Origin: Axinella damicornis
Taxonomy: Eukaryota; Porifera; Demospongiae; Axinellida; Axinellidae
DNA: 64,000 nucleotides
Direction of reading: 5' to 3'
NCBI GenBank assembly: GCA_963931865.1
Contig: OZ007507.1
Span: 15,558,450-15,622,449, forward strand
Shown here: positions 1 to 64,000 of the stretch, piece by piece
Numbering within the stretch: the stretch's first letter is position 1
Layout: each line of letters starts with the position of its first letter
The notes under the pieces: generated by a model
Databases searched by the model: none
What the model was told of the DNA's origin: nothing
The model's input: only the letters and a program-made list of their open reading frames with translations
Translations under genes and position numbers: made by a program

Positions 1-437
1 GGGCATCTTTCCCATGATGGGTATAAATTAGAGGGGTATCTGCCTAAAACAGCCATCAAATGGAATACCAGAAATAAGTGACTGTGCCTGCATTCTATCT
101 GGGAACTTGTGCCGGCATTTATACCACTTCATGCAGCAATGATCCAATTACATGTTCCACATAAAGGCCAGAAAATTAGTCACAAAATGTACAGTTCCAA
201 TACTTGGTGCTGGCCAATAATTGGCTACTTATGCTGGAATGAGTGTGTATTTGCATTTTGCATTATTTGGGGAAGGTGTTCACTCGAGGAATTACATCAT
301 GCTGCAGGCACATGATCAGCTAGTTCACTGGTGGGTGTAGTAAAATTGGAAGCCTGACACCCAACAATCCAACGAGGTTACCACTATTGCTTTCAACATG
401 CAAACACACAAGACATCGAGGTTGTTGCTGTACTCAC
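1..437. other. Left-edge intron of receptor A
   Basis: The receptor A Ig exon ends at a good minus-strand donor at position 438. The next expected exon (FN3, judging from paralogs B and C) is not found between there and the left edge, so this stretch is read as intron. Short open frames here have no family features. Confidence 0.6.
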
Positions 438-3400
438 CAGCAAGAGTGAGGGTTGTGCTCATAGGATTGAGCAGGTCAGTACAGGTGATGACTGTTCCAT
501 TCAACATGGCCTCTGGGGTGGCAGTCACCCTTAGAGTAGATGTAAAGTCAAACAGAGATGGAGTGGGGGTTGGTATGGTAGAGACGAGGGTGGTAGTGAA
601 GATTCCACGCACTGTTGGTATTCCTGCAGGATCATTCCCAAGATATCTAATCTCTGAGTTGAATGCTGGACTGTTCCACTCCAGAATGAAACCTCCTGTC
701 ACAGTGCATGTGAGTGTCACCTCCTCCCCAGGACAGATAGCACTCTGAGCACTGGAGGTCAGTGTCACTACTCCACCTGCATATGGAAAGCACACAGTGA
801 TACTATCACTCATCAAGTCTGCCTACAATGAAGTGCTAACTGTAGAATCATGTATTGCAACAGTGAATGTGTTCAGTGATAAATCAAGTCAAGGAGTGCT
901 GAAGATTACATCCCACCACAAACTATGTCACTTGCAATTACTGGTTTGTGCTTGTGAAGAAAATCACCATAATATGGAACTTAAGTAAGTTGGTTCTTTG
1001 AGCAAACATGTACGTATAATATGTAACTCTTGCAGTTAGTAGCTGAGGGTGTACATAATCATAATTTTTTTGATAAGGGGAAGGGGGTGGAGGGTGAAAA
1101 CAGTCAAAAGAATTCAGGAGGATATTTTGACTCATCCCACTCATAATGGGAAAAAAAACACATGGGGCGAGGAGGGGTGAGGGCGCTGAGCACACACCAT
1201 TCGTATTCACAATCGGGCTTGTATTCAGTGTACTAACAGTTGAAGTCCAGGACATACTGAATGAACATTAAGTGCTGATATGCAAGACGATGATGGATGT
1301 TCCTCATGAATCTACCTCTCTAAAGGCTACAATGGGGATATAGAGCTCACTCATGGACCTGCCTCTTCACTGCATTTTTCGTGTTTGTTTTTTTTATCTG
1401 CTGTGTATGTACACATTTCACGTGTAGATTGATGTCACTTGAGTTGTCACATGACCAAACTGGCTCAGACATGAGTAGCCATGAGACCTTAATCCATCAT
1501 GACAGCAATGAGGAGCAGAGATAAAGTACTGATAGAGAACAACAGCACCAGCAAACAGTAATGCCTAACAGAGCAGCTAACTGAATGAAGATGGCTGCCA
1601 AAAGAGAGAAAGTGAGTCTGTCTAAGAAGCTTTCCCAAAAGACAAAGAGACCACTGTCAGAAGGGAAGCTGACAAGGACAGAGAGCTGAAAGGTGAGTGG
1701 ATATTATGAGTCCTTCCAGGGAATGTGCCACTTCCAGAAGGCAAGTGAGTGTTGTAGTTCCCAGCTGGTGGTTTAATAAACTTGTTATTTGATTCTAAGT
1801 GGATAATTCTTCATTCTAGGGCAAGCAGACTGAGTGAATTATCGACGATTTGTACCTCTTCATTTCTGGGTAAATCTCGTTTCTCACATCATACGCAATG
1901 ACTGCTCCACCTGTCTAAAAGACATTCCGACGAGCCGTTTGCTGTGTCCTTTACATGTTCAGTGTCAGGCTAGAGATGAGGTTGATAAGTTGGAAGCAGT
2001 CATCCATAGTCTTGCAAAAGAACACCCATGGGTGGAGTGCCTTTCATGTTCACCAAAGGGAGGATGGGCACTCCCTTCTGCATTCATCTGTAAGCACATT
2101 AGCTAGATATTTGCTAGTAGATAGTCCTAGATCAGGGGCGGAGATATAGGGGGGGCAGGGAGGGCTTGAGCCCCCCAACTTTCAAAAGCAAGGGGGCTGA
2201 GCCCCCCCAAAACAACAGACTGGATGCTACTATCCCACGAGATCTAGCACTAACTTACAGCTATGTCACCTCGTTTCTTGGGGGCTGGCGTCTCTAACTT
2301 GCAGTGCAAAGCATGAAGGTGCCACGAGAGCCCATTCTGATAACTGAAAAATGAAGGCGAAAAAAATTTCCGCGCTTTGCGCGGACTGATCAGCACTACA
2401 CGCCTCTATGCACTGCCTTCAGCAGCGTACAATTGTGCTATTAGCCCCCCCCCCCCCCACTTTTTGGTAGCTGTCTCCGCCCCTGTAGATCCTTCAGTAC
2501 ACCTGGCTCTGATGCCATTGAAACTGCCGGTTTCTACTGTCAGGCTGACAATTCAGTCAATCATAGCTACTGAAATGAGAGGTTGAGTTCCCTGGGGAAA
2601 AGCCTATTATTCAAACTGGTGAGTGCCCATTCTCCATTCTCGAGTGGCAACATCTCCTACAATAGTGTCAAGACAGGCTTGCAACAATGATGCTCTCATA
2701 TGAAACTCTCCCAATTCTTTTGTGAAAGTGTAATGACAACACATGCAACTAGTCTCAGGTCATACTGGCCCGTAGGAAGCTATTTTGGGGATTGGTACTG
2801 CCCTGTTTACGTTACAAGTGCACGGTAATTTTCCTAATCATAACTTACTGAAGGTGAGATTATGGTACAGGAACTATATACTGCTACGAAATAGCTCACC
2901 TGAGAAAGGGAAGAGGAGTGCTTGCAGGAACAACACGTAAAAGCAGTAGAAAACCTGGATGTGAAGAAGCTAGGCTTAATAATACATGCTCAATAACACA
3001 TCATACCCAGAAAAGCAGGATTAACTACAGTACGTTGTGACATATTAGTGATTCTGGAAGTCCATAATTTCTGTAACCTAAAATTAGAGGAGGATCCTGG
3101 GGCTATTAGTGTCAGACTGTGTCAAGTAAAAGCTTGCAACCAAGGTTAGCTACAGTTGGCTTCACAGGTACAGTGGCGGATTTAGGAATTTGGAAAGGGG
3201 GGTTCACTGCCGAAGGTAGTGAGTGAACAGAGGCGCGAAGCGCTGATTTGTTTTCGCGAAGCGCGGAAAATTTATTTCACGGTCATTTTTCAGTTGCCTG
3301 GATGGGCTGTCGTAGCACCTTCATGCTTTGCACTGCACTGCCACTGCTCTCTGGTTTCCGTGACCGTCTGCATGACTCTTGACGTGGATTAATTCCGTTC

Positions 3401-5193
3401 CAATTAAGTGTACAAAAAAATGTTTAAATGTTTAGCCTACGTACGTAGTATACTAGTACGTACGTACGTAGCTATGTATAATTATATATAGCTAGCTAGC
3501 TACTCTGGCTACTCTACATACATAGACGGTACGGTAGCTATCTAAGTGAGTTGTTTATTAAACCAGCTGGAACTTGGAACTGAATATCTCGAAGCAACTA
3601 GGCCTCAGCCCTGGTTGTTGTTGCTACATGCCACTGCTGCATAATCATTTATGTGCCGCCAAAGGGGGTGCATTTGCACCCCCTAAATCTGCCACTGAGG
3701 TACCAACGGCACAGACACACCCTCCAAAGCACAGAATAATACTAGATAGGCTGCTAATGATATTTATGCCCTACATATACAATAAGAGAGATAACGGCCC
3801 TCGTTGGAGTTTGTACGGACTTGGCACTGTGACTGTCGCGGCACTGTGTGTACTAATTATCTCATGGTCACACATTGCTACGTAAGGGAAATGGGATATC
3901 ACGGAACACCCAAGCCTGAGGGATTCTAGCAACGACAAACTATAGTTCTTGGATACAAGTTACCAACTGTACATAAACACCACCTAGTGCACTAACTTCA
4001 CACCGAATATCACTGCTGTACCGCTGCACAATCGCTATACTACAATTTTATGCTACCCTACTGTGGGTATTCGGAACACGGTATTTCACGATTGCAAAGG
4101 CACAGTAGAGGGCTATAACCGATATGCTGGTAGATCATCGTTGCGGTCGATTCACACATTTCTGAGTGCGCTTACGTACAGTTCTACAAAAACAGTCGAC
4201 GCCGCCTGGACAGTCAGAATTTTGGCAGTTCCTTGGAGCATCCAGCTGTTGGCAACATCTATTCCAGACAGGAGAAGACTTGACTCAACCAAAATAGTGG
4301 GTGTTCCGAAATATATTCCCTTATTCCAAAATTGCTTAACTAGTTGCATTTGGGTGGGACAGCATACGCTCAGTTGACCAGATGCGGAATTGGACTGGCT
4401 CACTAGGCTTGAGCCTGGGAGTTCTATAAAGCTAGGCCTAGCCTCGTACCCAGGCCCTCACGTGGAACGCGTAAGAGGGCCTGGTGACACTTGGCAAAAT
4501 TCCTGTATGTGTACAGTCAGCATAACTGCGTAATCGATTACATTCCTTACTTGGATGCATTCGAAATCACGCAGAAGGTACCTTTTGGTGATGGCTAAGT
4601 AGAACGTCCTTGCCAAGGAGCGACCAGAGGTGAGTTTTGAAGGCTAGAACAGCGGTTTTATCAAACGGCTACACTTTTCACGGGATAAAGAATGTAATTA
4701 CTACGCAGTAATTGGAAATGGACGAACGTGATTCGCCTACCCGAAATCAAGACTGCTGAGCTCAGCACATACGGGAATTTTGCCAAGTGTCACCAGGCCC
4801 ACTTCCGCGTTTCGTGTGTGGGCCTGGGAACAAGGCTAATATAGGCCCACAGTCCAGCACTCTAGCCACTTTGTCAGCACTAGATGTGACGTCACACAAG
4901 GCATAACAAGACCGGGCCCTATACCACTAGTTCTGAGGACAACTGGGGGGGTTAGGTGGGTGTGTTTTACAGTTCTTTTGCTGAATGTAAAGGGTAGAGA
5001 AGTCCTAACAGGTGCTTCTACGCATAATTATAATGTATGCCCGCCAGCTGGTGCCTTATATCTAGCTAGCTAGCTACACTTCGAAACAGCACCTGCGTAA
5101 ACAAATAGCTAGCTATAGGCTTCCGAGGTGGTTGTGCCAGGCTAACTACAGTCACAGGCATGATGCCAGTGTGATTGCAGTTTCACTCACCAT
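438..5193 (-). CDS. Receptor A, 5' part: Ig-domain receptor (partial)
   Basis: This is a cell-surface receptor cut by the left edge of the window. Exon 1 ends with the start codon itself (ATG at 5191-5193, then a GTGAGT donor), with an in-frame upstream TGA. Exon 2 (2900-2954) gives a hydrophobic signal peptide, VFYCFYVLFLQALLFPFSG. Exon 3 (438-776, phase 1-1, 113 codons) is an Ig-like domain with CPGEEVTLTC, a LEW tryptophan and a second core Cys in GTVITC. The exon plan and sequence match receptors B and C, so FN3, Sushi, membrane and tail exons are expected beyond the edge. Intron 1 contains two hAT-like miniature elements and a fold-back element. The ligand is unknown. Family membership is well supported; completeness cannot be judged. 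Confidence 0.8.
2133..2485. mobile_element. hAT-like miniature element with 5-bp target duplication
   Basis: Terminal inverted repeats CAGGGGCGGAGA at both ends are flanked by a perfect 5-bp duplication TAGAT (2128-2132 and 2486-2490). The interior holds a run of 14 C and no coding region. Its interior aligns, in reverse orientation, with the element at 3171-3697 (shared block around the ctttgcactgca and gcgctttgcgc motifs). CAGGGGCGGA ends with 5-bp duplications fit the hAT5 type of non-autonomous element; that placement is inference. Confidence 0.75.
3171..3697. mobile_element. hAT-like miniature element with 5-bp target duplication
   Basis: It begins CAGTGGCGGATTTAG and ends CTAAATCTGCCACTG, with the 5-bp duplication AGGTA at 3166-3170 and 3698-3702. 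It is related to the element at 2133-2485 but inserted in the opposite orientation. It lies in intron 1 of receptor A. An apparent open frame at 3574-3885 is not family-like. Confidence 0.75.
3888..4325. repeat. Inverted-repeat element, class unknown
   Basis: The segment opens with GGGATATCACGGAACACCC and closes with the approximate reverse complement GGGTGTTCCGAAATATATTCCC. A third related GGAACAC motif lies inside. Size and structure suggest a miniature element, but no target duplication was identified. It is within receptor A intron 1. Confidence 0.4.
4439..4838. mobile_element. Fold-back element, TAGCCTCG...CGAGGCTA-type ends
   Basis: The ends are TAGCCTCGTACCCAGGCC and GGCCTGGGAACAAGGCTA, inverted to each other, about 400 bp apart. 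The same end motif recurs at 14188-14239, 18695-18806, 41167-41739 and 53466-53524, which defines a family in this genome. The interior is non-coding, with ACGCAGTAAT/ATTACTGCGT-like inverted pieces. Confidence 0.6.
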
Positions 5194-5329
5194 TGATACT
5201 GTTTTTCAATTCGGCCAACTGCAGATTCTTTCATAGCATGGCAGGGTGCCGGTCGGCGCTCATAACTTGCAAAACAGTCCTGCGATATAATTATAACCTT
5301 AACTGAGCCACACCCACTGGATTACTTTA

Positions 5330-6290
5330 TTAAATTTTAATGACATATAAAGGGCCTATTAGTCAGGAAGATATGAATAGCTGCTGATGAAGAGTTACAG
5401 AATGAAGGGCTCGGGAAAGAAAGCCATGGTTTATAGTGTGGGCTAACAGTGACAACAGATGGAGATCCTTGCTGCAGCTGGACATAATAAAAATAAATTT
5501 GTCAGTGTCAGACTTGTGGACAAATGATGGTAGTGATCTAGAGCAGTGGTGGAATAGTTTTTCTCTGCTGAGCAATGGGAAGTTTATTAAGAAATGTTGT
5601 TCATCTTCTAATACTCCACAGAGGTCGCATTGTCTCTCCTCCACCGGGGTTGGAGTTGGGACAGTGTAGCGGCCAGTCTCGATTTTCAGGCCATGAGCAC
5701 TACATCTGAAACGTGCGAGAGGGACTCTGAGGTATGGAGGTAGGTTGAGGTAGGGCTCATATTCCAAGGTGTTTTTAAAGAGCCTGTATGTTCTTAGCTT
5801 GTTTGATGCCATCAGTGACCCATTCCATTTCTGCAAATATTGGTCATACAGTCTTTGACGGAGATTGCTGAGCAGCTCTGTAGGATCGACTCCTAAATGG
5901 TTGGGCCATGCATAGGAGAAACCTGTTTCATTTAATATTCCCTGGATCTCTCTTAAGTTAATAAGTTAACCAGGTGTTGGATGGATCATCAGATATCAAT
6001 TCGTAGACCTCTCCCAAGAGGGGACTAATATTTTGGGAGGTGGAGATTCTTACCCAATATTTTAGGAGGGCAATTTTGTACCTGATGGATAGGGGTACCC
6101 TACCAATTTCGCCATAGGCGGCAATATTTGTGGCAGATGTGGGCAAGCCAAGAGCGAACTTGCAGAATCTCCTATGTATCACTTCCGTTTCTTTTGCACT
6201 GGAGGGAGACCAAACTTCACATGCATACTCTGCAATTGGTCTTACTAGCGTATCAAAATTACTAATCGTCGCAGGAAGGGTGACATCATG
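5330..6290 (-). pseudogene. Non-LTR retrotransposon (LINE) 3' relic
   Basis: Minus-strand frames at 6182-5958 and 5836-5363 read as the part downstream of a reverse transcriptase: HRRFCKFALGLP, GRVPL and KYWVRIS, then LRTYRLFK, FRCSAHGLKIETGR and a CxxC...HFL zinc-knuckle-like segment (RQCDLCGVLEDEQHFL). The two parts are separated by a frameshift near 5965; the frame between them (NLREIQGILNETGFSYAW) continues the protein. The 5' portion with the polymerase is missing, as is usual for a 5'-truncated LINE. It lies just upstream of exon 1 of receptor A. It is dead. Confidence 0.75.
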
Positions 6291-6422
6291 AGTTCAGCAT
6301 TCATGCATGAAAGTTAGCTATGGCTGAGAATGACATCTGCAGGTAGCCTCGTTCGATCCCAGTCCATCGCCCAGCTTTTAATTCGTCGCCTATTTTTGTT
6401 CGCGCGTGAACTTAATCTGCAG

Positions 6423-6482
6423 TAGTCTCGGTACCAGACTATTCGCGCACGGCCGAGCGTGAATAGTCGGGTACCGAGACTA
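6423..6482. repeat. Short fold-back hairpin
   Basis: TAGTCTCGGTACC at the left pairs with GGTACCGAGACTA at the right, and the interior CTATTCGCGC/GCGTGAATAG also pairs. The whole makes a near-complete 60-bp hairpin. It is either a small fold-back element or a remnant of one. Confidence 0.6.
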
Positions 6483-8317
6483 AATCTGCAGGTACGTAAG
6501 GTGGTGACTGGATTTCATGGGATACGAAGTGGTTATTTGGATTAGAGTATACATGTATTAGTGGCAGAGCTAGATGAGCGCGCGTTTCCGGCCGGTACCT
6601 ATCTATACCTAAAATATGACTGTACTTCCTGCCGGATCAATATCAATGTCATACATAGGATATGAGGTTCCCTCAGCCTAATATACCTAACCCATCGCCT
6701 TACTTCCTGCTGGACCAATAAGCACTTCATAATCATAGCTGGCTACCACTTCCATTGGCTACATCAGAATCAGGACGATCAGATGCAAAAATTGGATGTT
6801 GTTTTTGTGTCTGTGCTTGCTTAGACTCAATTGCTTATCTCAAGACTTGTGTGTAAGTTAGATACCAATTATTGTAGTTAGAGGAGGCTAAATATAAGTG
6901 ATGTTACATGTATGGTAGGACTTGATGTATCATGTCTGTGAAATCCAGTTTGAATGGAGGTGATCACACCCACTTGGAAAACTCCCTTGTGCTCATTCTG
7001 TTCTGGGTCCAGGGTTTCTTTTTGCTGATGCACAAGACAAAACCTGCAAGGCCAACACCTCTTTCAGTTTTGCAATATCCTGAGGATTATTCCCATGGGT
7101 GGTCACTGCTAATTAGCACTTTACTAATACTACTAAATCACAAATCCATGGTGGATCTTTTGGGGCTTAACTCTCATTCTTTATTTACTGTGCTGCAGGT
7201 TTTGCAAATCATATCAATGAGGTAGAGTTCTGCTATACAGGTACACACTGCATGAGTGGGGCCTTTGACAGTATTGAATTATGCATGCATGGAGCTGCAG
7301 TACATAGTTATAGCTGTGGCACTGAGCCAAGCAATTCATTGAGAATGTCTATTTCACAATCATTGAGATGTGCAACTTTTTTTCTGTGAAGGTACAAGTT
7401 TAGCGTCACTGCAAGACTGGAATAATGATGATCTTGTCCATAATTTCCTCTTCATCTTCGTCCGTAATATTGTCTCATACATGCACAGTCAAACGGTTGC
7501 ATGCTGCCATGTAAAGTGTATAGACAAGATAATAGCATTCACAATGTTACGTTCTTTGGGTATAGACCTGTATACAAAGATAACATGCATAATAAGTAAT
7601 TTTCTGTATACTCACAGCATGTAGTCATCTGCAATCTACGCATCTTTGATCTGACCATGAACCAGGGATTTCAGACCATACTTGACTAATGCAACCAGGC
7701 TGGATCCCAGAAGTTAATCTTGCATTTACAGATTGAAGCTATACATCTTTGCTTGGGGTGCTGGAAACCGACATGGATCATTGGACTATTCCACTAGAAT
7801 GGAATGCTGGAAGGGAATACAACATGTACTGGAAAATAATTTCTCAGGATGCTCGTTTTTCAGTTGGGTACTTTCTTGTCTGCTAATTAATGACTGTCTG
7901 TTTCAGTTCTGTTCTCTGTGGCCAGTATCTCAATATATACTGTAACAGCCTCATTACATTACTCAATGCTGTCTGGTTAGCTATATCATATCCAGCATGA
8001 CAAGTTTCTGATGGAGAAGTTCACAGACGCATTTCAGAAACACATACAATGTTACTCCTTCTTTTGCATAGGCCAACAAGTTCACCCTACACTATCCTGG
8101 TCTGGTTTGATTCTCGTTCATAAACTTTACACGTGAGCTTGCAGTGCATGTTGATGGTTTATAATTGCAAACTGCAGGCACACTTTTCATAAACTTCTCT
8201 TCCAGTTTTCCATTTCAGTGGAACAGTATATATCGATTCACAACGGCCACTTGACATAGCATCAGTGTTTATCTCTATTAAATTACTGTAAGCAACAATC
8301 ATTATCAAGTTTCTCAC
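6483..8317. other. Intergenic spacer between receptor A and the 3' end of receptor B
   Basis: No supported gene was found. Part of it (about 7,250-8,000) is recognisably similar to 14,590-15,060 upstream of receptor B; shared words include cctttgacagt, atgcatgca and gaatggaatgctggaag. This marks a duplicated upstream unit. Open frames at 6932-7225, 7370-7624 and 7733-7945 are not conserved as frames between the two copies. Confidence 0.55.
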
Positions 8318-11300
8318 TTATGTTGTAGGGTCAAAGAAAGAGCCAGGTTTGGGTGGCCTGGGAGGGCGATCCTTTGGAATAGTTCTCAAATATCCCTTGG
8401 GAGGAAGGGGAGGAGTAGCTGGGTCGGGTCTACAGGAAGTAAAATTCAATATCGCTGTTAATTCTTCCTTTGCTATATCAATTTTGATGAAAATAATCCT
8501 TAGCATGCATGTTTAGTGTTGGTAGTATATATTTATTCGCTTCCAGCAGTTTCATAGGTTAATGCCAGCTAGGTATACCAAATGACTTAGTCACCTCTGA
8601 ACAGGTGATGTTGCAGCTTAGCAGTCCAGGTTAATGATTTCTGTGGTTATTATTACTGGGATCATTCTCTGGGCACTGAACTTCAAGCACGGAAACTCTT
8701 GAACTATACGCAATTGTGTAAGACTTCATTACTGCTCTAGATCTTGGACGATGACAGTAGTTTGATTTACACTCTGCAAACTCCATACCCACACCACACC
8801 ATACTATCTAGTGGCCAGGTACCCAGACACACACACAAAAAAAACTGTGGAAAACGGCCGGAGTTAGCAGTCTTGATTTTGGGTAGACCAATCACATTCA
8901 TCAATCGCTAATGGCAAAGACTTTTCACTAAGCCTTCACTAGCAGCTAGTACATTCCATGAAAGCATTCGGCAAAGAATGTAATCATTTACGCAGCTACT
9001 ATGCTGACTCAGCATGCACATATGGCAAAACCTGCCAAGTCTATAAGACCCTTATAGCTACATAAAATCAGTGCTATAGTGTAGATTGCCCTAGTTCGCA
9101 CGCAGAAATGTATGCAAATTAATTATACGCCTATGCCAATGCATTCTGCAGGAATTAATAGATAGGTAAACTATAAACTGTGACCACTCACTGATCTCCA
9201 CTCTGCTGGTGTACATTGGGAGGACGATGTGGTGTTAGAGCAGCACCCTCCTGAGGTGGGAGCAGTGGAGTGATGTTCCAGTGAGGTTCCCCACTTTCAG
9301 AAACCTTGGGGAGTGGGGGGAAGAGTTCATCTTCCAGGAATAGCTTTGGAGGGATGGGAGGAGGGAGGTCATTATCATTAGTGTCCGGCAGACTTGAAGG
9401 AAGAGATTTCACCTCCATACTGGTGGAGAGAGGACCTAGAGAGTTGCAGGAGTGAAAAGATGCATTACACATATATTCTCCAAGATGGAGGCTGGCCCAT
9501 ATACAGCCAAATGTGCAATACCTGTGTTACAGGGTGTGGCAATGTCCAGTAGTGCGAGAACAGGTACAATGTACTGTAGGTAGCCCTTGTCTTTAGACAG
9601 GCAGATGAATGTAATATTGTGGCAGAATACACTGCATGGCAAGTCCCCAACACCACAGTTATTTCAACTACAAATGTATACAGTACTGGCACATCAGGAG
9701 ACATTTTATCTCACTTGGCACAGTTATCATATCTGGCTGCATTTCCTAACAAAGAATGTGTTGAAGCAATGTGGTATTTCACATGAATGTACTCATATAC
9801 CTGAGGTTACAAAGCTGGTGTGTTCATATGCAACATTGCTCTCTGTTCTCATTTCTTCCTCGTGTGGTTCCGTGCATGAAAGTCCAGCATCCACTGGACC
9901 CTGGAAACCTGGTGTTGCCGTAACTGGACCATAGCAGACATTCTGCTGTAGCTCTATCTCTTGTTTTTCTACAAGGGAGAATAGATGCTTCAAGTTTGTA
10001 AGACAGATTTGTTTACAAACAAAAACAACAACAACAACAACAACAACAGCAATGAAGCAAAAGCTGGCAGCTGCATTGGTTGCCTAAATGCATAAGTATC
10101 TTACCAATCTCATTGTCACCAGCTGCAACAGCATGTTCAATTGGACCATATGCAATATTCATCTTCATTTCGACGAGTGCATCACTGCTCGTCTCTGATG
10201 GGACGTCAGTGTACCTTGGACCAGGCTTCACTTCATCATACAATGGACCTGGCTGCTCTGGGAACCCTTGGCTCTTCTTTGTCTTTGTCACTGCATACAC
10301 ACCAACACACCATGCATGTAAACTTCAACCGGGATTTGAGTTCGACCTGAATACAACTCACTAATCTAGCCTCATTCCAAGCCATTCCCGCCTCCAGTAG
10401 TCAATAGAACAATAACCTAGCTGTGTAAATTACTTGAGGTAGCATGCAGCCTGAATGGAGCTCAAAGCTGCATGAAGTTGAAGGTATGTACCTATTATAG
10501 TGCTTGAGCTAAACTACAGCCACTAGAATATAATATTCTTGCTTCGCTTGCTGTCTGATCTTGCTGGTATACGCATGCTGAGTGATTCACAATCCTGCCA
10601 TCAACCTAAGTACATTACCTCATATAGGACTATAGCTACTTGGAGTGAACTGGACGCAACCTTTTACTTCATGGTTTGCTCCTAACAGATGCACTTGGTA
10701 GCAGACTGCAGTTCCCTTGTTCCTATTCAGGCACTACTAATTCCAGGCAATGTATTACCTTGCTTCCCTGAACACCTTTTCAATCCTACGACCACGCCAA
10801 TAACGATGACGGTAACACAGACTAACACCAGTGCACAGCCACCGATCACTGCAACAGGAATCAGCCACGGCTGCACTTGGGGTACTGGAGTAGAACCTGT
10901 GGGGATCCAAGAACAAAAGGCTTAGCCACATTTTAACACAAGCAAATGTTCATGGAACAGTCATTATGTAGGAGTTAATAGTAGACACTGCGTCTTATAT
11001 ACCGGGAAAACAAGTGCATGTATAAAAGGCCACTATATACAACCACACAAAATATGGAGCTCTGCTTTCCTTTGATGTGGTATAAAACATTACCTATTAG
11101 TGGGTAAAGAATGTTATGGTGTGTACATGTATGATTATCATTTTGTTCCTGCTTCAATTTTGAAGTCATGGCAAATTGTAATCAATGTGAAAATTTAATG
11201 CTCTAATGTTAATCCTTACAAAAGACAAAGTGCAGTGGATTCTCACCAGGTCTGGTGGAAGTAGAAATCGGAATGGAAGTAGAACTCAGAGTGGGAATAG

Positions 11301-13795
11301 AACTCGGAGTGGGAGTGGGTCCAGTTGTCTGTGCGAGGGCGGTGACATCAACTGCATGGGTTGGGTTGATATACAGCAAAGTTTGAGTGTGGAAATTTCA
11401 AAAATCTGCTGTATGCGACAGAATGCATGCAACATACGTATTGAGCATGTAATTACCTTGGAGGGGTTCCCTGCACTCCTGACAGGCTGGGTCAGGTGTC
11501 CAGGTCATGTTGATACACACACTGGTCTGTGCTGTTGGAACCAACCCTGGACTGCAGCTGTAGGTTACTGTGGACCCTTCTGCTGCACTCTGGAAGTCCT
11601 CAATGAACACTCCACTTGGAGGAATGGGCTCTCCACAGCCAGCTAAGCAACCAGTTATATACAATTGTCGAGATGATGACAATGACGTACAATATATCAT
11701 TATGCAGATCAAACATTCTACAGTGTAATTTGCAGCTAAGAGTCAACTCCTTCTCACAAGGAAATTGAAAAACGCACCAGTAGCTAAGAAGCTAAAAACG
11801 GATACTGTACGCACAGGCTCATAGAATATAACATTGCTTACTCTTGAGAACTATACCCCACCTTCAAAGTAGGTGAATGTGGTAGTTTCACTGGTTCCAT
11901 TGCAGTTGGTAGCAGTGACCACTATGTTCTCACTGATACTGTACGGCAGAGTAAGCACGGTTTGATTCACTTGTGAGGTGGTTGTCATCAAGTTGGTCCC
12001 ACTGATGGTATAGTTGTCCACTGGGGCACCTCCATCAGACTCCGGATACCCCCACTGCACAGTAACAGTGACATTGTGAGGACCATAGTGCAGGACACTG
12101 TAGCTTGGACTCCGAGGAGGAGATGGTCGACCTAAGAAAAGTGAGTCAAAAAAGATACTATTAGCATAATTTTGTAGATACATCATACAATCACACTCAC
12201 TGCAGCTGTAGTAACATTTGGTATACGCTGTGCTCACTTGTGATATTGAGAATTAAGCTCGATATTTCACTGGGTTCATCACCCAGACAAGTAACTCTTC
12301 TCCCATGTTGTGCAGGAGTGGCAGTGACTATGAGGGTTGTGGTGAGATCAGCCAGTCCTGGAGTGTTGGGGTCTTGAATCCTGTTGGTGAGGACAACTTG
12401 CGAGTCCCCAAATACCTGTACTTGCCCAATTGGACTGCTTGCAAAATAGTCTAACTCATTATTGATGTCTGGGGGAAAGAGCCAGCTGACAATAGAGGTA
12501 CGAGGTGCTGTGCAGGTATACACTACCACCTCCCCAGGACAGGCAGCACCATGTTCCACATTGGATGTTAACACTACAGCAGCTCTCCCTGCAATGAAGT
12601 ATAATAGACGTACACTACACACCAATTGATACAGTCATCTACTAATCCCCTTAGGACATGCCAATGTCCCATGGTGTTGCATCTCTTGGAATGTCAGGTG
12701 CACCCCCTGAATAGTGATTAGGCACCCACATCAAGAGTGGATACACCCATATACTGCAATTGAATAGGAAAGGCATCTTGTTGTAATGCACATCTCAACA
12801 ACAGATTTGTGGAAATGGTATGTTTGTCTCCATATATGACATAAGGGCTCTTTTACTTACTAGGAATAAAATATATATGTGCTTATTGTGTGATTAAATT
12901 TGGTATGCAATCTGCTGCAAGTAGGCTCACCTGAGAAAAGGAAGAGGAGTGCTTGCAAGAGCAGCACGTAAAACCAGTAGAAGACCTGGATGAGAAGTGA
13001 GTCATAACGATATCTCTAAACTGCACAAAGTTAGCTATACATAACTGAAATGGTGGAAGAACTCTCGCATACAACTGAAGGTATAATTATGAGCCCTTGG
13101 TAGTTTATAAGCTCCTGCTGGAACAGAGGTTTAAGCCCAGCCCAGCCCTAATGCTCTCAAACTTGTTATGCAGGGATCAGATCATCAAGACCCTGAAAAT
13201 TAGGTACAGTGAAAGTGAGGTACAGTGAAAGGTCAAGAATTCCAGAATAGCTTCCTGACCATGCACAAAATGTCGTGTTTTGTAATTCTCACTGGGCCGG
13301 TTACGCGCATGTGTGCATGTACAAGAGCAGGGTTAAGCATCAGTGCTGATGTGTCTGTGTGTGCATGTTTCAGGGAGCACTGTCTTTCCACTCAGAGTAA
13401 TGAAAGTGCAAAGCTAACGGCATTTCTGCGCTTGTCGAGGAATCTAGGCCAATGATGACACATGTCTATTCTGCATTCAGTCACAAGCGGAGCAGGAACC
13501 CCATCTCAAAGGACTACTAGAGACCTAAAATTTACTGGAGGCCAAGCTGTGCTTACAGTTTGGCAAAGAATTCTCTACAGGTAATCCTACACTGACAGTA
13601 TTGTATTTCCAGCAAGAATATTAGTACCAAACGAATTTTACAGCGCCTGCAAACGCAATAGCTATTATAGCTATTGCGTTTGCAGGCGCTGTAAAATTCG
13701 TTTGGTACTAATAGTATACACTGCTATATATAGCTAATTATACGAGGCACCAGCTACAGACATGATGTCAGTGCAGTGCTACAGCTACTCACCAT
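8318..13795 (-). CDS. Receptor B: Ig-FN3-Sushi receptor with ITIM-like and SH3-binding tail
   Basis: A complete gene of 11 coding exons and 605 codons: 13793-13795 (ATG), 12931-12985, 12238-12588, 11862-12131, 11457-11642, 11247-11351, 10759-10896, 10105-10290, 9801-9968, 9192-9435, 8318-8429. All junctions are GT-AG and the phases agree. Order: signal peptide (1-20), Ig-like domain (CPGEVVVYTC, about 20-136), FN3 (137-226, WGYPESDGG, DNYTISG), four-Cys Sushi (227-288), Thr/Ser/Pro stalk (289-323), membrane helix near 334-362, then tail. Tail tyrosines sit in PLYDEV, PRYTDV, NIAYGPI, NVCYGPV and NVAYEHT; two fit the ITIM consensus [SIVL]xYxx[IVL]. PPPIPPK, PPLPPK and PPRPPKPG fit class II SH3 ligands. 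The likely role is a surface receptor that recruits SH2 and SH3 proteins; ligand and sign of signalling are unknown. Confidence 0.9.
8840..9025. repeat. Copy of the 4.5-kb-region repeat in receptor B intron
   Basis: Read on the minus strand this stretch resembles the interior of the element at 4439-4838; shared words include gtcagcata, ctgcgtaa and gattacattc. It sits between the last two coding exons of receptor B. The ends were not resolved. Confidence 0.4.
10021..10049. repeat. AAC microsatellite
   Basis: About nine AAC units lie in the intron between tail exons of receptor B. The equivalent intron of receptor C has the longer AAC tract at 17786-17855, so the repeat appears to predate the duplication. 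Confidence 0.8.
13619..13713. repeat. Perfect 46-bp hairpin in receptor B intron 1
   Basis: Bases 13619-13664 are the exact reverse complement of 13668-13713, leaving a 3-nt loop. The arm carries the GC-rich core CAGCGCCTGCAAACGC. It lies about 80 bp inside the intron after exon 1. It could be a recent fold-back insertion or the source of a hairpin RNA; nothing in the sequence decides between these. Confidence 0.85.
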
Positions 13796-16585
13796 CGACA
13801 CCGCCTTTCACCTCGCAAATTCTATCAGAGCAAAGTCGGCCGTATCGCTCACAGCTTGCTTGAACATATGGCTGAGCACGGTCCTCCCACTTCGATAGGC
13901 ATCTGCCGCGCGTGTAGCGTCGTTTCCAGTGGGTGTGGTTAGTATAGATCTTTTTCACTGACGTCACTTGGGTTCATAACAAAAGCAATTCTTGGAACAG
14001 TTCTCAACCCCATAACATGTACATTCACATGATGAACAGAGTAGATAAGTGTAGAAGCAGCTAGTGTAGCACGCTCATTACATGCAAGAGTGCACAATCA
14101 CGTACTACATACGACTAAGAGAAAGGATAATGTTTCTACAGGATATCTTGTTTACATCTGGAATGTGCCTTAGCTACCTACTATGTATAGCCTCTTACCC
14201 AGGCCTTCTCACCCAAATGCTGGCCTGGGTATGAGGCTACTACCTCAAGACTTGAGTGTTCCAGTACCTTAACATGTTTTCTAAGGGAGGATATAGCTAA
14301 CTCCATACAGTAAGTGATGTTACACTGCAAAATTGATTCGAATGCAGCTGATCAACAAAATGGAATGCAAGATGTGCCACAACCACTTATATTTTGTGTG
14401 GTACGTCACCCGATAGCTATACCTACACCTCACTATGTTCATCTCACTCAATATTCTGGGCTCCATATGCATGCAAGCAGAACCGATACTAGGATATTCA
14501 TGGGTTGGTCGCAGATATAGCAAAGCACTTTCCTCATGGCAAATTTTGGGCTTAAAATTCACATCAAGTTTTTGCAAGTGATGTTGGCATAGCTGTGGAG
14601 TGGCTCCTTTGACAGTCTTGAACTGTTCATGCATGCAGTTGCAGGATATCTATGGTACTGAGCTAAGTCATGGTGGAAGCAATTAAATGATCTCCCAAAT
14701 TTCCTCCACAAATTTTTGAATAATCATAAGTGTAGACAAACTTCATGATAATGAGCATAATCACACATTCACCAAAATGATCATTGTGTTCTTTGGGTTA
14801 TCCTGTATGCAGAGATGATAACATTTCTGGGATCACTAATCTATTTCAATCTGAGTATAATAAATTCCAGACACTTCAGACCATTCTTGACCAAGGATAG
14901 CTAGCTATACTCAATTGGGGCTGAATTCATCCACTAAACTAACGTTACAGTCGCAACAGGGGGATATTACACAAGCTACTATTCCCTACACAAGAATGGA
15001 ATACTGGAAGGCAATTGAAGGGCTGAGAACCAGAGTGGCCTAACCCAAAATCAAGTACTGGAAATTGCATGAATTGTACAAAAATGGAGTAAAAATATGC
15101 AATGGGTATGAGCATATGACTGAAATTTTGAACACTGCAAAAACAACATGTTTGTTTAACCAAGAATTCGGTAACCTCAGGTGCAGTTCAGTGTCATAGG
15201 ATCCATCAGGTGACCATGCCTGACCTGTTTGTAGCTACCGATATGAGTCACAACCACTACGATGTGTCGCTTCCACAGTGCATTGTACTGTCAAACCTTG
15301 CAGCTGTGAGTTGTGTTTATCACAAGGACATGTGCATGTTATACTTTTAACCATTTAGGAATACTAGTACTCTACAATCTATATAGCTATGCATCCCACT
15401 GTGGAAACCACATTGTTGAAGTAACAATACAGTTTGTCATCCCATGACTTGCTTGCGCAGCTGTCAGTTGTGAGTATTGCATGCACATGCAATGGTTATG
15501 ATCAGCAGATGCATCCCATGACTAGCTAAAACAACCATGATGTTTGTGCAGTGAACTTCTTGAAATTTCAGCAGCTCCTGAAACACATTTTAACTCAAGT
15601 TTAGGGGGGCTAGTTCAATGTTTGTGGGTTAGGCCACTCTGGTTCTCAGCCCTTCAATTCTGGTCTTCTTGCTGTGATTTCCCGGGCTGTTTTCTTTGGT
15701 TATCCAATATGAGGAATGGGGAAGTTTCCTGACCAGATGGATCCATGGAATTCAGAAACAAATACTTAAAATATTATACATTACGCTACTGTCCTACTTT
15801 CATACAGGCCACCGATACTAGTCACACTACTCAAGACTAACATGGTGAACTATTTCCAGTTTGATAATTGATCTGTAAATTCAACATGAGCTTGAAAATT
15901 CAATAGCTAAACCGTAATCATATATACTTCCCAACCCAGAGTTTTGTATATGCAGGAAAATTTATTTATTTTGCAGGATTTTAATGTCTTGTGCAGGACA
16001 ATTTTGATCCACTGCACAGCAGCATTCCTAGGGTAGTCTGGAGAGAATTTACAACAGATGAAAGAAGCTCCCTTTCTGCTTGAGGACACATTATAGCGCT
16101 TCCAATCGGGATGCCACTTGCATGGCCTTCTTGGACACCGGTTCTAACCGTTCTGACCCACTGGTACTGGCACTCATCTGCAGGTAGTAGTTTGTCAGAC
16201 AGACTTGCTTGTACGTAGTAAACGCCTAGGCCACGTGTATAATTTCCGGGACAATTTCGATTGTTTCCGGGACAGCAGGACAAAAGGTCAGTTTCCGGGA
16301 CAGTCCCGGAAATTCCGGGACAGTTGGCAAGTATGCGTAATGGTCTTCAACTGCAAACTGTTCATCCAGGGGCGCCCCACAACACTGGGCAGAGTTTCTT
16401 TACCTTCCAACATTTCCTTCCAATGTTCCATTCCGTGCAGTGGAGCAGCCACTGATTCATAACCACTCGACACAGAACCATCTAATTGAATCATTAGTCA
16501 TGCATGAAGTTCCCACCTATGTTGTAGGTTTTAGAGGAAGAGCCAGGTTTGGGAGGCCTAGGAGGGGGATCCTCTGGACTATCTC
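13796..16585. other. Spacer between receptor B exon 1 and receptor C 3' end
   Basis: Holds the 5' untranslated part of receptor B exon 1 and a 52-bp fold-back (14188-14239, TAGCCTCTTACCCAGGCC ends). Also holds a block similar to 7.25-8.0 kb, a ~35-bp inverted repeat (about 15014-15050 and 15622-15657), and a cluster of TTTCCGGGACA motifs at 16245-16325. The downstream end is 3' flank of receptor C. No other gene was supported. Confidence 0.5.
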
Positions 16586-17787
16586 TCAAGTGGCCCCTGG
16601 GGTGAAGGGATGGAGGAATGGGTCAGGTCTACATGCAGGAGAGAGTGTACCCCACTGCAGTGAAATTTAATCTCTATTTCTTCGCAACAATACAATGTCA
16701 TGTTGGTGCAAATAAATTCCATTCATTAGCGTAAAATGACTCACCTTTGAATAGGTGCATTACTATAACTTGCAGCCTAGTCGCCTGCAATCCAGGCCTC
16801 TGATTTCCATGATTAGGTTGCTGGAATCATCCTTTCAGCACTGAACACCATGCATGGCAACTCTTGAACTATGCATGTGTATGTGCAAGACCTACTATAA
16901 TCTAGTAAGTGTGCCACAACTCCGCAACCATTGTCCAAGCCTATAATTATTGTCTTCATCTTAGTTCACAGTAACAGATATTGACAGGCAGAACTTGCCA
17001 GTGTGAGTGAGTTGAACTCAATTTTCGATGCCAACCACAGACTAAAGCTCATAAGGGTGCATGGGCTAAATGAAAAAGCTGTAGCTAGCTACAAGATGTA
17101 TTTGATCATTCACAAATGACTGCTAACATTATCAAAAGAGTTTATGAAATCAGAATCAAGTCCAGTGTAACTTTCTTAGTATTCGAACTATGACCACTCA
17201 CTGCTCTCCACTCTGCTGGTGTACACTGGGAGGAGGATGTGGTGTTAGAGCAGCACCCTCCTGGTCTGGTTTAGGTGGGAGCAGTGGAGTGATGTTCCAG
17301 TGGGGCTTCACACTTTCAGAAAGATTGGCGGATGGGGGAAAGAGCTCTTCTTCTACGTATTGCTTTGGAGGGATGGGAGGAGGGATGTCAGTGTCATCAG
17401 TATTAGGCAGAAGAGATTTCACACCCATACTGACGGGATGAGAACCTGTAGTGATGTCGGCAGCAGTGAGTGAACAAATATAGGTTACAGACATGACTTT
17501 GAGCTGATTGGTGTAGTCATGTTAGTACATGTACCCTGCACACATGATTAAGTGACTGTATCAACCCCACCAGAGGTGATGAAGCTGGTGTGTCCATATG
17601 CAACGTTGCTCTCTGTCCTCATCTCCTCCTCATGTGGTTCCGTGAGTGGAGGTTCAGCATACACTGGACCCAGGAAACCTGGTGTTGCTGTAAGTGGGCC
17701 ATAGGCGACATTCTGCTGCAGCTCTATCTCTTGTTTGCATATAGCTGTGGAGGAAGAGTGGTTTCAGTTTGTTGGCCAATTCTGCTG

Positions 17788-17855
<68 letters not shown>

Positions 17856-20199
17856 ACACAATGGAAATTAAAAAAAAGAATTGGCAACTGCATGAATTTC
17901 AGCCAATAGATCCGTAATCCACATTACCTTGAGTTTCATGTTTACCAACAGCAATAGCATGTTCAGTTGGACAATATGCAACGTTGATCTTCATCTCAAG
18001 GTGTGCATTACTTGTCCCTGGCTGGACTTCAGCATACACTGGATCAGGGTGCTCTGGGAGCCCTTGGCTCTTCCTCGCTGCATACACAGTATAGTAACAA
18101 TGCCATGTAAATGATCAAAACTTCAACAGGGATTCAAGATCAGACAAGAAGACCTGACTGATACACTTAAAATGCACTTGATGGCAGGCTTGTACAGTTC
18201 CCTTGTTCCAATTGAGGCACCACTGCAGCTGGCTTAACTATGTATATATCCTTGCTTACCTGAATGCCTTTTCAATCCCACAACCAAACCAATAACGATG
18301 ATGGTGACACAAATTATCACTAGTGCAAAGGCAACGATGACTGCAACAGGAGCCAGCCATGGCTGGAATTGCTGTGCTGGAGTAATGTCTGTAGGGAGAA
18401 GGCAAGGCATATAGGGTTAACAATTGGCATATAAATGTAGGTTGGATCATTTTATACACACATTCTAGGCACTGAAGATCTGCCGCGATAATGGGTAGTG
18501 CCACTGCAGAGCTACAAGTTTCCAATGGTGGTGTCCGAAACCATCGATGCTCGGATGAGGGAACAGGTAACCGGACAGGAGCTAGTTCTCGCACATGATG
18601 TGTATTGACTAATCTGTAGCCTTTAGCAAAATGTTGGATAAAGTCAGAACTCTGCATGTAGATCGCTTGGTTCTTGACATATGTACAGTTAACCTATCCT
18701 CATTCCCAGGCCTTCTCACCTCAGCATTTGTCGCTTGCAGTATACTAGCACGGGTTAGTACTGCAAGCGACAAATGCTGGGGTGAGAACGCCTGGAAACG
18801 AGGCTACAGTCGACCAAAGTGAAGTTTCTGCAACCAGTAGTTATAGCTATACAAGAAAGTTCATTGCTTGCTAATGTAAGCATGGAAAATGGCTATATCT
18901 GAAGAACAGTATGTATTATGGCTTGCAGACTTGGATCAGCATTCTGGACTATAGCTTCGTTCTATATGCATATCACTTGCCACCCTTTCGTGCAGGACAG
19001 TCCGATCCAGCATACTCTCGGCTTTGATGATGTTGGTCATGGCTTCAATTAGCTTGGCAACATGCAGAGAGGCACCAGCCATGAGATGTGGACTTGGGTG
19101 GGGCTGAACTCTAATAATGATGCCACACCCCACATGCAGTCTCATGCCTCCAAGCCATGCTAACAGTATGTCATCCGAACATCGATCAGCTACTCTACTA
19201 GTACCACAATGATTTTGCATTAAACTTAGTCACCGAAAATCATAATGAAACTGTCCAACGTCAGTCTAACAATGAAGATAAAGTACACAAAATAAAATCT
19301 CACCAGGTCTGGGGGAATTGGTGGGAGTGGAACCAGAAGCAGGATCAGTGGTAGTGGAACCAGAACTTGGAATAAGACTTGAATTGAGGGGAGTTGCAGT
19401 TGTTCGTGTGGGGTTGGTCACTGAATGGGTTGAAAAGGATATTTTCTGAGGTGATGTCATGCCTATTAAGGTACGTTGCTTTCATATTATACTGACAAGA
19501 TGTTAAAGCTGCGATGATTGTGTTTACACCATGGTTGACTGTGAAGGCTTGGTTATGGTGAGATACTGAGAAGGATCAGTGAAGAGAAGCCAGGCTTCAG
19601 GAAGAGAGGGGAATAGCTATCAGACAGAGCTACAGCATGGAACAAGCTGAAGCCAATTAATGAGCAGCGGTAAGCTAGTACTGGTCATAGCTCACTGGGA
19701 AGCTTGTTGCACATGACTACGTATGGGGATCCAACCTACAGTACCTTTGGAATTTTCACTTCTCTCCATGGGTTTGCATCTTTATCATTCAGCAATAACC
19801 ATCCTGCTAACGAACTAGCTACCCACTATCGAAACTCACTGTACAACCTGTATTTCATATCCCTGCCGATTGTCCACTAGAGAGCCAGTAAAATTAATTA
19901 TGAGTATACATATACATTGCATTGCAGCAAGGTTTGACTACAACTTGGACCTTGGATTTGGACACAGATGGCTGTACTGTTTTGGTAGCTCAGTACTGGC
20001 TTTGTAAGCTGGTTTGATTCCCGTCTGAGTACGTTCACCTCAGCAAGGCTGTGATGCTGGCTGGTGAAAACAGCGACCTGCACATGTGATTTTGATTGGT
20101 TGTTTGGATGTTTCATCCTTGAATTCGTGGAAGAATGGGAATTCTGCCTGTGTACCACTCACACACACACTCACCACACATACACACTCACTACCCACA

Positions 20200-20231
<32 letters not shown>

Positions 20232-23200
20232 GTCAGTTTTCTTTGCATCTCTGAACCAAATTTCTTTGAGTATTGCCCACGGTTGTCAAGGTGGAGAGAA
20301 AAATCAACGACTACTTAGTAGCTACGAGGTAAATTTACATGACTTACTGACGTGGATTGTAAATTTACATGACTTACTGACATGGATCGAAGCATTTTAA
20401 CATAGCATATAGGCAGAGCAGTGGCCACTTCGTTACCTAGAATGACACCATCTTCAGCTCAAAATTGATTCAGAACTCTCCATGTGATGACATCATACAC
20501 ACGTCATAAATACATACACATCGTGGTCTTCACACAGGTTTGCTATTGGCCACCCTCACTTGGCACTGCAGTCGACACTGGAATTGTTCCCAAAGCTGGG
20601 TTCAAACCCTGGTAGCCATGCGTATACATGCAACATGAAATATACATACAGAATGCACCCAAAACTTGCTCACTGTACTTAAGGCTGGGTCGACTTGACC
20701 ACAGCACGAATTGCGCGCGCCGTGCGTATCTATGGAAACGATTGCACACGGCACAGGATGTCATGTGATTGCGGTTTGTTGTTGATACTTTTAACACGTG
20801 ACAGTTAATACTCAATAATTATAATCGCGTTCGAGGTTCGATCGTAAACAGAAGGCCAGCAGACAGTTCTCAAAAGCAAGCCGGCTGCAAGGTACGTTGT
20901 GTAAACGTAGCTAAAAGCTTAGTAACTCGTCGAGTACGTTCTCAAGGAACTATTGAGGGCATTTTATTAGACCTGCGCAGGTTGAGAATGTCCTCGATTA
21001 CCTATAGTTGCCAGAGAACACCCTCGATGAACGCTAGTGTCTCGATGTTAGGTCGTGTATAATTATTATAACTGGTTGTCAAAGTGAACTGTTGTGATCA
21101 GTTAGACGATTCTATACATGTACAAGCTAGATTGAGTTAGAGACAGACAAGACAATATGCTGGGCCTATGGAAAAGACAGAAACGGAAAGCGGAAACGGA
21201 AACGGAAAACGGAAACGGAAACGGAAACAGAAAACGGAAACGGAAAATTGGTAATGAAATGGAAGCGCTTGCACGTGGTCTCGTGTAATAACGCGCGTGC
21301 GAGCTATAGCATGCTCTATATAGCGCTAGCAAGTAGTGTCTATTCACTGGACAGGACTGCTAGACAGGACTCACTCAAACTTCAGCCCTTTCCGTGTAGG
21401 ACAAGCTAAACATGCTTATTCAAGTTGCTCACCGTTGCAGTTGACTGTTGAGATGTCTCACCGTGTTCTTAAGTCCTGAAGATGTTGCTGTGCTGTCAAG
21501 TGTCAACAGCCTATTGTGTCTACAACCAGTTTGGACTTCTCTAAGCACAAGGGCTACAGCCTTAAGTTATTTTGGAAGAAAAACCAGTGGAGTGTTCTCC
21601 ATTTAATGCCCATTCGGTCATTAAAATATAATATGCATGTGACCTTTGACCTCCACTGACTTATTATAATTGCACAATGGTACAACATGGCTAAGTAAAA
21701 ACATGTAAACCAAACGAAGTCATAATCAAGGTCTTGGAACTGAAATTCTTTGGTGTTGCCAGAGACTGACCCGTTTAAAAGTATAGTTATGTATTTGCGG
21801 TCAAAAAATAGCCTGGTAACATAGCACTCCTCGATGATCATGATGCTGGAATGTAACTCCTTGTTAGCATTGATCTTAACCATCAAGCTATGTCAGACCA
21901 CTGTCGGAGACGTCATAAATTCCTTTAGCTACCATCTCGGCTGCACTGAGCCAACTCGTCCTCAGGATGTTTTAGCTAGCACTCCATGAGCAGAATCTGT
22001 AGTAGCAATTGGCCAGACTTGATGCATAATGCAGAACAATCTATTGGGTTTGGCATAGTAACTGAACCATCTGCGTTCCCTGTCTCTTGTACGATAGGCA
22101 ATCGGACTAGCAGGAGTAGGCAACTGAAACTGAACTCGCCTCTTGGCAGAAGCAATAGGAGAGGAAAAACGAGCCCATGAATCACAACCATCAAGGGTAT
22201 CCTCGGAAGTCAAAGAATCACTGCCAACTGTGCTTGACTCTGACGGGAACAGCAGACTTTACCATAGCCGAGTTAGCAAGCAAACAGACCGGTCAACTTT
22301 TCTAGCAGCTTCACCAATAGCAGAAGTATCAGCAGCTGTTCTCTTTTGGCCTGCTTCGGTACTTTCTTCCGAAGGAGACCGAACGGGCATTAAATGGAGA
22401 ACACTCCACTGTTTTTTTCATCCAAAATAGCTTAAGGCTGTAGCCCTTGTGCTTAGAGAAGTCCAAACTGGTTGTAGACACAATAGGCTGTTGACACTTG
22501 ACAGCACAGCAACATCTTCAGGACTTAAGAACACGGTGAGACATCTCAACAGTCAACTGCAACGGTGAGCAACTTGAATAAGCATGTTTAGCTTGTCCTA
22601 CACGGAAAGGGCTGAAGTTTGAGTGAGTCCTGTCTAGCAGTCCTGTCCAGTGAATAGACACTACTTGCTAGCGCTATATAGTGCATGCTATAGCTCGCAC
22701 GCGCGTTATTACACGAGACCACGTGCAAGCGCTTCCATTTCATTACCAATTTTCCGTTTCCGTTTTCCGTTTCCGTTTTCCGTTTCCGTTTCCGTTTTCC
22801 GTTTCCGTTTCCGCTTTCCGTTTCTGTCTTTTCCATAGGCCCCAATATGCTATATAGCTACAGTGAGATGTTCCAGGCTTTGAGGAGTTTGTTTGATAGT
22901 TTGTATTTGTGTAGTAGTCCTGTATATTCTGGACAGGCTGATTTCTCTGTTGGAAGGCTACCATGTAGTTGGAAGTGGCGCTGTTCGATGTGGGTAATAC
23001 TATCCATTAAAGATGATCTCTGAGTTAGAATTGCTTTTTGCAGGGCTGCAAGTAGTTTGTCATGCTTAGAATATTCTTCATGTGATTTCAGTTGCTTTCT
23101 TTTCATTTGAGAGCGAAGTTTGTCAAATGTGGCAAGGTCTGGTGTATGGCCAATCACTTTAGCAATTTGCATCGCATGTGTTGTCCTGTAGCACTGGTCC

Positions 23201-26200
23201 TCAGCTTGATCATTTTGAAAGACTGCAACTGATTCAGAAATGTCTGTGAATTCTAATACAGTATCTGTTTCATCGTTTTCAGTGTTTGTTTCCATGTTGT
23301 CGTTTTCCGTCTCACTGACTGTGTGTGATTGGTCACTGGTTTGATGGCTAACTATAGTTCGGTCACTGGTTTGATGGCTAGCTACGGTTTGGTCACCGGT
23401 TGGGTGGCTAGCAATGGATTGGTTGTTGCTAGTATAGCTTGGAATTGATTCATTGCTTGTTGGCTGACTGAGAATGGATTGGCCATTGGTTTGGTGGCTG
23501 GGAATGGAGTCGTATTCTGTGGGGCATAATTGGTGACTGGTTTGGTGACTAAGTGTGGATTGGTCACTCACTGAATGGACAGAAGTAGATTGGTCACTGG
23601 AAGGGACAGGATTGCCAGCTTCATCGTAGAGGTACAACCTTGGGGTAGGTACTTTTATTCCATGATGAAGTATCATCTTCCAGGCTGCCCTTTGCTGCTT
23701 CCCAACCTCTTGGAGAAGTACTGATCTGTGGTGCAAAAGTGGAGGTCCTTCATTGTGGCATTCGAGATCTTCATCTCCATCGAAGAAATGGTATCCATCT
23801 TGAGTTTTCTCCCACCATACACCTTCTCCTGCAACTAGGAATCTGCTAAGCCGTTGTAGGTGAGCTTGCCAGCTTTTTGTTCGTCGCTGAATGAAATCAT
23901 CCTTGACAACTGTACCTTTGTACGGTGGTATGTTAGCACCTGCCTTTGCTACACGGCTTTCTCCTTGTTTGACTGATCCATAAATATCTCTGTATTGAGA
24001 CTTCGCCTGTAGTCTAAGAAGAATGGTGGAAATCAGTGTGTGTGGTTGGCGGTTGCTTGTTGCTGTTGCTGTCTTGCGTGCTTGTCCAAATATTCGTTCC
24101 TGATTCTCTGTGTTAACAGAGAACAAGGAGATGATTTCAAGCTGAGATGGTGCATGGACAACTATTGCATGAAGGTAGGCTCCAAAGAACTTATTGCGAG
24201 ACATATCACCGTGAAATGTGGTGAACATTGTACTGCATAGCTCGTGATGTAGCCAAGTGCAGTTGTAGAGTTGAAGAATACGGCGTGGTGTCCGCTTTTC
24301 CTCAGGCAGGTAGAGGAGCTCAGAAATTCTGACCGCTGTGTCAATAAGGAGGAGAATAGCTGGATCAACACTAGCCTGTACGAGTGAAAGACGCAGCTCA
24401 ATTGCAATCATTCTGTGGTCAGCTCCGGTCATCTTGTCTTTGGTGTTGGCCTCGATTATCTCCTTGGTTTTCTCGCTCACTCCATGGGGTAGTATGTGTG
24501 GCAGCTCTTTGAAGAGGTTCCCTAGATGACCCTTAAGGTCATGCAGCGGCTCACAGTCTAAGACTGTATATGCACCAAGGTGAAGGTCATCCAATTCCTG
24601 AGTTGGGTTAAACAGCAGTAGGGTTGGCACTCGCTGTACTCCTTTGAGAATGCTTGTTAGTACTTCCTGTAGCTCCTTCTTTGGGCAGTCAGTGCTGAAA
24701 ATTTTTCGTGCATGCAATTCCTCACGAAGCTGAGCAACTAGGAGGTTCGTGAATGGCTTGATAGTACCTGGCTGTTTTCCTAGCTTCCCTGCGATAGCAG
24801 TACGCTGCAGATCTTTGAGAGATCGCCATTCACAATGTAGTGCATGAGCAAGATCTTCCAGCATGGTATTCTTGCATCCACACCCCCCACACTTGTATGT
24901 TCCTCCCTGTTGCGTTCCTCGCTCAAATTGTTGAGCGGGGTGGTCTCCAATCATGAAGCCTAGCTTGTCATGGATCAAGATACCATTGGAGGCAGGAACA
25001 GGTGATGAGAGGCTAGGTAGGCAGTCAATCCTGTCCTGCAGAAGAGCTGCTTGGTCTTCAGCGGAAGAAGAACCTGCTGCAAACATGTAGATTTCCGGGC
25101 GTTCAACCATGGACTGCACGTTCTCTATGCTGCCAAACCTCTGTGCATATTCAGCTTGAGTATAAAAGGTAGCTCTGTCATACACAACATGGATGGTCAT
25201 CAAGATAGTGCCTAGACCAAGGATTGTACCATGGTCATGCCAGAAAGCCAAGGTTCTTGTACGTTGGTTGGCCTTGATTGTAGAGCGAAGCTCTTCCATG
25301 TCGGTGTTTGGTGGTATTGATTGAGACTTGGCTACAAGTGAGTGTAGCTCAGACAGTGACATTTCCTCGATTTCCTCGTCAGTGTTTAATCGCATATACT
25401 TTTCCTTCCGTTGCAACAGCTTCTGTCGAACTTCACTGAGTGGAAATTTGCGCCCTTCAACCTGAATCTCCTTCCTGACCAGTTCCCCGTTTTTGGTAGA
25501 GAATTTAACAAGCCTGTAAGGGATGCATGGAACACCTAAGGACAACTCGCCAGATGTGACCATCTTACTCCATTCGTCTTTGATTGCAGCTGGAGTTGGA
25601 TCTGAACCACCTGAGATCTCTGAGCCAGGAAGTGTGCGTTTGCATGCACGGATGCGAGGTAGAGATGGACCACACTCAAGCCTGGATGTGTCTATCCCAG
25701 ACTTCATTGCGAATTCCTTGACCACCTGGCCACAGTTCCTTCCTGGAACATTGTGTTCTTTGGCAAATTTCTGCCAATTGATGGCTGGTGGTGCAGAAGG
25801 ATGTGCCTTCAGGTCGTCAAGAACTGCTTGTTTGTTCCAAGTGACCTTGCTCAAATCAGGTGAGTGTGTTTTTGCCACCCTTGGTCTGGCCTTTTTAGAT
25901 GGAGGGGTTTCAAAAGATTGGAGTAATCTCTTTCGTTGGTATGAGCGTAGTGAATGATCTTCTGCAAGCACAGCTATTGCAGCTGTTTTCTGCCGACCCT
26001 CATTCTCTTTGTCTCGACATTTTCTGTACACTGACCGAAGTTTGCCCTTTCGTTCATTAGTGGTTTGTTTCATCTGTAGCGGTACCTGTCTATCCTTCGC
26101 CACTGCATCTGTGAAGTCTTGGCCAAACGCTTCCGAAAATGAGGAATTTAATTCTGAAAAGACTTTTCTCGTAGCATGGCATTTTCCAAGTTGTTTCAGC

Positions 26201-28695
26201 TCATCTGTGTTGATGGTAAGAACAGGCTGAGGTTCAAAGTAAGGACCTTGTGGAAATCTCGTTTGCAAACTGAAGTGATCATCACGGCATGGTTTGCACA
26301 TAGCTAGAGTGTGCTCTTGCTTTTTGTGTTGTGTGAGTGCTTTCCAGTTGGAGGAGGAGAAAACTTGCTCATATTCGACCCGGCTCTCCTTTGGGTTCCA
26401 CCTTCCCGTAAAATACACCCCAATTTTCTCACAATCGCGATCAAAGAGGGAACCATTACGTCCACTGCTCACAAAATACGACTCGTTAAGACCGTACTTT
26501 GGGCATTGTGCAAACAATTCTTTGAACTCAGAAGCCCTTTTCTCTTTGTCAATCTCTTTGTTTGGTCCCCTTTGACGTGGCGTTAGTTCTCGTATAGCAG
26601 TGCGAGCAAAGCCACAGTTGATATCCAGTGCTACAAGTCTAATAAAAGCCATGAAATGATGCCTGAGAAGGGAAGCCAGAGTCACATGTAGCCAACTAAT
26701 AACCTCTCACTATTTACCACTCAAAAGAAGTTTTTATAGATAATAGCATTTAGGTTGTAAATATTGGTCAAGTTTGGTTGGTTGTATAAACATTGACTGC
26801 ATGAGCTCAGGATCATTAGTCAAAATGTGCCAAACTGCTGTGGGTAGAGATTGGAAGTCTTATGTAGTGAGCATAATTATGCTTTGGATTAGCAAAGAAG
26901 TTGGGATCGTACCATTGCATTGTGTTGAGACAGCCATAGTTAGAGTTAGTAAACATGTAAATTTGGTGTCCATGCTTTGTGGCAGCCAGTCTAGCCGCTA
27001 GCCCTCTCCGCCTGCTCCGCCTGGCCGATACACACGCCCGTTTGACCGGCCAGGTGGAGAGGGGCTACGGCTAGACTGCGTGGCAGCACAAATATCATTA
27101 GTGAATTATGTATTCTTCACTGGTGTAATCCATGTAATTCCTAGCCCTGCAGGTTCTACTTCAAGACCTGAAGTCTGAGTTTTCAGACCATGATTCCAAG
27201 TTTTGTCATCTCACTGTATCAATAGCCTTGTTGCCAAGCTCGCTTGGTGCTTTTGATCACTTGAACATAGTACATGTACTAGTGATTGTGCTTTAAACAA
27301 AGCTCAGGATAGCTGTACAGACTGTGCAAGCGCCAAGCTTCAACAGAATCCGCAAACAGCACCGTCATTGACTTATCCTTTGCTGCATGTAAATCAAGCC
27401 TACCGTTCTAGGCTCTTATTGTGTGACTGCAGAAAATGTTTGTCTTTTCTCTTGTTGCACTGCAACAGAATTTTTGTCAACACATTTTACAGTGTGTTCT
27501 TTATACAATATTATAATCATGGAAACTTTCTATAATTATTGCTTGACTCACCGCTGCAAATTCTCAAGTGACTAATAGACTGAACAGCTGGCTGTAGTAC
27601 CTGCTGACTCGATCGGCGTGAAGAAAAAGCGAAGCGTGGAGAGTAGTGGCGTTACTTGGACGGTTGGTTAGATCCGGGATGCCGGTAATTCGCGGGAAAC
27701 GTTCGAAAGACACGTGAAGATCGTGAGGCGTGGCTACGTAACCCGTGACTTTCAGGCCTTTGCGGTTGAGATGGCCGCATATAGGGACAGTGAATAAAAA
27801 GTCGAGCTATACGGATTATGTGTGCTTTGGTATCCTTGACCTTACCGGTGGCAATCCAAAGAGTAGGAATGGCTGCGTCTTCCTACCGGGTAGATTGTGG
27901 AAATATTGCTCGTACGAGTTGCTGTGACTCGAGGGACACTCCCACTGGCCTTCTCTGGAGTGGCTGTTTTCTTCACTGAACATCTTCCCGACTGAATTCG
28001 CGAAAACTACCCGGTAGGTTTTGAGTTAGTTATGTGTACGTTCGAATGGTACCACTCAGTTCGCTCTAGCTAAGCGGCACATAATCCGTATATCCACATT
28101 TGTGTTTGTTTATGTTGGTATTACAAGGCCCGCCCACTGACGTAATGTAATAGAGATGACGTAATTATTTATGTGAGTTGAGGTTTTGAACTTTTAGTTT
28201 CATAATATCATAAGTATCATATAATACATTGATTATATGGATGTACAATATCAAGGTAAAATTGGTGTACTAATATGCACATCCTAGCCTGACCCAGGCC
28301 TTACATGCAGAGAGTGCAATTCTAATTAATCATGCACTATTAAGATTTTGTATTGAAATCCAGATGCTGCGTAAACAAATAGATTTGCATTGGCCCTACC
28401 TACATGTAGTGTGATGCACAGTCACCACCAAACAACCAGCTAGATGGAATACTAACCACACATGCTGTTTGCTGAGCCATGGCACCTTGTGCATTGCAAA
28501 TGCACAATGTATCAACATCAGAAGTTAAAAGGGCTGGACTGCATGGAGGCAGCAAACCAATAAGAGTAGCTGTGAAAAGAGCCACCTTGACTTGTATCAG
28601 ATACAGGAACACCCCAATAAGATTAGGTATACCATTTGTATTGAGTAAGAAGCCTGTAAATGCTTTAGCTAACTTGCTTCAATCACTGTTTTGCT

Positions 28696-28739
<44 letters not shown>

Positions 28740-31700
28740 CAAAGGCATTGCTTTACCCCTGCTGCAAATCCACATGCAGGGTAATAATCACCTGGGGGTG
28801 GCTCCTGACAGAGCAGTTGTGCAGGATATGGAATCCAGGATCTATTCTGAGCACAGACAGACACTCGAGGAGCTGCTGGGATGAACCCCGCACTGCACTG
28901 GTAGGTGACCTCTGCACCCACTTCTGCACTTTCAAACTGCACTAAAGTACCATTACTCGGGGAACTGGGCTCCCCACAGCCAGCTGGGATAGGGGAGAAG
29001 TTAACACTGAAGTAAATAATTATAGTAGGACCGTGAGAGTGAATTAGTTATTCTACACATGAATATCTACATGTCTATCAGTACCTTCCAAGATAGTTGC
29101 TGTGGCACTGCCACTACTTCCAGCACAGTTCCTGGCCCTGATATTCACAGTGTACAGTTCATTGTACACAACAGTGATGGTGGCTGTGGTCCCATTACTG
29201 GTCAGTTCCTGCATGTTGGGTCCAGTCACAGTGATGGTGTAGTTGTCCACTGACGTTCCTCCACTGTCCACCGGAGGGTCCCACTGCAGTAGAATACTGA
29301 CATTGCTGCGACTATAGAGCTGGTTTGATGATGTTACACCCAGGGGAGGAGATGGGGGACCTGGGAGTGTGCAATACACGAACCTATTATGGTAATCTGT
29401 GCGTGGAGTCGGCAAAGCCGGCTCGATGTGCTCCTGATGCATGCACAAGCAAAGCACTTGTGCTTGCACAGTCACATGAACTGCCAATTAACCCTTTAAC
29501 CACCGAATTCTTCCCACCAAAACAACACATTTTCATGCATTCAGCGCACACCACTTTCGTAGGTACTCCTCTCCCACAGCATTCGCTCCTCAGCGGCCAA
29601 ACTTGGTGGGGCCCGCACACATGGAGAGACCCCTCTGGCAATACCGTTAATGATATTCATGACCCCCCACAAGGCCAGCAATCGGAGGTCAAAGGTGGAT
29701 GTCAGCCGGATTTTCGCCCAGCATTTCCCTAAACTTGGGCCAGATCTGACTGATGGCACACCTTGAGGCCCTGGGTGGGGTCTATGAATATCATTAGAAT
29801 CAAAAAATTCTCGGGTCAATGAATCTCATTAAAATCTAAAATTCTCGGGTCAATGAATCTCATTAAAATCAAAAAACGCCCACGACAGGCCGAAGGGGGG
29901 GCTGCCGCCCCCCCTTCGAAACCCCTCCGCTTGTACGTTTAGTGGGGGAGGCGCGCCGAAATCTGACCAAATTTTTGAGTTTGTGCCTTAAAGTCGTCCC
30001 TAGGCCCTCTGAAGACTTTTTGGTCTCTTTTTGGACTGGTGAGAAGCCCCACAAGTGCATAGGGTCTAAATGACGCCTATAGACGTCAATGGGGCTTAAA
30101 GGGTTAATGAGATTCATAGTTGGTGAGAATGGGCCCTCAAAACGGCCTAGACTTGCACTGTGTGCCAGTTTGGGATGGTTTGCCGATTTTTAATGAGATT
30201 CATTGATCCTCCATGCACATATTAACCCTTTAACCACCGAATTCTTCCCACCAAGACAACACATTTTCATGCATTCAGCGCACACCACTTTCGCAGGTAC
30301 TCCTCTCCCACAGCATTCGCTCCTCAGCGGCCAAACTTGGTGGGGCCCGCACACATGGAGAGACCCCTCTGGCAATACCGTTAATGATATTCATGACCCC
30401 CCACAAGGCCAGCAATCGGAGGTCAAAGGTGGATGTCAGCCGGATTTTCGCCCAGCATTTCCCTAAACTTGGGCCAGATCTGACTGATGGCACACCTTAC
30501 ACCACCAATTTGCAGGTTTTCTTGAGGCCCTGGGTGGGGTCTATGAATATCATTAGAATCAAAAATTCTCGGGTCAATGAATCTCATTAAAATCAAAAAA
30601 CGCCCACGACAGGGCGAAGGGGGGGCTGCCGCCCCCCCTTCAAAACCCCCCCGCTTGTATGTTTAGTGGGGGAGGCGCGCCGAAATCTGACCAAATTTTT
30701 GAGTTTGTGCCTTAAAGTCGTCCCTAGGCCCTCTGAAGACTTTTTGGTCTCTTTTTGGACTGGCGAGAAGCCCTACAAGTGCATAGGGTCTAAATGACGC
30801 CTATAGACGTCAATGGGGCTTAAAGGGTTAATTAAAGTTGGAGTGTGCTGCTGTCTGTCAATTGCAAGTATTCTGCCTTACATTCATGGTTGCATATAGC
30901 TATAGGTTGCTAAGCAACAGATGATGTGTAGCATAGAAGCAGTACATGTCACTTCACTTTGCATATGAGCATACATACAACAAGAGCACTAAGTTTGATT
31001 ACAACATAGAGTCTTTCCGGAATATCGCAGCATGGATTGCCTACTGCAAGCTCTCAACCATTACTAATATCCCACATTATCTCCAAATGTCTTGTTTACT
31101 CAAGGAATTACCTGCAAGAGTGATGGTTGCGGTCATGGGGTTGAGTATGTCACTGCAGGTGATGACTGTTCCATTCAGCATGGCCTCTGGGGTGACAGTT
31201 ACCCTCAGAGTGGAAGTAAAGTCAAATGAAGAACTGGAGCCCATTACGACTGAGATAAGTGTGGCAGTGAATATTCCACGCTCTACTGCAAGTATCGTAG
31301 CATCCTGAGTGTATCTAATCACAGAGTTGAATGCTGTACTGCTCCACTCCAAAAAGAATCCCCTTAGTACAGTGCACGTAAATGTCACCTCCTCTCTTGG
31401 ACAAATACCATCCGGAGCACTTGAAGTCAATATGACCACTCCACCTGCATATAACATTCATACAGAGAACTATCACTCCTCATTATTGGCTACAACAAAG
31501 TACTAACTGCATGTATTCCAACAGTAAATGAGTCCAGCAACAATCTTAAAAGGATGATTAAGGTAATCATCCAACCACAAAGTCTGAGACCTACTGAGAA
31601 GAACAGAACCTAGCTAGAAAGCACATAAGCATAGAATTTGTAAAAGTCCTCACTTTAGAGTCTAATCTTAGTTCATACACAACACAATACACAGATCAGA

Positions 31701-34589
31701 TAAGTAGCTGAATTGCGTACCTGTACAGACATGATCAATGAAACATATGAAATGTACCCCTATACATAAACATTACAATAAGGATGGAAATTGACCATGG
31801 ACCAGTACTGTCTTCATGCTACAGTCATAGGGACTATAGTAGGGCAACAAAAATGATGAGGTCCAGAGGCTTCAACAAAGGGACTGAGACAGGCTGCCAT
31901 CAACAGGGATACACCAGAAGTAATAACAAACAACAGCAATTTGACACTATGATACATGCATGGAAGTTGTGCTGCATTAGACCCTGCCGGGCTGCTGTTA
32001 CCATCAGCGGTAACAGCAGGAGTTAGGTAACCTGCAGTCACCAGTACACAAAAGAGACTGTGACAGCAATGTATTTAGCAATAGCATGCTCCAATATCTT
32101 TGTAAATGAGTAGCCATGAATGCAGCAATCGCTTTCAGTGATCTTACCCCTGACATAACCCCACTTACACAGTCATGTAAATGATCGATACGTTTTGTTA
32201 ACAGGGTCCTTCAGACATGTGGGAACTGTTTAGTATACAATCCAATATGTACAGTGCTACAAATAAGCTCACCGGAGAAAGGGAATAGGAGTGCTTGCAA
32301 GAGCAGAAAGTGAAACCAGTTGAAAACCTGGACATGAGGTAAGTCATAGTGCTCAGTGAGAGTAGTAACCATCAGCAATAGGAGTGGGGCTGCAACAAAA
32401 TGTATTTCGTCTAAGATTCGTACTGGCAGCCAGCATGTCTGATCTGCAGCGCATGAACATAAAATCGCATCTCTAAATTGCAACGTGATGCACTTGGTAT
32501 GACCAAGCTGATATCACTGTGATAGTGAAGAGGTGATTGACTTTGTGAACATTATGAAATAGCCAGAAAATAGTAATCATGATGTCTGCCATGATAATTA
32601 TCATCTGCCCAGCTAAAGATAAGGGCTAGCTATACTTATTGTACTTGTGCATTTCCAGACCACTATAGCGCAGTTATTGCATTAATTATTAATCATGTGT
32701 GGTCATATAATTATAACTTATGCCTATAATTAAGGTATGCCAACTACTTAGCAAGTAGAAGGCTGCACCACTAGCTATGCTGCTTGACAAGGTGGTAGCA
32801 CCTGTGTTTATCACCTTCGATGCAGATAGACCTGGGAGCCCACCGGACTTGCTTGAGTTGTGATCATTCTGGTACATATCGGGCACACATACAGACCTAC
32901 ACACGTGGTTGTATTAGTATCGGGACTCACTGTATACTTTCAATATGTCTGCTGAAGTACAGAAGTAGTTATATATTGTCACACGATTTCCGGCTTAAAT
33001 TGTGGATCGGTATAGAAGACCAAGAAAGCAACTTCATCTGACGCTATAGCCATGGCATGTTGAGTACAGTAACCTACATGTTCGGTCAGCTGCAGGATTC
33101 AGCTAGGGTCCTGAATCCTGATACCACTGTGATGATCACTGGAGGAAGGCATTGATCAAGCTGGAAGCATCTTGGGGTGATGGATGAAGAGAAATATTGA
33201 TTTGAGAACTACTGATCATGTTCCAGGACGACAGCAAGCCACTGCATGCCAAGGTGAAATATATGAGGGTCTATGTTTTTGACAAAGTTCTCATCAGTAA
33301 CCTGTACTGACTGAATGTATTCAGTTAGTACAGGATACTGATGTGGTGGAGTATTACATGATCACAACACGAGACCAACTAGCCTACTTCCCAGTGACTG
33401 TGGATCCTATGAGCACATGACATATTTGAGCTGGGCAAACTCACACTGATACAGGAAAACAAATGTGAGGGTCCACTTATTTCGAGGGGATCCAATCACT
33501 TCAATATTGCTCTGAAGTCCTGCACAGTCATGCATGCATGGAAGTCCCATTTGTGACTTGCTCCACACGCAGAACCACCCCTGCCATTGTTTCACCAGAT
33601 GCATGCAAGGTTGATTTCACATGTAAATTCATTCATCTATTCTCCTGATCTCTGACAATTTGCCCATTGACCACAACATATCATACGGCAGAATATGCAG
33701 CGACTCCGCCTCTTCCTCAGTATACAGGTTAAAGATGCACGGTCGCAGCTGTCACTACGGCATCTAGGACACTCTCCTGAACCTCAATATTAGTGTATGT
33801 TCAAAATGCTTCCACACATGGCTACGTTGCATAGCGACCAGCTACAATCAGTGGGGAGAAAGCACACAGCTGCAGAAAGGGGGGGGGGCTGAAGTGCACA
33901 GTTTCTAATGATATTCATTGCACTTCCACTAAAAATAGTGGGGGCAAGCACCCCACCAGGGGTGGATACAGAATTTGTGAAAGGGGGGGGAACCAGTAAT
34001 AATGACACGCTGCTGGAGGCAATGCACAGAGGCGTGTAGCGCTGATCATTTTTTCTTGCTCAAATATTAAAGCGCCATGTGCTAGCTAGGACATACATTA
34101 TATTATGGTGGGTGTGGTCAACTCAGCGCTCACTCATCGTACTTATGTAGCTAGCTAGCTACATAGCTGCTGGTATGAGTGAGTTCAGCAGCGAAGAATG
34201 CCGATTTCCACAGACGGTAAGTTATATTCAAGAGTAGAGAGACCTACTGTACAGTAGTCAGAAATATTTAGCTAGCTGTGTGCCAGCGTGTATGTGTGTC
34301 AGTTCAAGCCTCACTCGCGCTCGCCGAAGGGGGGGGGGGAGGGGAATGGGCCCCTTGGATCCGCCCCTGCACCCCATTCCGCCACCTAGCTATATAGCTA
34401 TGAGGATTCAAATTTAATTGCAGCATCTTGAGACATACACTTGGAACAGCAATGTCAAATAGAGTCCATGGTGGTTTTCCTCCAAGGCAGTACAGACATG
34501 ACGTCACTACTGCAACATGTCTGTGAGGGGTTAATTAGCTATAGCTAGCCCTAGTCTGCGACTTGGACTTTACTAGCCTCACTCACCAT
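16586..34589 (-). CDS. Receptor C: Ig-FN3-Sushi receptor with frameshifted C-terminus
   Basis: Eleven coding exons and 571 codons: 34587-34589 (ATG), 32273-32327, 31112-31444, 29085-29360, 28792-28983, 19304-19420, 18260-18388, 17928-18077, 17571-17744, 17202-17445, 16586-16628. Phases agree throughout, and each exon has a counterpart in receptor B. Domains: signal peptide VFNWFHFLLLQALLFPFSG, Ig-like (CPREEVTFTC), FN3, Sushi, Thr/Ser stalk, membrane helix, tail. Tail motifs: PVYAEV, NVAYCPT, NVAYGPL (ITIM-like), PVYAEP, NVAYGHT and PPPIPPK. Relative to B, the last exon has lost one base after ACCTGACCC, so the frame ends early at TGA (16586-16588) and the final proline-rich motif, still legible downstream in another frame, is not translated. 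The membrane-exon donor also moved upstream, dropping the GKQ codons present in B. A 9.4 kb intron separates Sushi from stalk and hosts mobile DNA. Confidence 0.85.
17786..17855. repeat. AAC microsatellite, about 23 units
   Basis: An uninterrupted ACA/AAC tract in the intron between the first and second tail exons of receptor C. The apparent poly-Asn and poly-Cys frames across it are artefacts. Confidence 0.95.
18695..18806. mobile_element. Fold-back element, about 112 bp
   Basis: Near-perfect hairpin: TCCTCATTCCCAGGCCTTCT at the left pairs with CCTGGAAACGAGGCTA at the right, and the inner arm CAGCATTTGTCGCTTGCAG pairs exactly with its complement. It belongs to the TAGCCTCGTTCCCAGGCC-ended family. 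It is in the receptor C intron between stalk and membrane exons. Confidence 0.7.
20159..20231. repeat. CA microsatellite
   Basis: Interrupted then pure CA dinucleotide tract inside the large receptor C intron. Confidence 0.95.
20329..20388. repeat. Two tandem 30-bp copies
   Basis: The unit starting GTAAATTTACATGACTTACT is present twice head to tail with one difference (CGTGG against CATGG). It is within the large receptor C intron and non-coding. Confidence 0.85.
21162..22842. mobile_element. 1.68-kb DNA element with ~450-bp inverted ends and 9-bp target duplication
   Basis: Both ends start GGGCCTATGGAAAAGACAG, run through a GGAAACGGAAAACGG-type array, and stay complementary for about 450 bp up to the TTAAATGGAGAACACTCCA motif. 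CAATATGCT flanks it exactly on both sides (21153-21161 and 22843-22851). Long inverted repeats with a 9-bp duplication are typical of Mutator-like (MULE) elements; Merlin is an alternative. The centre (about 21620-22375) has no full transposase, only broken minus-strand frames (for example one containing KRTAADTSAIGEAARKVDRS), so it is non-autonomous and may carry captured sequence. It lies just beyond the stop codon of the neighbouring large open frame. Confidence 0.8.
22858..26652 (-). CDS. Large intronless transposase-like protein inside receptor C intron
   Basis: A 1,264-codon uninterrupted frame. The first ATG is at 26650-26652, reading MAFIRLVALDINCG; the frame stays open 11 codons upstream to a GTG and passes a possible acceptor CCTTCTCAG. 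Counting from the upstream GTG, GDHPAQQFERG lies at 580-590, a Cys-rich GGTYKCGGCGC at 594-604, CEPLHDLKGHLGNLF at 711-725 and NTENQERIFGQAR at 858-870. A degenerate repeat of SHQTSDQS-like units lies near 1070-1160. The GDxPA + CxxC and PLHDLxGHL pattern resembles DDE transposases of the CACTA/Plavaka/KDZ kind, but this is an analogy I cannot verify. No terminal repeats of its own were found. Full length without stops suggests a recent or selected coding sequence. Alternatives are a domesticated gene or an uncharacterised element. Confidence 0.6.
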   Translation of the reverse strand: MAFIRLVALDINCGFARTAIRELTPRQRGPNKEIDKEKRASEFKELFAQCPKYGLNESYFVSSGRNGSLFDRDCEKIGVYFTGRWNPKESRVEYEQVFSSSNWKALTQHKKQEHTLAMCKPCRDDHFSLQTRFPQGPYFEPQPVLTINTDELKQLGKCHATRKVFSELNSSFSEAFGQDFTDAVAKDRQVPLQMKQTTNERKGKLRSVYRKCRDKENEGRQKTAAIAVLAEDHSLRSYQRKRLLQSFETPPSKKARPRVAKTHSPDLSKVTWNKQAVLDDLKAHPSAPPAINWQKFAKEHNVPGRNCGQVVKEFAMKSGIDTSRLECGPSLPRIRACKRTLPGSEISGGSDPTPAAIKDEWSKMVTSGELSLGVPCIPYRLVKFSTKNGELVRKEIQVEGRKFPLSEVRQKLLQRKEKYMRLNTDEEIEEMSLSELHSLVAKSQSIPPNTDMEELRSTIKANQRTRTLAFWHDHGTILGLGTILMTIHVVYDRATFYTQAEYAQRFGSIENVQSMVERPEIYMFAAGSSSAEDQAALLQDRIDCLPSLSSPVPASNGILIHDKLGFMIGDHPAQQFERGTQQGGTYKCGGCGCKNTMLEDLAHALHCEWRSLKDLQRTAIAGKLGKQPGTIKPFTNLLVAQLREELHARKIFSTDCPKKELQEVLTSILKGVQRVPTLLLFNPTQELDDLHLGAYTVLDCEPLHDLKGHLGNLFKELPHILPHGVSEKTKEIIEANTKDKMTGADHRMIAIELRLSLVQASVDPAILLLIDTAVRISELLYLPEEKRTPRRILQLYNCTWLHHELCSTMFTTFHGDMSRNKFFGAYLHAIVVHAPSQLEIISLFSVNTENQERIFGQARKTATATSNRQPHTLISTILLRLQAKSQYRDIYGSVKQGESRVAKAGANIPPYKGTVVKDDFIQRRTKSWQAHLQRLSRFLVAGEGVWWEKTQDGYHFFDGDEDLECHNEGPPLLHHRSVLLQEVGKQQRAAWKMILHHGIKVPTPRLYLYDEAGNPVPSSDQSTSVHSVSDQSTLSHQTSHQLCPTEYDSIPSHQTNGQSILSQPTSNESIPSYTSNNQSIASHPTGDQTVASHQTSDRTIVSHQTSDQSHTVSETENDNMETNTENDETDTVLEFTDISESVAVFQNDQAEDQCYRTTHAMQIAKVIGHTPDLATFDKLRSQMKRKQLKSHEEYSKHDKLLAALQKAILTQRSSLMDSITHIEQRHFQLHGSLPTEKSACPEYTGLLHKYKLSNKLLKAWNISL
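26988..27077. repeat. Short fold-back element
   Basis: AGTCTAGCCG...CTGGCCG at the left is complementary to CGGCCAGG...CGGCTAGACT at the right, with one extra base. It is about 90 bp in total, upstream of the large transposase-like frame. Confidence 0.6.
27600..28060. other. CpG-rich non-coding stretch in the large intron
   Basis: Rich in CG dinucleotides relative to flanking DNA, with an inverted CCTACCGGGTAG/CTACCCGGTAGG pair. It may hold a promoter for the large minus-strand frame that starts about 1 kb further on. That role is inference. Confidence 0.3.
28701..28738. repeat. ACAG tetranucleotide microsatellite
   Basis: About nine CAGA units begin roughly 50 bp beyond the donor of the receptor C Sushi exon. 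Confidence 0.95.
29488..30107. mobile_element. piggyBac-like miniature element, copy 1
   Basis: Bounded by TTAA, with inverted ends CCCTTTAACC and GGCTTAAAGGG. It lies in the receptor C intron between the Ig and FN3 exons. The TTAA duplication and CCC-starting ends suggest a piggyBac-derived non-autonomous element. Copy 1 contains a short internal duplication of AATTCTCGGGTCAATGAATC. The frames over it are not genes. Confidence 0.75.
30222..30831. mobile_element. piggyBac-like miniature element, copy 2
   Basis: Nearly identical to copy 1, in the same orientation and only 114 bp away. It is also bounded by TTAA and carries an extra CACCACCAATTTGCAGG segment. The high identity suggests a recent insertion or local duplication. 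A diverged third copy is at 42240-42470. Confidence 0.75.
33957..34369. mobile_element. hAT-like miniature element
   Basis: Ends CAGGGGTGGATAC and GGATCCGCCCCTG are inverted, and its interior (ACAGAGGCGTGTAGCGCTGATC) matches the elements at 2133-2485 and 3171-3697. CACCCC occurs beside both ends, but a clean 5-bp duplication is not seen. It lies in receptor C intron 1. Confidence 0.65.
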
Positions 34590-35037
34590 TGACACTGTCT
34601 TTGACCTTGAACAACTGCAGATTCAGCTTTCAGAGCAGGATCAGACGCATAGCTATAGTTTGCATAAAATTAATAAGCCTAGAAAGTACTTTGCTGGGCG
34701 GACATCCACCGTTCACAGCCAGAACCGCAACGGTGGGTGTGGTTAAGGTAGTTTCGTCATAGCAATCGTCGGTGCAAATCTGCTCTCAATAGCCGGTAGT
34801 ATCGTTAGAAATGATTTTATTTAATAATAGCTTGAATGAAAAGTGTGTGCGGTGTGACCCTGAGATGTATTATGGAAGACAAAATGATCTGTGATAAAAT
34901 GAAAATCTCTGAAAAAATGCAATTCTTCGACCTGTGGCCAATACATTACAAGTGCATTAATGAGGTAGCCTACAATGTAGCTATATTTAGTAATGCAGTT
35001 ACCGTTTGTATGGAGAGGGAGTATAGCTACATACTAG

Positions 35038-35421
35038 CTATATGATGTTGCTGGGTACTACTGCTTCATAAGCAACATTTCGGTTTAGTTCAATTTCCGG
35101 AGTGAGTGAATTTAATTGTTGCTCATGCTCAGCAGCACACGTACACGGTCTATAGTCCTTCTTCTTCCTTGCCGATATGTAGCAATGCACTGCTCCTCCA
35201 GTCAAAACCCCAAACGTGAAAGAGAGAATAGCAGCTGCAGCAGCTATGCAGATCACAGTGATTTCATTTGTTCCAGTACTGAACTGGCTCTGCGAGCTCA
35301 TCCTCTCTATCAGACAAAACAGCACAAGATAATGTGCAACAAATAACTTTACCAGGTACTAGGTAGAAGGCATAAATCAAAATGTAGCTATGTATACCTA
35401 TGCTAGACTATACTATTCCAG

Positions 35422-35468
<47 letters not shown>

Positions 35469-38400
35469 CTTCCTCCATCTAATTCACAAGAAGGTCTAAA
35501 ACCTTCATGAACAAACTCTTTGTGCACCGAACGTTTTACCTTCAACTGTCCTGATGCATATCAATTCAGCAGGATTTATAGTCCACAAGCCATCATCTGC
35601 ACATCTTGCTCTCATATGAGCCTGTCCGTTATGACATTGATAGACATACATCACAGAGGATCCTGAAGCATTACTGTTGTTGTATATCTCAATAAAGCCA
35701 TCAGTAGGTGGTGGATCACCACAATCAACTAGTTGCAATAGAAGAAACATCAGGTTATTGCGCATCATACAATTCAATTTAGCAAGCTGCATTGTGTTAT
35801 AGTAGCTAGTTCCAAATCAAAATGTTTGCAGAATCTATATAATTATATAGTGTCTGTTTCTACCACCAGACAAAATCATGACTATAGCCACGTTCACATG
35901 CCTTCACCACCTCTGGTCTTTGCAATATGTAATGCAAACGCTAAATCATTTGTGCAATCAGTATTAGTAACTCGAGTAACAGTGAACTTGATGGCATCAA
36001 AGGATGCACTGCTAGGAGAATGGAGTCCTACTTGTAGCTACCCCCGTCATGTAGCTACTGGTTTCATTTCCAAGGTTTCAAAATTTCATAATGACTGGAT
36101 TGGGAGTCCGTACCCAGAATTGCCATACAGTATACATGCAGTGGGCATTGAGCCTGTGAAGGGGGTGTCTATGGACCCCCATCCAAGATAACTAACCACT
36201 AATTCAAGCCTAACTAAAGGCCATCTCTTGGTAGAAAAAACAGTTTTGCATAACTGAATGTAATCTGTTGCCCAGAAGTGTATAGCTAGCTAGCTATCAC
36301 GTGAATAGCTAGCTACCTGGAGGTGGTTTAGCACAAGTTAAATCTGCAGGGTTGGGAGTCCAACTGCCATTTGCTGTGCATACTGCTCTTATTTGCCCTT
36401 CTGGTACAAGGCCTGGGTTGCAGCGGTAGAGTAACTCCGTGCCCTCTGTTGTACTGTTGTAGACATCAGCGGAGGCATTCACCGGCAGATCTGGATCACC
36501 ACAGTCAGCTTCACGTATAGAGGAAGGGAATTACTTGAGAATGAAATAATGTGCCACAGAGAGTTTGTAGGGTCCACTACTATTATACCTGGTACCCTGC
36601 AGAAAAGTAGAACAGGGTTTGGGCTCCACCCTTCATCCAGTGTGCAGACAGCTGTCATCCTCCCAGTTGGAAGCATACCTGAGTTGCACTGATAGAATAC
36701 CTGTGAACCTACTGTTGTACTATGATAATTCATGTTTGAAATAGAGCCATTTCTTGGAGGGAATGGGACTCCACAATCTCCTAGATAAGGTATGTGTGTA
36801 GGGAAGATGACATTAATATCATTCATCAAGTGGATATGTAAAGAAAGCTTTTAACCCACCATTCCTGGTTCATGATGTCAGTCATCCAGCAATAAACTTT
36901 TTCAATGGGTGAATTCTAGTAGGTAATTACCCCCTTTGAGGAGATATGGTCCGCCTAGTTATGCACTTGGAAATCTATTTTGTTAAGCAAGCATCCTAAC
37001 TCATGGGTGGTATATGATTGAATTGGTAACCAGGTTGCTAATATTCAACTATGTACCATTCAACTATATCATTCAACTAGGATATTTCAGTGGTGTAGGA
37101 AGCACAGCGGCCGGAGCGGCCATGGCCGCTGCACTTTTTCGGCCCCCCAAAATAAAATTTGTCGCTTTACAACCGTACGCAACGGCATACCTCACCTACT
37201 TCAATAATATGCACGGATTACGCATGTGCTAGGCGCTCTAGATGCGTGCGCACGTGTATCCTTCGAGGTGTTAGTTTGAGTTTCTCAGCAGCTGTCACTG
37301 TCAGGATCCTGAAGTAAGCCAAAATTTCTGGGGGGGCATGCCCCCAGACCCCCTTGTAAGTGTGTGCTTTGCACACACGTTGGTAGCTACTTCCATATGC
37401 TGCTAATGGCTTCTCCACTTTCTATTTGCCGGCTGAGGTGCAATACAGAGCTTCCTGCCGCTTAAAAGAAAAAGAGGGGGGGGGGGGGGGGGGGGAATTC
37501 CGCGCCTCTCCACTTTGAATTTGCTTCCTACACCACTGTATTTGGTAGAAATGATAACCCAATTCAACATTCAAGCAGTGACGTATCTACGGCAGGGCGC
37601 TTCAAGCCCAATAAATGTAGCTACTATAGTTGTAGCTAGATATTCAATTTCAAGGTTCATGACCTTTGTACATAATATTATTGTTACAAAAACAACCACT
37701 CAGTCTGATGCCAAGGGGGATTCCAGTCCAATTGACTCACAATCTCCCTGGCTTCCCACTACTTTCTTGGATTGTGCATGCATGTCACTTACTAACACTT
37801 TGTCTTCCAATCTCTAGTGTAGAAGCCTCACTTATCCCAGCACAGTTTGTTGCTGTCACACTCACAGTGTACATGGAATTAAGAGCAGCAGATGCCTCAG
37901 AACTCACAACAGAGAATGATGAATTACTTGCTGGATGACTGTTTATAGAAACTGTGTAATTATCCACTACTGCATCGTCCTGTGGATGGTCCCAGTTGAA
38001 TAAGACAGTCGAGTTGATTGGAGTACATTCAGTGAGTATGAATGTCAGGTTTTTGGGAGGAGACGGCTGGCCTGTTGGTGGAAAATACAAAGTGCAGCTA
38101 CTACTATTCTGTTTGTCCAAATCATTATACCTCTTGCAATCTCAAGCTGCTGTGATTGCTTCAAGGAAAGATATTCATAATAATAAAGGAGTGCTTGTAT
38201 TGGTGCTTTTATGCATATGCATTGCTGATGGTATTTACCTGTAATTGTTAGCTGTCTGCTGACTCTCATTCTTTGATCGAAACACTCAACCATGGCCCCA
38301 TTCAATCTCATCGGTGAAGCAATGACAGCCATTGTGGATGTCATATCTGCAAGAATCCTCATGTTTGGATTCTGAGTCACATTAGTCAATGTAGCATGGA

Positions 38401-38742
38401 ACTCTCCCCTAACCACTTTGTAGCCAATGGAATCGATACTAAGAAATGTAATTGGATCTCTTTCATCAATGAATGGTTGAATTATCCACTCTAAACTTGC
38501 TCCTTGGACAACTGTGCACTGGAATGTTACAATTTCTTCAGGACAGGCAACATTTCTCCCATGTTTCTCTAGACTAGATGTCAGAAACAAACCACCTGCA
38601 GCAACTATTTTAAAATCAGAAATAGCAGGTATGAAGATTACATAAGTCAATCAGTGCCATCGATTCACTAACCTGTTCCAGACCTGTATGACAAACAGCT
38701 TGTGAGGAAAAGTGTGGAAACAGTCAAGTGCCAGATAAACAT
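35038..38742 (-). CDS. Receptor D: Ig-FN3-Sushi x3 receptor with one ITIM-like motif
   Basis: Seven coding exons and 515 codons: 38673-38742, 38239-38595, 37793-38071, 36589-36780, 36317-36508, 35540-35728, 35038-35306. All internal junctions are phase 1. It starts MFIWHLTVSTLFLTSCLSYR (signal peptide). The Ig-like domain has CPEEIVTFQC, LEW and AMVEC; FN3 has NWDHPQDD and DNYTVSI. Three successive four-Cys Sushi domains (each opening DCG) are each encoded by one exon of 189-192 bp, so this branch gained Sushi modules by exon duplication. There is no Ser/Thr stalk exon. The membrane helix (about 442-467) is followed by RKKK and a short tail ending NVAYEAVVPSNII, where VAYEAV fits the ITIM consensus at Tyr 506. 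It is related to B and C but lacks their proline-rich tail. It diverges from a plus-strand first exon at 39332. Confidence 0.9.
35423..35466. repeat. 44-base homopolymer of C
   Basis: A pure C run in the intron before the last exon of receptor D. The length may be affected by assembly or sequencing. Confidence 0.95.
37088..37538. mobile_element. hAT-like miniature element with 5-bp target duplication
   Basis: CAGTGGTGTAGGAAGC and GCTTCCTACACCACTG are exact inverted ends, flanked by TATTT on both sides (37083-37087, 37539-37543). It contains a 20-base G run at 37476-37495. It lies in the receptor D intron between FN3 and the first Sushi exon. Confidence 0.8.
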
Positions 38743-39035
38743 CTTCCCTGCAATTGATTATCCATGCATATACGTATATACAGTGAAGACTTTCAGCTTA
38801 CATCAAAACATACTGCACAGTAGCTGCAGTGCATTAGCTATAATTATGTGCAGCATGCAGATAGAACGAGATTATGGATAAGTACATAAATCTAAAAGCA
38901 CAAAACTACTGTCTTCTCACCATAATATTATATCTTTTGGTGAGCCAGCCCTGTAGGTTGCATGGCACTTTGCAGCTATGTCCGCAGTACGAAACCATAG
39001 ATAATAAACTCTTTATTATCTATGTTATTATCGAG

Positions 39036-39560
39036 AGCAACCGCACTCCTGGTAGCTGTTGCAACCCCGGTTGCGACTCGCCGTAGCGCAAGCTAAGTAT
39101 CGACGCGACGTGAGTTCTAATTAACGCACATGCCACGTGGCAACCACGCTCTGTCGATCGCTAGCAAAGGGAAGACACGGCGTTATTACAGCACTTACAA
39201 CTTTGCCAGGACGGTGAGTTTTGGCATGTAAGCGTCAGTGAACGACAGCGATTACAGCTGTGAGGTCAGATTCTTTGTGGGGCCTTCGTAAGACTGTACT
39301 AGCAACCAACGTCGAAGAGAGCGATCGAGCAATGGCGGCCGACGGCACAACAAATGCGCTTGTATCTCCACCACCAAGGTGAGTTTCAGCACAATTATTA
39401 TACGTTTGTCTAACTGCATGATAGCCATCACGACGGTGTAGTCAGAATCTCTGTAGACCTTTCCTGCGAGCTATGGGGTTTGATTATTTACATTAATTAG
39501 ATTAATTATTTACGCGGCACAATTTTTCCCCTACCAGGAGTGTAACTATGACGAAATTAA
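39036..39560. repeat. Left arm of a ~500-bp inverted segmental duplication
   Basis: Matches 45620-46125 in reverse orientation. Shared landmarks in order are GCAACCGCACTCCTGGTAGC, GCCACGTGGCA, AAGCGTCAGTGAACGACAGC, the 47-bp first exon, GGTGTAGTCAGAATCTCTGT and CGCGGCACAATTTTTCCCCT. It differs from its partner by scattered substitutions and small gaps, so it is not a recent assembly artefact. Confidence 0.8.
39332..39378 (+). CDS. Putative first coding exon, MAADGTTNALVSPPP
   Basis: ATG in a good context (GAGCAATGG) is followed by 15 codons and a GTGAGT donor in phase 2. The inverted copy at 45766-45812 has the same length and donor, with protein MAASGETKALISPPP; the pattern of changes is compatible with coding constraint. 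A possible next exon is 39793-39828, in phase, adding YTLQTLHGHQP. The remaining exons could not be traced, so the product is unknown. It could also be a duplicated promoter plus first exon with no gene body. Confidence 0.4.
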
Positions 39561-40284
39561 ACATGCGAACGTGAATCTATTCTGCAAATAATTTATCGTA
39601 TTCATGTGCAGTGACGTGTAGAAAGTTAATAAGTCGCCTATTGAACTTTTCCTGTTACTACGCTATGAATAGTGTTTACCAGAAAGTAGTTTGTGATGTC
39701 ACACTTGTTTACACGTAGTATTCCATCGTGTCTTATATCTATGAGTATTCTAAATTCGTTGTGCATTGTGGATTTGCGATCCTGCTTTTCAGTTACACTC
39801 TACAGACACTACACGGGCATCAACCATGGTAAGCCTACTTTTAGGGTGCGGTTGGTACGAAACCCTACTAGCCCCCTTTCCGACCGGCCGGTCAATCTTA
39901 TTAACTCTGACATGTACGCAAGGGCTACATGTACAAGGACACTGAAGTGGATATTGGTCCGGCAGGAAGTAGGGCAATGGGTTAGGGTATTATTAGGGCC
40001 AGGGCCGGTTCTAGACGCGCGCGCGTTTCAGGTACCTATACCTAAAGTATGTACTTCCTGCCGGACTAATATCCACGTCGGAAGTGCAAACCTCGCCTGC
40101 ACTTGCGTACGTGTATTAGCTAAGCTACAACCATTGTGTACGTTGACCCCGAGATGGCACATGATTGTATCGATTGTGGAGTCACGTAGACAGGCTTTGT
40201 AAAGCATCCTCAGCACTAACCTTGGTATCAGAATAATTTACAGGCATTAATAAGCCAGTTGCACGCAAGCGAAAGTATTCACGG

Positions 40285-41045
40285 AATGTATGACGTCACA
40301 TCCGGTTGCTATATTGCAGCTACGTTAAGTATTGCAGTCAATGGAGAAATCGGTAGGTGGGCGTTTGAAATGTGCGCGTGATTAAAACTATGCCGATCAG
40401 ACAATTTAAGTGACCGCGGTGATAAACAAGAGACCTGGACGTTCAAGACGGTGAGCGAAGTGTGAGAATCGGTTGAAGTACGAACGAGAACAAAGCGGTC
40501 TTGCTACGTCTACAGCCCCCCTGCCTCCAGTGTTCAGGCTCTGTTCCTGCATAGCTAGATTATTATACTTCGAAGGTATTAGATGATGATGATGATGATG
40601 AAACTTTATTACCCCTTCAGCATGTGGCTGCTGATCTTCCAGGGGGCCCTGCATACATACAATACATATACAGTAAAGCAAAAGGAAAAAGTGCAATAGC
40701 TATACATACTATGAAAAGGTATGGTTTCTGTGACGCTTACTGCCGCGGACATACCGGGAGCAGACCTGAGCGAGCTGCTGGTTCTCTTTTGGCATCGCTA
40801 TCGGGAAAAGTGCCTGGAACAAGCTTGTGACTGCGATCTCAGCTGCCTGCCATCCATCCAAAACACGCTGAACCATCTCGGTCTCGTACCTGGATCGCTT
40901 GGAAATCGGTGGAAGAAGGCGACATGAACTGTGTAATCCGTATGGTTTTAGTCACGCGCAGGTTTCAAACCGCCACCTGCCAATTTTGCCATTCACTGCA
41001 ATACTTAACGTGGCTATAAAAGAGCAACCGGATGTAACGTCACGT
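40285..41045. repeat. Inverted pair, ~120-bp arms
   Basis: About 40285-40410 (GACGTCACATCCGGTTGC, then TACGTTAAGTATTGCAGT) is matched in reverse at 40925-41045 with moderate divergence. The 500-bp centre has a GAT microsatellite and a 68-codon plus-strand frame (40721-40927) of uncertain meaning. It could be an old element or a second small inverted duplication. Confidence 0.5.
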
Positions 41046-41166
41046 CAATCAAATTCCTTCACTCTTGTGTGCAACTGGCTTATTGTCACATGTTACAGGC
41101 TCAGGCAGTACGGATATTCTGTATGCCAATGGAGTCTACCTGGTTAACAGGCATCATGCATAAAGT

Positions 41167-41739
41167 TAGCCTCGTTCCCAGGCCCGAGAGAGGGAGGAGA
41201 AAAGGGCCTGGTTTCCACCGTTTGCGCATGCGCTTAAGGGGGAGGGTGCAAATGACGTCTTCGTAGTCACATGGTTGACCGTGTGATGCTATCTATTTTG
41301 CTACACCAGTCCTCCATCCGCAAGATGAGGGGCGACACAGCCACAATTGCACTGCCACCAGCAACAGACTTACCCGACATTCGTTATTCAAAACAACGGA
41401 AGAGTCTGGTAGCATACTGACTCCACCCGGTTGGTGCAACGGTAGCCACATGAAAACATCCCATCTTTCAATCGCAGATCACTTCTAGCTCAATTCAGGA
41501 GCGCCTTGCCACCTGAGGGCATAGGAGAGCACGATCGAGAGCTGTTGTAACGCACGCCACTCGCTTACTATAGCTAGCTAGTTTAACTGTACGGATCATG
41601 TTATCCGCTTTGACGTCACGAGTTTACAAACATAATCGAACGTCCACGGTGCCGGTGGAGTTCCACCACTCTTTAGCGCATGCGCAAACAGTGGCATGGC
41701 CCTTTTCTCCTCACCGTCTCGGGCCTGGGAACGAGGCTA
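41167..41739. mobile_element. Fold-back element with TAGCCTCGTTCCCAGGCC ends
   Basis: The left end TAGCCTCGTTCCCAGGCC is complementary to GGCCTGGGAACGAGGCTA at the right, extended by CGAGA...GAGAAAAGGGCC and the GCGCATGCGC words on both sides. The 573-bp interior is non-coding. It is the clearest full-length member of the family in this window. Confidence 0.75.
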
Positions 41740-42239
41740 GCATAGAAGTATCAGCTCACAAACACCAACTGAACACTCCAACTCGTACTTAGACATGTCA
41801 GAGCATCTACGTCCGACGTCCAAATACTATAGCTACACGTCTCAACTGAAACACCTGTAAGTATCAATGTATGGCTAGCTCAGTTTGTGCCGCTTGGTTT
41901 GCGGTATTTGGTATCGCTAGATGCCACACTTCACTTACCAGTAGTCTAGTAACAGCGCAAGTGACCCAATGATGTTGATTTTGTAGCACAAATACAAAGA
42001 AAAGTTTTCGCAGTGAGATAAAACTGTCATAACTCTCGAACTAAACAAAATCCCTGTGTTCATTTTGTTCCTTACGTCGAGCACTTCCTTTCGATGCCTT
42101 AGTCTATCTGGTCAAGTACCCGCAGCGCTCACTAGAATGGTAACAGGCAGACAGACAGACACACACAGACACACACAATGAGGTCCTTCAAACCCGATGA
42201 CGAGTATAATGTGCACGTGTAGGGCTTCTCATCAGAACA

Positions 42240-42470
42240 AACTCAGACAGGAATTTGACACTGGATGGTCCTCAACAAAACATGCACATTGATGGTGTAT
42301 GATGGGCCACCATTCGGATCCAGTCCAAGTTTAGGGAGGTCTTGCCAACCTCCACCTTTGACCCCCAATTGCTGGGCTTGTGGATGGTCGTGAATATCAT
42401 GCCAGAAGGAGCTCCCAATGTGTGCTAGACCCAAGTCGGTACTAGAATTCTGTTCAAAGGTTTAACCCTG
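42240..42470. mobile_element. Diverged third copy of the piggyBac-like element
   Basis: On the minus strand it matches the elements at 29488 and 30222 through GATATTCA-GACC, CCCAGCAAT-GG, GTCAAAGGTGGA and CCTAAACTTGG. A TTAACCCT end is seen near 42461. It is incomplete. Confidence 0.55.
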
Positions 42471-43326
42471 ACGGAATTCACATCGATCACAAAGGATAGA
42501 ACTTGGTTGTGCTTTAGCTTGCAAGGCAGGAATATGTCCTTTCCCTTGTGTATGTACAAACCGCTTTCTGTTCCGGTTTGAGTGTCATTGCTGCAAAGGC
42601 ACATTAATTGCATGAGTCAATCTATTGTGCGTTACACTGAGAATGTGTTTTATAGTGTGTGGAAATAATTATATACTGTACGGAGAAAGATATTGGTGGT
42701 GCAAAAAAAACCAAGCAGAGTATAGTCTATACCAGTGTGTGTCTCTGGATGATAGCTAGTTGTAGCTTCGCTTTGTGCTAGTTGTAGCCAATACCTTTGG
42801 TAGTTGCTTGTGTGACTCTATGGTGCCGCTCCTGTGCGGATTTCTAACAGCAATACATGCTTGACCTTTACACTGCATGTGTAGTGCCGATTGTGTACAT
42901 GAAATTGGAGTAGCTAAAGGCAGAGCAGAAGGACGCTATACTAAGGTGTTGGATATGGCTTGGGGGGTTGAGTATGAATAGACAATAGCAAAACCTGCTA
43001 CATGGAAGTGAGTTCACTGTTGATGCTTGTTTGTGAGCGTGCTTTGTGTTGTAACGCTATTTGATGTTGATGACTTTCGGCATCCAGCAGGAATGTTGTT
43101 GGTGACTGCCGATTCATATGGATTGTTCCACGTATAGTACCATCAGCTGAGCATGTATCAAAAGTTTGTTTGAGGACGAAAGTTGTCTTCACCTCTGCCT
43201 TTCATGTAGTATTCTTATATATTGGGACGATTACTAGCCACGCCCACAATGGCTTTTCGTGGTAACGTATACATATAGCTTGGGGTTTCTGTCCTATAGG
43301 TATAATCATACTTCATCTGATTCCTA

Positions 43327-46300
43327 ATGGAGTTGATGAAAGTGTACCTGTATGCATTGTATTGTGTGGCGAGCGTGAGTGAGTTGTAACCAGATCACTT
43401 ACCAGTGGAGAAAATTTACAGCAAACTCGTCTATGCAGGGCTTGTTCTCGCTCGCCCCAATTATACACAAACGTACATGCCCTAGAATGCTACTGTACAG
43501 TATAGCAGGAAATGTTGGTAGGTGTAAATGTCTGAAATTTTGTAGGAGGTGATCATTCAACACCAGGCTCTCTTTCTCTGCTCCCCCCATATGAGCCTGG
43601 ATAAGGGTAGCAGGAAAAGTATTTACACATTGGTATTTATTCTTCTATCAAATAGATTCAGGTCTGTGGTTTACTCGTATTGATGGTGGTAGGCAGATCG
43701 ATTTCTCCAGGTAAGGTTTGCCATAATTGTGTGCACATATATAGGTTCAAGTGGACTTGCCAGTTGGCACCGTAAATATAATACACCTCAATGTGATTAG
43801 GATTTTGTTTCCACTTCAGCAATGTCTTGTGTGATCCTGAAGTCCAGTTTGGATGGCACGTTTGCGTGCTCTGGAGAGAGTGTGGTTTACTCATGCGAAG
43901 TCCACAGTGCTATTGCGGTACAATTTTCATCTGACCACTTTGATGCTGACCCAATCCGATTTACAAGAACTGATGAAATTCTTTTTAGTGCCACACGAGG
44001 GCCATTTCAGGCAATTCTTACTGATGTTAACAGTATTGATGTGTTCACAGCAAACTTTTCAGCCCAACTTAGTGTGGCAGTGACAATGGATTTGAATGGG
44101 TCAGTGATTGAGTGCAGTGGTGGAGGAGAGGCAAAGAATACCACCTTACTTGTCAGTGGTGAGAGTATTATTATAGCTACTAGCTACTGTATTGGCTACT
44201 GTTGCATGCTCCTTGATTTCTATTTGGTGCAAGTGTCCTGCTCTAGATTGTCGGTAGGACGGACGTCTTAGTAGTTTAGAATGTGACCAATCAGTCTGTT
44301 GGCTCACTGTGTGTGGGAAGTAGCTCTGCATGCAACAACCACCACAGCAAATGTGCCTGAACAGCAACTTCATAGACCAACACGACTGATTGACTGACTC
44401 ACTGACTGACTCTTTACCCAGATACACTGTTACAGCACTGGCATTTATACATGAATAATTACATGTGTCTCCGGACATTCTGGAAACATATAGTGGGCAT
44501 TATCAGCTGCTTTTGACTGCGTTGTACACTAACAATCAGAGGCATAATATGATGCTGACTGTGTACAAGTCTATTTACATAATTTTCACTATGCTCAATT
44601 TAGTACTTCATAACTGTCTCTCTTCCAGAACGTCCCAGCCCTCCTACTGATGTGAAAGTATCAACCCAGGAGGCAGTGCTGGAAGAAACACAGTGTCGTT
44701 CAAGACCGGTATCCATCAGCTGGCATTCTCCTAGTGCACAAGATACACTGTCCTACACCGTTACCATTACAAGTAATACATCAGCCCCCTATAGAGAAGA
44801 CACTAGGGTGCCCATGCTGAATGTTATGTTAGAAGTGGGAAACCACACCGTGAATATCACCGGAATCAACAGCAGATGTGGCCTAAGCAGTGAAACTGCC
44901 TCTACCGTATATGAATTACAAGGTACTAGTTTACAGCTTTATATGATCGTTCAACCATCCATTGTTTCAGTACGGATGATTTGATCCAGTTATCATCCTA
45001 CACAGTTAAGGCATGAGAAAGTTGAATTCAAAGAGGTCAGATTGTCATAGAATTAGCTAATCTCAAACTGCAAGTCTTAGAAATAAGTTATTGTTTCGAC
45101 TTCCTCACCTAAGTGTATGGGTGGTAACCAGGTTCCCACCACTAAAAAATGATGGGGAGCCAGGTACAACATGTAATGTGGTGTCGGGGGTAGACATGAG
45201 GCAGACATGACTTACTGAATGAATCTAACAGTTTGGCGCTTGGTTTATAACGTTTGCTCCATTAGGGCAGTACGTAGGTTACCTGATATACGTTGTTCTG
45301 GACTCCAGGGTCAAGGTATCTCTCGTGTGATAAAATGTACCCTGTCGGTGGTGGGAGCATGAATGATACTGTTGGGTGGGATATTGTTATTGCAGTAGAA
45401 TAAGAACTGTGATCATGGGATGTTTGTTCATCAGTATTTCATATTTGTTTGTCAGTTGACTCACGCTGTCCTAATGATGTACATGTATCACCACAAGACG
45501 AAGCCAACGATATTGATGGTAAGTACTATCCTCTTCACTGTCCTCTTCACAGCATGCATATACTGATGAGTAGGAATTGCCCTGTGCCAGTATTTCTCTA
45601 TATTTTCAATTTGACTGATTACACTCCTGGTAGGGGAAAAATTGTGCCGCGTAAATATAACATTTTGTTTGAGTACTTAGGATTGGCCTACAGAGATTCT
45701 GACTACACCGCCGTGATCGCTATCATGTACTGACCTGAATGTAAAAATGTGGTGCAGAAACTCACCTTGGTGGTGGAGATATGAGCGCTTTTGTCTCGCC
45801 GCTGGCTGCCATTGCTCAAATGCTCTCTGACTTCGGCGGTGGCAGTACCGTTCTTAGGAAAGGCACATGAAGATTCTGACCACACGGCCGTGATCGCTGT
45901 CGTTCACTGACGCTTACATGCTGAAACCCACCGTGCTGGCTCAGTTTTGAGTGCTGTAACAATTCTTGTCTTCCCTTTGGCCGCCATTAGGCAATCGATT
46001 GACTGAGCGTGGTTGCCACGTGGCACGTGCGTTAATTGGAATGAGTTGCAATACCTAGCTTGCGCTACCAGCAAGTTGCAGCCGGTTGCAACGGCTGCTA
46101 CCAGGAGTGCGGTTGCCCCTCGAATGTCTTGAATAATTAATTTATCTCTTCTCTATTATGCCAAGCTCATCTTCAATACCCGTGCTTAGCGGGAAATGTC
46201 TTATCAATGAATGGAATATCTTAACATTGCCCACTTAATTGTTCGGAGCAATCTTGATAAAGTGGCCCAGAATAGAATCCAGATAATCACATGCGGCATA

Positions 46301-49300
46301 TTTCTATTTAGCTACATCACCCCCTGAGAGGCTATCACAGAGGGTTCGCATTATGGCTATCAGTAGGCAAGAGCTTATTTAAACCCGGTCCGGCGGGACC
46401 AACAGCTTAATTTTCCCTCCAAAGGGCAGGAAGGTAGCTACCCCTTCTTCTCAATTTCTGGGTTAGGTTGAGTGTGCCTTGAACCAGAACTTGGGACCCG
46501 CCTGGGATCCACAGTCCAGCACTGTAATCACTGCAACCTGCTCACTCAAGGAAGTTAGCTTGCAACTTTGTATCCATGGTATCGTATTTTAGCAGGTGAA
46601 CATTAGTCGAATCATGGATAATAGATCACGCGGAACTGGATTTGAAATGCACGTTTACGGGATTGAATGCGGGTTTCGCGTCTAGTATGCTGTTACCAGT
46701 CGTTACTCAGGACTGTCAGGAGTGAAAGTTGCCACTTTGGGCATACACCAGTTCAAGACTGATCGAACGATACGAAAGGTAGAGCCTCAGAACGGTTTCC
46801 GTGTGACACCAGAGGTGCAACAGTACACGGGTATCACAATTCAGGGATACATCCGGGTTTTTTGGACAGCCCAAGCCTGCTTTTATCTACGACTCAGGTG
46901 CAAAACGTACCGCTTTGGGCATAAACCGGTTGAAGGCTGATCCGACGGTACAAGAGGTAAGCCCCAGAACAGTCCCTGTGCAGTACCAGAGGTACAACAA
47001 AATACCAGCGAAACCCGCATTCAATCAAAGGCCATGCCGACACTCCATACATTAAGAATAGGGTGGTGCACGCGTTTCCAATCCAGTTCCCCGTGCTCTA
47101 TTATCCATGGTCAAATCCCCATGCACTCTCTAATTTTGTAACCACAAACTTGACCTTGAACAATGTAGCTACTTCTAGTATTGTGGTCTCAAGTTGAACA
47201 CATGCAGCTAATGTATGGGACTTTTCAGGAGGATTTTCATTCTTGTGGGGGAAGCGTCTTGACTTCATAAATGTAAATATCCATGGCTGGGGGCATGTCA
47301 CTTTTGGCAGCATAGCAAGTGCATTTCGGTCAGAATCGTTTTGCAGGTTGCTTGGAGTTTCAAAGTTGCATTTATGGTTTCCATTATATGACTTACTCCA
47401 GAAGCCTATAAACCTCCGTTAGTAGGTGGGTGTGTACAAAAACAAGTCATGAGTAATCCAATCCACGAAAATATTTATGACCCAAAACAATAAAACGCAA
47501 AAATCTTACAACACAAAAATTTCCAGATATGCAGTACATGTATAACTGGAAAAGTAATAGCTGCTTTTATTACTGAAGTCTACGTAGTCACTATGCTTGC
47601 TGTACGTATGTGGTCACACAGCAGAGCAGGAGAGAGCCTGGGGATGAAGCGATGTAATTAAAAGTAACTATCAACATTTCTCACCACGAAAAAATGAAGT
47701 TTGATCTACCCACAAGGCTGACAATTGTACTGTGCTGATCTGGCATTTTGACCATTGTTGTCCCTGAGGGGTCTATCAGCAGTATCAGGAGCGCATGAGC
47801 TGCCGAAGGTGCCGAAGGAGCGTCGAACTAGTATAGACATGTTGTAGTCCTTCACACCTTATGGTTATATGGAAGACCTTGTGTGGTACTGTGTAAGTGG
47901 CTGCTAATAGTATTCACATTTTGCCGTGCGCACCGTAGGGTGCACCAATCTTGGCGCAATCCAGTAATGATGTTAGTGGATAGCATCAACAAAATAAGAC
48001 TTGTGACCTTGCTACACTTGCACTTTCTGTATTCAAGATTGTGAGTTAAGATAGTTCTTGTTTAGTTCACTCCTCACAGTTGTTAACCACGTACAGGTAG
48101 CATCCTACTTAATAATTAAATTCCTGAGTGACAAGTTGCTCTATGGCTATGCCCCAAACCTTTTCCCTCAGTGTGGAATGGGGTCTATTATATTGGAATT
48201 ATATATTGTGATGCTTATTTTCCACAGATTCTAACCGATGGACAACACCGGTATTTTCCGTTGTAGGATCCTTAATATTTCTTGCACTTGTTGCAGCAGT
48301 ATTTATTGTTGTTATTGTTGTGTATATTAAGGTATGTAAGTAATTAAGAGTAATTTGGCTGTATGTTTTCCTTGACCATTATGATCTGATATCAGTAAGA
48401 AGATAACAGTAATTATTGAAATAACCATCACTATGTATAGTTACGTGCTTTAATAGGATATTGTACAGTCATGCAATAGGATGGTATAGTGTGAGTTCAG
48501 TGTTGGTGCATGTTGTCTTTTGGCTTTTCTCAAAGTAGGATTGATAGATCTCCTGTTCAGGGTGTAAATTAACTAATGCCTGAAATTTGTTGTGAAGGAA
48601 AGAAGCTATTGGTGCATCAGTTAATAATTTTCCATATTTGTGAATCAAGTGTCATTTTGTATGTGGGGTCCAGGTTCTAGATAACATTGTATAAGGAACT
48701 TATACAAAAGTTAATCAGTTGTGCCTAGACAGGCGTATGAGGCGATATGGGATTAGTATAAATGGCACGAGATTTATGTGCACATGTGAGTGATAGGAAT
48801 CACAGAGTCGGTAGACTCTGTATGTAGGGATACGACGTACACGCAATATAGCTATGCTAATACAAAAGAATCTCTCCAAAATCAGAAACGGTACACTTAT
48901 AAGTCTTTATAACCACATAGCTACCGTTCATCTTCGAGTGTTTTCATGACCAACAAGACTCCTCGCGTCGCGAAAAACCGTCGCGAAAGTACCGCACCAG
49001 GTACTCGCAAAACGGGCAAATTGTTTTTCTTTCTTCTTCTTCTTTCTTCTTCTTTCTTCTTTCAGACGGGCTAGCTCAACGTCGCCTCAATCCCTCATGA
49101 TGGTTTTCGCACGAAACAGCAGCATTTTACACCGAGCAGTGCAGCAGCCCATCGCTTTTTCGCAACCTCCAAGTTTTCACCAGGCGGCTACCAGAGGAGG
49201 TTGGACACGCTTGACCTTTACACTAATTGAAATTCTACATCTGGAGTAAGAAGCATGTTTAGCCAATTTTGAGGTTGGTCCCCCTTATTATTAATTTTTT

Positions 49301-50281
49301 GATGAAGGGGACCCTCCTTAGAATTAGCTAAAAATGCCCCTTTCTCGAGATCTCGAGATCTAATTAGTGTGACCCCAGCCATTTTGATTAGAAAAGGTCA
49401 ACCATGTCCAACCTCCTCTGGGCGGCTACAGCTGCCCACTCAATAACTATGGCTTCTTTAGTCACGCCATTTTCTCGTTTGTACGCATGCGCGATCACTT
49501 AGCAACGAACGTAATTATTACTCAAGATCGCTGAATTAGAAGTGTCTTGCGCCGTTGTGTTGACATAAAACCGAGGTAAATTCTAAACTCTGGTTAATCT
49601 GCGTATAATTTATGTATGTTACTGCCTACAGTGTTCTGTGAGAGGGCTGAATGCCTATCTAAAGACTCAACAATATATAAATCTTGCTACTTCTGGTATA
49701 GCTAATAATTATTATGGTCTTCAGAGTTCAGACAGAAATTACTGCCTGAGTATCCATCCAGAAAAGGGTTGACTTGGGTCTGATTCTTCAGCCAATGTGA
49801 ATACCGGAGTCAATATTGTCCATATACCAAAGCAAGGGCTCCTACTACTTGTGAGGACACCGACTTCTGCTCTGTGATGGCAAATTGCATGCGCTGCTGC
49901 TAGAAAAAAGACATAAACAAGTAATAAAAAACATTTGAAAATGTAACAGGATGTAGGGATACCAGAACGGTAAAAAGTAGGGAAACAAGGCAGGGATGAT
50001 CGCACAAAACAGTGAAGTATACAACCCCCCTACATATCTTTTTTCATTATACACGTAGCTATATGGAAAAAGATCTCTGTAGGGGAGTTGTATACTTCAC
50101 TGTTTTGTGCGATCATCCCTGCCTTGTTTCCTTACTTTTTACCGTTCTGGTATCCCTACATCCTGTTACATTTTCAAATGTTTTTTATTACTTGTAGGAA
50201 TGTATGATGCAAAGAGTGGTGCGGATTGAGGACAGCCTATGTGAACAACATAAGCCTCCCTGGTACATGTGGGACCTATGA
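43327..50281 (+). CDS. Receptor F: Ig-FN3 receptor with short tail
   Basis: Six exons and 311 codons: 43327-43378, 43820-44158, 44629-44922, 45456-45518, 48228-48331, 50198-50281. Phases agree (1,1,1,1,0). A short signal peptide MELMKVYLYALYCVASV joins an Ig-like domain (FACSGESVVYSC, FSAQLSVAVTMDLNGSVIEC). FN3 opens RPSPPTDV, with WHSPSAQD and YTVTITS. A 21-codon linker (VDSRCPNDVHVS) follows. The membrane helix VVGSLIFLALVAAVFIVVIV is followed by a 28-codon end exon with no tyrosine-based motif of the B/C type. There is no Sushi domain. The transcript may instead use the exon at 50701. The intron at 45519-48227 holds the opposing duplicated first exon and a miniature element. It is the most diverged of the five receptors. 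Confidence 0.75.
45620..46125. repeat. Right arm of the inverted segmental duplication
   Basis: Reverse-complement partner of 39036-39560. It lies inside an intron of receptor F, so the duplication brackets the 5' exons of that gene. Confidence 0.8.
45766..45812 (-). CDS. Putative first coding exon, MAASGETKALISPPP
   Basis: Inverted paralogue of the exon at 39332-39378: same 47-bp length, same GAGCAATGG start context, same phase-2 GTGAGT donor. It reads antisense to receptor F. No second exon was identified before receptor F exon 4, so it may be a non-functional duplicate. Confidence 0.35.
46611..47111. mobile_element. Inverted-repeat element with internal direct repeats
   Basis: The ends carry a ~40-bp imperfect inverted repeat (ATCATGGATAATAGATCACG against its complement at 47075-47111). 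Inside, a ~90-bp block beginning CTTTGGGCATA is repeated directly at about 46735 and 46913. It sits in a receptor F intron; the superfamily is unclear. Confidence 0.55.
49028..49062. repeat. TTC/CTT microsatellite
   Basis: Pyrimidine tract of TTCTTC and TTTCTTC units in the last intron of receptor F. Confidence 0.85.
49917..50195. repeat. Near-perfect hairpin with ~130-bp arms at a splice acceptor
   Basis: 49917-50047 is the reverse complement of 50063-50195 with only a few mismatches, around a ~15-nt loop. The right arm stops 2 bases before the receptor F end exon (50198) and includes its pyrimidine tract. Transcribed, this intron would fold into long double-stranded RNA that sequesters the acceptor. 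The hydrophobic minus-strand frames at 49739-50054 are a by-product. Confidence 0.85.
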
Positions 50282-50700
50282 CACTGGAAGCACTCGTGAA
50301 TCTGGGTACTTGCTCCTAACTTCGTGATAGCTGTATCTTACACGCATAATGCTATAGCTGACTGTGGAGTCCCAACCCTCTTCCCAAATATGGGGCCAGA
50401 ATACGACAGAGGGGTCACAAGCATGCACACTACCATTGCAATATGATGGGTCCACACTAGCTGCAGGGTAACATCACATGCAGCAATAATGTAAATTAAT
50501 GTGGAGAAGATGGGAACAGGAGCTCTAACCCAGTCTGTGGGAATTCTGAATCAGTAGAAAGTATAAGTGAAGAAAAATGAGAACTGCTGATTTTTATAAT
50601 CAGGAGATGATTGATGTCTTGCAAAGCTAGTCTGTATATAGCAGTGATGGTTTGTTTTCATAATCCTAGTCTGCTGTGCCCTGCACTTTCTTGATTGCAG

Positions 50701-50916
50701 TATTACTTGGCGAAAACATCTGAAAGGTCATTTTGGTGTGAGGAGCATGACCGAGCATCCCCAAAAATACCACAGGGCATGCAGTTCAGTGTGTTACAAA
50801 TTAAAGCCGTCTCTCTGGAGGAGAGGTGTTATATTTCACTCCATGCAGCAACCATGGTATACACATATCTACTAACAACAATTAAGTCTTATATACCTTG
50901 CATCCATGGTGGTTGA
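50701..50916 (+). CDS. Possible alternative last exon of receptor F
   Basis: A strong acceptor (CTTTCTTGATTGCAG) opens a 71-codon frame in the same phase 0 as the membrane exon donor at 48331. It begins YYLAKTSERSFWCEEHDRAS and ends at TGA. Splicing 48331 to 50701 would skip the exon at 50198 and give a longer tail with several tyrosines. An internal GTATAC donor after AATM is also possible. Transcript data are absent. Confidence 0.4.
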   Translation, partial: YYLAKTSERSFWCEEHDRASPKIPQGMQFSVLQIKAVSLEERCYISLHAATMVYTYLLTTIKSYIPCIHGG

Positions 50917-51401
50917 CTGGCCAGAGGTCTACTATATAGCTATTGAAGCATTGAGAAGATCAAGGCCGGCCGTGAATTGAATTCCCACCAACATCGATAT
51001 CTTGAACAGCATGCAACTATACATATGTACATAATCTACTACAAAGTCTTAATTGGCCGGCATCTTGTCATTCAGCAGGTAAGTCCCATAATTTAAGCAC
51101 CCTATTAGCAGGACAAATACATGTACGTACACTCGATCAGGCCTTGGATATTTGATAAAGCTACCCAATCAACCAGCCAAAATTCTATAGCTAGTAGCAG
51201 ACCAAAGTAAAGTACAAAATCACAGTGCATGGAAAAACAGTTTCAGTTTGCATAACTTGTGTAGTGTATAACTGGGAAGACATGTTATTACTGTAAAATA
51301 AACATTGGCCTAATATGACATTACAATGGACATTACAGATTCTGATTCTGAAAGCAAGCAGGAATTAGAGTATATTATAAGTCCTTGTCTCAAAGTATGC
51401 A

Positions 51402-54400
51402 TTAATGTCCAGAACCCATGGCTTCTATCTTTGATGTCAGAACTTGCATTAAAGTCTTCATAGCATCACTTAGTTCATCAGACTCTTTCATGGCTGCTTT
51501 CATGTCCGTCTTGAAGGTCGCAAGTTCCTCTTTCATTTCTGCTTTCATGGCAGTCTTGAAGGTCACCATTTCTTCTGCCTCTTCACTCATTGCTGCTTTA
51601 AATTCGGTCTTGAAGTTTGCCATCTCCTGCTTGACATCTTCCTTCAACTCGGTAACGTCCTTCCTGAGTGTATCAACAGGGTCATTGGCTCGACCCTGCA
51701 AACACGTAGAGCAGCCAATTAACTGTATTAAACTAGAAACATATTTTTACAAAATCAGTGTAACTCCCATAATAATGTTACAACTACCACCACCAACGGG
51801 CATGACGTTGACATAACTGGTTTATAGACAATCAGCGTTTAATTAAACCTCTATACCAACCAGACTACAGTCTTTCAGCTTGTGTTTTACAGTTCTTCAA
51901 ACTGCGCACAGGACAGCAGTCGGCAGTTCATTGAGGTCATGCCTCAGTTTGAAAAAATTCATGGCTATAAGCGACTAGAGTTCACCAGATTCATGCGCCA
52001 CTATACTCGTAATTCAAAATGTCAAGCTGCAAAACATGGTAAATGGAATCAAAGTTCTTGGGTATAACTCACCATCACTGTTTTGTAGATGTTGTCATTT
52101 TTTTCCTTCAGTGTTTTCGCAACTTTTACATGATAGTCGTACTCCTGTCCAAAGAGTTTCCCAAAAAATCTCAGAATAGAATCAATCCAGTTGATTCCAG
52201 GTAGAAATTTTCGGGCCAGCCATTCATCATCTGGCCTGTAGTTGCTCTTACAGCGAATTTGTAGGAAGGGTCGATCCACAATGTATTCAACCTAAAAGCA
52301 AAAATCATGATTAGAATAGCTATTCTTGAAATGTTGCCTAGGCATTATTATTTATGGATTACAGTTATAGGTTGAGTCATTTTTGTGTATACTAACCCAA
52401 AATTTGAGTTTAGAGAACTCTGCTTTCTCCCCTTCAGCCTGAGTGTCTCCAACAGCCAACGCAGTCTGCATAGTAAGACAGTTGAATGCCGTCAAAATTT
52501 ATAAACATTACGTGTAGTAGAATTCCTTTGACTCTCCATGCATGATTCTATAGCTAAGTGTAAGAGTAGCAACTTACCAAAAGGTTGCTGAACAGTAGTG
52601 GCATTGTGATCAGAAATGTGATAAACAGGATGTAGGTAGTTGGAGAGTAAAGGAGATCTCCCTGGTTGAAGGTGGCTTCGAAATCAAACTCTCCAACCAG
52701 CTGGAGTAAGGTCTTGGCTATAGCATGTCCAGGTGATCTGAATGCAACCAGGCCTCCATTTGCTATCTGTGAACCAAAAGTACTATTCACAGTGTCGCTG
52801 TATTTGCCCAGCTGAATTATGGCGCTTAAACACACTTCAAATTACACACACAGACATATTAGAACAAATGTTATAAGTAAGTGAAGATTTGGTTAGGCAA
52901 CATATCCTTACGGCACATGACCTCACCTCTTGAGAAGCAGCTGTACGCACAAAGATCATGTAGAAGGGCATACCAAAGGCCAACACCAGCACTACGGGAA
53001 GGAAGATCAGCTTCAGGAACGTGATACATATGCTGAGAAACATGTTGATCGGGACAGCTGCGTGGGGCATGTATCGGAGGACGAGGATGACGTTGAACCA
53101 GGAGAGGAACACTGCAAGAGCTCCTATCTGCCACTGCCAAGTGGTAGCACACCAGCAATGATTGTCGAAACCGATAATGAAGCTGGTGGTCAACGCAAAT
53201 AAGGCCAACTGAAAATAGTTGTCCACATCCTTGAAGTAGTTCAAGCGTTTCACTATGAGCTGCAACAGCTCAAATACGACTCCACAAAAGATGAGGAAGT
53301 ACAGAATTTCAACCAGAAATCTCTGCTCGTCTCCACTTTGACCTGGAAATAGAAAGCAAACTGCTGCTGAAGCACTCCTTCCAACATACAAGTATAATCT
53401 GTTAACTTTTCAAAATAAAAATAAATTCATTACCTGAGGTCTAACCAAGTCAATTGATGTGGTGAACGTGTTCCCAGGCCCATGCCATTACGAAAAGCTG
53501 AGCGGGAGCCTGGGAACGAGGCTATGGATGTGGAGCATTTTGTACAATATCTCTATATAGCTAGCTACATGCCAAATAGGCATAGCATCATGAATAATCA
53601 CGTTCATATTTCCAGTGCATGGTAAATCTGGTTCTACTACAATACATTGTGGATGTGAGGGTGGAAACAAGATGCTTGCACAAAATGTGTTATCATTGCG
53701 GCAATATGAATGCTATTTTACACTTACAGGTTAGTGCTTAATATTTTGACAAAAGAGTTCGAAACTCACCATGGCAATCAGAGTTTGTGTCTACGGAAAG
53801 AAAACCAAGACAATTTTACACACAGGTAGGTACAAGAGCGCATGATGACATCATCATACTGGTGTGGAGCAATGATGGTGATGTCATCATGCGCTTTTGG
53901 TTAGTACTATTCAGTACATGTACAGCAAGTAGACATCAGTATATGCAGTATCGTAAGGCAACTAAAAATGATTCACTGACCATTCGTGGTATTCTTTGGA
54001 CCTGCACGTAAGCAAAAATATCATCAGAATATCATAATGTACACAACTATGTATCAATACTAAGCTATATGTGGCATCCTCAATTCTTCCATAGTTGGCT
54101 CCAACTAAGGACCATTCAAGGCCACGGCCATGCTGTCTTCACTGTTTGGGTGCACCCAGCCACCTCCCCCTCTGCTCAAGCAGAACCTAAATCCCAAGGA
54201 CAATGCCAGATGTGGCATCACAAGATAAAAGTCTAGCTGATGCCGGTTAATTATAACCAGCTACATCCAGGAGAGTTTAAGGCATAAGCCTGTCAAAGTG
54301 TGTCATTGACTCATTGCCCCCTTAAAGTCGTACACACATGTAGTCTTAATCTCCTGCTGCCAGTAGCATAGACAATGCAAGCTACATTGCTGCCAATCTT

Positions 54401-57400
54401 TGGTTGGTAGTACCACCTGACTTGGATAATGTTACATGGGGACTAATGTTGTTGCTGTTTCTCCGGACAGCTTTCCATTATCACTACTTTGTGGGGGCGT
54501 ATAGTTGAGACTATTCAATTAAAACATCCCATCACTATTCTAGACTCATAGTAGTGTGCAAACTGGGGGTGGGGGTGTATTAGCAGGAGACTGTGTAATA
54601 GCTCTGCAATATCTTACATGGTCCACTGTCAGGTCCAGGTCTGGGTATTATCAGTACAAAGCTGTTCAGCGCAACCAGGATGGCACAGTAGAACAGCAGT
54701 TGGAGAAGGCAGGATGGGAAGATCATACTCCAAAACTTTTGGTGGAGATAATTCTCAACCAGTGGGTGCTGCAGAAGTTTCCAGTTGTACTGCATCTGAA
54801 TACGTATAACAGCACACAATTATTAACAATGTAACACATACTGGAAATATTCTGTTGAAGACCTGAATAATGGTGGCACCGACATAGTCCTGTCAGTGCA
54901 TGTTTGGTTATCATTAGTGCTATCAATGCCTCCAGGCATATTGCGGTAAGTAATAAAATTGCAAAACAGGTTTAGTTATCTACCCAGCAATCTAATTGGC
55001 AAGTGGAAGCGAGCGTTCAAACGGAAAACTTATTCTGTTTATATGCATATAGATCATTGACACTGCCACCTTTTGGTCCCGCATGGGCCCCCGCGCTATG
55101 CGCAAACGTACGACCGACTCCTTTACTTCAAGAGATTTCGACAGCAGTGGTCCAACGTGGGACCCCACGCTAACGCTACAGGCAAACGCACGGCCGGCTG
55201 CTTTACTTCCAGAGAGTACAAGGTCGAGTAATTGTTGCTCGAACTGCGGCTTACTTCCGCTCGCTCACAACGTTTCAACATTCGACTAGTTATGTACTAT
55301 GAACGTACTATCACATCTAGTGGCTTACCATCCAATAAAGGATGTGTGCACCCTGATTTGGAGGGTTTTGTCTGCCTCTTTGGCCAGTCTTTTCAACGTT
55401 GTGTTCATCTGGGTTGTGTGCACTGCGCTGTTGAAGCCTTTCCAGGTATTCAAAGTTGTAGTGAACTGTTTGACCACCTTGCATCTTAGAGGTAATGCAT
55501 CTGTTCAGCACAAACTCTGCAAGGTCTATTATTTTGAGGTCAAGTTTGCACCTAATCATAAGACTGAGATTTAGCCTTTGTTCATTGGCTCCACCCACAG
55601 CTTCCTTGTGTTTGGTACGGTAGGTGGAAAAGCTGGAGTGGAGCCTGGGAACAAGGCTGACAGGCATTATGGCCACAAAAATTCAGTTTCCATGGTTACA
55701 GAGCACCATGCAATTATCACAAGAGTGAATGTACCTGGCATATCCTTTATCAACAGCAGTAGAGGAGCTGGCTTGTAGTCTGTTTTCAGAGTTTTCAAGC
55801 CGTCATTATCCGAAAGAATTGCCAGAGCAGTGTCTCTGTGTATAGATTGCATGTGCAGTAGATTACAGGGGACACCCCTTTTTGTGCTAGACATATATTT
55901 TGTTATACACATCATGGAATAGTCACCTGTACTGTATAGATACATTAATACACTATACTTGCATGCACGTATCTACGTACTCATGGTCATTCTGCACGGC
56001 AAACACGAGGCAGTTTCTGCCATCGCTGTCTCTCTGGTCCACCTTGGCCCCCTTCTGCAGCAGATGGGAGACACATTTGGTGTGCCCATTTTTAGCGGCA
56101 AGAAGAAGTGGAGATTCCTGCAGGTGGTAGTGATGAAATACCACGATAGTCAAGGTGATCACAGGCTCAACAAGAACAAAGGGTAATATTCTCAGGTGAT
56201 AGCACACTTTTGCCACTTGTTAGATAGCTGTGGGCTTTCAGTAATGCAAGCTGCTTGGGTCCGACTATGTACCTATAGGGCTGTTCGGTGATGTGATCTA
56301 ATGGCAGGAGACACTGCATTCATCATCTACGCTATCACCGAAGTTGATGTTCCTTATTTCTACATAAGATGCTGGAGCTTCAGACCAAACTTTACAGCGA
56401 ACAGCTGAGTCTCTGAAAGAGTTGAACTCCTGCATGTCCCCCTCCAAAGGTATGCTACGTATGATCACATTAGACTTGAGGATACTTCAGACTACCAGAT
56501 ATCGATATCTGCTTCATGCGAAATTAACGCAATTCCCGATCCTTTGTTTCACCGATCCTTGAGATTTAAACAGCACTATTTTACACTGTGGAGATACAGT
56601 AAAGATAGTCGAGCTCAGGTCATATAATGCTAAGTTTGTGACTGATAATATTTTCAGAACATATACATGTAGCTGTTGCTTACACTTGCGCTGCCCACTT
56701 TCTCTGGTTGTTTTGCCAGATCAGTCAACACCTTCTTGAACTGGAGCAGGTAGGCCACAATCGTATCATGGCCAGCCTCAGCAGCACACAGGAGTGGAGT
56801 TTTGTCTTCATGACTGGGGTACAGGCAAAATGCAAGCAGGTCAACAGGAAAGAACATTCTATCCCATCAAAGAAAACAAACACTACTGGCAAGAACAAGA
56901 TGATACGAAGTTGTCTTTTTTGTTGTCGGCTGTATAAGCTCCACTATAGTGCAGTGATGGATCCAGGGTGGTGTATTGGGTAAACTAAATGTCATTTGAA
57001 TAGTAGAAGTTGCTTCACTTTTGCTCAATTAGTTCACCAGTACCTACCAACCGGCTATTAGCACATTCACAATCTTAATAATGATAGCACATTCTGTACC
57101 TGATATGTGGTCCATGTCCACTGGCAATAAAGTGTTTGACAAGACTCAATGAGCCACAGGAGGAAGCGCAGAGGATATAAGGAGCCATGTGATTCAACCA
57201 TTCCTTCTTCAGCTCGCGGTGCCAGCTTGGTATTGTGCACTCCCTGCCTCCATCAACACAGGATTTGAGTGTGTACAGTATGCTGGTATAGAGGTTGAGT
57301 AAGAGCAGTGATTAGCAATAAGCACTGCCCCAACATTTAGGCGTATAATATTATTCTCACTTGATGTGCTCATTTTCAACAGCCAGTTGAAGTGGGGTCT

Positions 57401-60400
57401 TGTCTTCCTTGTTTCGTTTGGAGAAAACAAGTTTTGCAAACTCCTCACTCCAGAGTATCTGGGAAGGATAACAAAACTGCTGAAGAGGCATAACATTATA
57501 TATAGCTTGATCGGCATGACTGTAGGTCTTCTGTTAACCAGATAGCCCAACCATGACCAAAGTCCTCATCTTGTTGAGTCCCCTGCAGACAGGGTTGTGG
57601 GGCCTGGGTACGTATGAGCATTTGGGTTGCCAAATTGAATCATGGATTCCATCACCAAGACAGAAAGAGCTTGTGTACTGTCAGAAGGTATGCTACAGTA
57701 GATCTATACATCATACCTCAAACACATTCGTGTTCCCTGAAGCAGCTGCCAGGTGTGCAATTCCATTTCCCTGGGAGTCCTCATCAGTGAGCAGACGATG
57801 TGGATCTTCCTCAAAGCAAGCCTGTGAGTGTGACACTTACTTAGCTTCAATATGTAGCTTTGGTATTGACTTAGAATCAGCCATTAGCTCAATGTGTACG
57901 GACTGGACATGGAATTACTATGTGACTCATACATAAACTGAGAATTCCAGTAGTACCCTACATAAACCAGGTTTGTGTAGGATACTACTGGAATGGCCAC
58001 TCAATGTAGGATGCTACTGGAATGCAGACCACTTGGTTCCTGCATGTTCAAACATGGTGCAACTGTAGTAACCACCAAGCAATCAAAACAACTACACCGT
58101 TTTTGCAGTGAGAAAAGTACAATGCTGAGAATTGCCAATTTTCGGTTGGAAAGGATTCAGAATGATTAACAAAAATTAATATTTTGGTGTAACAAGCAGC
58201 TATACCTTGAACAAGGTGCTGCGGTCCTGCTTCTCTAGAGCCCAGTGGATCACTGACAACCCAGAGTCCTTTTTCAAAGACACAAGGTCCGGGTCCTTCT
58301 TAATCAAGGCCTTTACCACATTCAGATGACTTGGACCTTCCTCAACTGCTAGCATCAAGGGGTTCATGTCAGTGTTGTCAGAAGATTTTGTGTCAGCGCC
58401 ACTAGAATGAAGGGAGAAAAAAACACAGAAATATGATCAACATAGCCCTATCATGCCATCTAGACTAACCACAACATTACAGATGATGAAATAGAGCCTC
58501 ATGAAAACCAATACAGTAATCTGGTTTTGAGTTTGCCTATGCCATTTGATGTTTAATTTCCATGTAGCTAGGTGATCACACATCACATTAGCATCCTTTT
58601 TAGTAGTAACAACAAATACCACAAAAAGAGGAAAGGGTACAAAAGAGTGCTGCCGTTCAGACTGCATGGCATTTCATTTCGACACATGAACAACTTCACG
58701 AACTTAAATTGAACAGTTTCAACTCTATATGACCACAAGTACTTAAGAGGTGACTACAATAGAGAGAGGGTGACAGATATACATGTAAATGGAATGAGAG
58801 AGGGAAAAAACATATAAAGTACGGCTGAAACAAGGCTCTGGCTTTATTCAGATTTGCTATTCTGAAGACAGACCTTACTTACCCAAAATCACTCATTGTC
58901 AAACTAAATTTGAGGTCACTATTACCACGTTATAGGATACATAATAATTATACTAGTTTTACAAATTGATTCGGATATTCATAAGGTTGGGTGGACATTC
59001 AGTATGACAAGCTTACAGTTGCAGGAGAATCTGCACTGATTTCTCGTCATTGCTCTCAGCTGCAACGTGCAGTGCTGTCCTGCCAGTGCAATTCTTCTCT
59101 GAAAGAAGATTCAAACCATCAAACTCCTCCTTACCACATTGTACAAGACATTCTACTGTCTCATTGTGGCCAGAAGTGAGAATGGCATGTGCTGGGGCTC
59201 TCCCCACGGATTGCCAAAAACAGCCCTCTTCATCCTTCTTTTCCATGTTGACAATCGATTGGACGATTTGCTGAGAGAATGCATGAAGGTCAACCTCAGG
59301 GTGCTTGGGAAGAAACTCATTGAACAGCCAGCGAATGAATTCATTGGTGCCATAGTCACAATACTCTTGGAACATTGGCACCACATCAAAATTTTCACCT
59401 CCAGGACTGCCCCCATTAATTGGATCTACTTCATGGTTGACCAGCACTTTCGCACAATCTATCTTCCTCATTGCTAGCAGAAGATCAAGCATGCCGTACT
59501 TCACTCCCCCAACATCAATACGACACAGGCCGATGTGTCGAGTGGCTATCACTCCGCGCAGTTTAGCCCCTTTCTGAATAAAATACTCCAGCATGTCGAC
59601 TTCAAGCTTGTCATAGCGATGCTGGATAAGGCAGTGGAGCATCATCTGAGATACGGGCACTCCAGGACCATGCACTGGACAAGCACACTCTGAATTCAAA
59701 TCTGCAAACAAACAAATCATCTCAAAATGATATTCGGCAAGAATGTGATGCTGTCAGTTGGAATGCTTTCCCTGCCATGGCATGGTCAAATATCAGGTAA
59801 TTTTGCCAATGCTCCAGGCCAGGGCATGCAAGGGCAATGCAGAATGTAAACATAAATTATACCGGCTTCTTCCTGCAGAAGCAAATCCACCATCTCCTTT
59901 CGTCCATGGAAACCACAGAGTGCCAGGAGAGTCATGCTGTACGCCACACCACTATTCTCAATGACACGACAAGTATGCAGTGGGGCAGAAGACCCATGCT
60001 TAAGCTCCTTCATCTCTCGGACAGTGTCTTCTAGTGTGGACAATTGCTCACTCTCAATAGCCTGTGTTTGTGCACGCATGTGTATGTGCGAAAGCAATTG
60101 GCTACAGAAATTATCTACTAGCTATAACAGCATGGCAATGCTCACCTTCCAAGCCCTATCAAAGAGTTCTTGAGGAATACCAGTAGGGGTATGACAAGAG
60201 CAACTTGGCAACTGAAAGCACAGTCGGACATGTGCATGGTTATATGAAACCCCATTCCTAGGCTCATAGACTAGAAACGCTACTACAGAAAAGAGTTAGG
60301 ATGCACTTGTATAATATCATTTCTCTACAACTTGAGTATAATATTATATTGACAGTAATGGCTACCCAATGCTATGCTGCAACACACGCAAAGCATAGCA

Positions 60401-61711
60401 CTCCTTCAAGTACAGATTCCAAGTTGAATGTCTCACTCAGGCATGTACGTGGAACAGGCGGTATCTGATTACAATCTCAACAGTGTCACACAAGGGCACA
60501 GCTAGTGGGCAGATATGGCAGGAGTGAGTGGTGCTATACTGCTTTTTTGTGGTAAGTATCTCACTATGAGTGGTAATTGAGTGAAGCTAAACAAATCTTT
60601 CCTCCAAGCATCCTATTACTGTCATGTGTTTTCGTATGATTCCAAACCTAGTGTGTAGTATCCACGGTATCCACTGTAGGGTCCATGGAACCTTCTTGTA
60701 TGATATCATCAAAGCGATATGGTTTACACAAGAAGGTTCCATGAACCCTACAGTGGATACCGTGGATACTACACACTGGGTTTGGAATCACATGGAACAC
60801 ATGAGAGTAATGGATGCTGGAGGAAAGGATTTGCTTAGCTTCGCTCAATTACTGCTCACAGTGAGGGTTACTAGGCTTTAGGGATGTGTACATATAGACT
60901 CTAATATCAGTGCTTGGAAATTACCTGTTTGATCTCAACTTTCTTCACTGGCTGTCTGTCCTTAGAGCTTGACAATTGCAACTGGCAGGAAATGAGTTTG
61001 GTGATAAAACAGCAGATTGGTTCATGCATTTCATTATAGGGTAGTCACTGCACCTGAGAGAATCTATTATCAATATTATAGTTGGACACCAGCACACCAA
61101 AATGGCAAAGGGAGAGTCAAGTACCACGACAAGAATGGCTTTTGGCTTAATTAGGTGATTTGCTATCATTGTAAGGCATCGCAAGGTGGCTAAAAAGTGC
61201 TGAGAGAGCTAACGTCAGCCTGCTACTTCATTCCCAGGCTTACCATGCAAGCTTGAAAGCATTTTCAGCTAGCTACAGATCAAGTGATCAAAATTTTCAT
61301 TCATGCTGATGTGCTCTCAAGGTGACAATATCAACCTTCCGCGTGCTGCATGCAAGGCATGTGTTTTGACCCTAGAGACGAACAATCGATCAAGCTCTTG
61401 CCAGTAGCAAGATCAACTGATCATCTGGATTGTTGATCCCGGTTTCAAATAGTTCTTTATACCATTTCCAGGAGTGGAGTAAATTTGGCCCATGGGAACA
61501 AACTGTTCTCTGATGATTGCAGTCAAGGGGACCAAAACTTCAGGGCCAAATTCCCAGTGACAGCTAGGGCTATCCAATACAACGTCTAAAAATCTGATTA
61601 AACAGCAAAGCAGACAAGTCAATATTAAGTGCACAAACTCCAGCTTACCAGGCTGCAGCTATCTGCTGCAATTCTAGATCTCCGCTTCATGAGCTGCTGT
61701 TGATCGGCCAT
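51402..61711 (-). CDS. TRPA-like ankyrin cation channel
   Basis: Twenty exons and 1,178 codons, all phases consistent: 61649-61711, 60925-60981, 60146-60211, 59863-60061, 59017-59701, 58206-58401, 57717-57821, 57361-57458, 57100-57225, 56684-56813, 55981-56117, 55735-55835, 55329-55516, 54618-54795, 53770-53790, 52927-53342, 52578-52766, 52397-52465, 52073-52291, 51402-51695. It starts MADQQQLMKRRSRIAAD. Ankyrin repeats fill about 90-630 (GRTALHVAAESND, KTPLLCAAEAGHD, SPLLLAAKNGHT). The pre-S1 linker has FVLNRC and YNFEYLE. S1 is near 735-760, S2-S5 at 784-922, the pore segment with GEFDF at 947-951, S6, then TALAVGD at 986-992. The LAVGD and pre-S1 HP.xxEYL patterns fit TRPA rather than TRPV. 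The C-terminus (1082-1178) is a coiled-coil of repeated FKTxxKAAM units. One exon is only 21 bp. The likely role is a sensory plasma-membrane cation channel. Confidence 0.88.
53466..53524. repeat. Short fold-back of the TAGCCTCG family
   Basis: GTTCCCAGGCCCATGCC and GGAGCCTGGGAACGAGGCTA pair across a short loop in a TRPA intron. A lone half-copy (GAGCCTGGGAACAAGGCT) lies near 55639-55657. Confidence 0.5.
53837..53895. repeat. Short hairpin in TRPA intron
   Basis: AGCGCATGATGACATCATCA pairs with TGATGTCATCATGCGCT about 20 bp away. It contains TGACATCA-like half sites; no function is claimed. Confidence 0.5.
55081..55210. repeat. Two imperfect ~55-bp direct repeats
   Basis: The unit with GGGCCCCCGCGCTATGCGCA and ...CTTTACTTCAAGAGA is followed by a diverged copy (GGGACCCCACGCTAACGCTA ... 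CTTTACTTCCAGAGA). It lies in the TRPA intron between the S1 exon and its preceding linker exon. Confidence 0.5.
56298..56484 (-). other. Orphan open frame, possible alternative terminal exon of the TRPA gene
   Basis: A 61-codon minus-strand frame preceded by an AG (56485-56486) and closed by TAG. It includes RSIPLEGDMQEFNSFRD and RCKVWSEAPASYVEI, with a coding-like composition. Its entry phase matches the donor of the ankyrin exon at 57100-57225, so splicing would skip the exon at 56684 and give an ankyrin-only protein. The acceptor has a weak pyrimidine tract, so confidence is low. Confidence 0.25.
57944..57994. repeat. Hairpin with trailing partial copy
   Basis: ATTCCAGTAGTACCCTACAT pairs with the complement ending CTACTGGAAT; a further direct copy GTAGGATGCTACTGGAATG follows at about 58006-58024. 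It is in a TRPA intron. Confidence 0.6.
60624..60802. repeat. Hairpin with ~75-bp arms in TRPA intron 2
   Basis: 60624-60699 pairs with 60727-60802 with few mismatches, around a 27-nt loop; the core TATCCACGGTATCCACTGTA is exact. Minus-strand transcription of the TRPA gene would produce this hairpin. Confidence 0.8.
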
Positions 61712-64000
61712 GCTGTCACACCACGAGTCAGTCAGTAAATATGCGCTGCTGCCTGGTCACTATAATTATATCGGTGTCGTCTCAATCGTATTATTAGCTA
61801 TGTTCTTCCGGCCACACCCGCTAAACCGCTTTGCCTCAAGCAACATGGAACAGTCTATGCCATGAATATTTGAAACTAGCTACGTACAGTTTTTCCCACA
61901 CTGGTGTAGCTGAAATTGCCCTTTATGTAATAGTTGTAGGCTTCTCTGTATTTACTAGAAACTTGCCAGATATAAGTTATGTATCATTCGTTTGTTCCTA
62001 GTGTTAATAGCTTAGGCCAAGCAAACTTGATTGCTTGTTTAGCGCCATCGTGGAAACCCTGCTATTGCATGCGGGCAGGTGGTTCATTTTCATTATTCAT
62101 TGCCACTTCCTCCTCATTTCCTACTCAATTTTCAAGAACCTTGAACTTGTTTGCGAAGGTTTCAACACTCACGACGGACCAGGCAACGATTGCAAGCTAC
62201 TACAGAAACGCATACAAAAGCCATGTTGCTCTACAAATCACTGCAAGAAGAGCCAACTTTGCACAACTAGCACCTACAGACCTACGCGCGGCAAAAAATA
62301 GCTGCCTTCAACATCCGGTATCCTTGTAATGAATAATGAAAAATTAGGGGCGGCCCCTCTAAAAGCATGCGGGCGGGGACGCTAAACAAGGAATCAAGTT
62401 TGCTTGGCCTTTAATATAGAATCTCCAGCATTACCATCTGTTCAGCTTCAATAAACTGTTATATAATTATTGACTTTGAACTATTTCATGTGCCTAGTGT
62501 ATTTATACCAATGTCCTCTATGTCATAATGCAGTACACATTGTAGGTTAGCCTATAGCCAGCCTGGTTCTGAAATCTGAACACCTGTGGTTGCTAACCTA
62601 GTAGGCAAATCCCAAGTGTTTTGATGTTTCTACTGTTGAATAGGCATGTAGGGTATATAGTTACCACCAATCTTTCATTGCCAAACTGCATGTCTCCACC
62701 ACTGACTTAAAAGATTTAACGTGCCTATACATGTAAGTGCAACTGCAAAAAATAACTTTGGGCTAAGGCTCATACAGAGCCACACTGGGCTAACCTCCAT
62801 GGTTAACATATACTCACTCACTCATATGTAGCTTCTGCGCAGTAGAAAATGAACCCATGTACGACTGAACATATTCTTACTGCATGCTCGGCCCTTGACT
62901 TCCCTACAACAGTGTAATAGTACATTTGTTCACCAATCAGCAACATAATTCCAATTCAATTTGTAGTTGCTTATTATTGCAATCAACTCCTCTTAACTGT
63001 ACTTTCAATTGATTATCCAACCTCCATATGACTTTTACTCTACTTCAGAGTACTATAGACGGTCATTTCCTACACACTAATGAGGTATAACAACCACTAT
63101 CTATGTAAACCCTACCGTGGGTGTGCATGGCACATCATGCAGCTGGCAAATTCATGAGATAAGGTTCACTGACACAGAAACATAGTTTCTAAGGCTACAT
63201 CTGCAATTGGAAAGAATGAAACCCAGCTCAGCATTCCTAACCATAGTGTCAAGCAGAAAGGGGGTTCTTTTATCGCAATAATACGTACCTGGCTCATTGC
63301 CTTTTGGTTCATACGGTATCATACCCACTACATGTATACAAGCACCATCACCATTGATACTGCATTCTAGTATCAGCTAACACCTCCCAACCTTTATCTG
63401 AGGTTGTGTTGATCCCATCTGTTCCTTCTACCAAGCATGCATGAACAAGTAAGAGCAGTGTTCACACGGATGTGTAAACAATGTTAATTGTCACTCTTAT
63501 CAGTACAGAATTATAGTAGCTTATTGGTTCTGAGGTTTAGAGGAAGTTCAGATCAAGAGGTACAATACTGATAAACTGCAAAACAACACCTCCTCACACT
63601 CACTTAGCACATGCATAGCTGAGTGATAACATTATTTAATGTCATTTGAAAGAAATTAATGTCTTTCTTTGCTAGCTTGCTTGGGTGCATATAGTTGGTA
63701 TGATACCATATGAACCAATTGCTACAAGAACCCCCTTTCTGAAATCGTATAAGATACTATGGTTAGGACTGTTAAGCTGGCCATTTGAAAGAAATTTCCT
63801 GTTGCTATGGGAACAACTATATCTTGTACCTGTTGTTCACCATACAGAGATATATAGCATGGCAGGCAATAAAACTAACATTACAAGGGTGTAGAGGTGG
63901 GGGCTGCAGTCCCCTCCCCCCTCCCCATTTTGAGATTCACCTGTACGTATTTTTATTTGAAATATCCCCATAAAACAGCTGTAATTACATGATACAAATT
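61712..64000. other. Upstream flank of the TRPA-like gene
   Basis: The first 200 bp should contain the promoter and 5' untranslated region; I could not identify a core element with confidence. A miniature element occupies 62014-62410. From about 62,420 to 64,000 only short open frames without family features are seen. Confidence 0.5.
62014..62410. mobile_element. Miniature inverted-repeat element
   Basis: AGGCCAAGCAAACTTGATT and the following GCTTGTTTAGCG are mirrored at the right end by CGCTAAACAAGGAATCAAG and TTTGCTTGGCCT. A second inner pair CATGCGGGC...GCATGCGGGCGG also recurs. No clear target duplication was found. The open frames over it are not genes. Confidence 0.65.

What the first reader, a model, noticed from the sequence alone, without database searches (positions are those of the whole stretch)
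438..50916. Cluster of five Ig-FN3-Sushi receptors with ITIM-like tails, a candidate self/non-self recognition complex
Seen: five paralogous membrane receptors in 50 kb, three in tandem, sharing exon plan and tail motifs (NVAYGPL, NIAYGPI, NVCYGPV, NVAYEAV plus PPPIPPK). Known: ITIM motifs recruit SH2 phosphatases, and tandem Ig receptors with such tails occur in cnidarian allorecognition complexes and vertebrate immune clusters. Inference: this is an equivalent recognition cluster, here with Sushi modules and SH3 ligands in the same chain.
Basis: partly seen in the sequence, partly recalled or inferred. Interest (0 to 1): 0.85.

Follow-up and report, generated by a model that had tools for sequence, protein, structure and literature searches.

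The report
Sponge cluster of ITIM-tailed immune-type receptors
A sponge chromosome carries a tightly packed family of dozens of likely cell-surface recognition receptors whose inner tails look like the "off switches" of animal immune receptors, which makes it a testable candidate for how sponges tell self from non-self or friend from foe.

The parts
438..776 (-). Gene D: Ig-like exon (rest of gene D lies left of the window, to about -5.3 kb)
   Evidence: AlphaFold/fold search
9188..9435 (-). Gene A: last tail exon (t3) with PPPIPPK, ends in stop
   Evidence: conserved in 7 of 7 long-tail genes
9801..9968 (-). Gene A: tail exon t2, NVCYGPV (ITIM-consistent) and NVAYEHT
10105..10290 (-). Gene A: tail exon t1, NIAYGPI, PLYDEV
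10759..10896 (-). Gene A: transmembrane exon
   Evidence: hydropathy 2.98; model
11247..11351 (-). Gene A: Ser/Thr/Pro-rich linker exon
   Evidence: model
11457..11642 (-). Gene A: Sushi exon
   Evidence: Pfam PF00084 E 1.6e-4
11862..12131 (-). Gene A: FN3 exon
   Evidence: family HMM E 1.5e-36; Pfam silent
12238..12588 (-). Gene A: Ig-like exon
   Evidence: family HMM E 1.1e-37; Pfam C2-set_2 0.03 (below cut-off)
17198..17445 (-). Gene B: last tail exon (t3) with PPPIPPK, ends in stop
17571..17744 (-). Gene B: tail exon t2, NVAYGPL (ITIM-consistent) and NVAYGHT
17928..18077 (-). Gene B: tail exon t1, NVAYCPT, PVYAEV
18260..18388 (-). Gene B: transmembrane exon
   Evidence: hydropathy 3.38; model
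19304..19462 (-). Gene B: Ser/Thr/Pro-rich linker exon (predicted)
28792..28983 (-). Gene B: Sushi exon
   Evidence: Pfam PF00084 E 1.7e-7
29085..29360 (-). Gene B: FN3 exon
   Evidence: Pfam PF00041 E 3.1e-6
31112..31444 (-). Gene B: Ig-like exon (67% identical to that of gene D)
35038..35306 (-). Gene C: transmembrane plus short tail exon, NVAYEAV (ITIM-consistent), ends in stop
   Evidence: membrane stretch seen in the sequence
35540..35728 (-). Gene C: third Sushi exon
   Evidence: family HMM E 6e-19; Pfam 0.05 (below cut-off)
36317..36508 (-). Gene C: second Sushi exon
   Evidence: Pfam PF00084 E 1.5e-9
36589..36780 (-). Gene C: first Sushi exon
   Evidence: Pfam PF00084 E 7.5e-9
37793..38071 (-). 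Gene C: FN3 exon
   Evidence: Pfam PF00041 E 1.4e-4 (below cut-off); family HMM
38239..38595 (-). Gene C: Ig-like exon
   Evidence: family HMM E 9e-41
43820..44158 (+). Gene E: Ig-like exon
   Evidence: family HMM E 1.6e-32; paralogue 59%
44629..44922 (+). Gene E: FN3 exon
   Evidence: AlphaFold and Foldseek; 2 matches in the genome at E <= 0.01
48224..48340 (+). Gene E: possible transmembrane exon (weak; not found beside the paralogue)
   Evidence: hydropathy 3.2

Best explanation
A demosponge receptor gene complex encoding single-pass membrane receptors that recognise a ligand with a divergent N-terminal Ig domain held out on an FN3-Sushi stalk, and signal through tyrosine motifs. Proposed working: ligand binding clusters the receptor; a Src-family kinase phosphorylates the tail (the membrane-proximal Y[E/D]D[I/V] of short tails resembles a Src SH2 ligand, recalled); the N-[V/I]-[A/C]-pY-G-P-[V/L/I] motif then recruits a tandem-SH2 phosphatase and dampens activation, while long-tail members also bind SH3 proteins through PPPIPPK. 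Many tandem copies would give many specificities. Shown: gene anatomy, clustering, motif conservation, pieces of a likely SHP-type gene in the genome. Inferred: ligand, phosphorylation, inhibition, role in self/non-self or microbe recognition.
For: Spliced models for A, B, C; D across the window edge. Two Ig queries together give 61 distinct exon places, 47 of them in C3:14.70-15.61 Mb (lower bounds). Tail-exon query: 40 matches at E <= 1, 24 of them in C3:14.716-14.950 Mb. A distal gene read in full has Ig-FN3-five Sushi-membrane-tail ending ENIAYGPVQN. Long tails: first t2 motif fits ITIM in 7 of 7, PPPIPPK in 7 of 7. In 13 tails (paralogues, some partial) 12 of 40 tyrosines fit ITIM against a shuffle mean of 1.7 (maximum 8 in 2000 shuffles), and 12 have both N at -3 and ITIM against 0.09 (maximum 2). 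Public homologues: 32 of 76 examined show a terminal N[VI]xY motif by pattern, 30 of these with I/L/V at +3. SHP2 queries hit SH2 pieces at C10:52.6-54.2 kb (58-74%) and phosphatase pieces at C10:48.6-49.3 kb, same strand. Short public contigs join FN3-Sushi-Sushi-membrane (P0001), three Sushi (P0005), FN3-Sushi-Sushi (P0036) in one frame. dN/dS of Ig exons is below 1 in 31 of 33 pairs, so the exons are under constraint.
Against: No expression, phosphorylation or binding data for the window genes. No transcript joining the Ig exon or the tail to the rest was found. Gene by gene the ITIM count is weak against shuffles (A p 0.013, B 0.23, C 0.085, D 0.04). Two of the seven short tails read in this genome end in NIAYGPA, which does not fit ITIM. 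The second conserved t2 motif never fits ITIM. Two of the three SH2 pieces at C10 contain a stop in the matched stretch, so the SHP-type gene is likely, not proven. No convincing signal peptide. Gene E lacks a known tail. The two public copies that could be matched are nearly identical to this genome (136/136 and 98.2% of 168 residues), which gives no sign of high polymorphism, though neither covers an Ig exon.
Confidence: 0.6

Rival explanations
1. Allorecognition complex: the receptors are polymorphic histocompatibility receptors that bind partner molecules on touching tissue and decide between fusion and rejection, inhibitory ITIM signals marking self.
For: Architecture and clustering parallel Botryllus FcoR (Ig-Sushi-ITIM, 53 loci, polymorphic haplotypes; PMC12065747 section 11) and hydrozoan ALR complexes (22 genes on one Podocoryna chromosome plus scattered ones; PMC13119343 passages). 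Here 47 Ig exons in 0.91 Mb, 5 more out to 13.94 Mb and 9 at scattered places. A multi-gene block appears duplicated.
Against: No allele data for Ig exons. Whole-exon dN/dS is not above 1 on average (Ig 0.48 in D type, 0.71 in A type; 2 of 10 A-type and 0 of 21 D-type pairs above 1). The long-standing sponge candidate is the aggregation factor, a different family (PMC5450542 and PMC12065747 passages).
Confidence: 0.3
2. Innate immune or symbiont-recognition receptors, equivalent in use to fish NITR or mammalian leukocyte receptors: a broad germline set that samples microbes or damaged cells and restrains phagocytes.
For: Tandem expansion of diverged copies (nearest other Ig exon 85% for the D query and 76% for the distal query), ITIM-consistent tails, Sushi stalks. 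NITRs: 44 genes in three medaka clusters, the majority ITIM-bearing (PMC2442602 passages).
Against: No activating counterpart with a charged membrane segment was seen in the membrane exons that I read (by eye, not searched for); no expression data.
Confidence: 0.35
3. Adhesion or cell-sorting receptors whose conserved N-[V/I]-x-Y is a PTB-domain (NxxY) or endocytic (Yxx-hydrophobic) motif rather than an ITIM (motif meanings recalled).
For: N at -3 is very constant: 22 of 40 tail tyrosines are NxxY (shuffle mean 1.7, maximum 6), only 12 of them also ITIM; 19 of 40 are Yxx-hydrophobic (mean 8.6, maximum 17). The t2 motif N[VI]AY[GE]H[TS] is conserved in 6 of 7 long tails without an ITIM +3 residue. 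Two short tails have A at +3.
Against: In public short tails and in the first t2 motif the +3 hydrophobic residue is nearly constant (30 of 32; 7 of 7), which NxxY binding would not need.
Confidence: 0.25

Closest known systems
Botryllus schlosseri fester co-receptors (FcoR), fuhc locus
   Same: [quoted passage not shown] tens of loci in a few clusters (PMC12065747 section 11, read in full).
   Different: FcoR has two C2-type Ig domains where this family has FN3 and further Sushi; FcoR is paired with fester genes and lies in the locus tied by genetics to fusion; here no pairing, polymorphism or function known, and a different phylum.
Hydractinia/Podocoryna allorecognition complex (Alr/ALR)
   Same: Large cluster of allorecognition genes plus scattered copies; ITIM/ITAM-type motifs reported in candidate genes (PMC12065747 and PMC13119343 passages; IgSF membership from PMC11999971 passages; Huene 2022 not held).
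Teleost NITR and mammalian leukocyte receptors
   Same: Tandem Ig receptors, inhibitory forms with (S/I/V/L)xYxx(I/V/L) (PMC2442602 passages).
   Different: True V domains and no FN3/Sushi (partly recalled); NITRs are held to be restricted to bony fish (same passages).
Geodia cydonium Ig-containing proteins (Ig receptor tyrosine kinase, adhesion molecule)
   Same: Sponge proteins with Ig-like domains (PMC12018476 and PMC11999971 passages).
   Different: One is a receptor kinase; the genes modelled here end in a tyrosine/proline tail without a kinase.
Sponge aggregation factor
   Same: Earlier sponge allorecognition candidate; one grafting transcriptome saw no enrichment for it (PMC5450542 passages).
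   Different: Secreted proteoglycan-type family (recalled); no comparison of domains was made.

Membership tests
ITIM-bearing inhibitory receptors | Cytoplasmic (S/I/V/L)xYxx(I/V/L) | tested here: met
   A two, B one, C one, D one; first t2 motif 7 of 7 long tails; 5 of 7 short tails read in this genome. Consensus as printed in PMC2442602. None found in E.
ITIM-bearing inhibitory receptors | Single-pass type I membrane protein with Ig-type ectodomain | tested here: inconclusive
   Ig-like fold and one membrane exon for A, B, C, D (C's membrane stretch by eye); no convincing signal peptide.
ITIM-bearing inhibitory receptors | Phosphorylated motif recruits SH2 phosphatase | not testable with these tools
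   Only pieces of a likely tandem-SH2 phosphatase gene were found.
Cnidarian allorecognition (Alr) family | Sequence and fold homology to Alr domains | not tested
   Paper not held and no Alr sequence at hand.
Cnidarian allorecognition (Alr) family | Large genomic cluster of IgSF receptors | tested here: met
   47 Ig-like exons in C3:14.70-15.61 Mb.
Botryllus FcoR family | V-type Ig, Sushi, two C2-type Ig, one membrane span | tested here: not met
   One Ig exon, then FN3, then Sushi in A, B, C, D and L062.
Any histocompatibility system | Extreme allelic polymorphism co-segregating with fusion or rejection | not testable with these tools
   One assembly; the two matched public stretches (not Ig) were 100% and 98.2% identical.
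Sponge Ig receptor tyrosine kinases | Cytoplasmic kinase domain | tested here: not met
   Models A, B, C end in stop codons after the tyrosine/proline tail.

The most novel reading that the evidence does not exclude
This is the sponge histocompatibility complex: a polymorphic, gene-content-variable ITIM-receptor complex that controls fusion and rejection. It would show that Ig-type receptors with SHP-type inhibitory signalling serve allorecognition in sponges, cnidarians and ascidians, by descent or by repeated recruitment.
Probability: 0.28. Interest if true: 0.93.

Novelty: new variant of a known kind. Interest (0 to 1): 0.74.

Why it matters
A 2025 review states that the allorecognition candidates of sponges, cnidarians and ascidians are not conserved and that these systems arose by convergent evolution (PMC12065747, passages). 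A sponge complex of clustered Ig-Sushi receptors with a conserved ITIM position and a likely phosphatase to read it would put a similar receptor logic in all three. It also names a single region in which sponge self/non-self recognition can be tested by genotyping and grafting. My ten paper searches (listings seen) returned no title or abstract start that describes such a complex in a sponge; the library holds open-licence papers only, so this is no proof that it is unpublished.

Tried and rejected
Ctenophore origin: considered because of genome size; set aside on GC (39.1% in Mnemiopsis, PMC11797021 passages, against 40-46% in 4-kb steps of the window) and because the genome has silicatein exons with Ser in place of Cys ([DG]QCGASYAF, L059 and L060) beside an ordinary cathepsin (GQCGSCWAF, L061). 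Species not identified; freshwater sponge is only a guess from memory.

Receptor tyrosine kinase: rejected for A, B, C, whose frames stop after the tail. Kinase domains were not searched for in the rest of the complex.

Hypervariable Ig under positive selection: not supported. Mean dN/dS is 0.48 (D type) and 0.71 (A type) for Ig, against 0.30 and 0.75 for FN3 and 0.27 and 0.66 for Sushi. Loops are somewhat more variable than strands (entropy 0.73 against 0.53, one-sided p 0.036, seven D-type sequences).

Gene E tail: no N[VIL]xY on the plus strand from 44 to 51 kb other than one at 50,177, whose peptide recurs on the other strand at 49,935; in the stretch beside the paralogue the clear matches are Ig and FN3, the rest short, repeat-like stretches.

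Homologues: spliced gene A gave none at E <= 0.01 among 7997 candidates; spliced gene C gave three, P0001 and two general Sushi proteins, one of a snake. The p85-type SH2 query was a mis-chosen control and says nothing on SHP.

Full report
What was checked. The window is C3:15,558,450-15,622,449 of a 226-Mb genome in 120 contigs. Silicatein exons with the Ser-type active site show that it is a siliceous demosponge; the species is not known. Open frames, Pfam, motif scans and splice sites were read over the window.

Gene anatomy. Gene A (minus, 12,588-9,188) reads Ig, FN3, Sushi, Ser/Thr/Pro linker, membrane span, and three tail exons t1-t3, 549 residues without a signal peptide. Gene B (31,444-17,198) has the same plan, its Sushi and membrane exons about 10 kb apart with a 1,282-residue open frame between them. 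Gene C (38,595-35,038) has three Sushi exons and one membrane-plus-tail exon. The joins used are phase 1 to phase 1 and leave the frame open (a first try with some edges off by a few bases failed). Gene D has its Ig exon at 776-438; FN3, Sushi, membrane, t2 and t3 follow at -2.1 to -5.3 kb in the flank. Gene E (plus) has Ig and FN3; nothing further is sure. Of 45 minus-strand receptor exons listed for the test in 204 kb, 45 have a suitable splice pair, against 50% of random windows.

The complex. Left of the window the same gene types recur: four long-tail genes (G1, G2, G3, G5), then a C-type and an E-type gene, in the order seen in the window, so a multi-gene block was probably duplicated. 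G2's Ig exon is split between frames, a likely pseudogene. Genome-wide, an Ig query of D type gave 45 matches (42 on C3) and one of a distal type 57; merged they are 61 places, 47 in C3:14.70-15.61 Mb, 52 in C3:13.94-15.61 Mb and 9 elsewhere (lower bounds). In these lists no Ig match lies on C3 to the right of gene E, and two broken tail exons lie at 15.80 and 15.83 Mb, so the window is probably the right end. A short-tail query gave 40 matches at E <= 1, 24 of them in C3:14.716-14.950 Mb. One distal gene read in full (L062) is Ig-FN3-five Sushi-membrane-tail, the same kind as gene C.

Tails. Long tails (7 genes, G2 among them): the first t2 motif, NV[AC]Y[GS]P[VL], fits ITIM in 7 of 7; the second motif N[VI]AY[GE]H[TS] is kept in 6 of 7 and never fits ITIM; PPPIPPK (a PxxPxK SH3 ligand form, recalled) is in 7 of 7. 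Of seven short tails read in this genome (C, its paralogue, L011, L012, L013, L028, L062) five fit ITIM and two (L011, L013) end in NIAYGPA and do not. Across 13 tails, NxxY (22 of 40 tyrosines) is commoner than ITIM (12 of 40); both exceed shuffles, but paralogues are not independent, and single genes are weak. In public homologues found with a distal Sushi-tail query (75 proteins), 32 of 76 examined proteins (these 75 and P0001; many hold Sushi exons only) have a terminal N[VI]xY found by pattern and 30 of these have I/L/V at +3. The pattern fixes N and V/I, so only +3 is tested, and some of these are paralogues or copies of one species. The hydrophobic +3 residue is what an SH2-phosphatase motif needs and an NxxY motif does not, which is why ITIM is preferred for these positions and left open for the other.

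Reader enzyme. Queries of human SHP2 pieces hit one place in order and on one strand: SH2 pieces at C10:52,608-54,186 (58, 74 and 68%; two of the three with a stop in the matched stretch) and phosphatase pieces at C10:48,554-49,280 (68 and 58%). This is a likely SHP-type gene; its model was not built.

Transcript evidence. P0001 (292 residues, JGI contig of 2,381 bases) runs FN3-Sushi-Sushi-membrane without a break; its FN3 and two Sushi pieces match separate exons at C3:15.11, 15.14 and 15.25 Mb at 70-86%; its membrane part matched nothing in that list. P0005 and P0036 join three Sushi, and FN3 and two Sushi. Such joins are expected of cDNA; that these contigs are cDNA is inferred. None of the three joins Ig or a tyrosine tail. 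P0013 and P0032 (ENA) match this genome at 136 of 136 and 98.2% of 168 residues, intron stretches included, so the same species is in public data.

Evolution. Nei-Gojobori dN/dS is below 1 on average for every exon set computed. Exons of one gene pair differ in dS (A against G3: Ig 0.11, membrane 0.24, t2 0.36, t3 0.30), which suggests exchange between copies. There is no clear sign of diversifying selection between paralogues.

Comparison. Botryllus FcoR is the nearest analogue read (section 11 of PMC12065747): Ig, Sushi, membrane, ITIM or Yxx[ILV], tens of loci in polymorphic clusters. It fails as a family for this case because FN3 and often several Sushi stand where FcoR has two C2-type Ig domains. 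Hydrozoan complexes are similar in layout (PMC13119343 passages). NITRs share Ig and ITIM (PMC2442602 passages). What it works like: an ITIM-type recognition receptor complex, moderately supported. What it is a member of: no known family, on present tests.

Verdict. Observation partly confirmed and extended; allorecognition is a hypothesis that this locus makes testable. Novelty: new variant of a known kind.

Noticed in passing
G000:C5:0.5-1.45 Mb: A large cluster of FN3 exons in the same stretch as tens of protein-tyrosine-phosphatase exons: apparently a greatly expanded family of FN3 receptor phosphatases.
   Followed up: no
window 22858-26706 (-): A 1,282-residue open frame inside the Sushi-to-membrane intron of gene B, without a Pfam match; may be a mobile element.
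   Followed up: partly
window 52837-59753 (-): Ankyrin-repeat exon and, downstream, an ion-transport-like exon (E 0.006, below cut-off): perhaps a TRP-type channel gene next to the complex.
   Followed up: no
window 51402-51746, also about -34.0 and -16.5 kb: A coiled-coil-like frame present three times in this region (85% and 71% identical on the opposite-strand reading).
   Followed up: no
window about 10015-10050 and 17785-17860: TGT/ACA microsatellites at the same place, in the t1-t2 intron, in genes A and B.
   Followed up: no
G000:C3:15,482,452-15,482,773: Ig exon of long-tail gene G2 is split between two frames: likely pseudogene.
   Followed up: no
G000:C3:10.217 and 10.245 Mb: Two further tail arrays, with three PPPIPPK stretches each, some 4.5 Mb from the complex; their ectodomains were not read.
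   Followed up: no
G000:C2:12.05-12.18 Mb: Tandem cluster of silicatein exons.
   Followed up: partly
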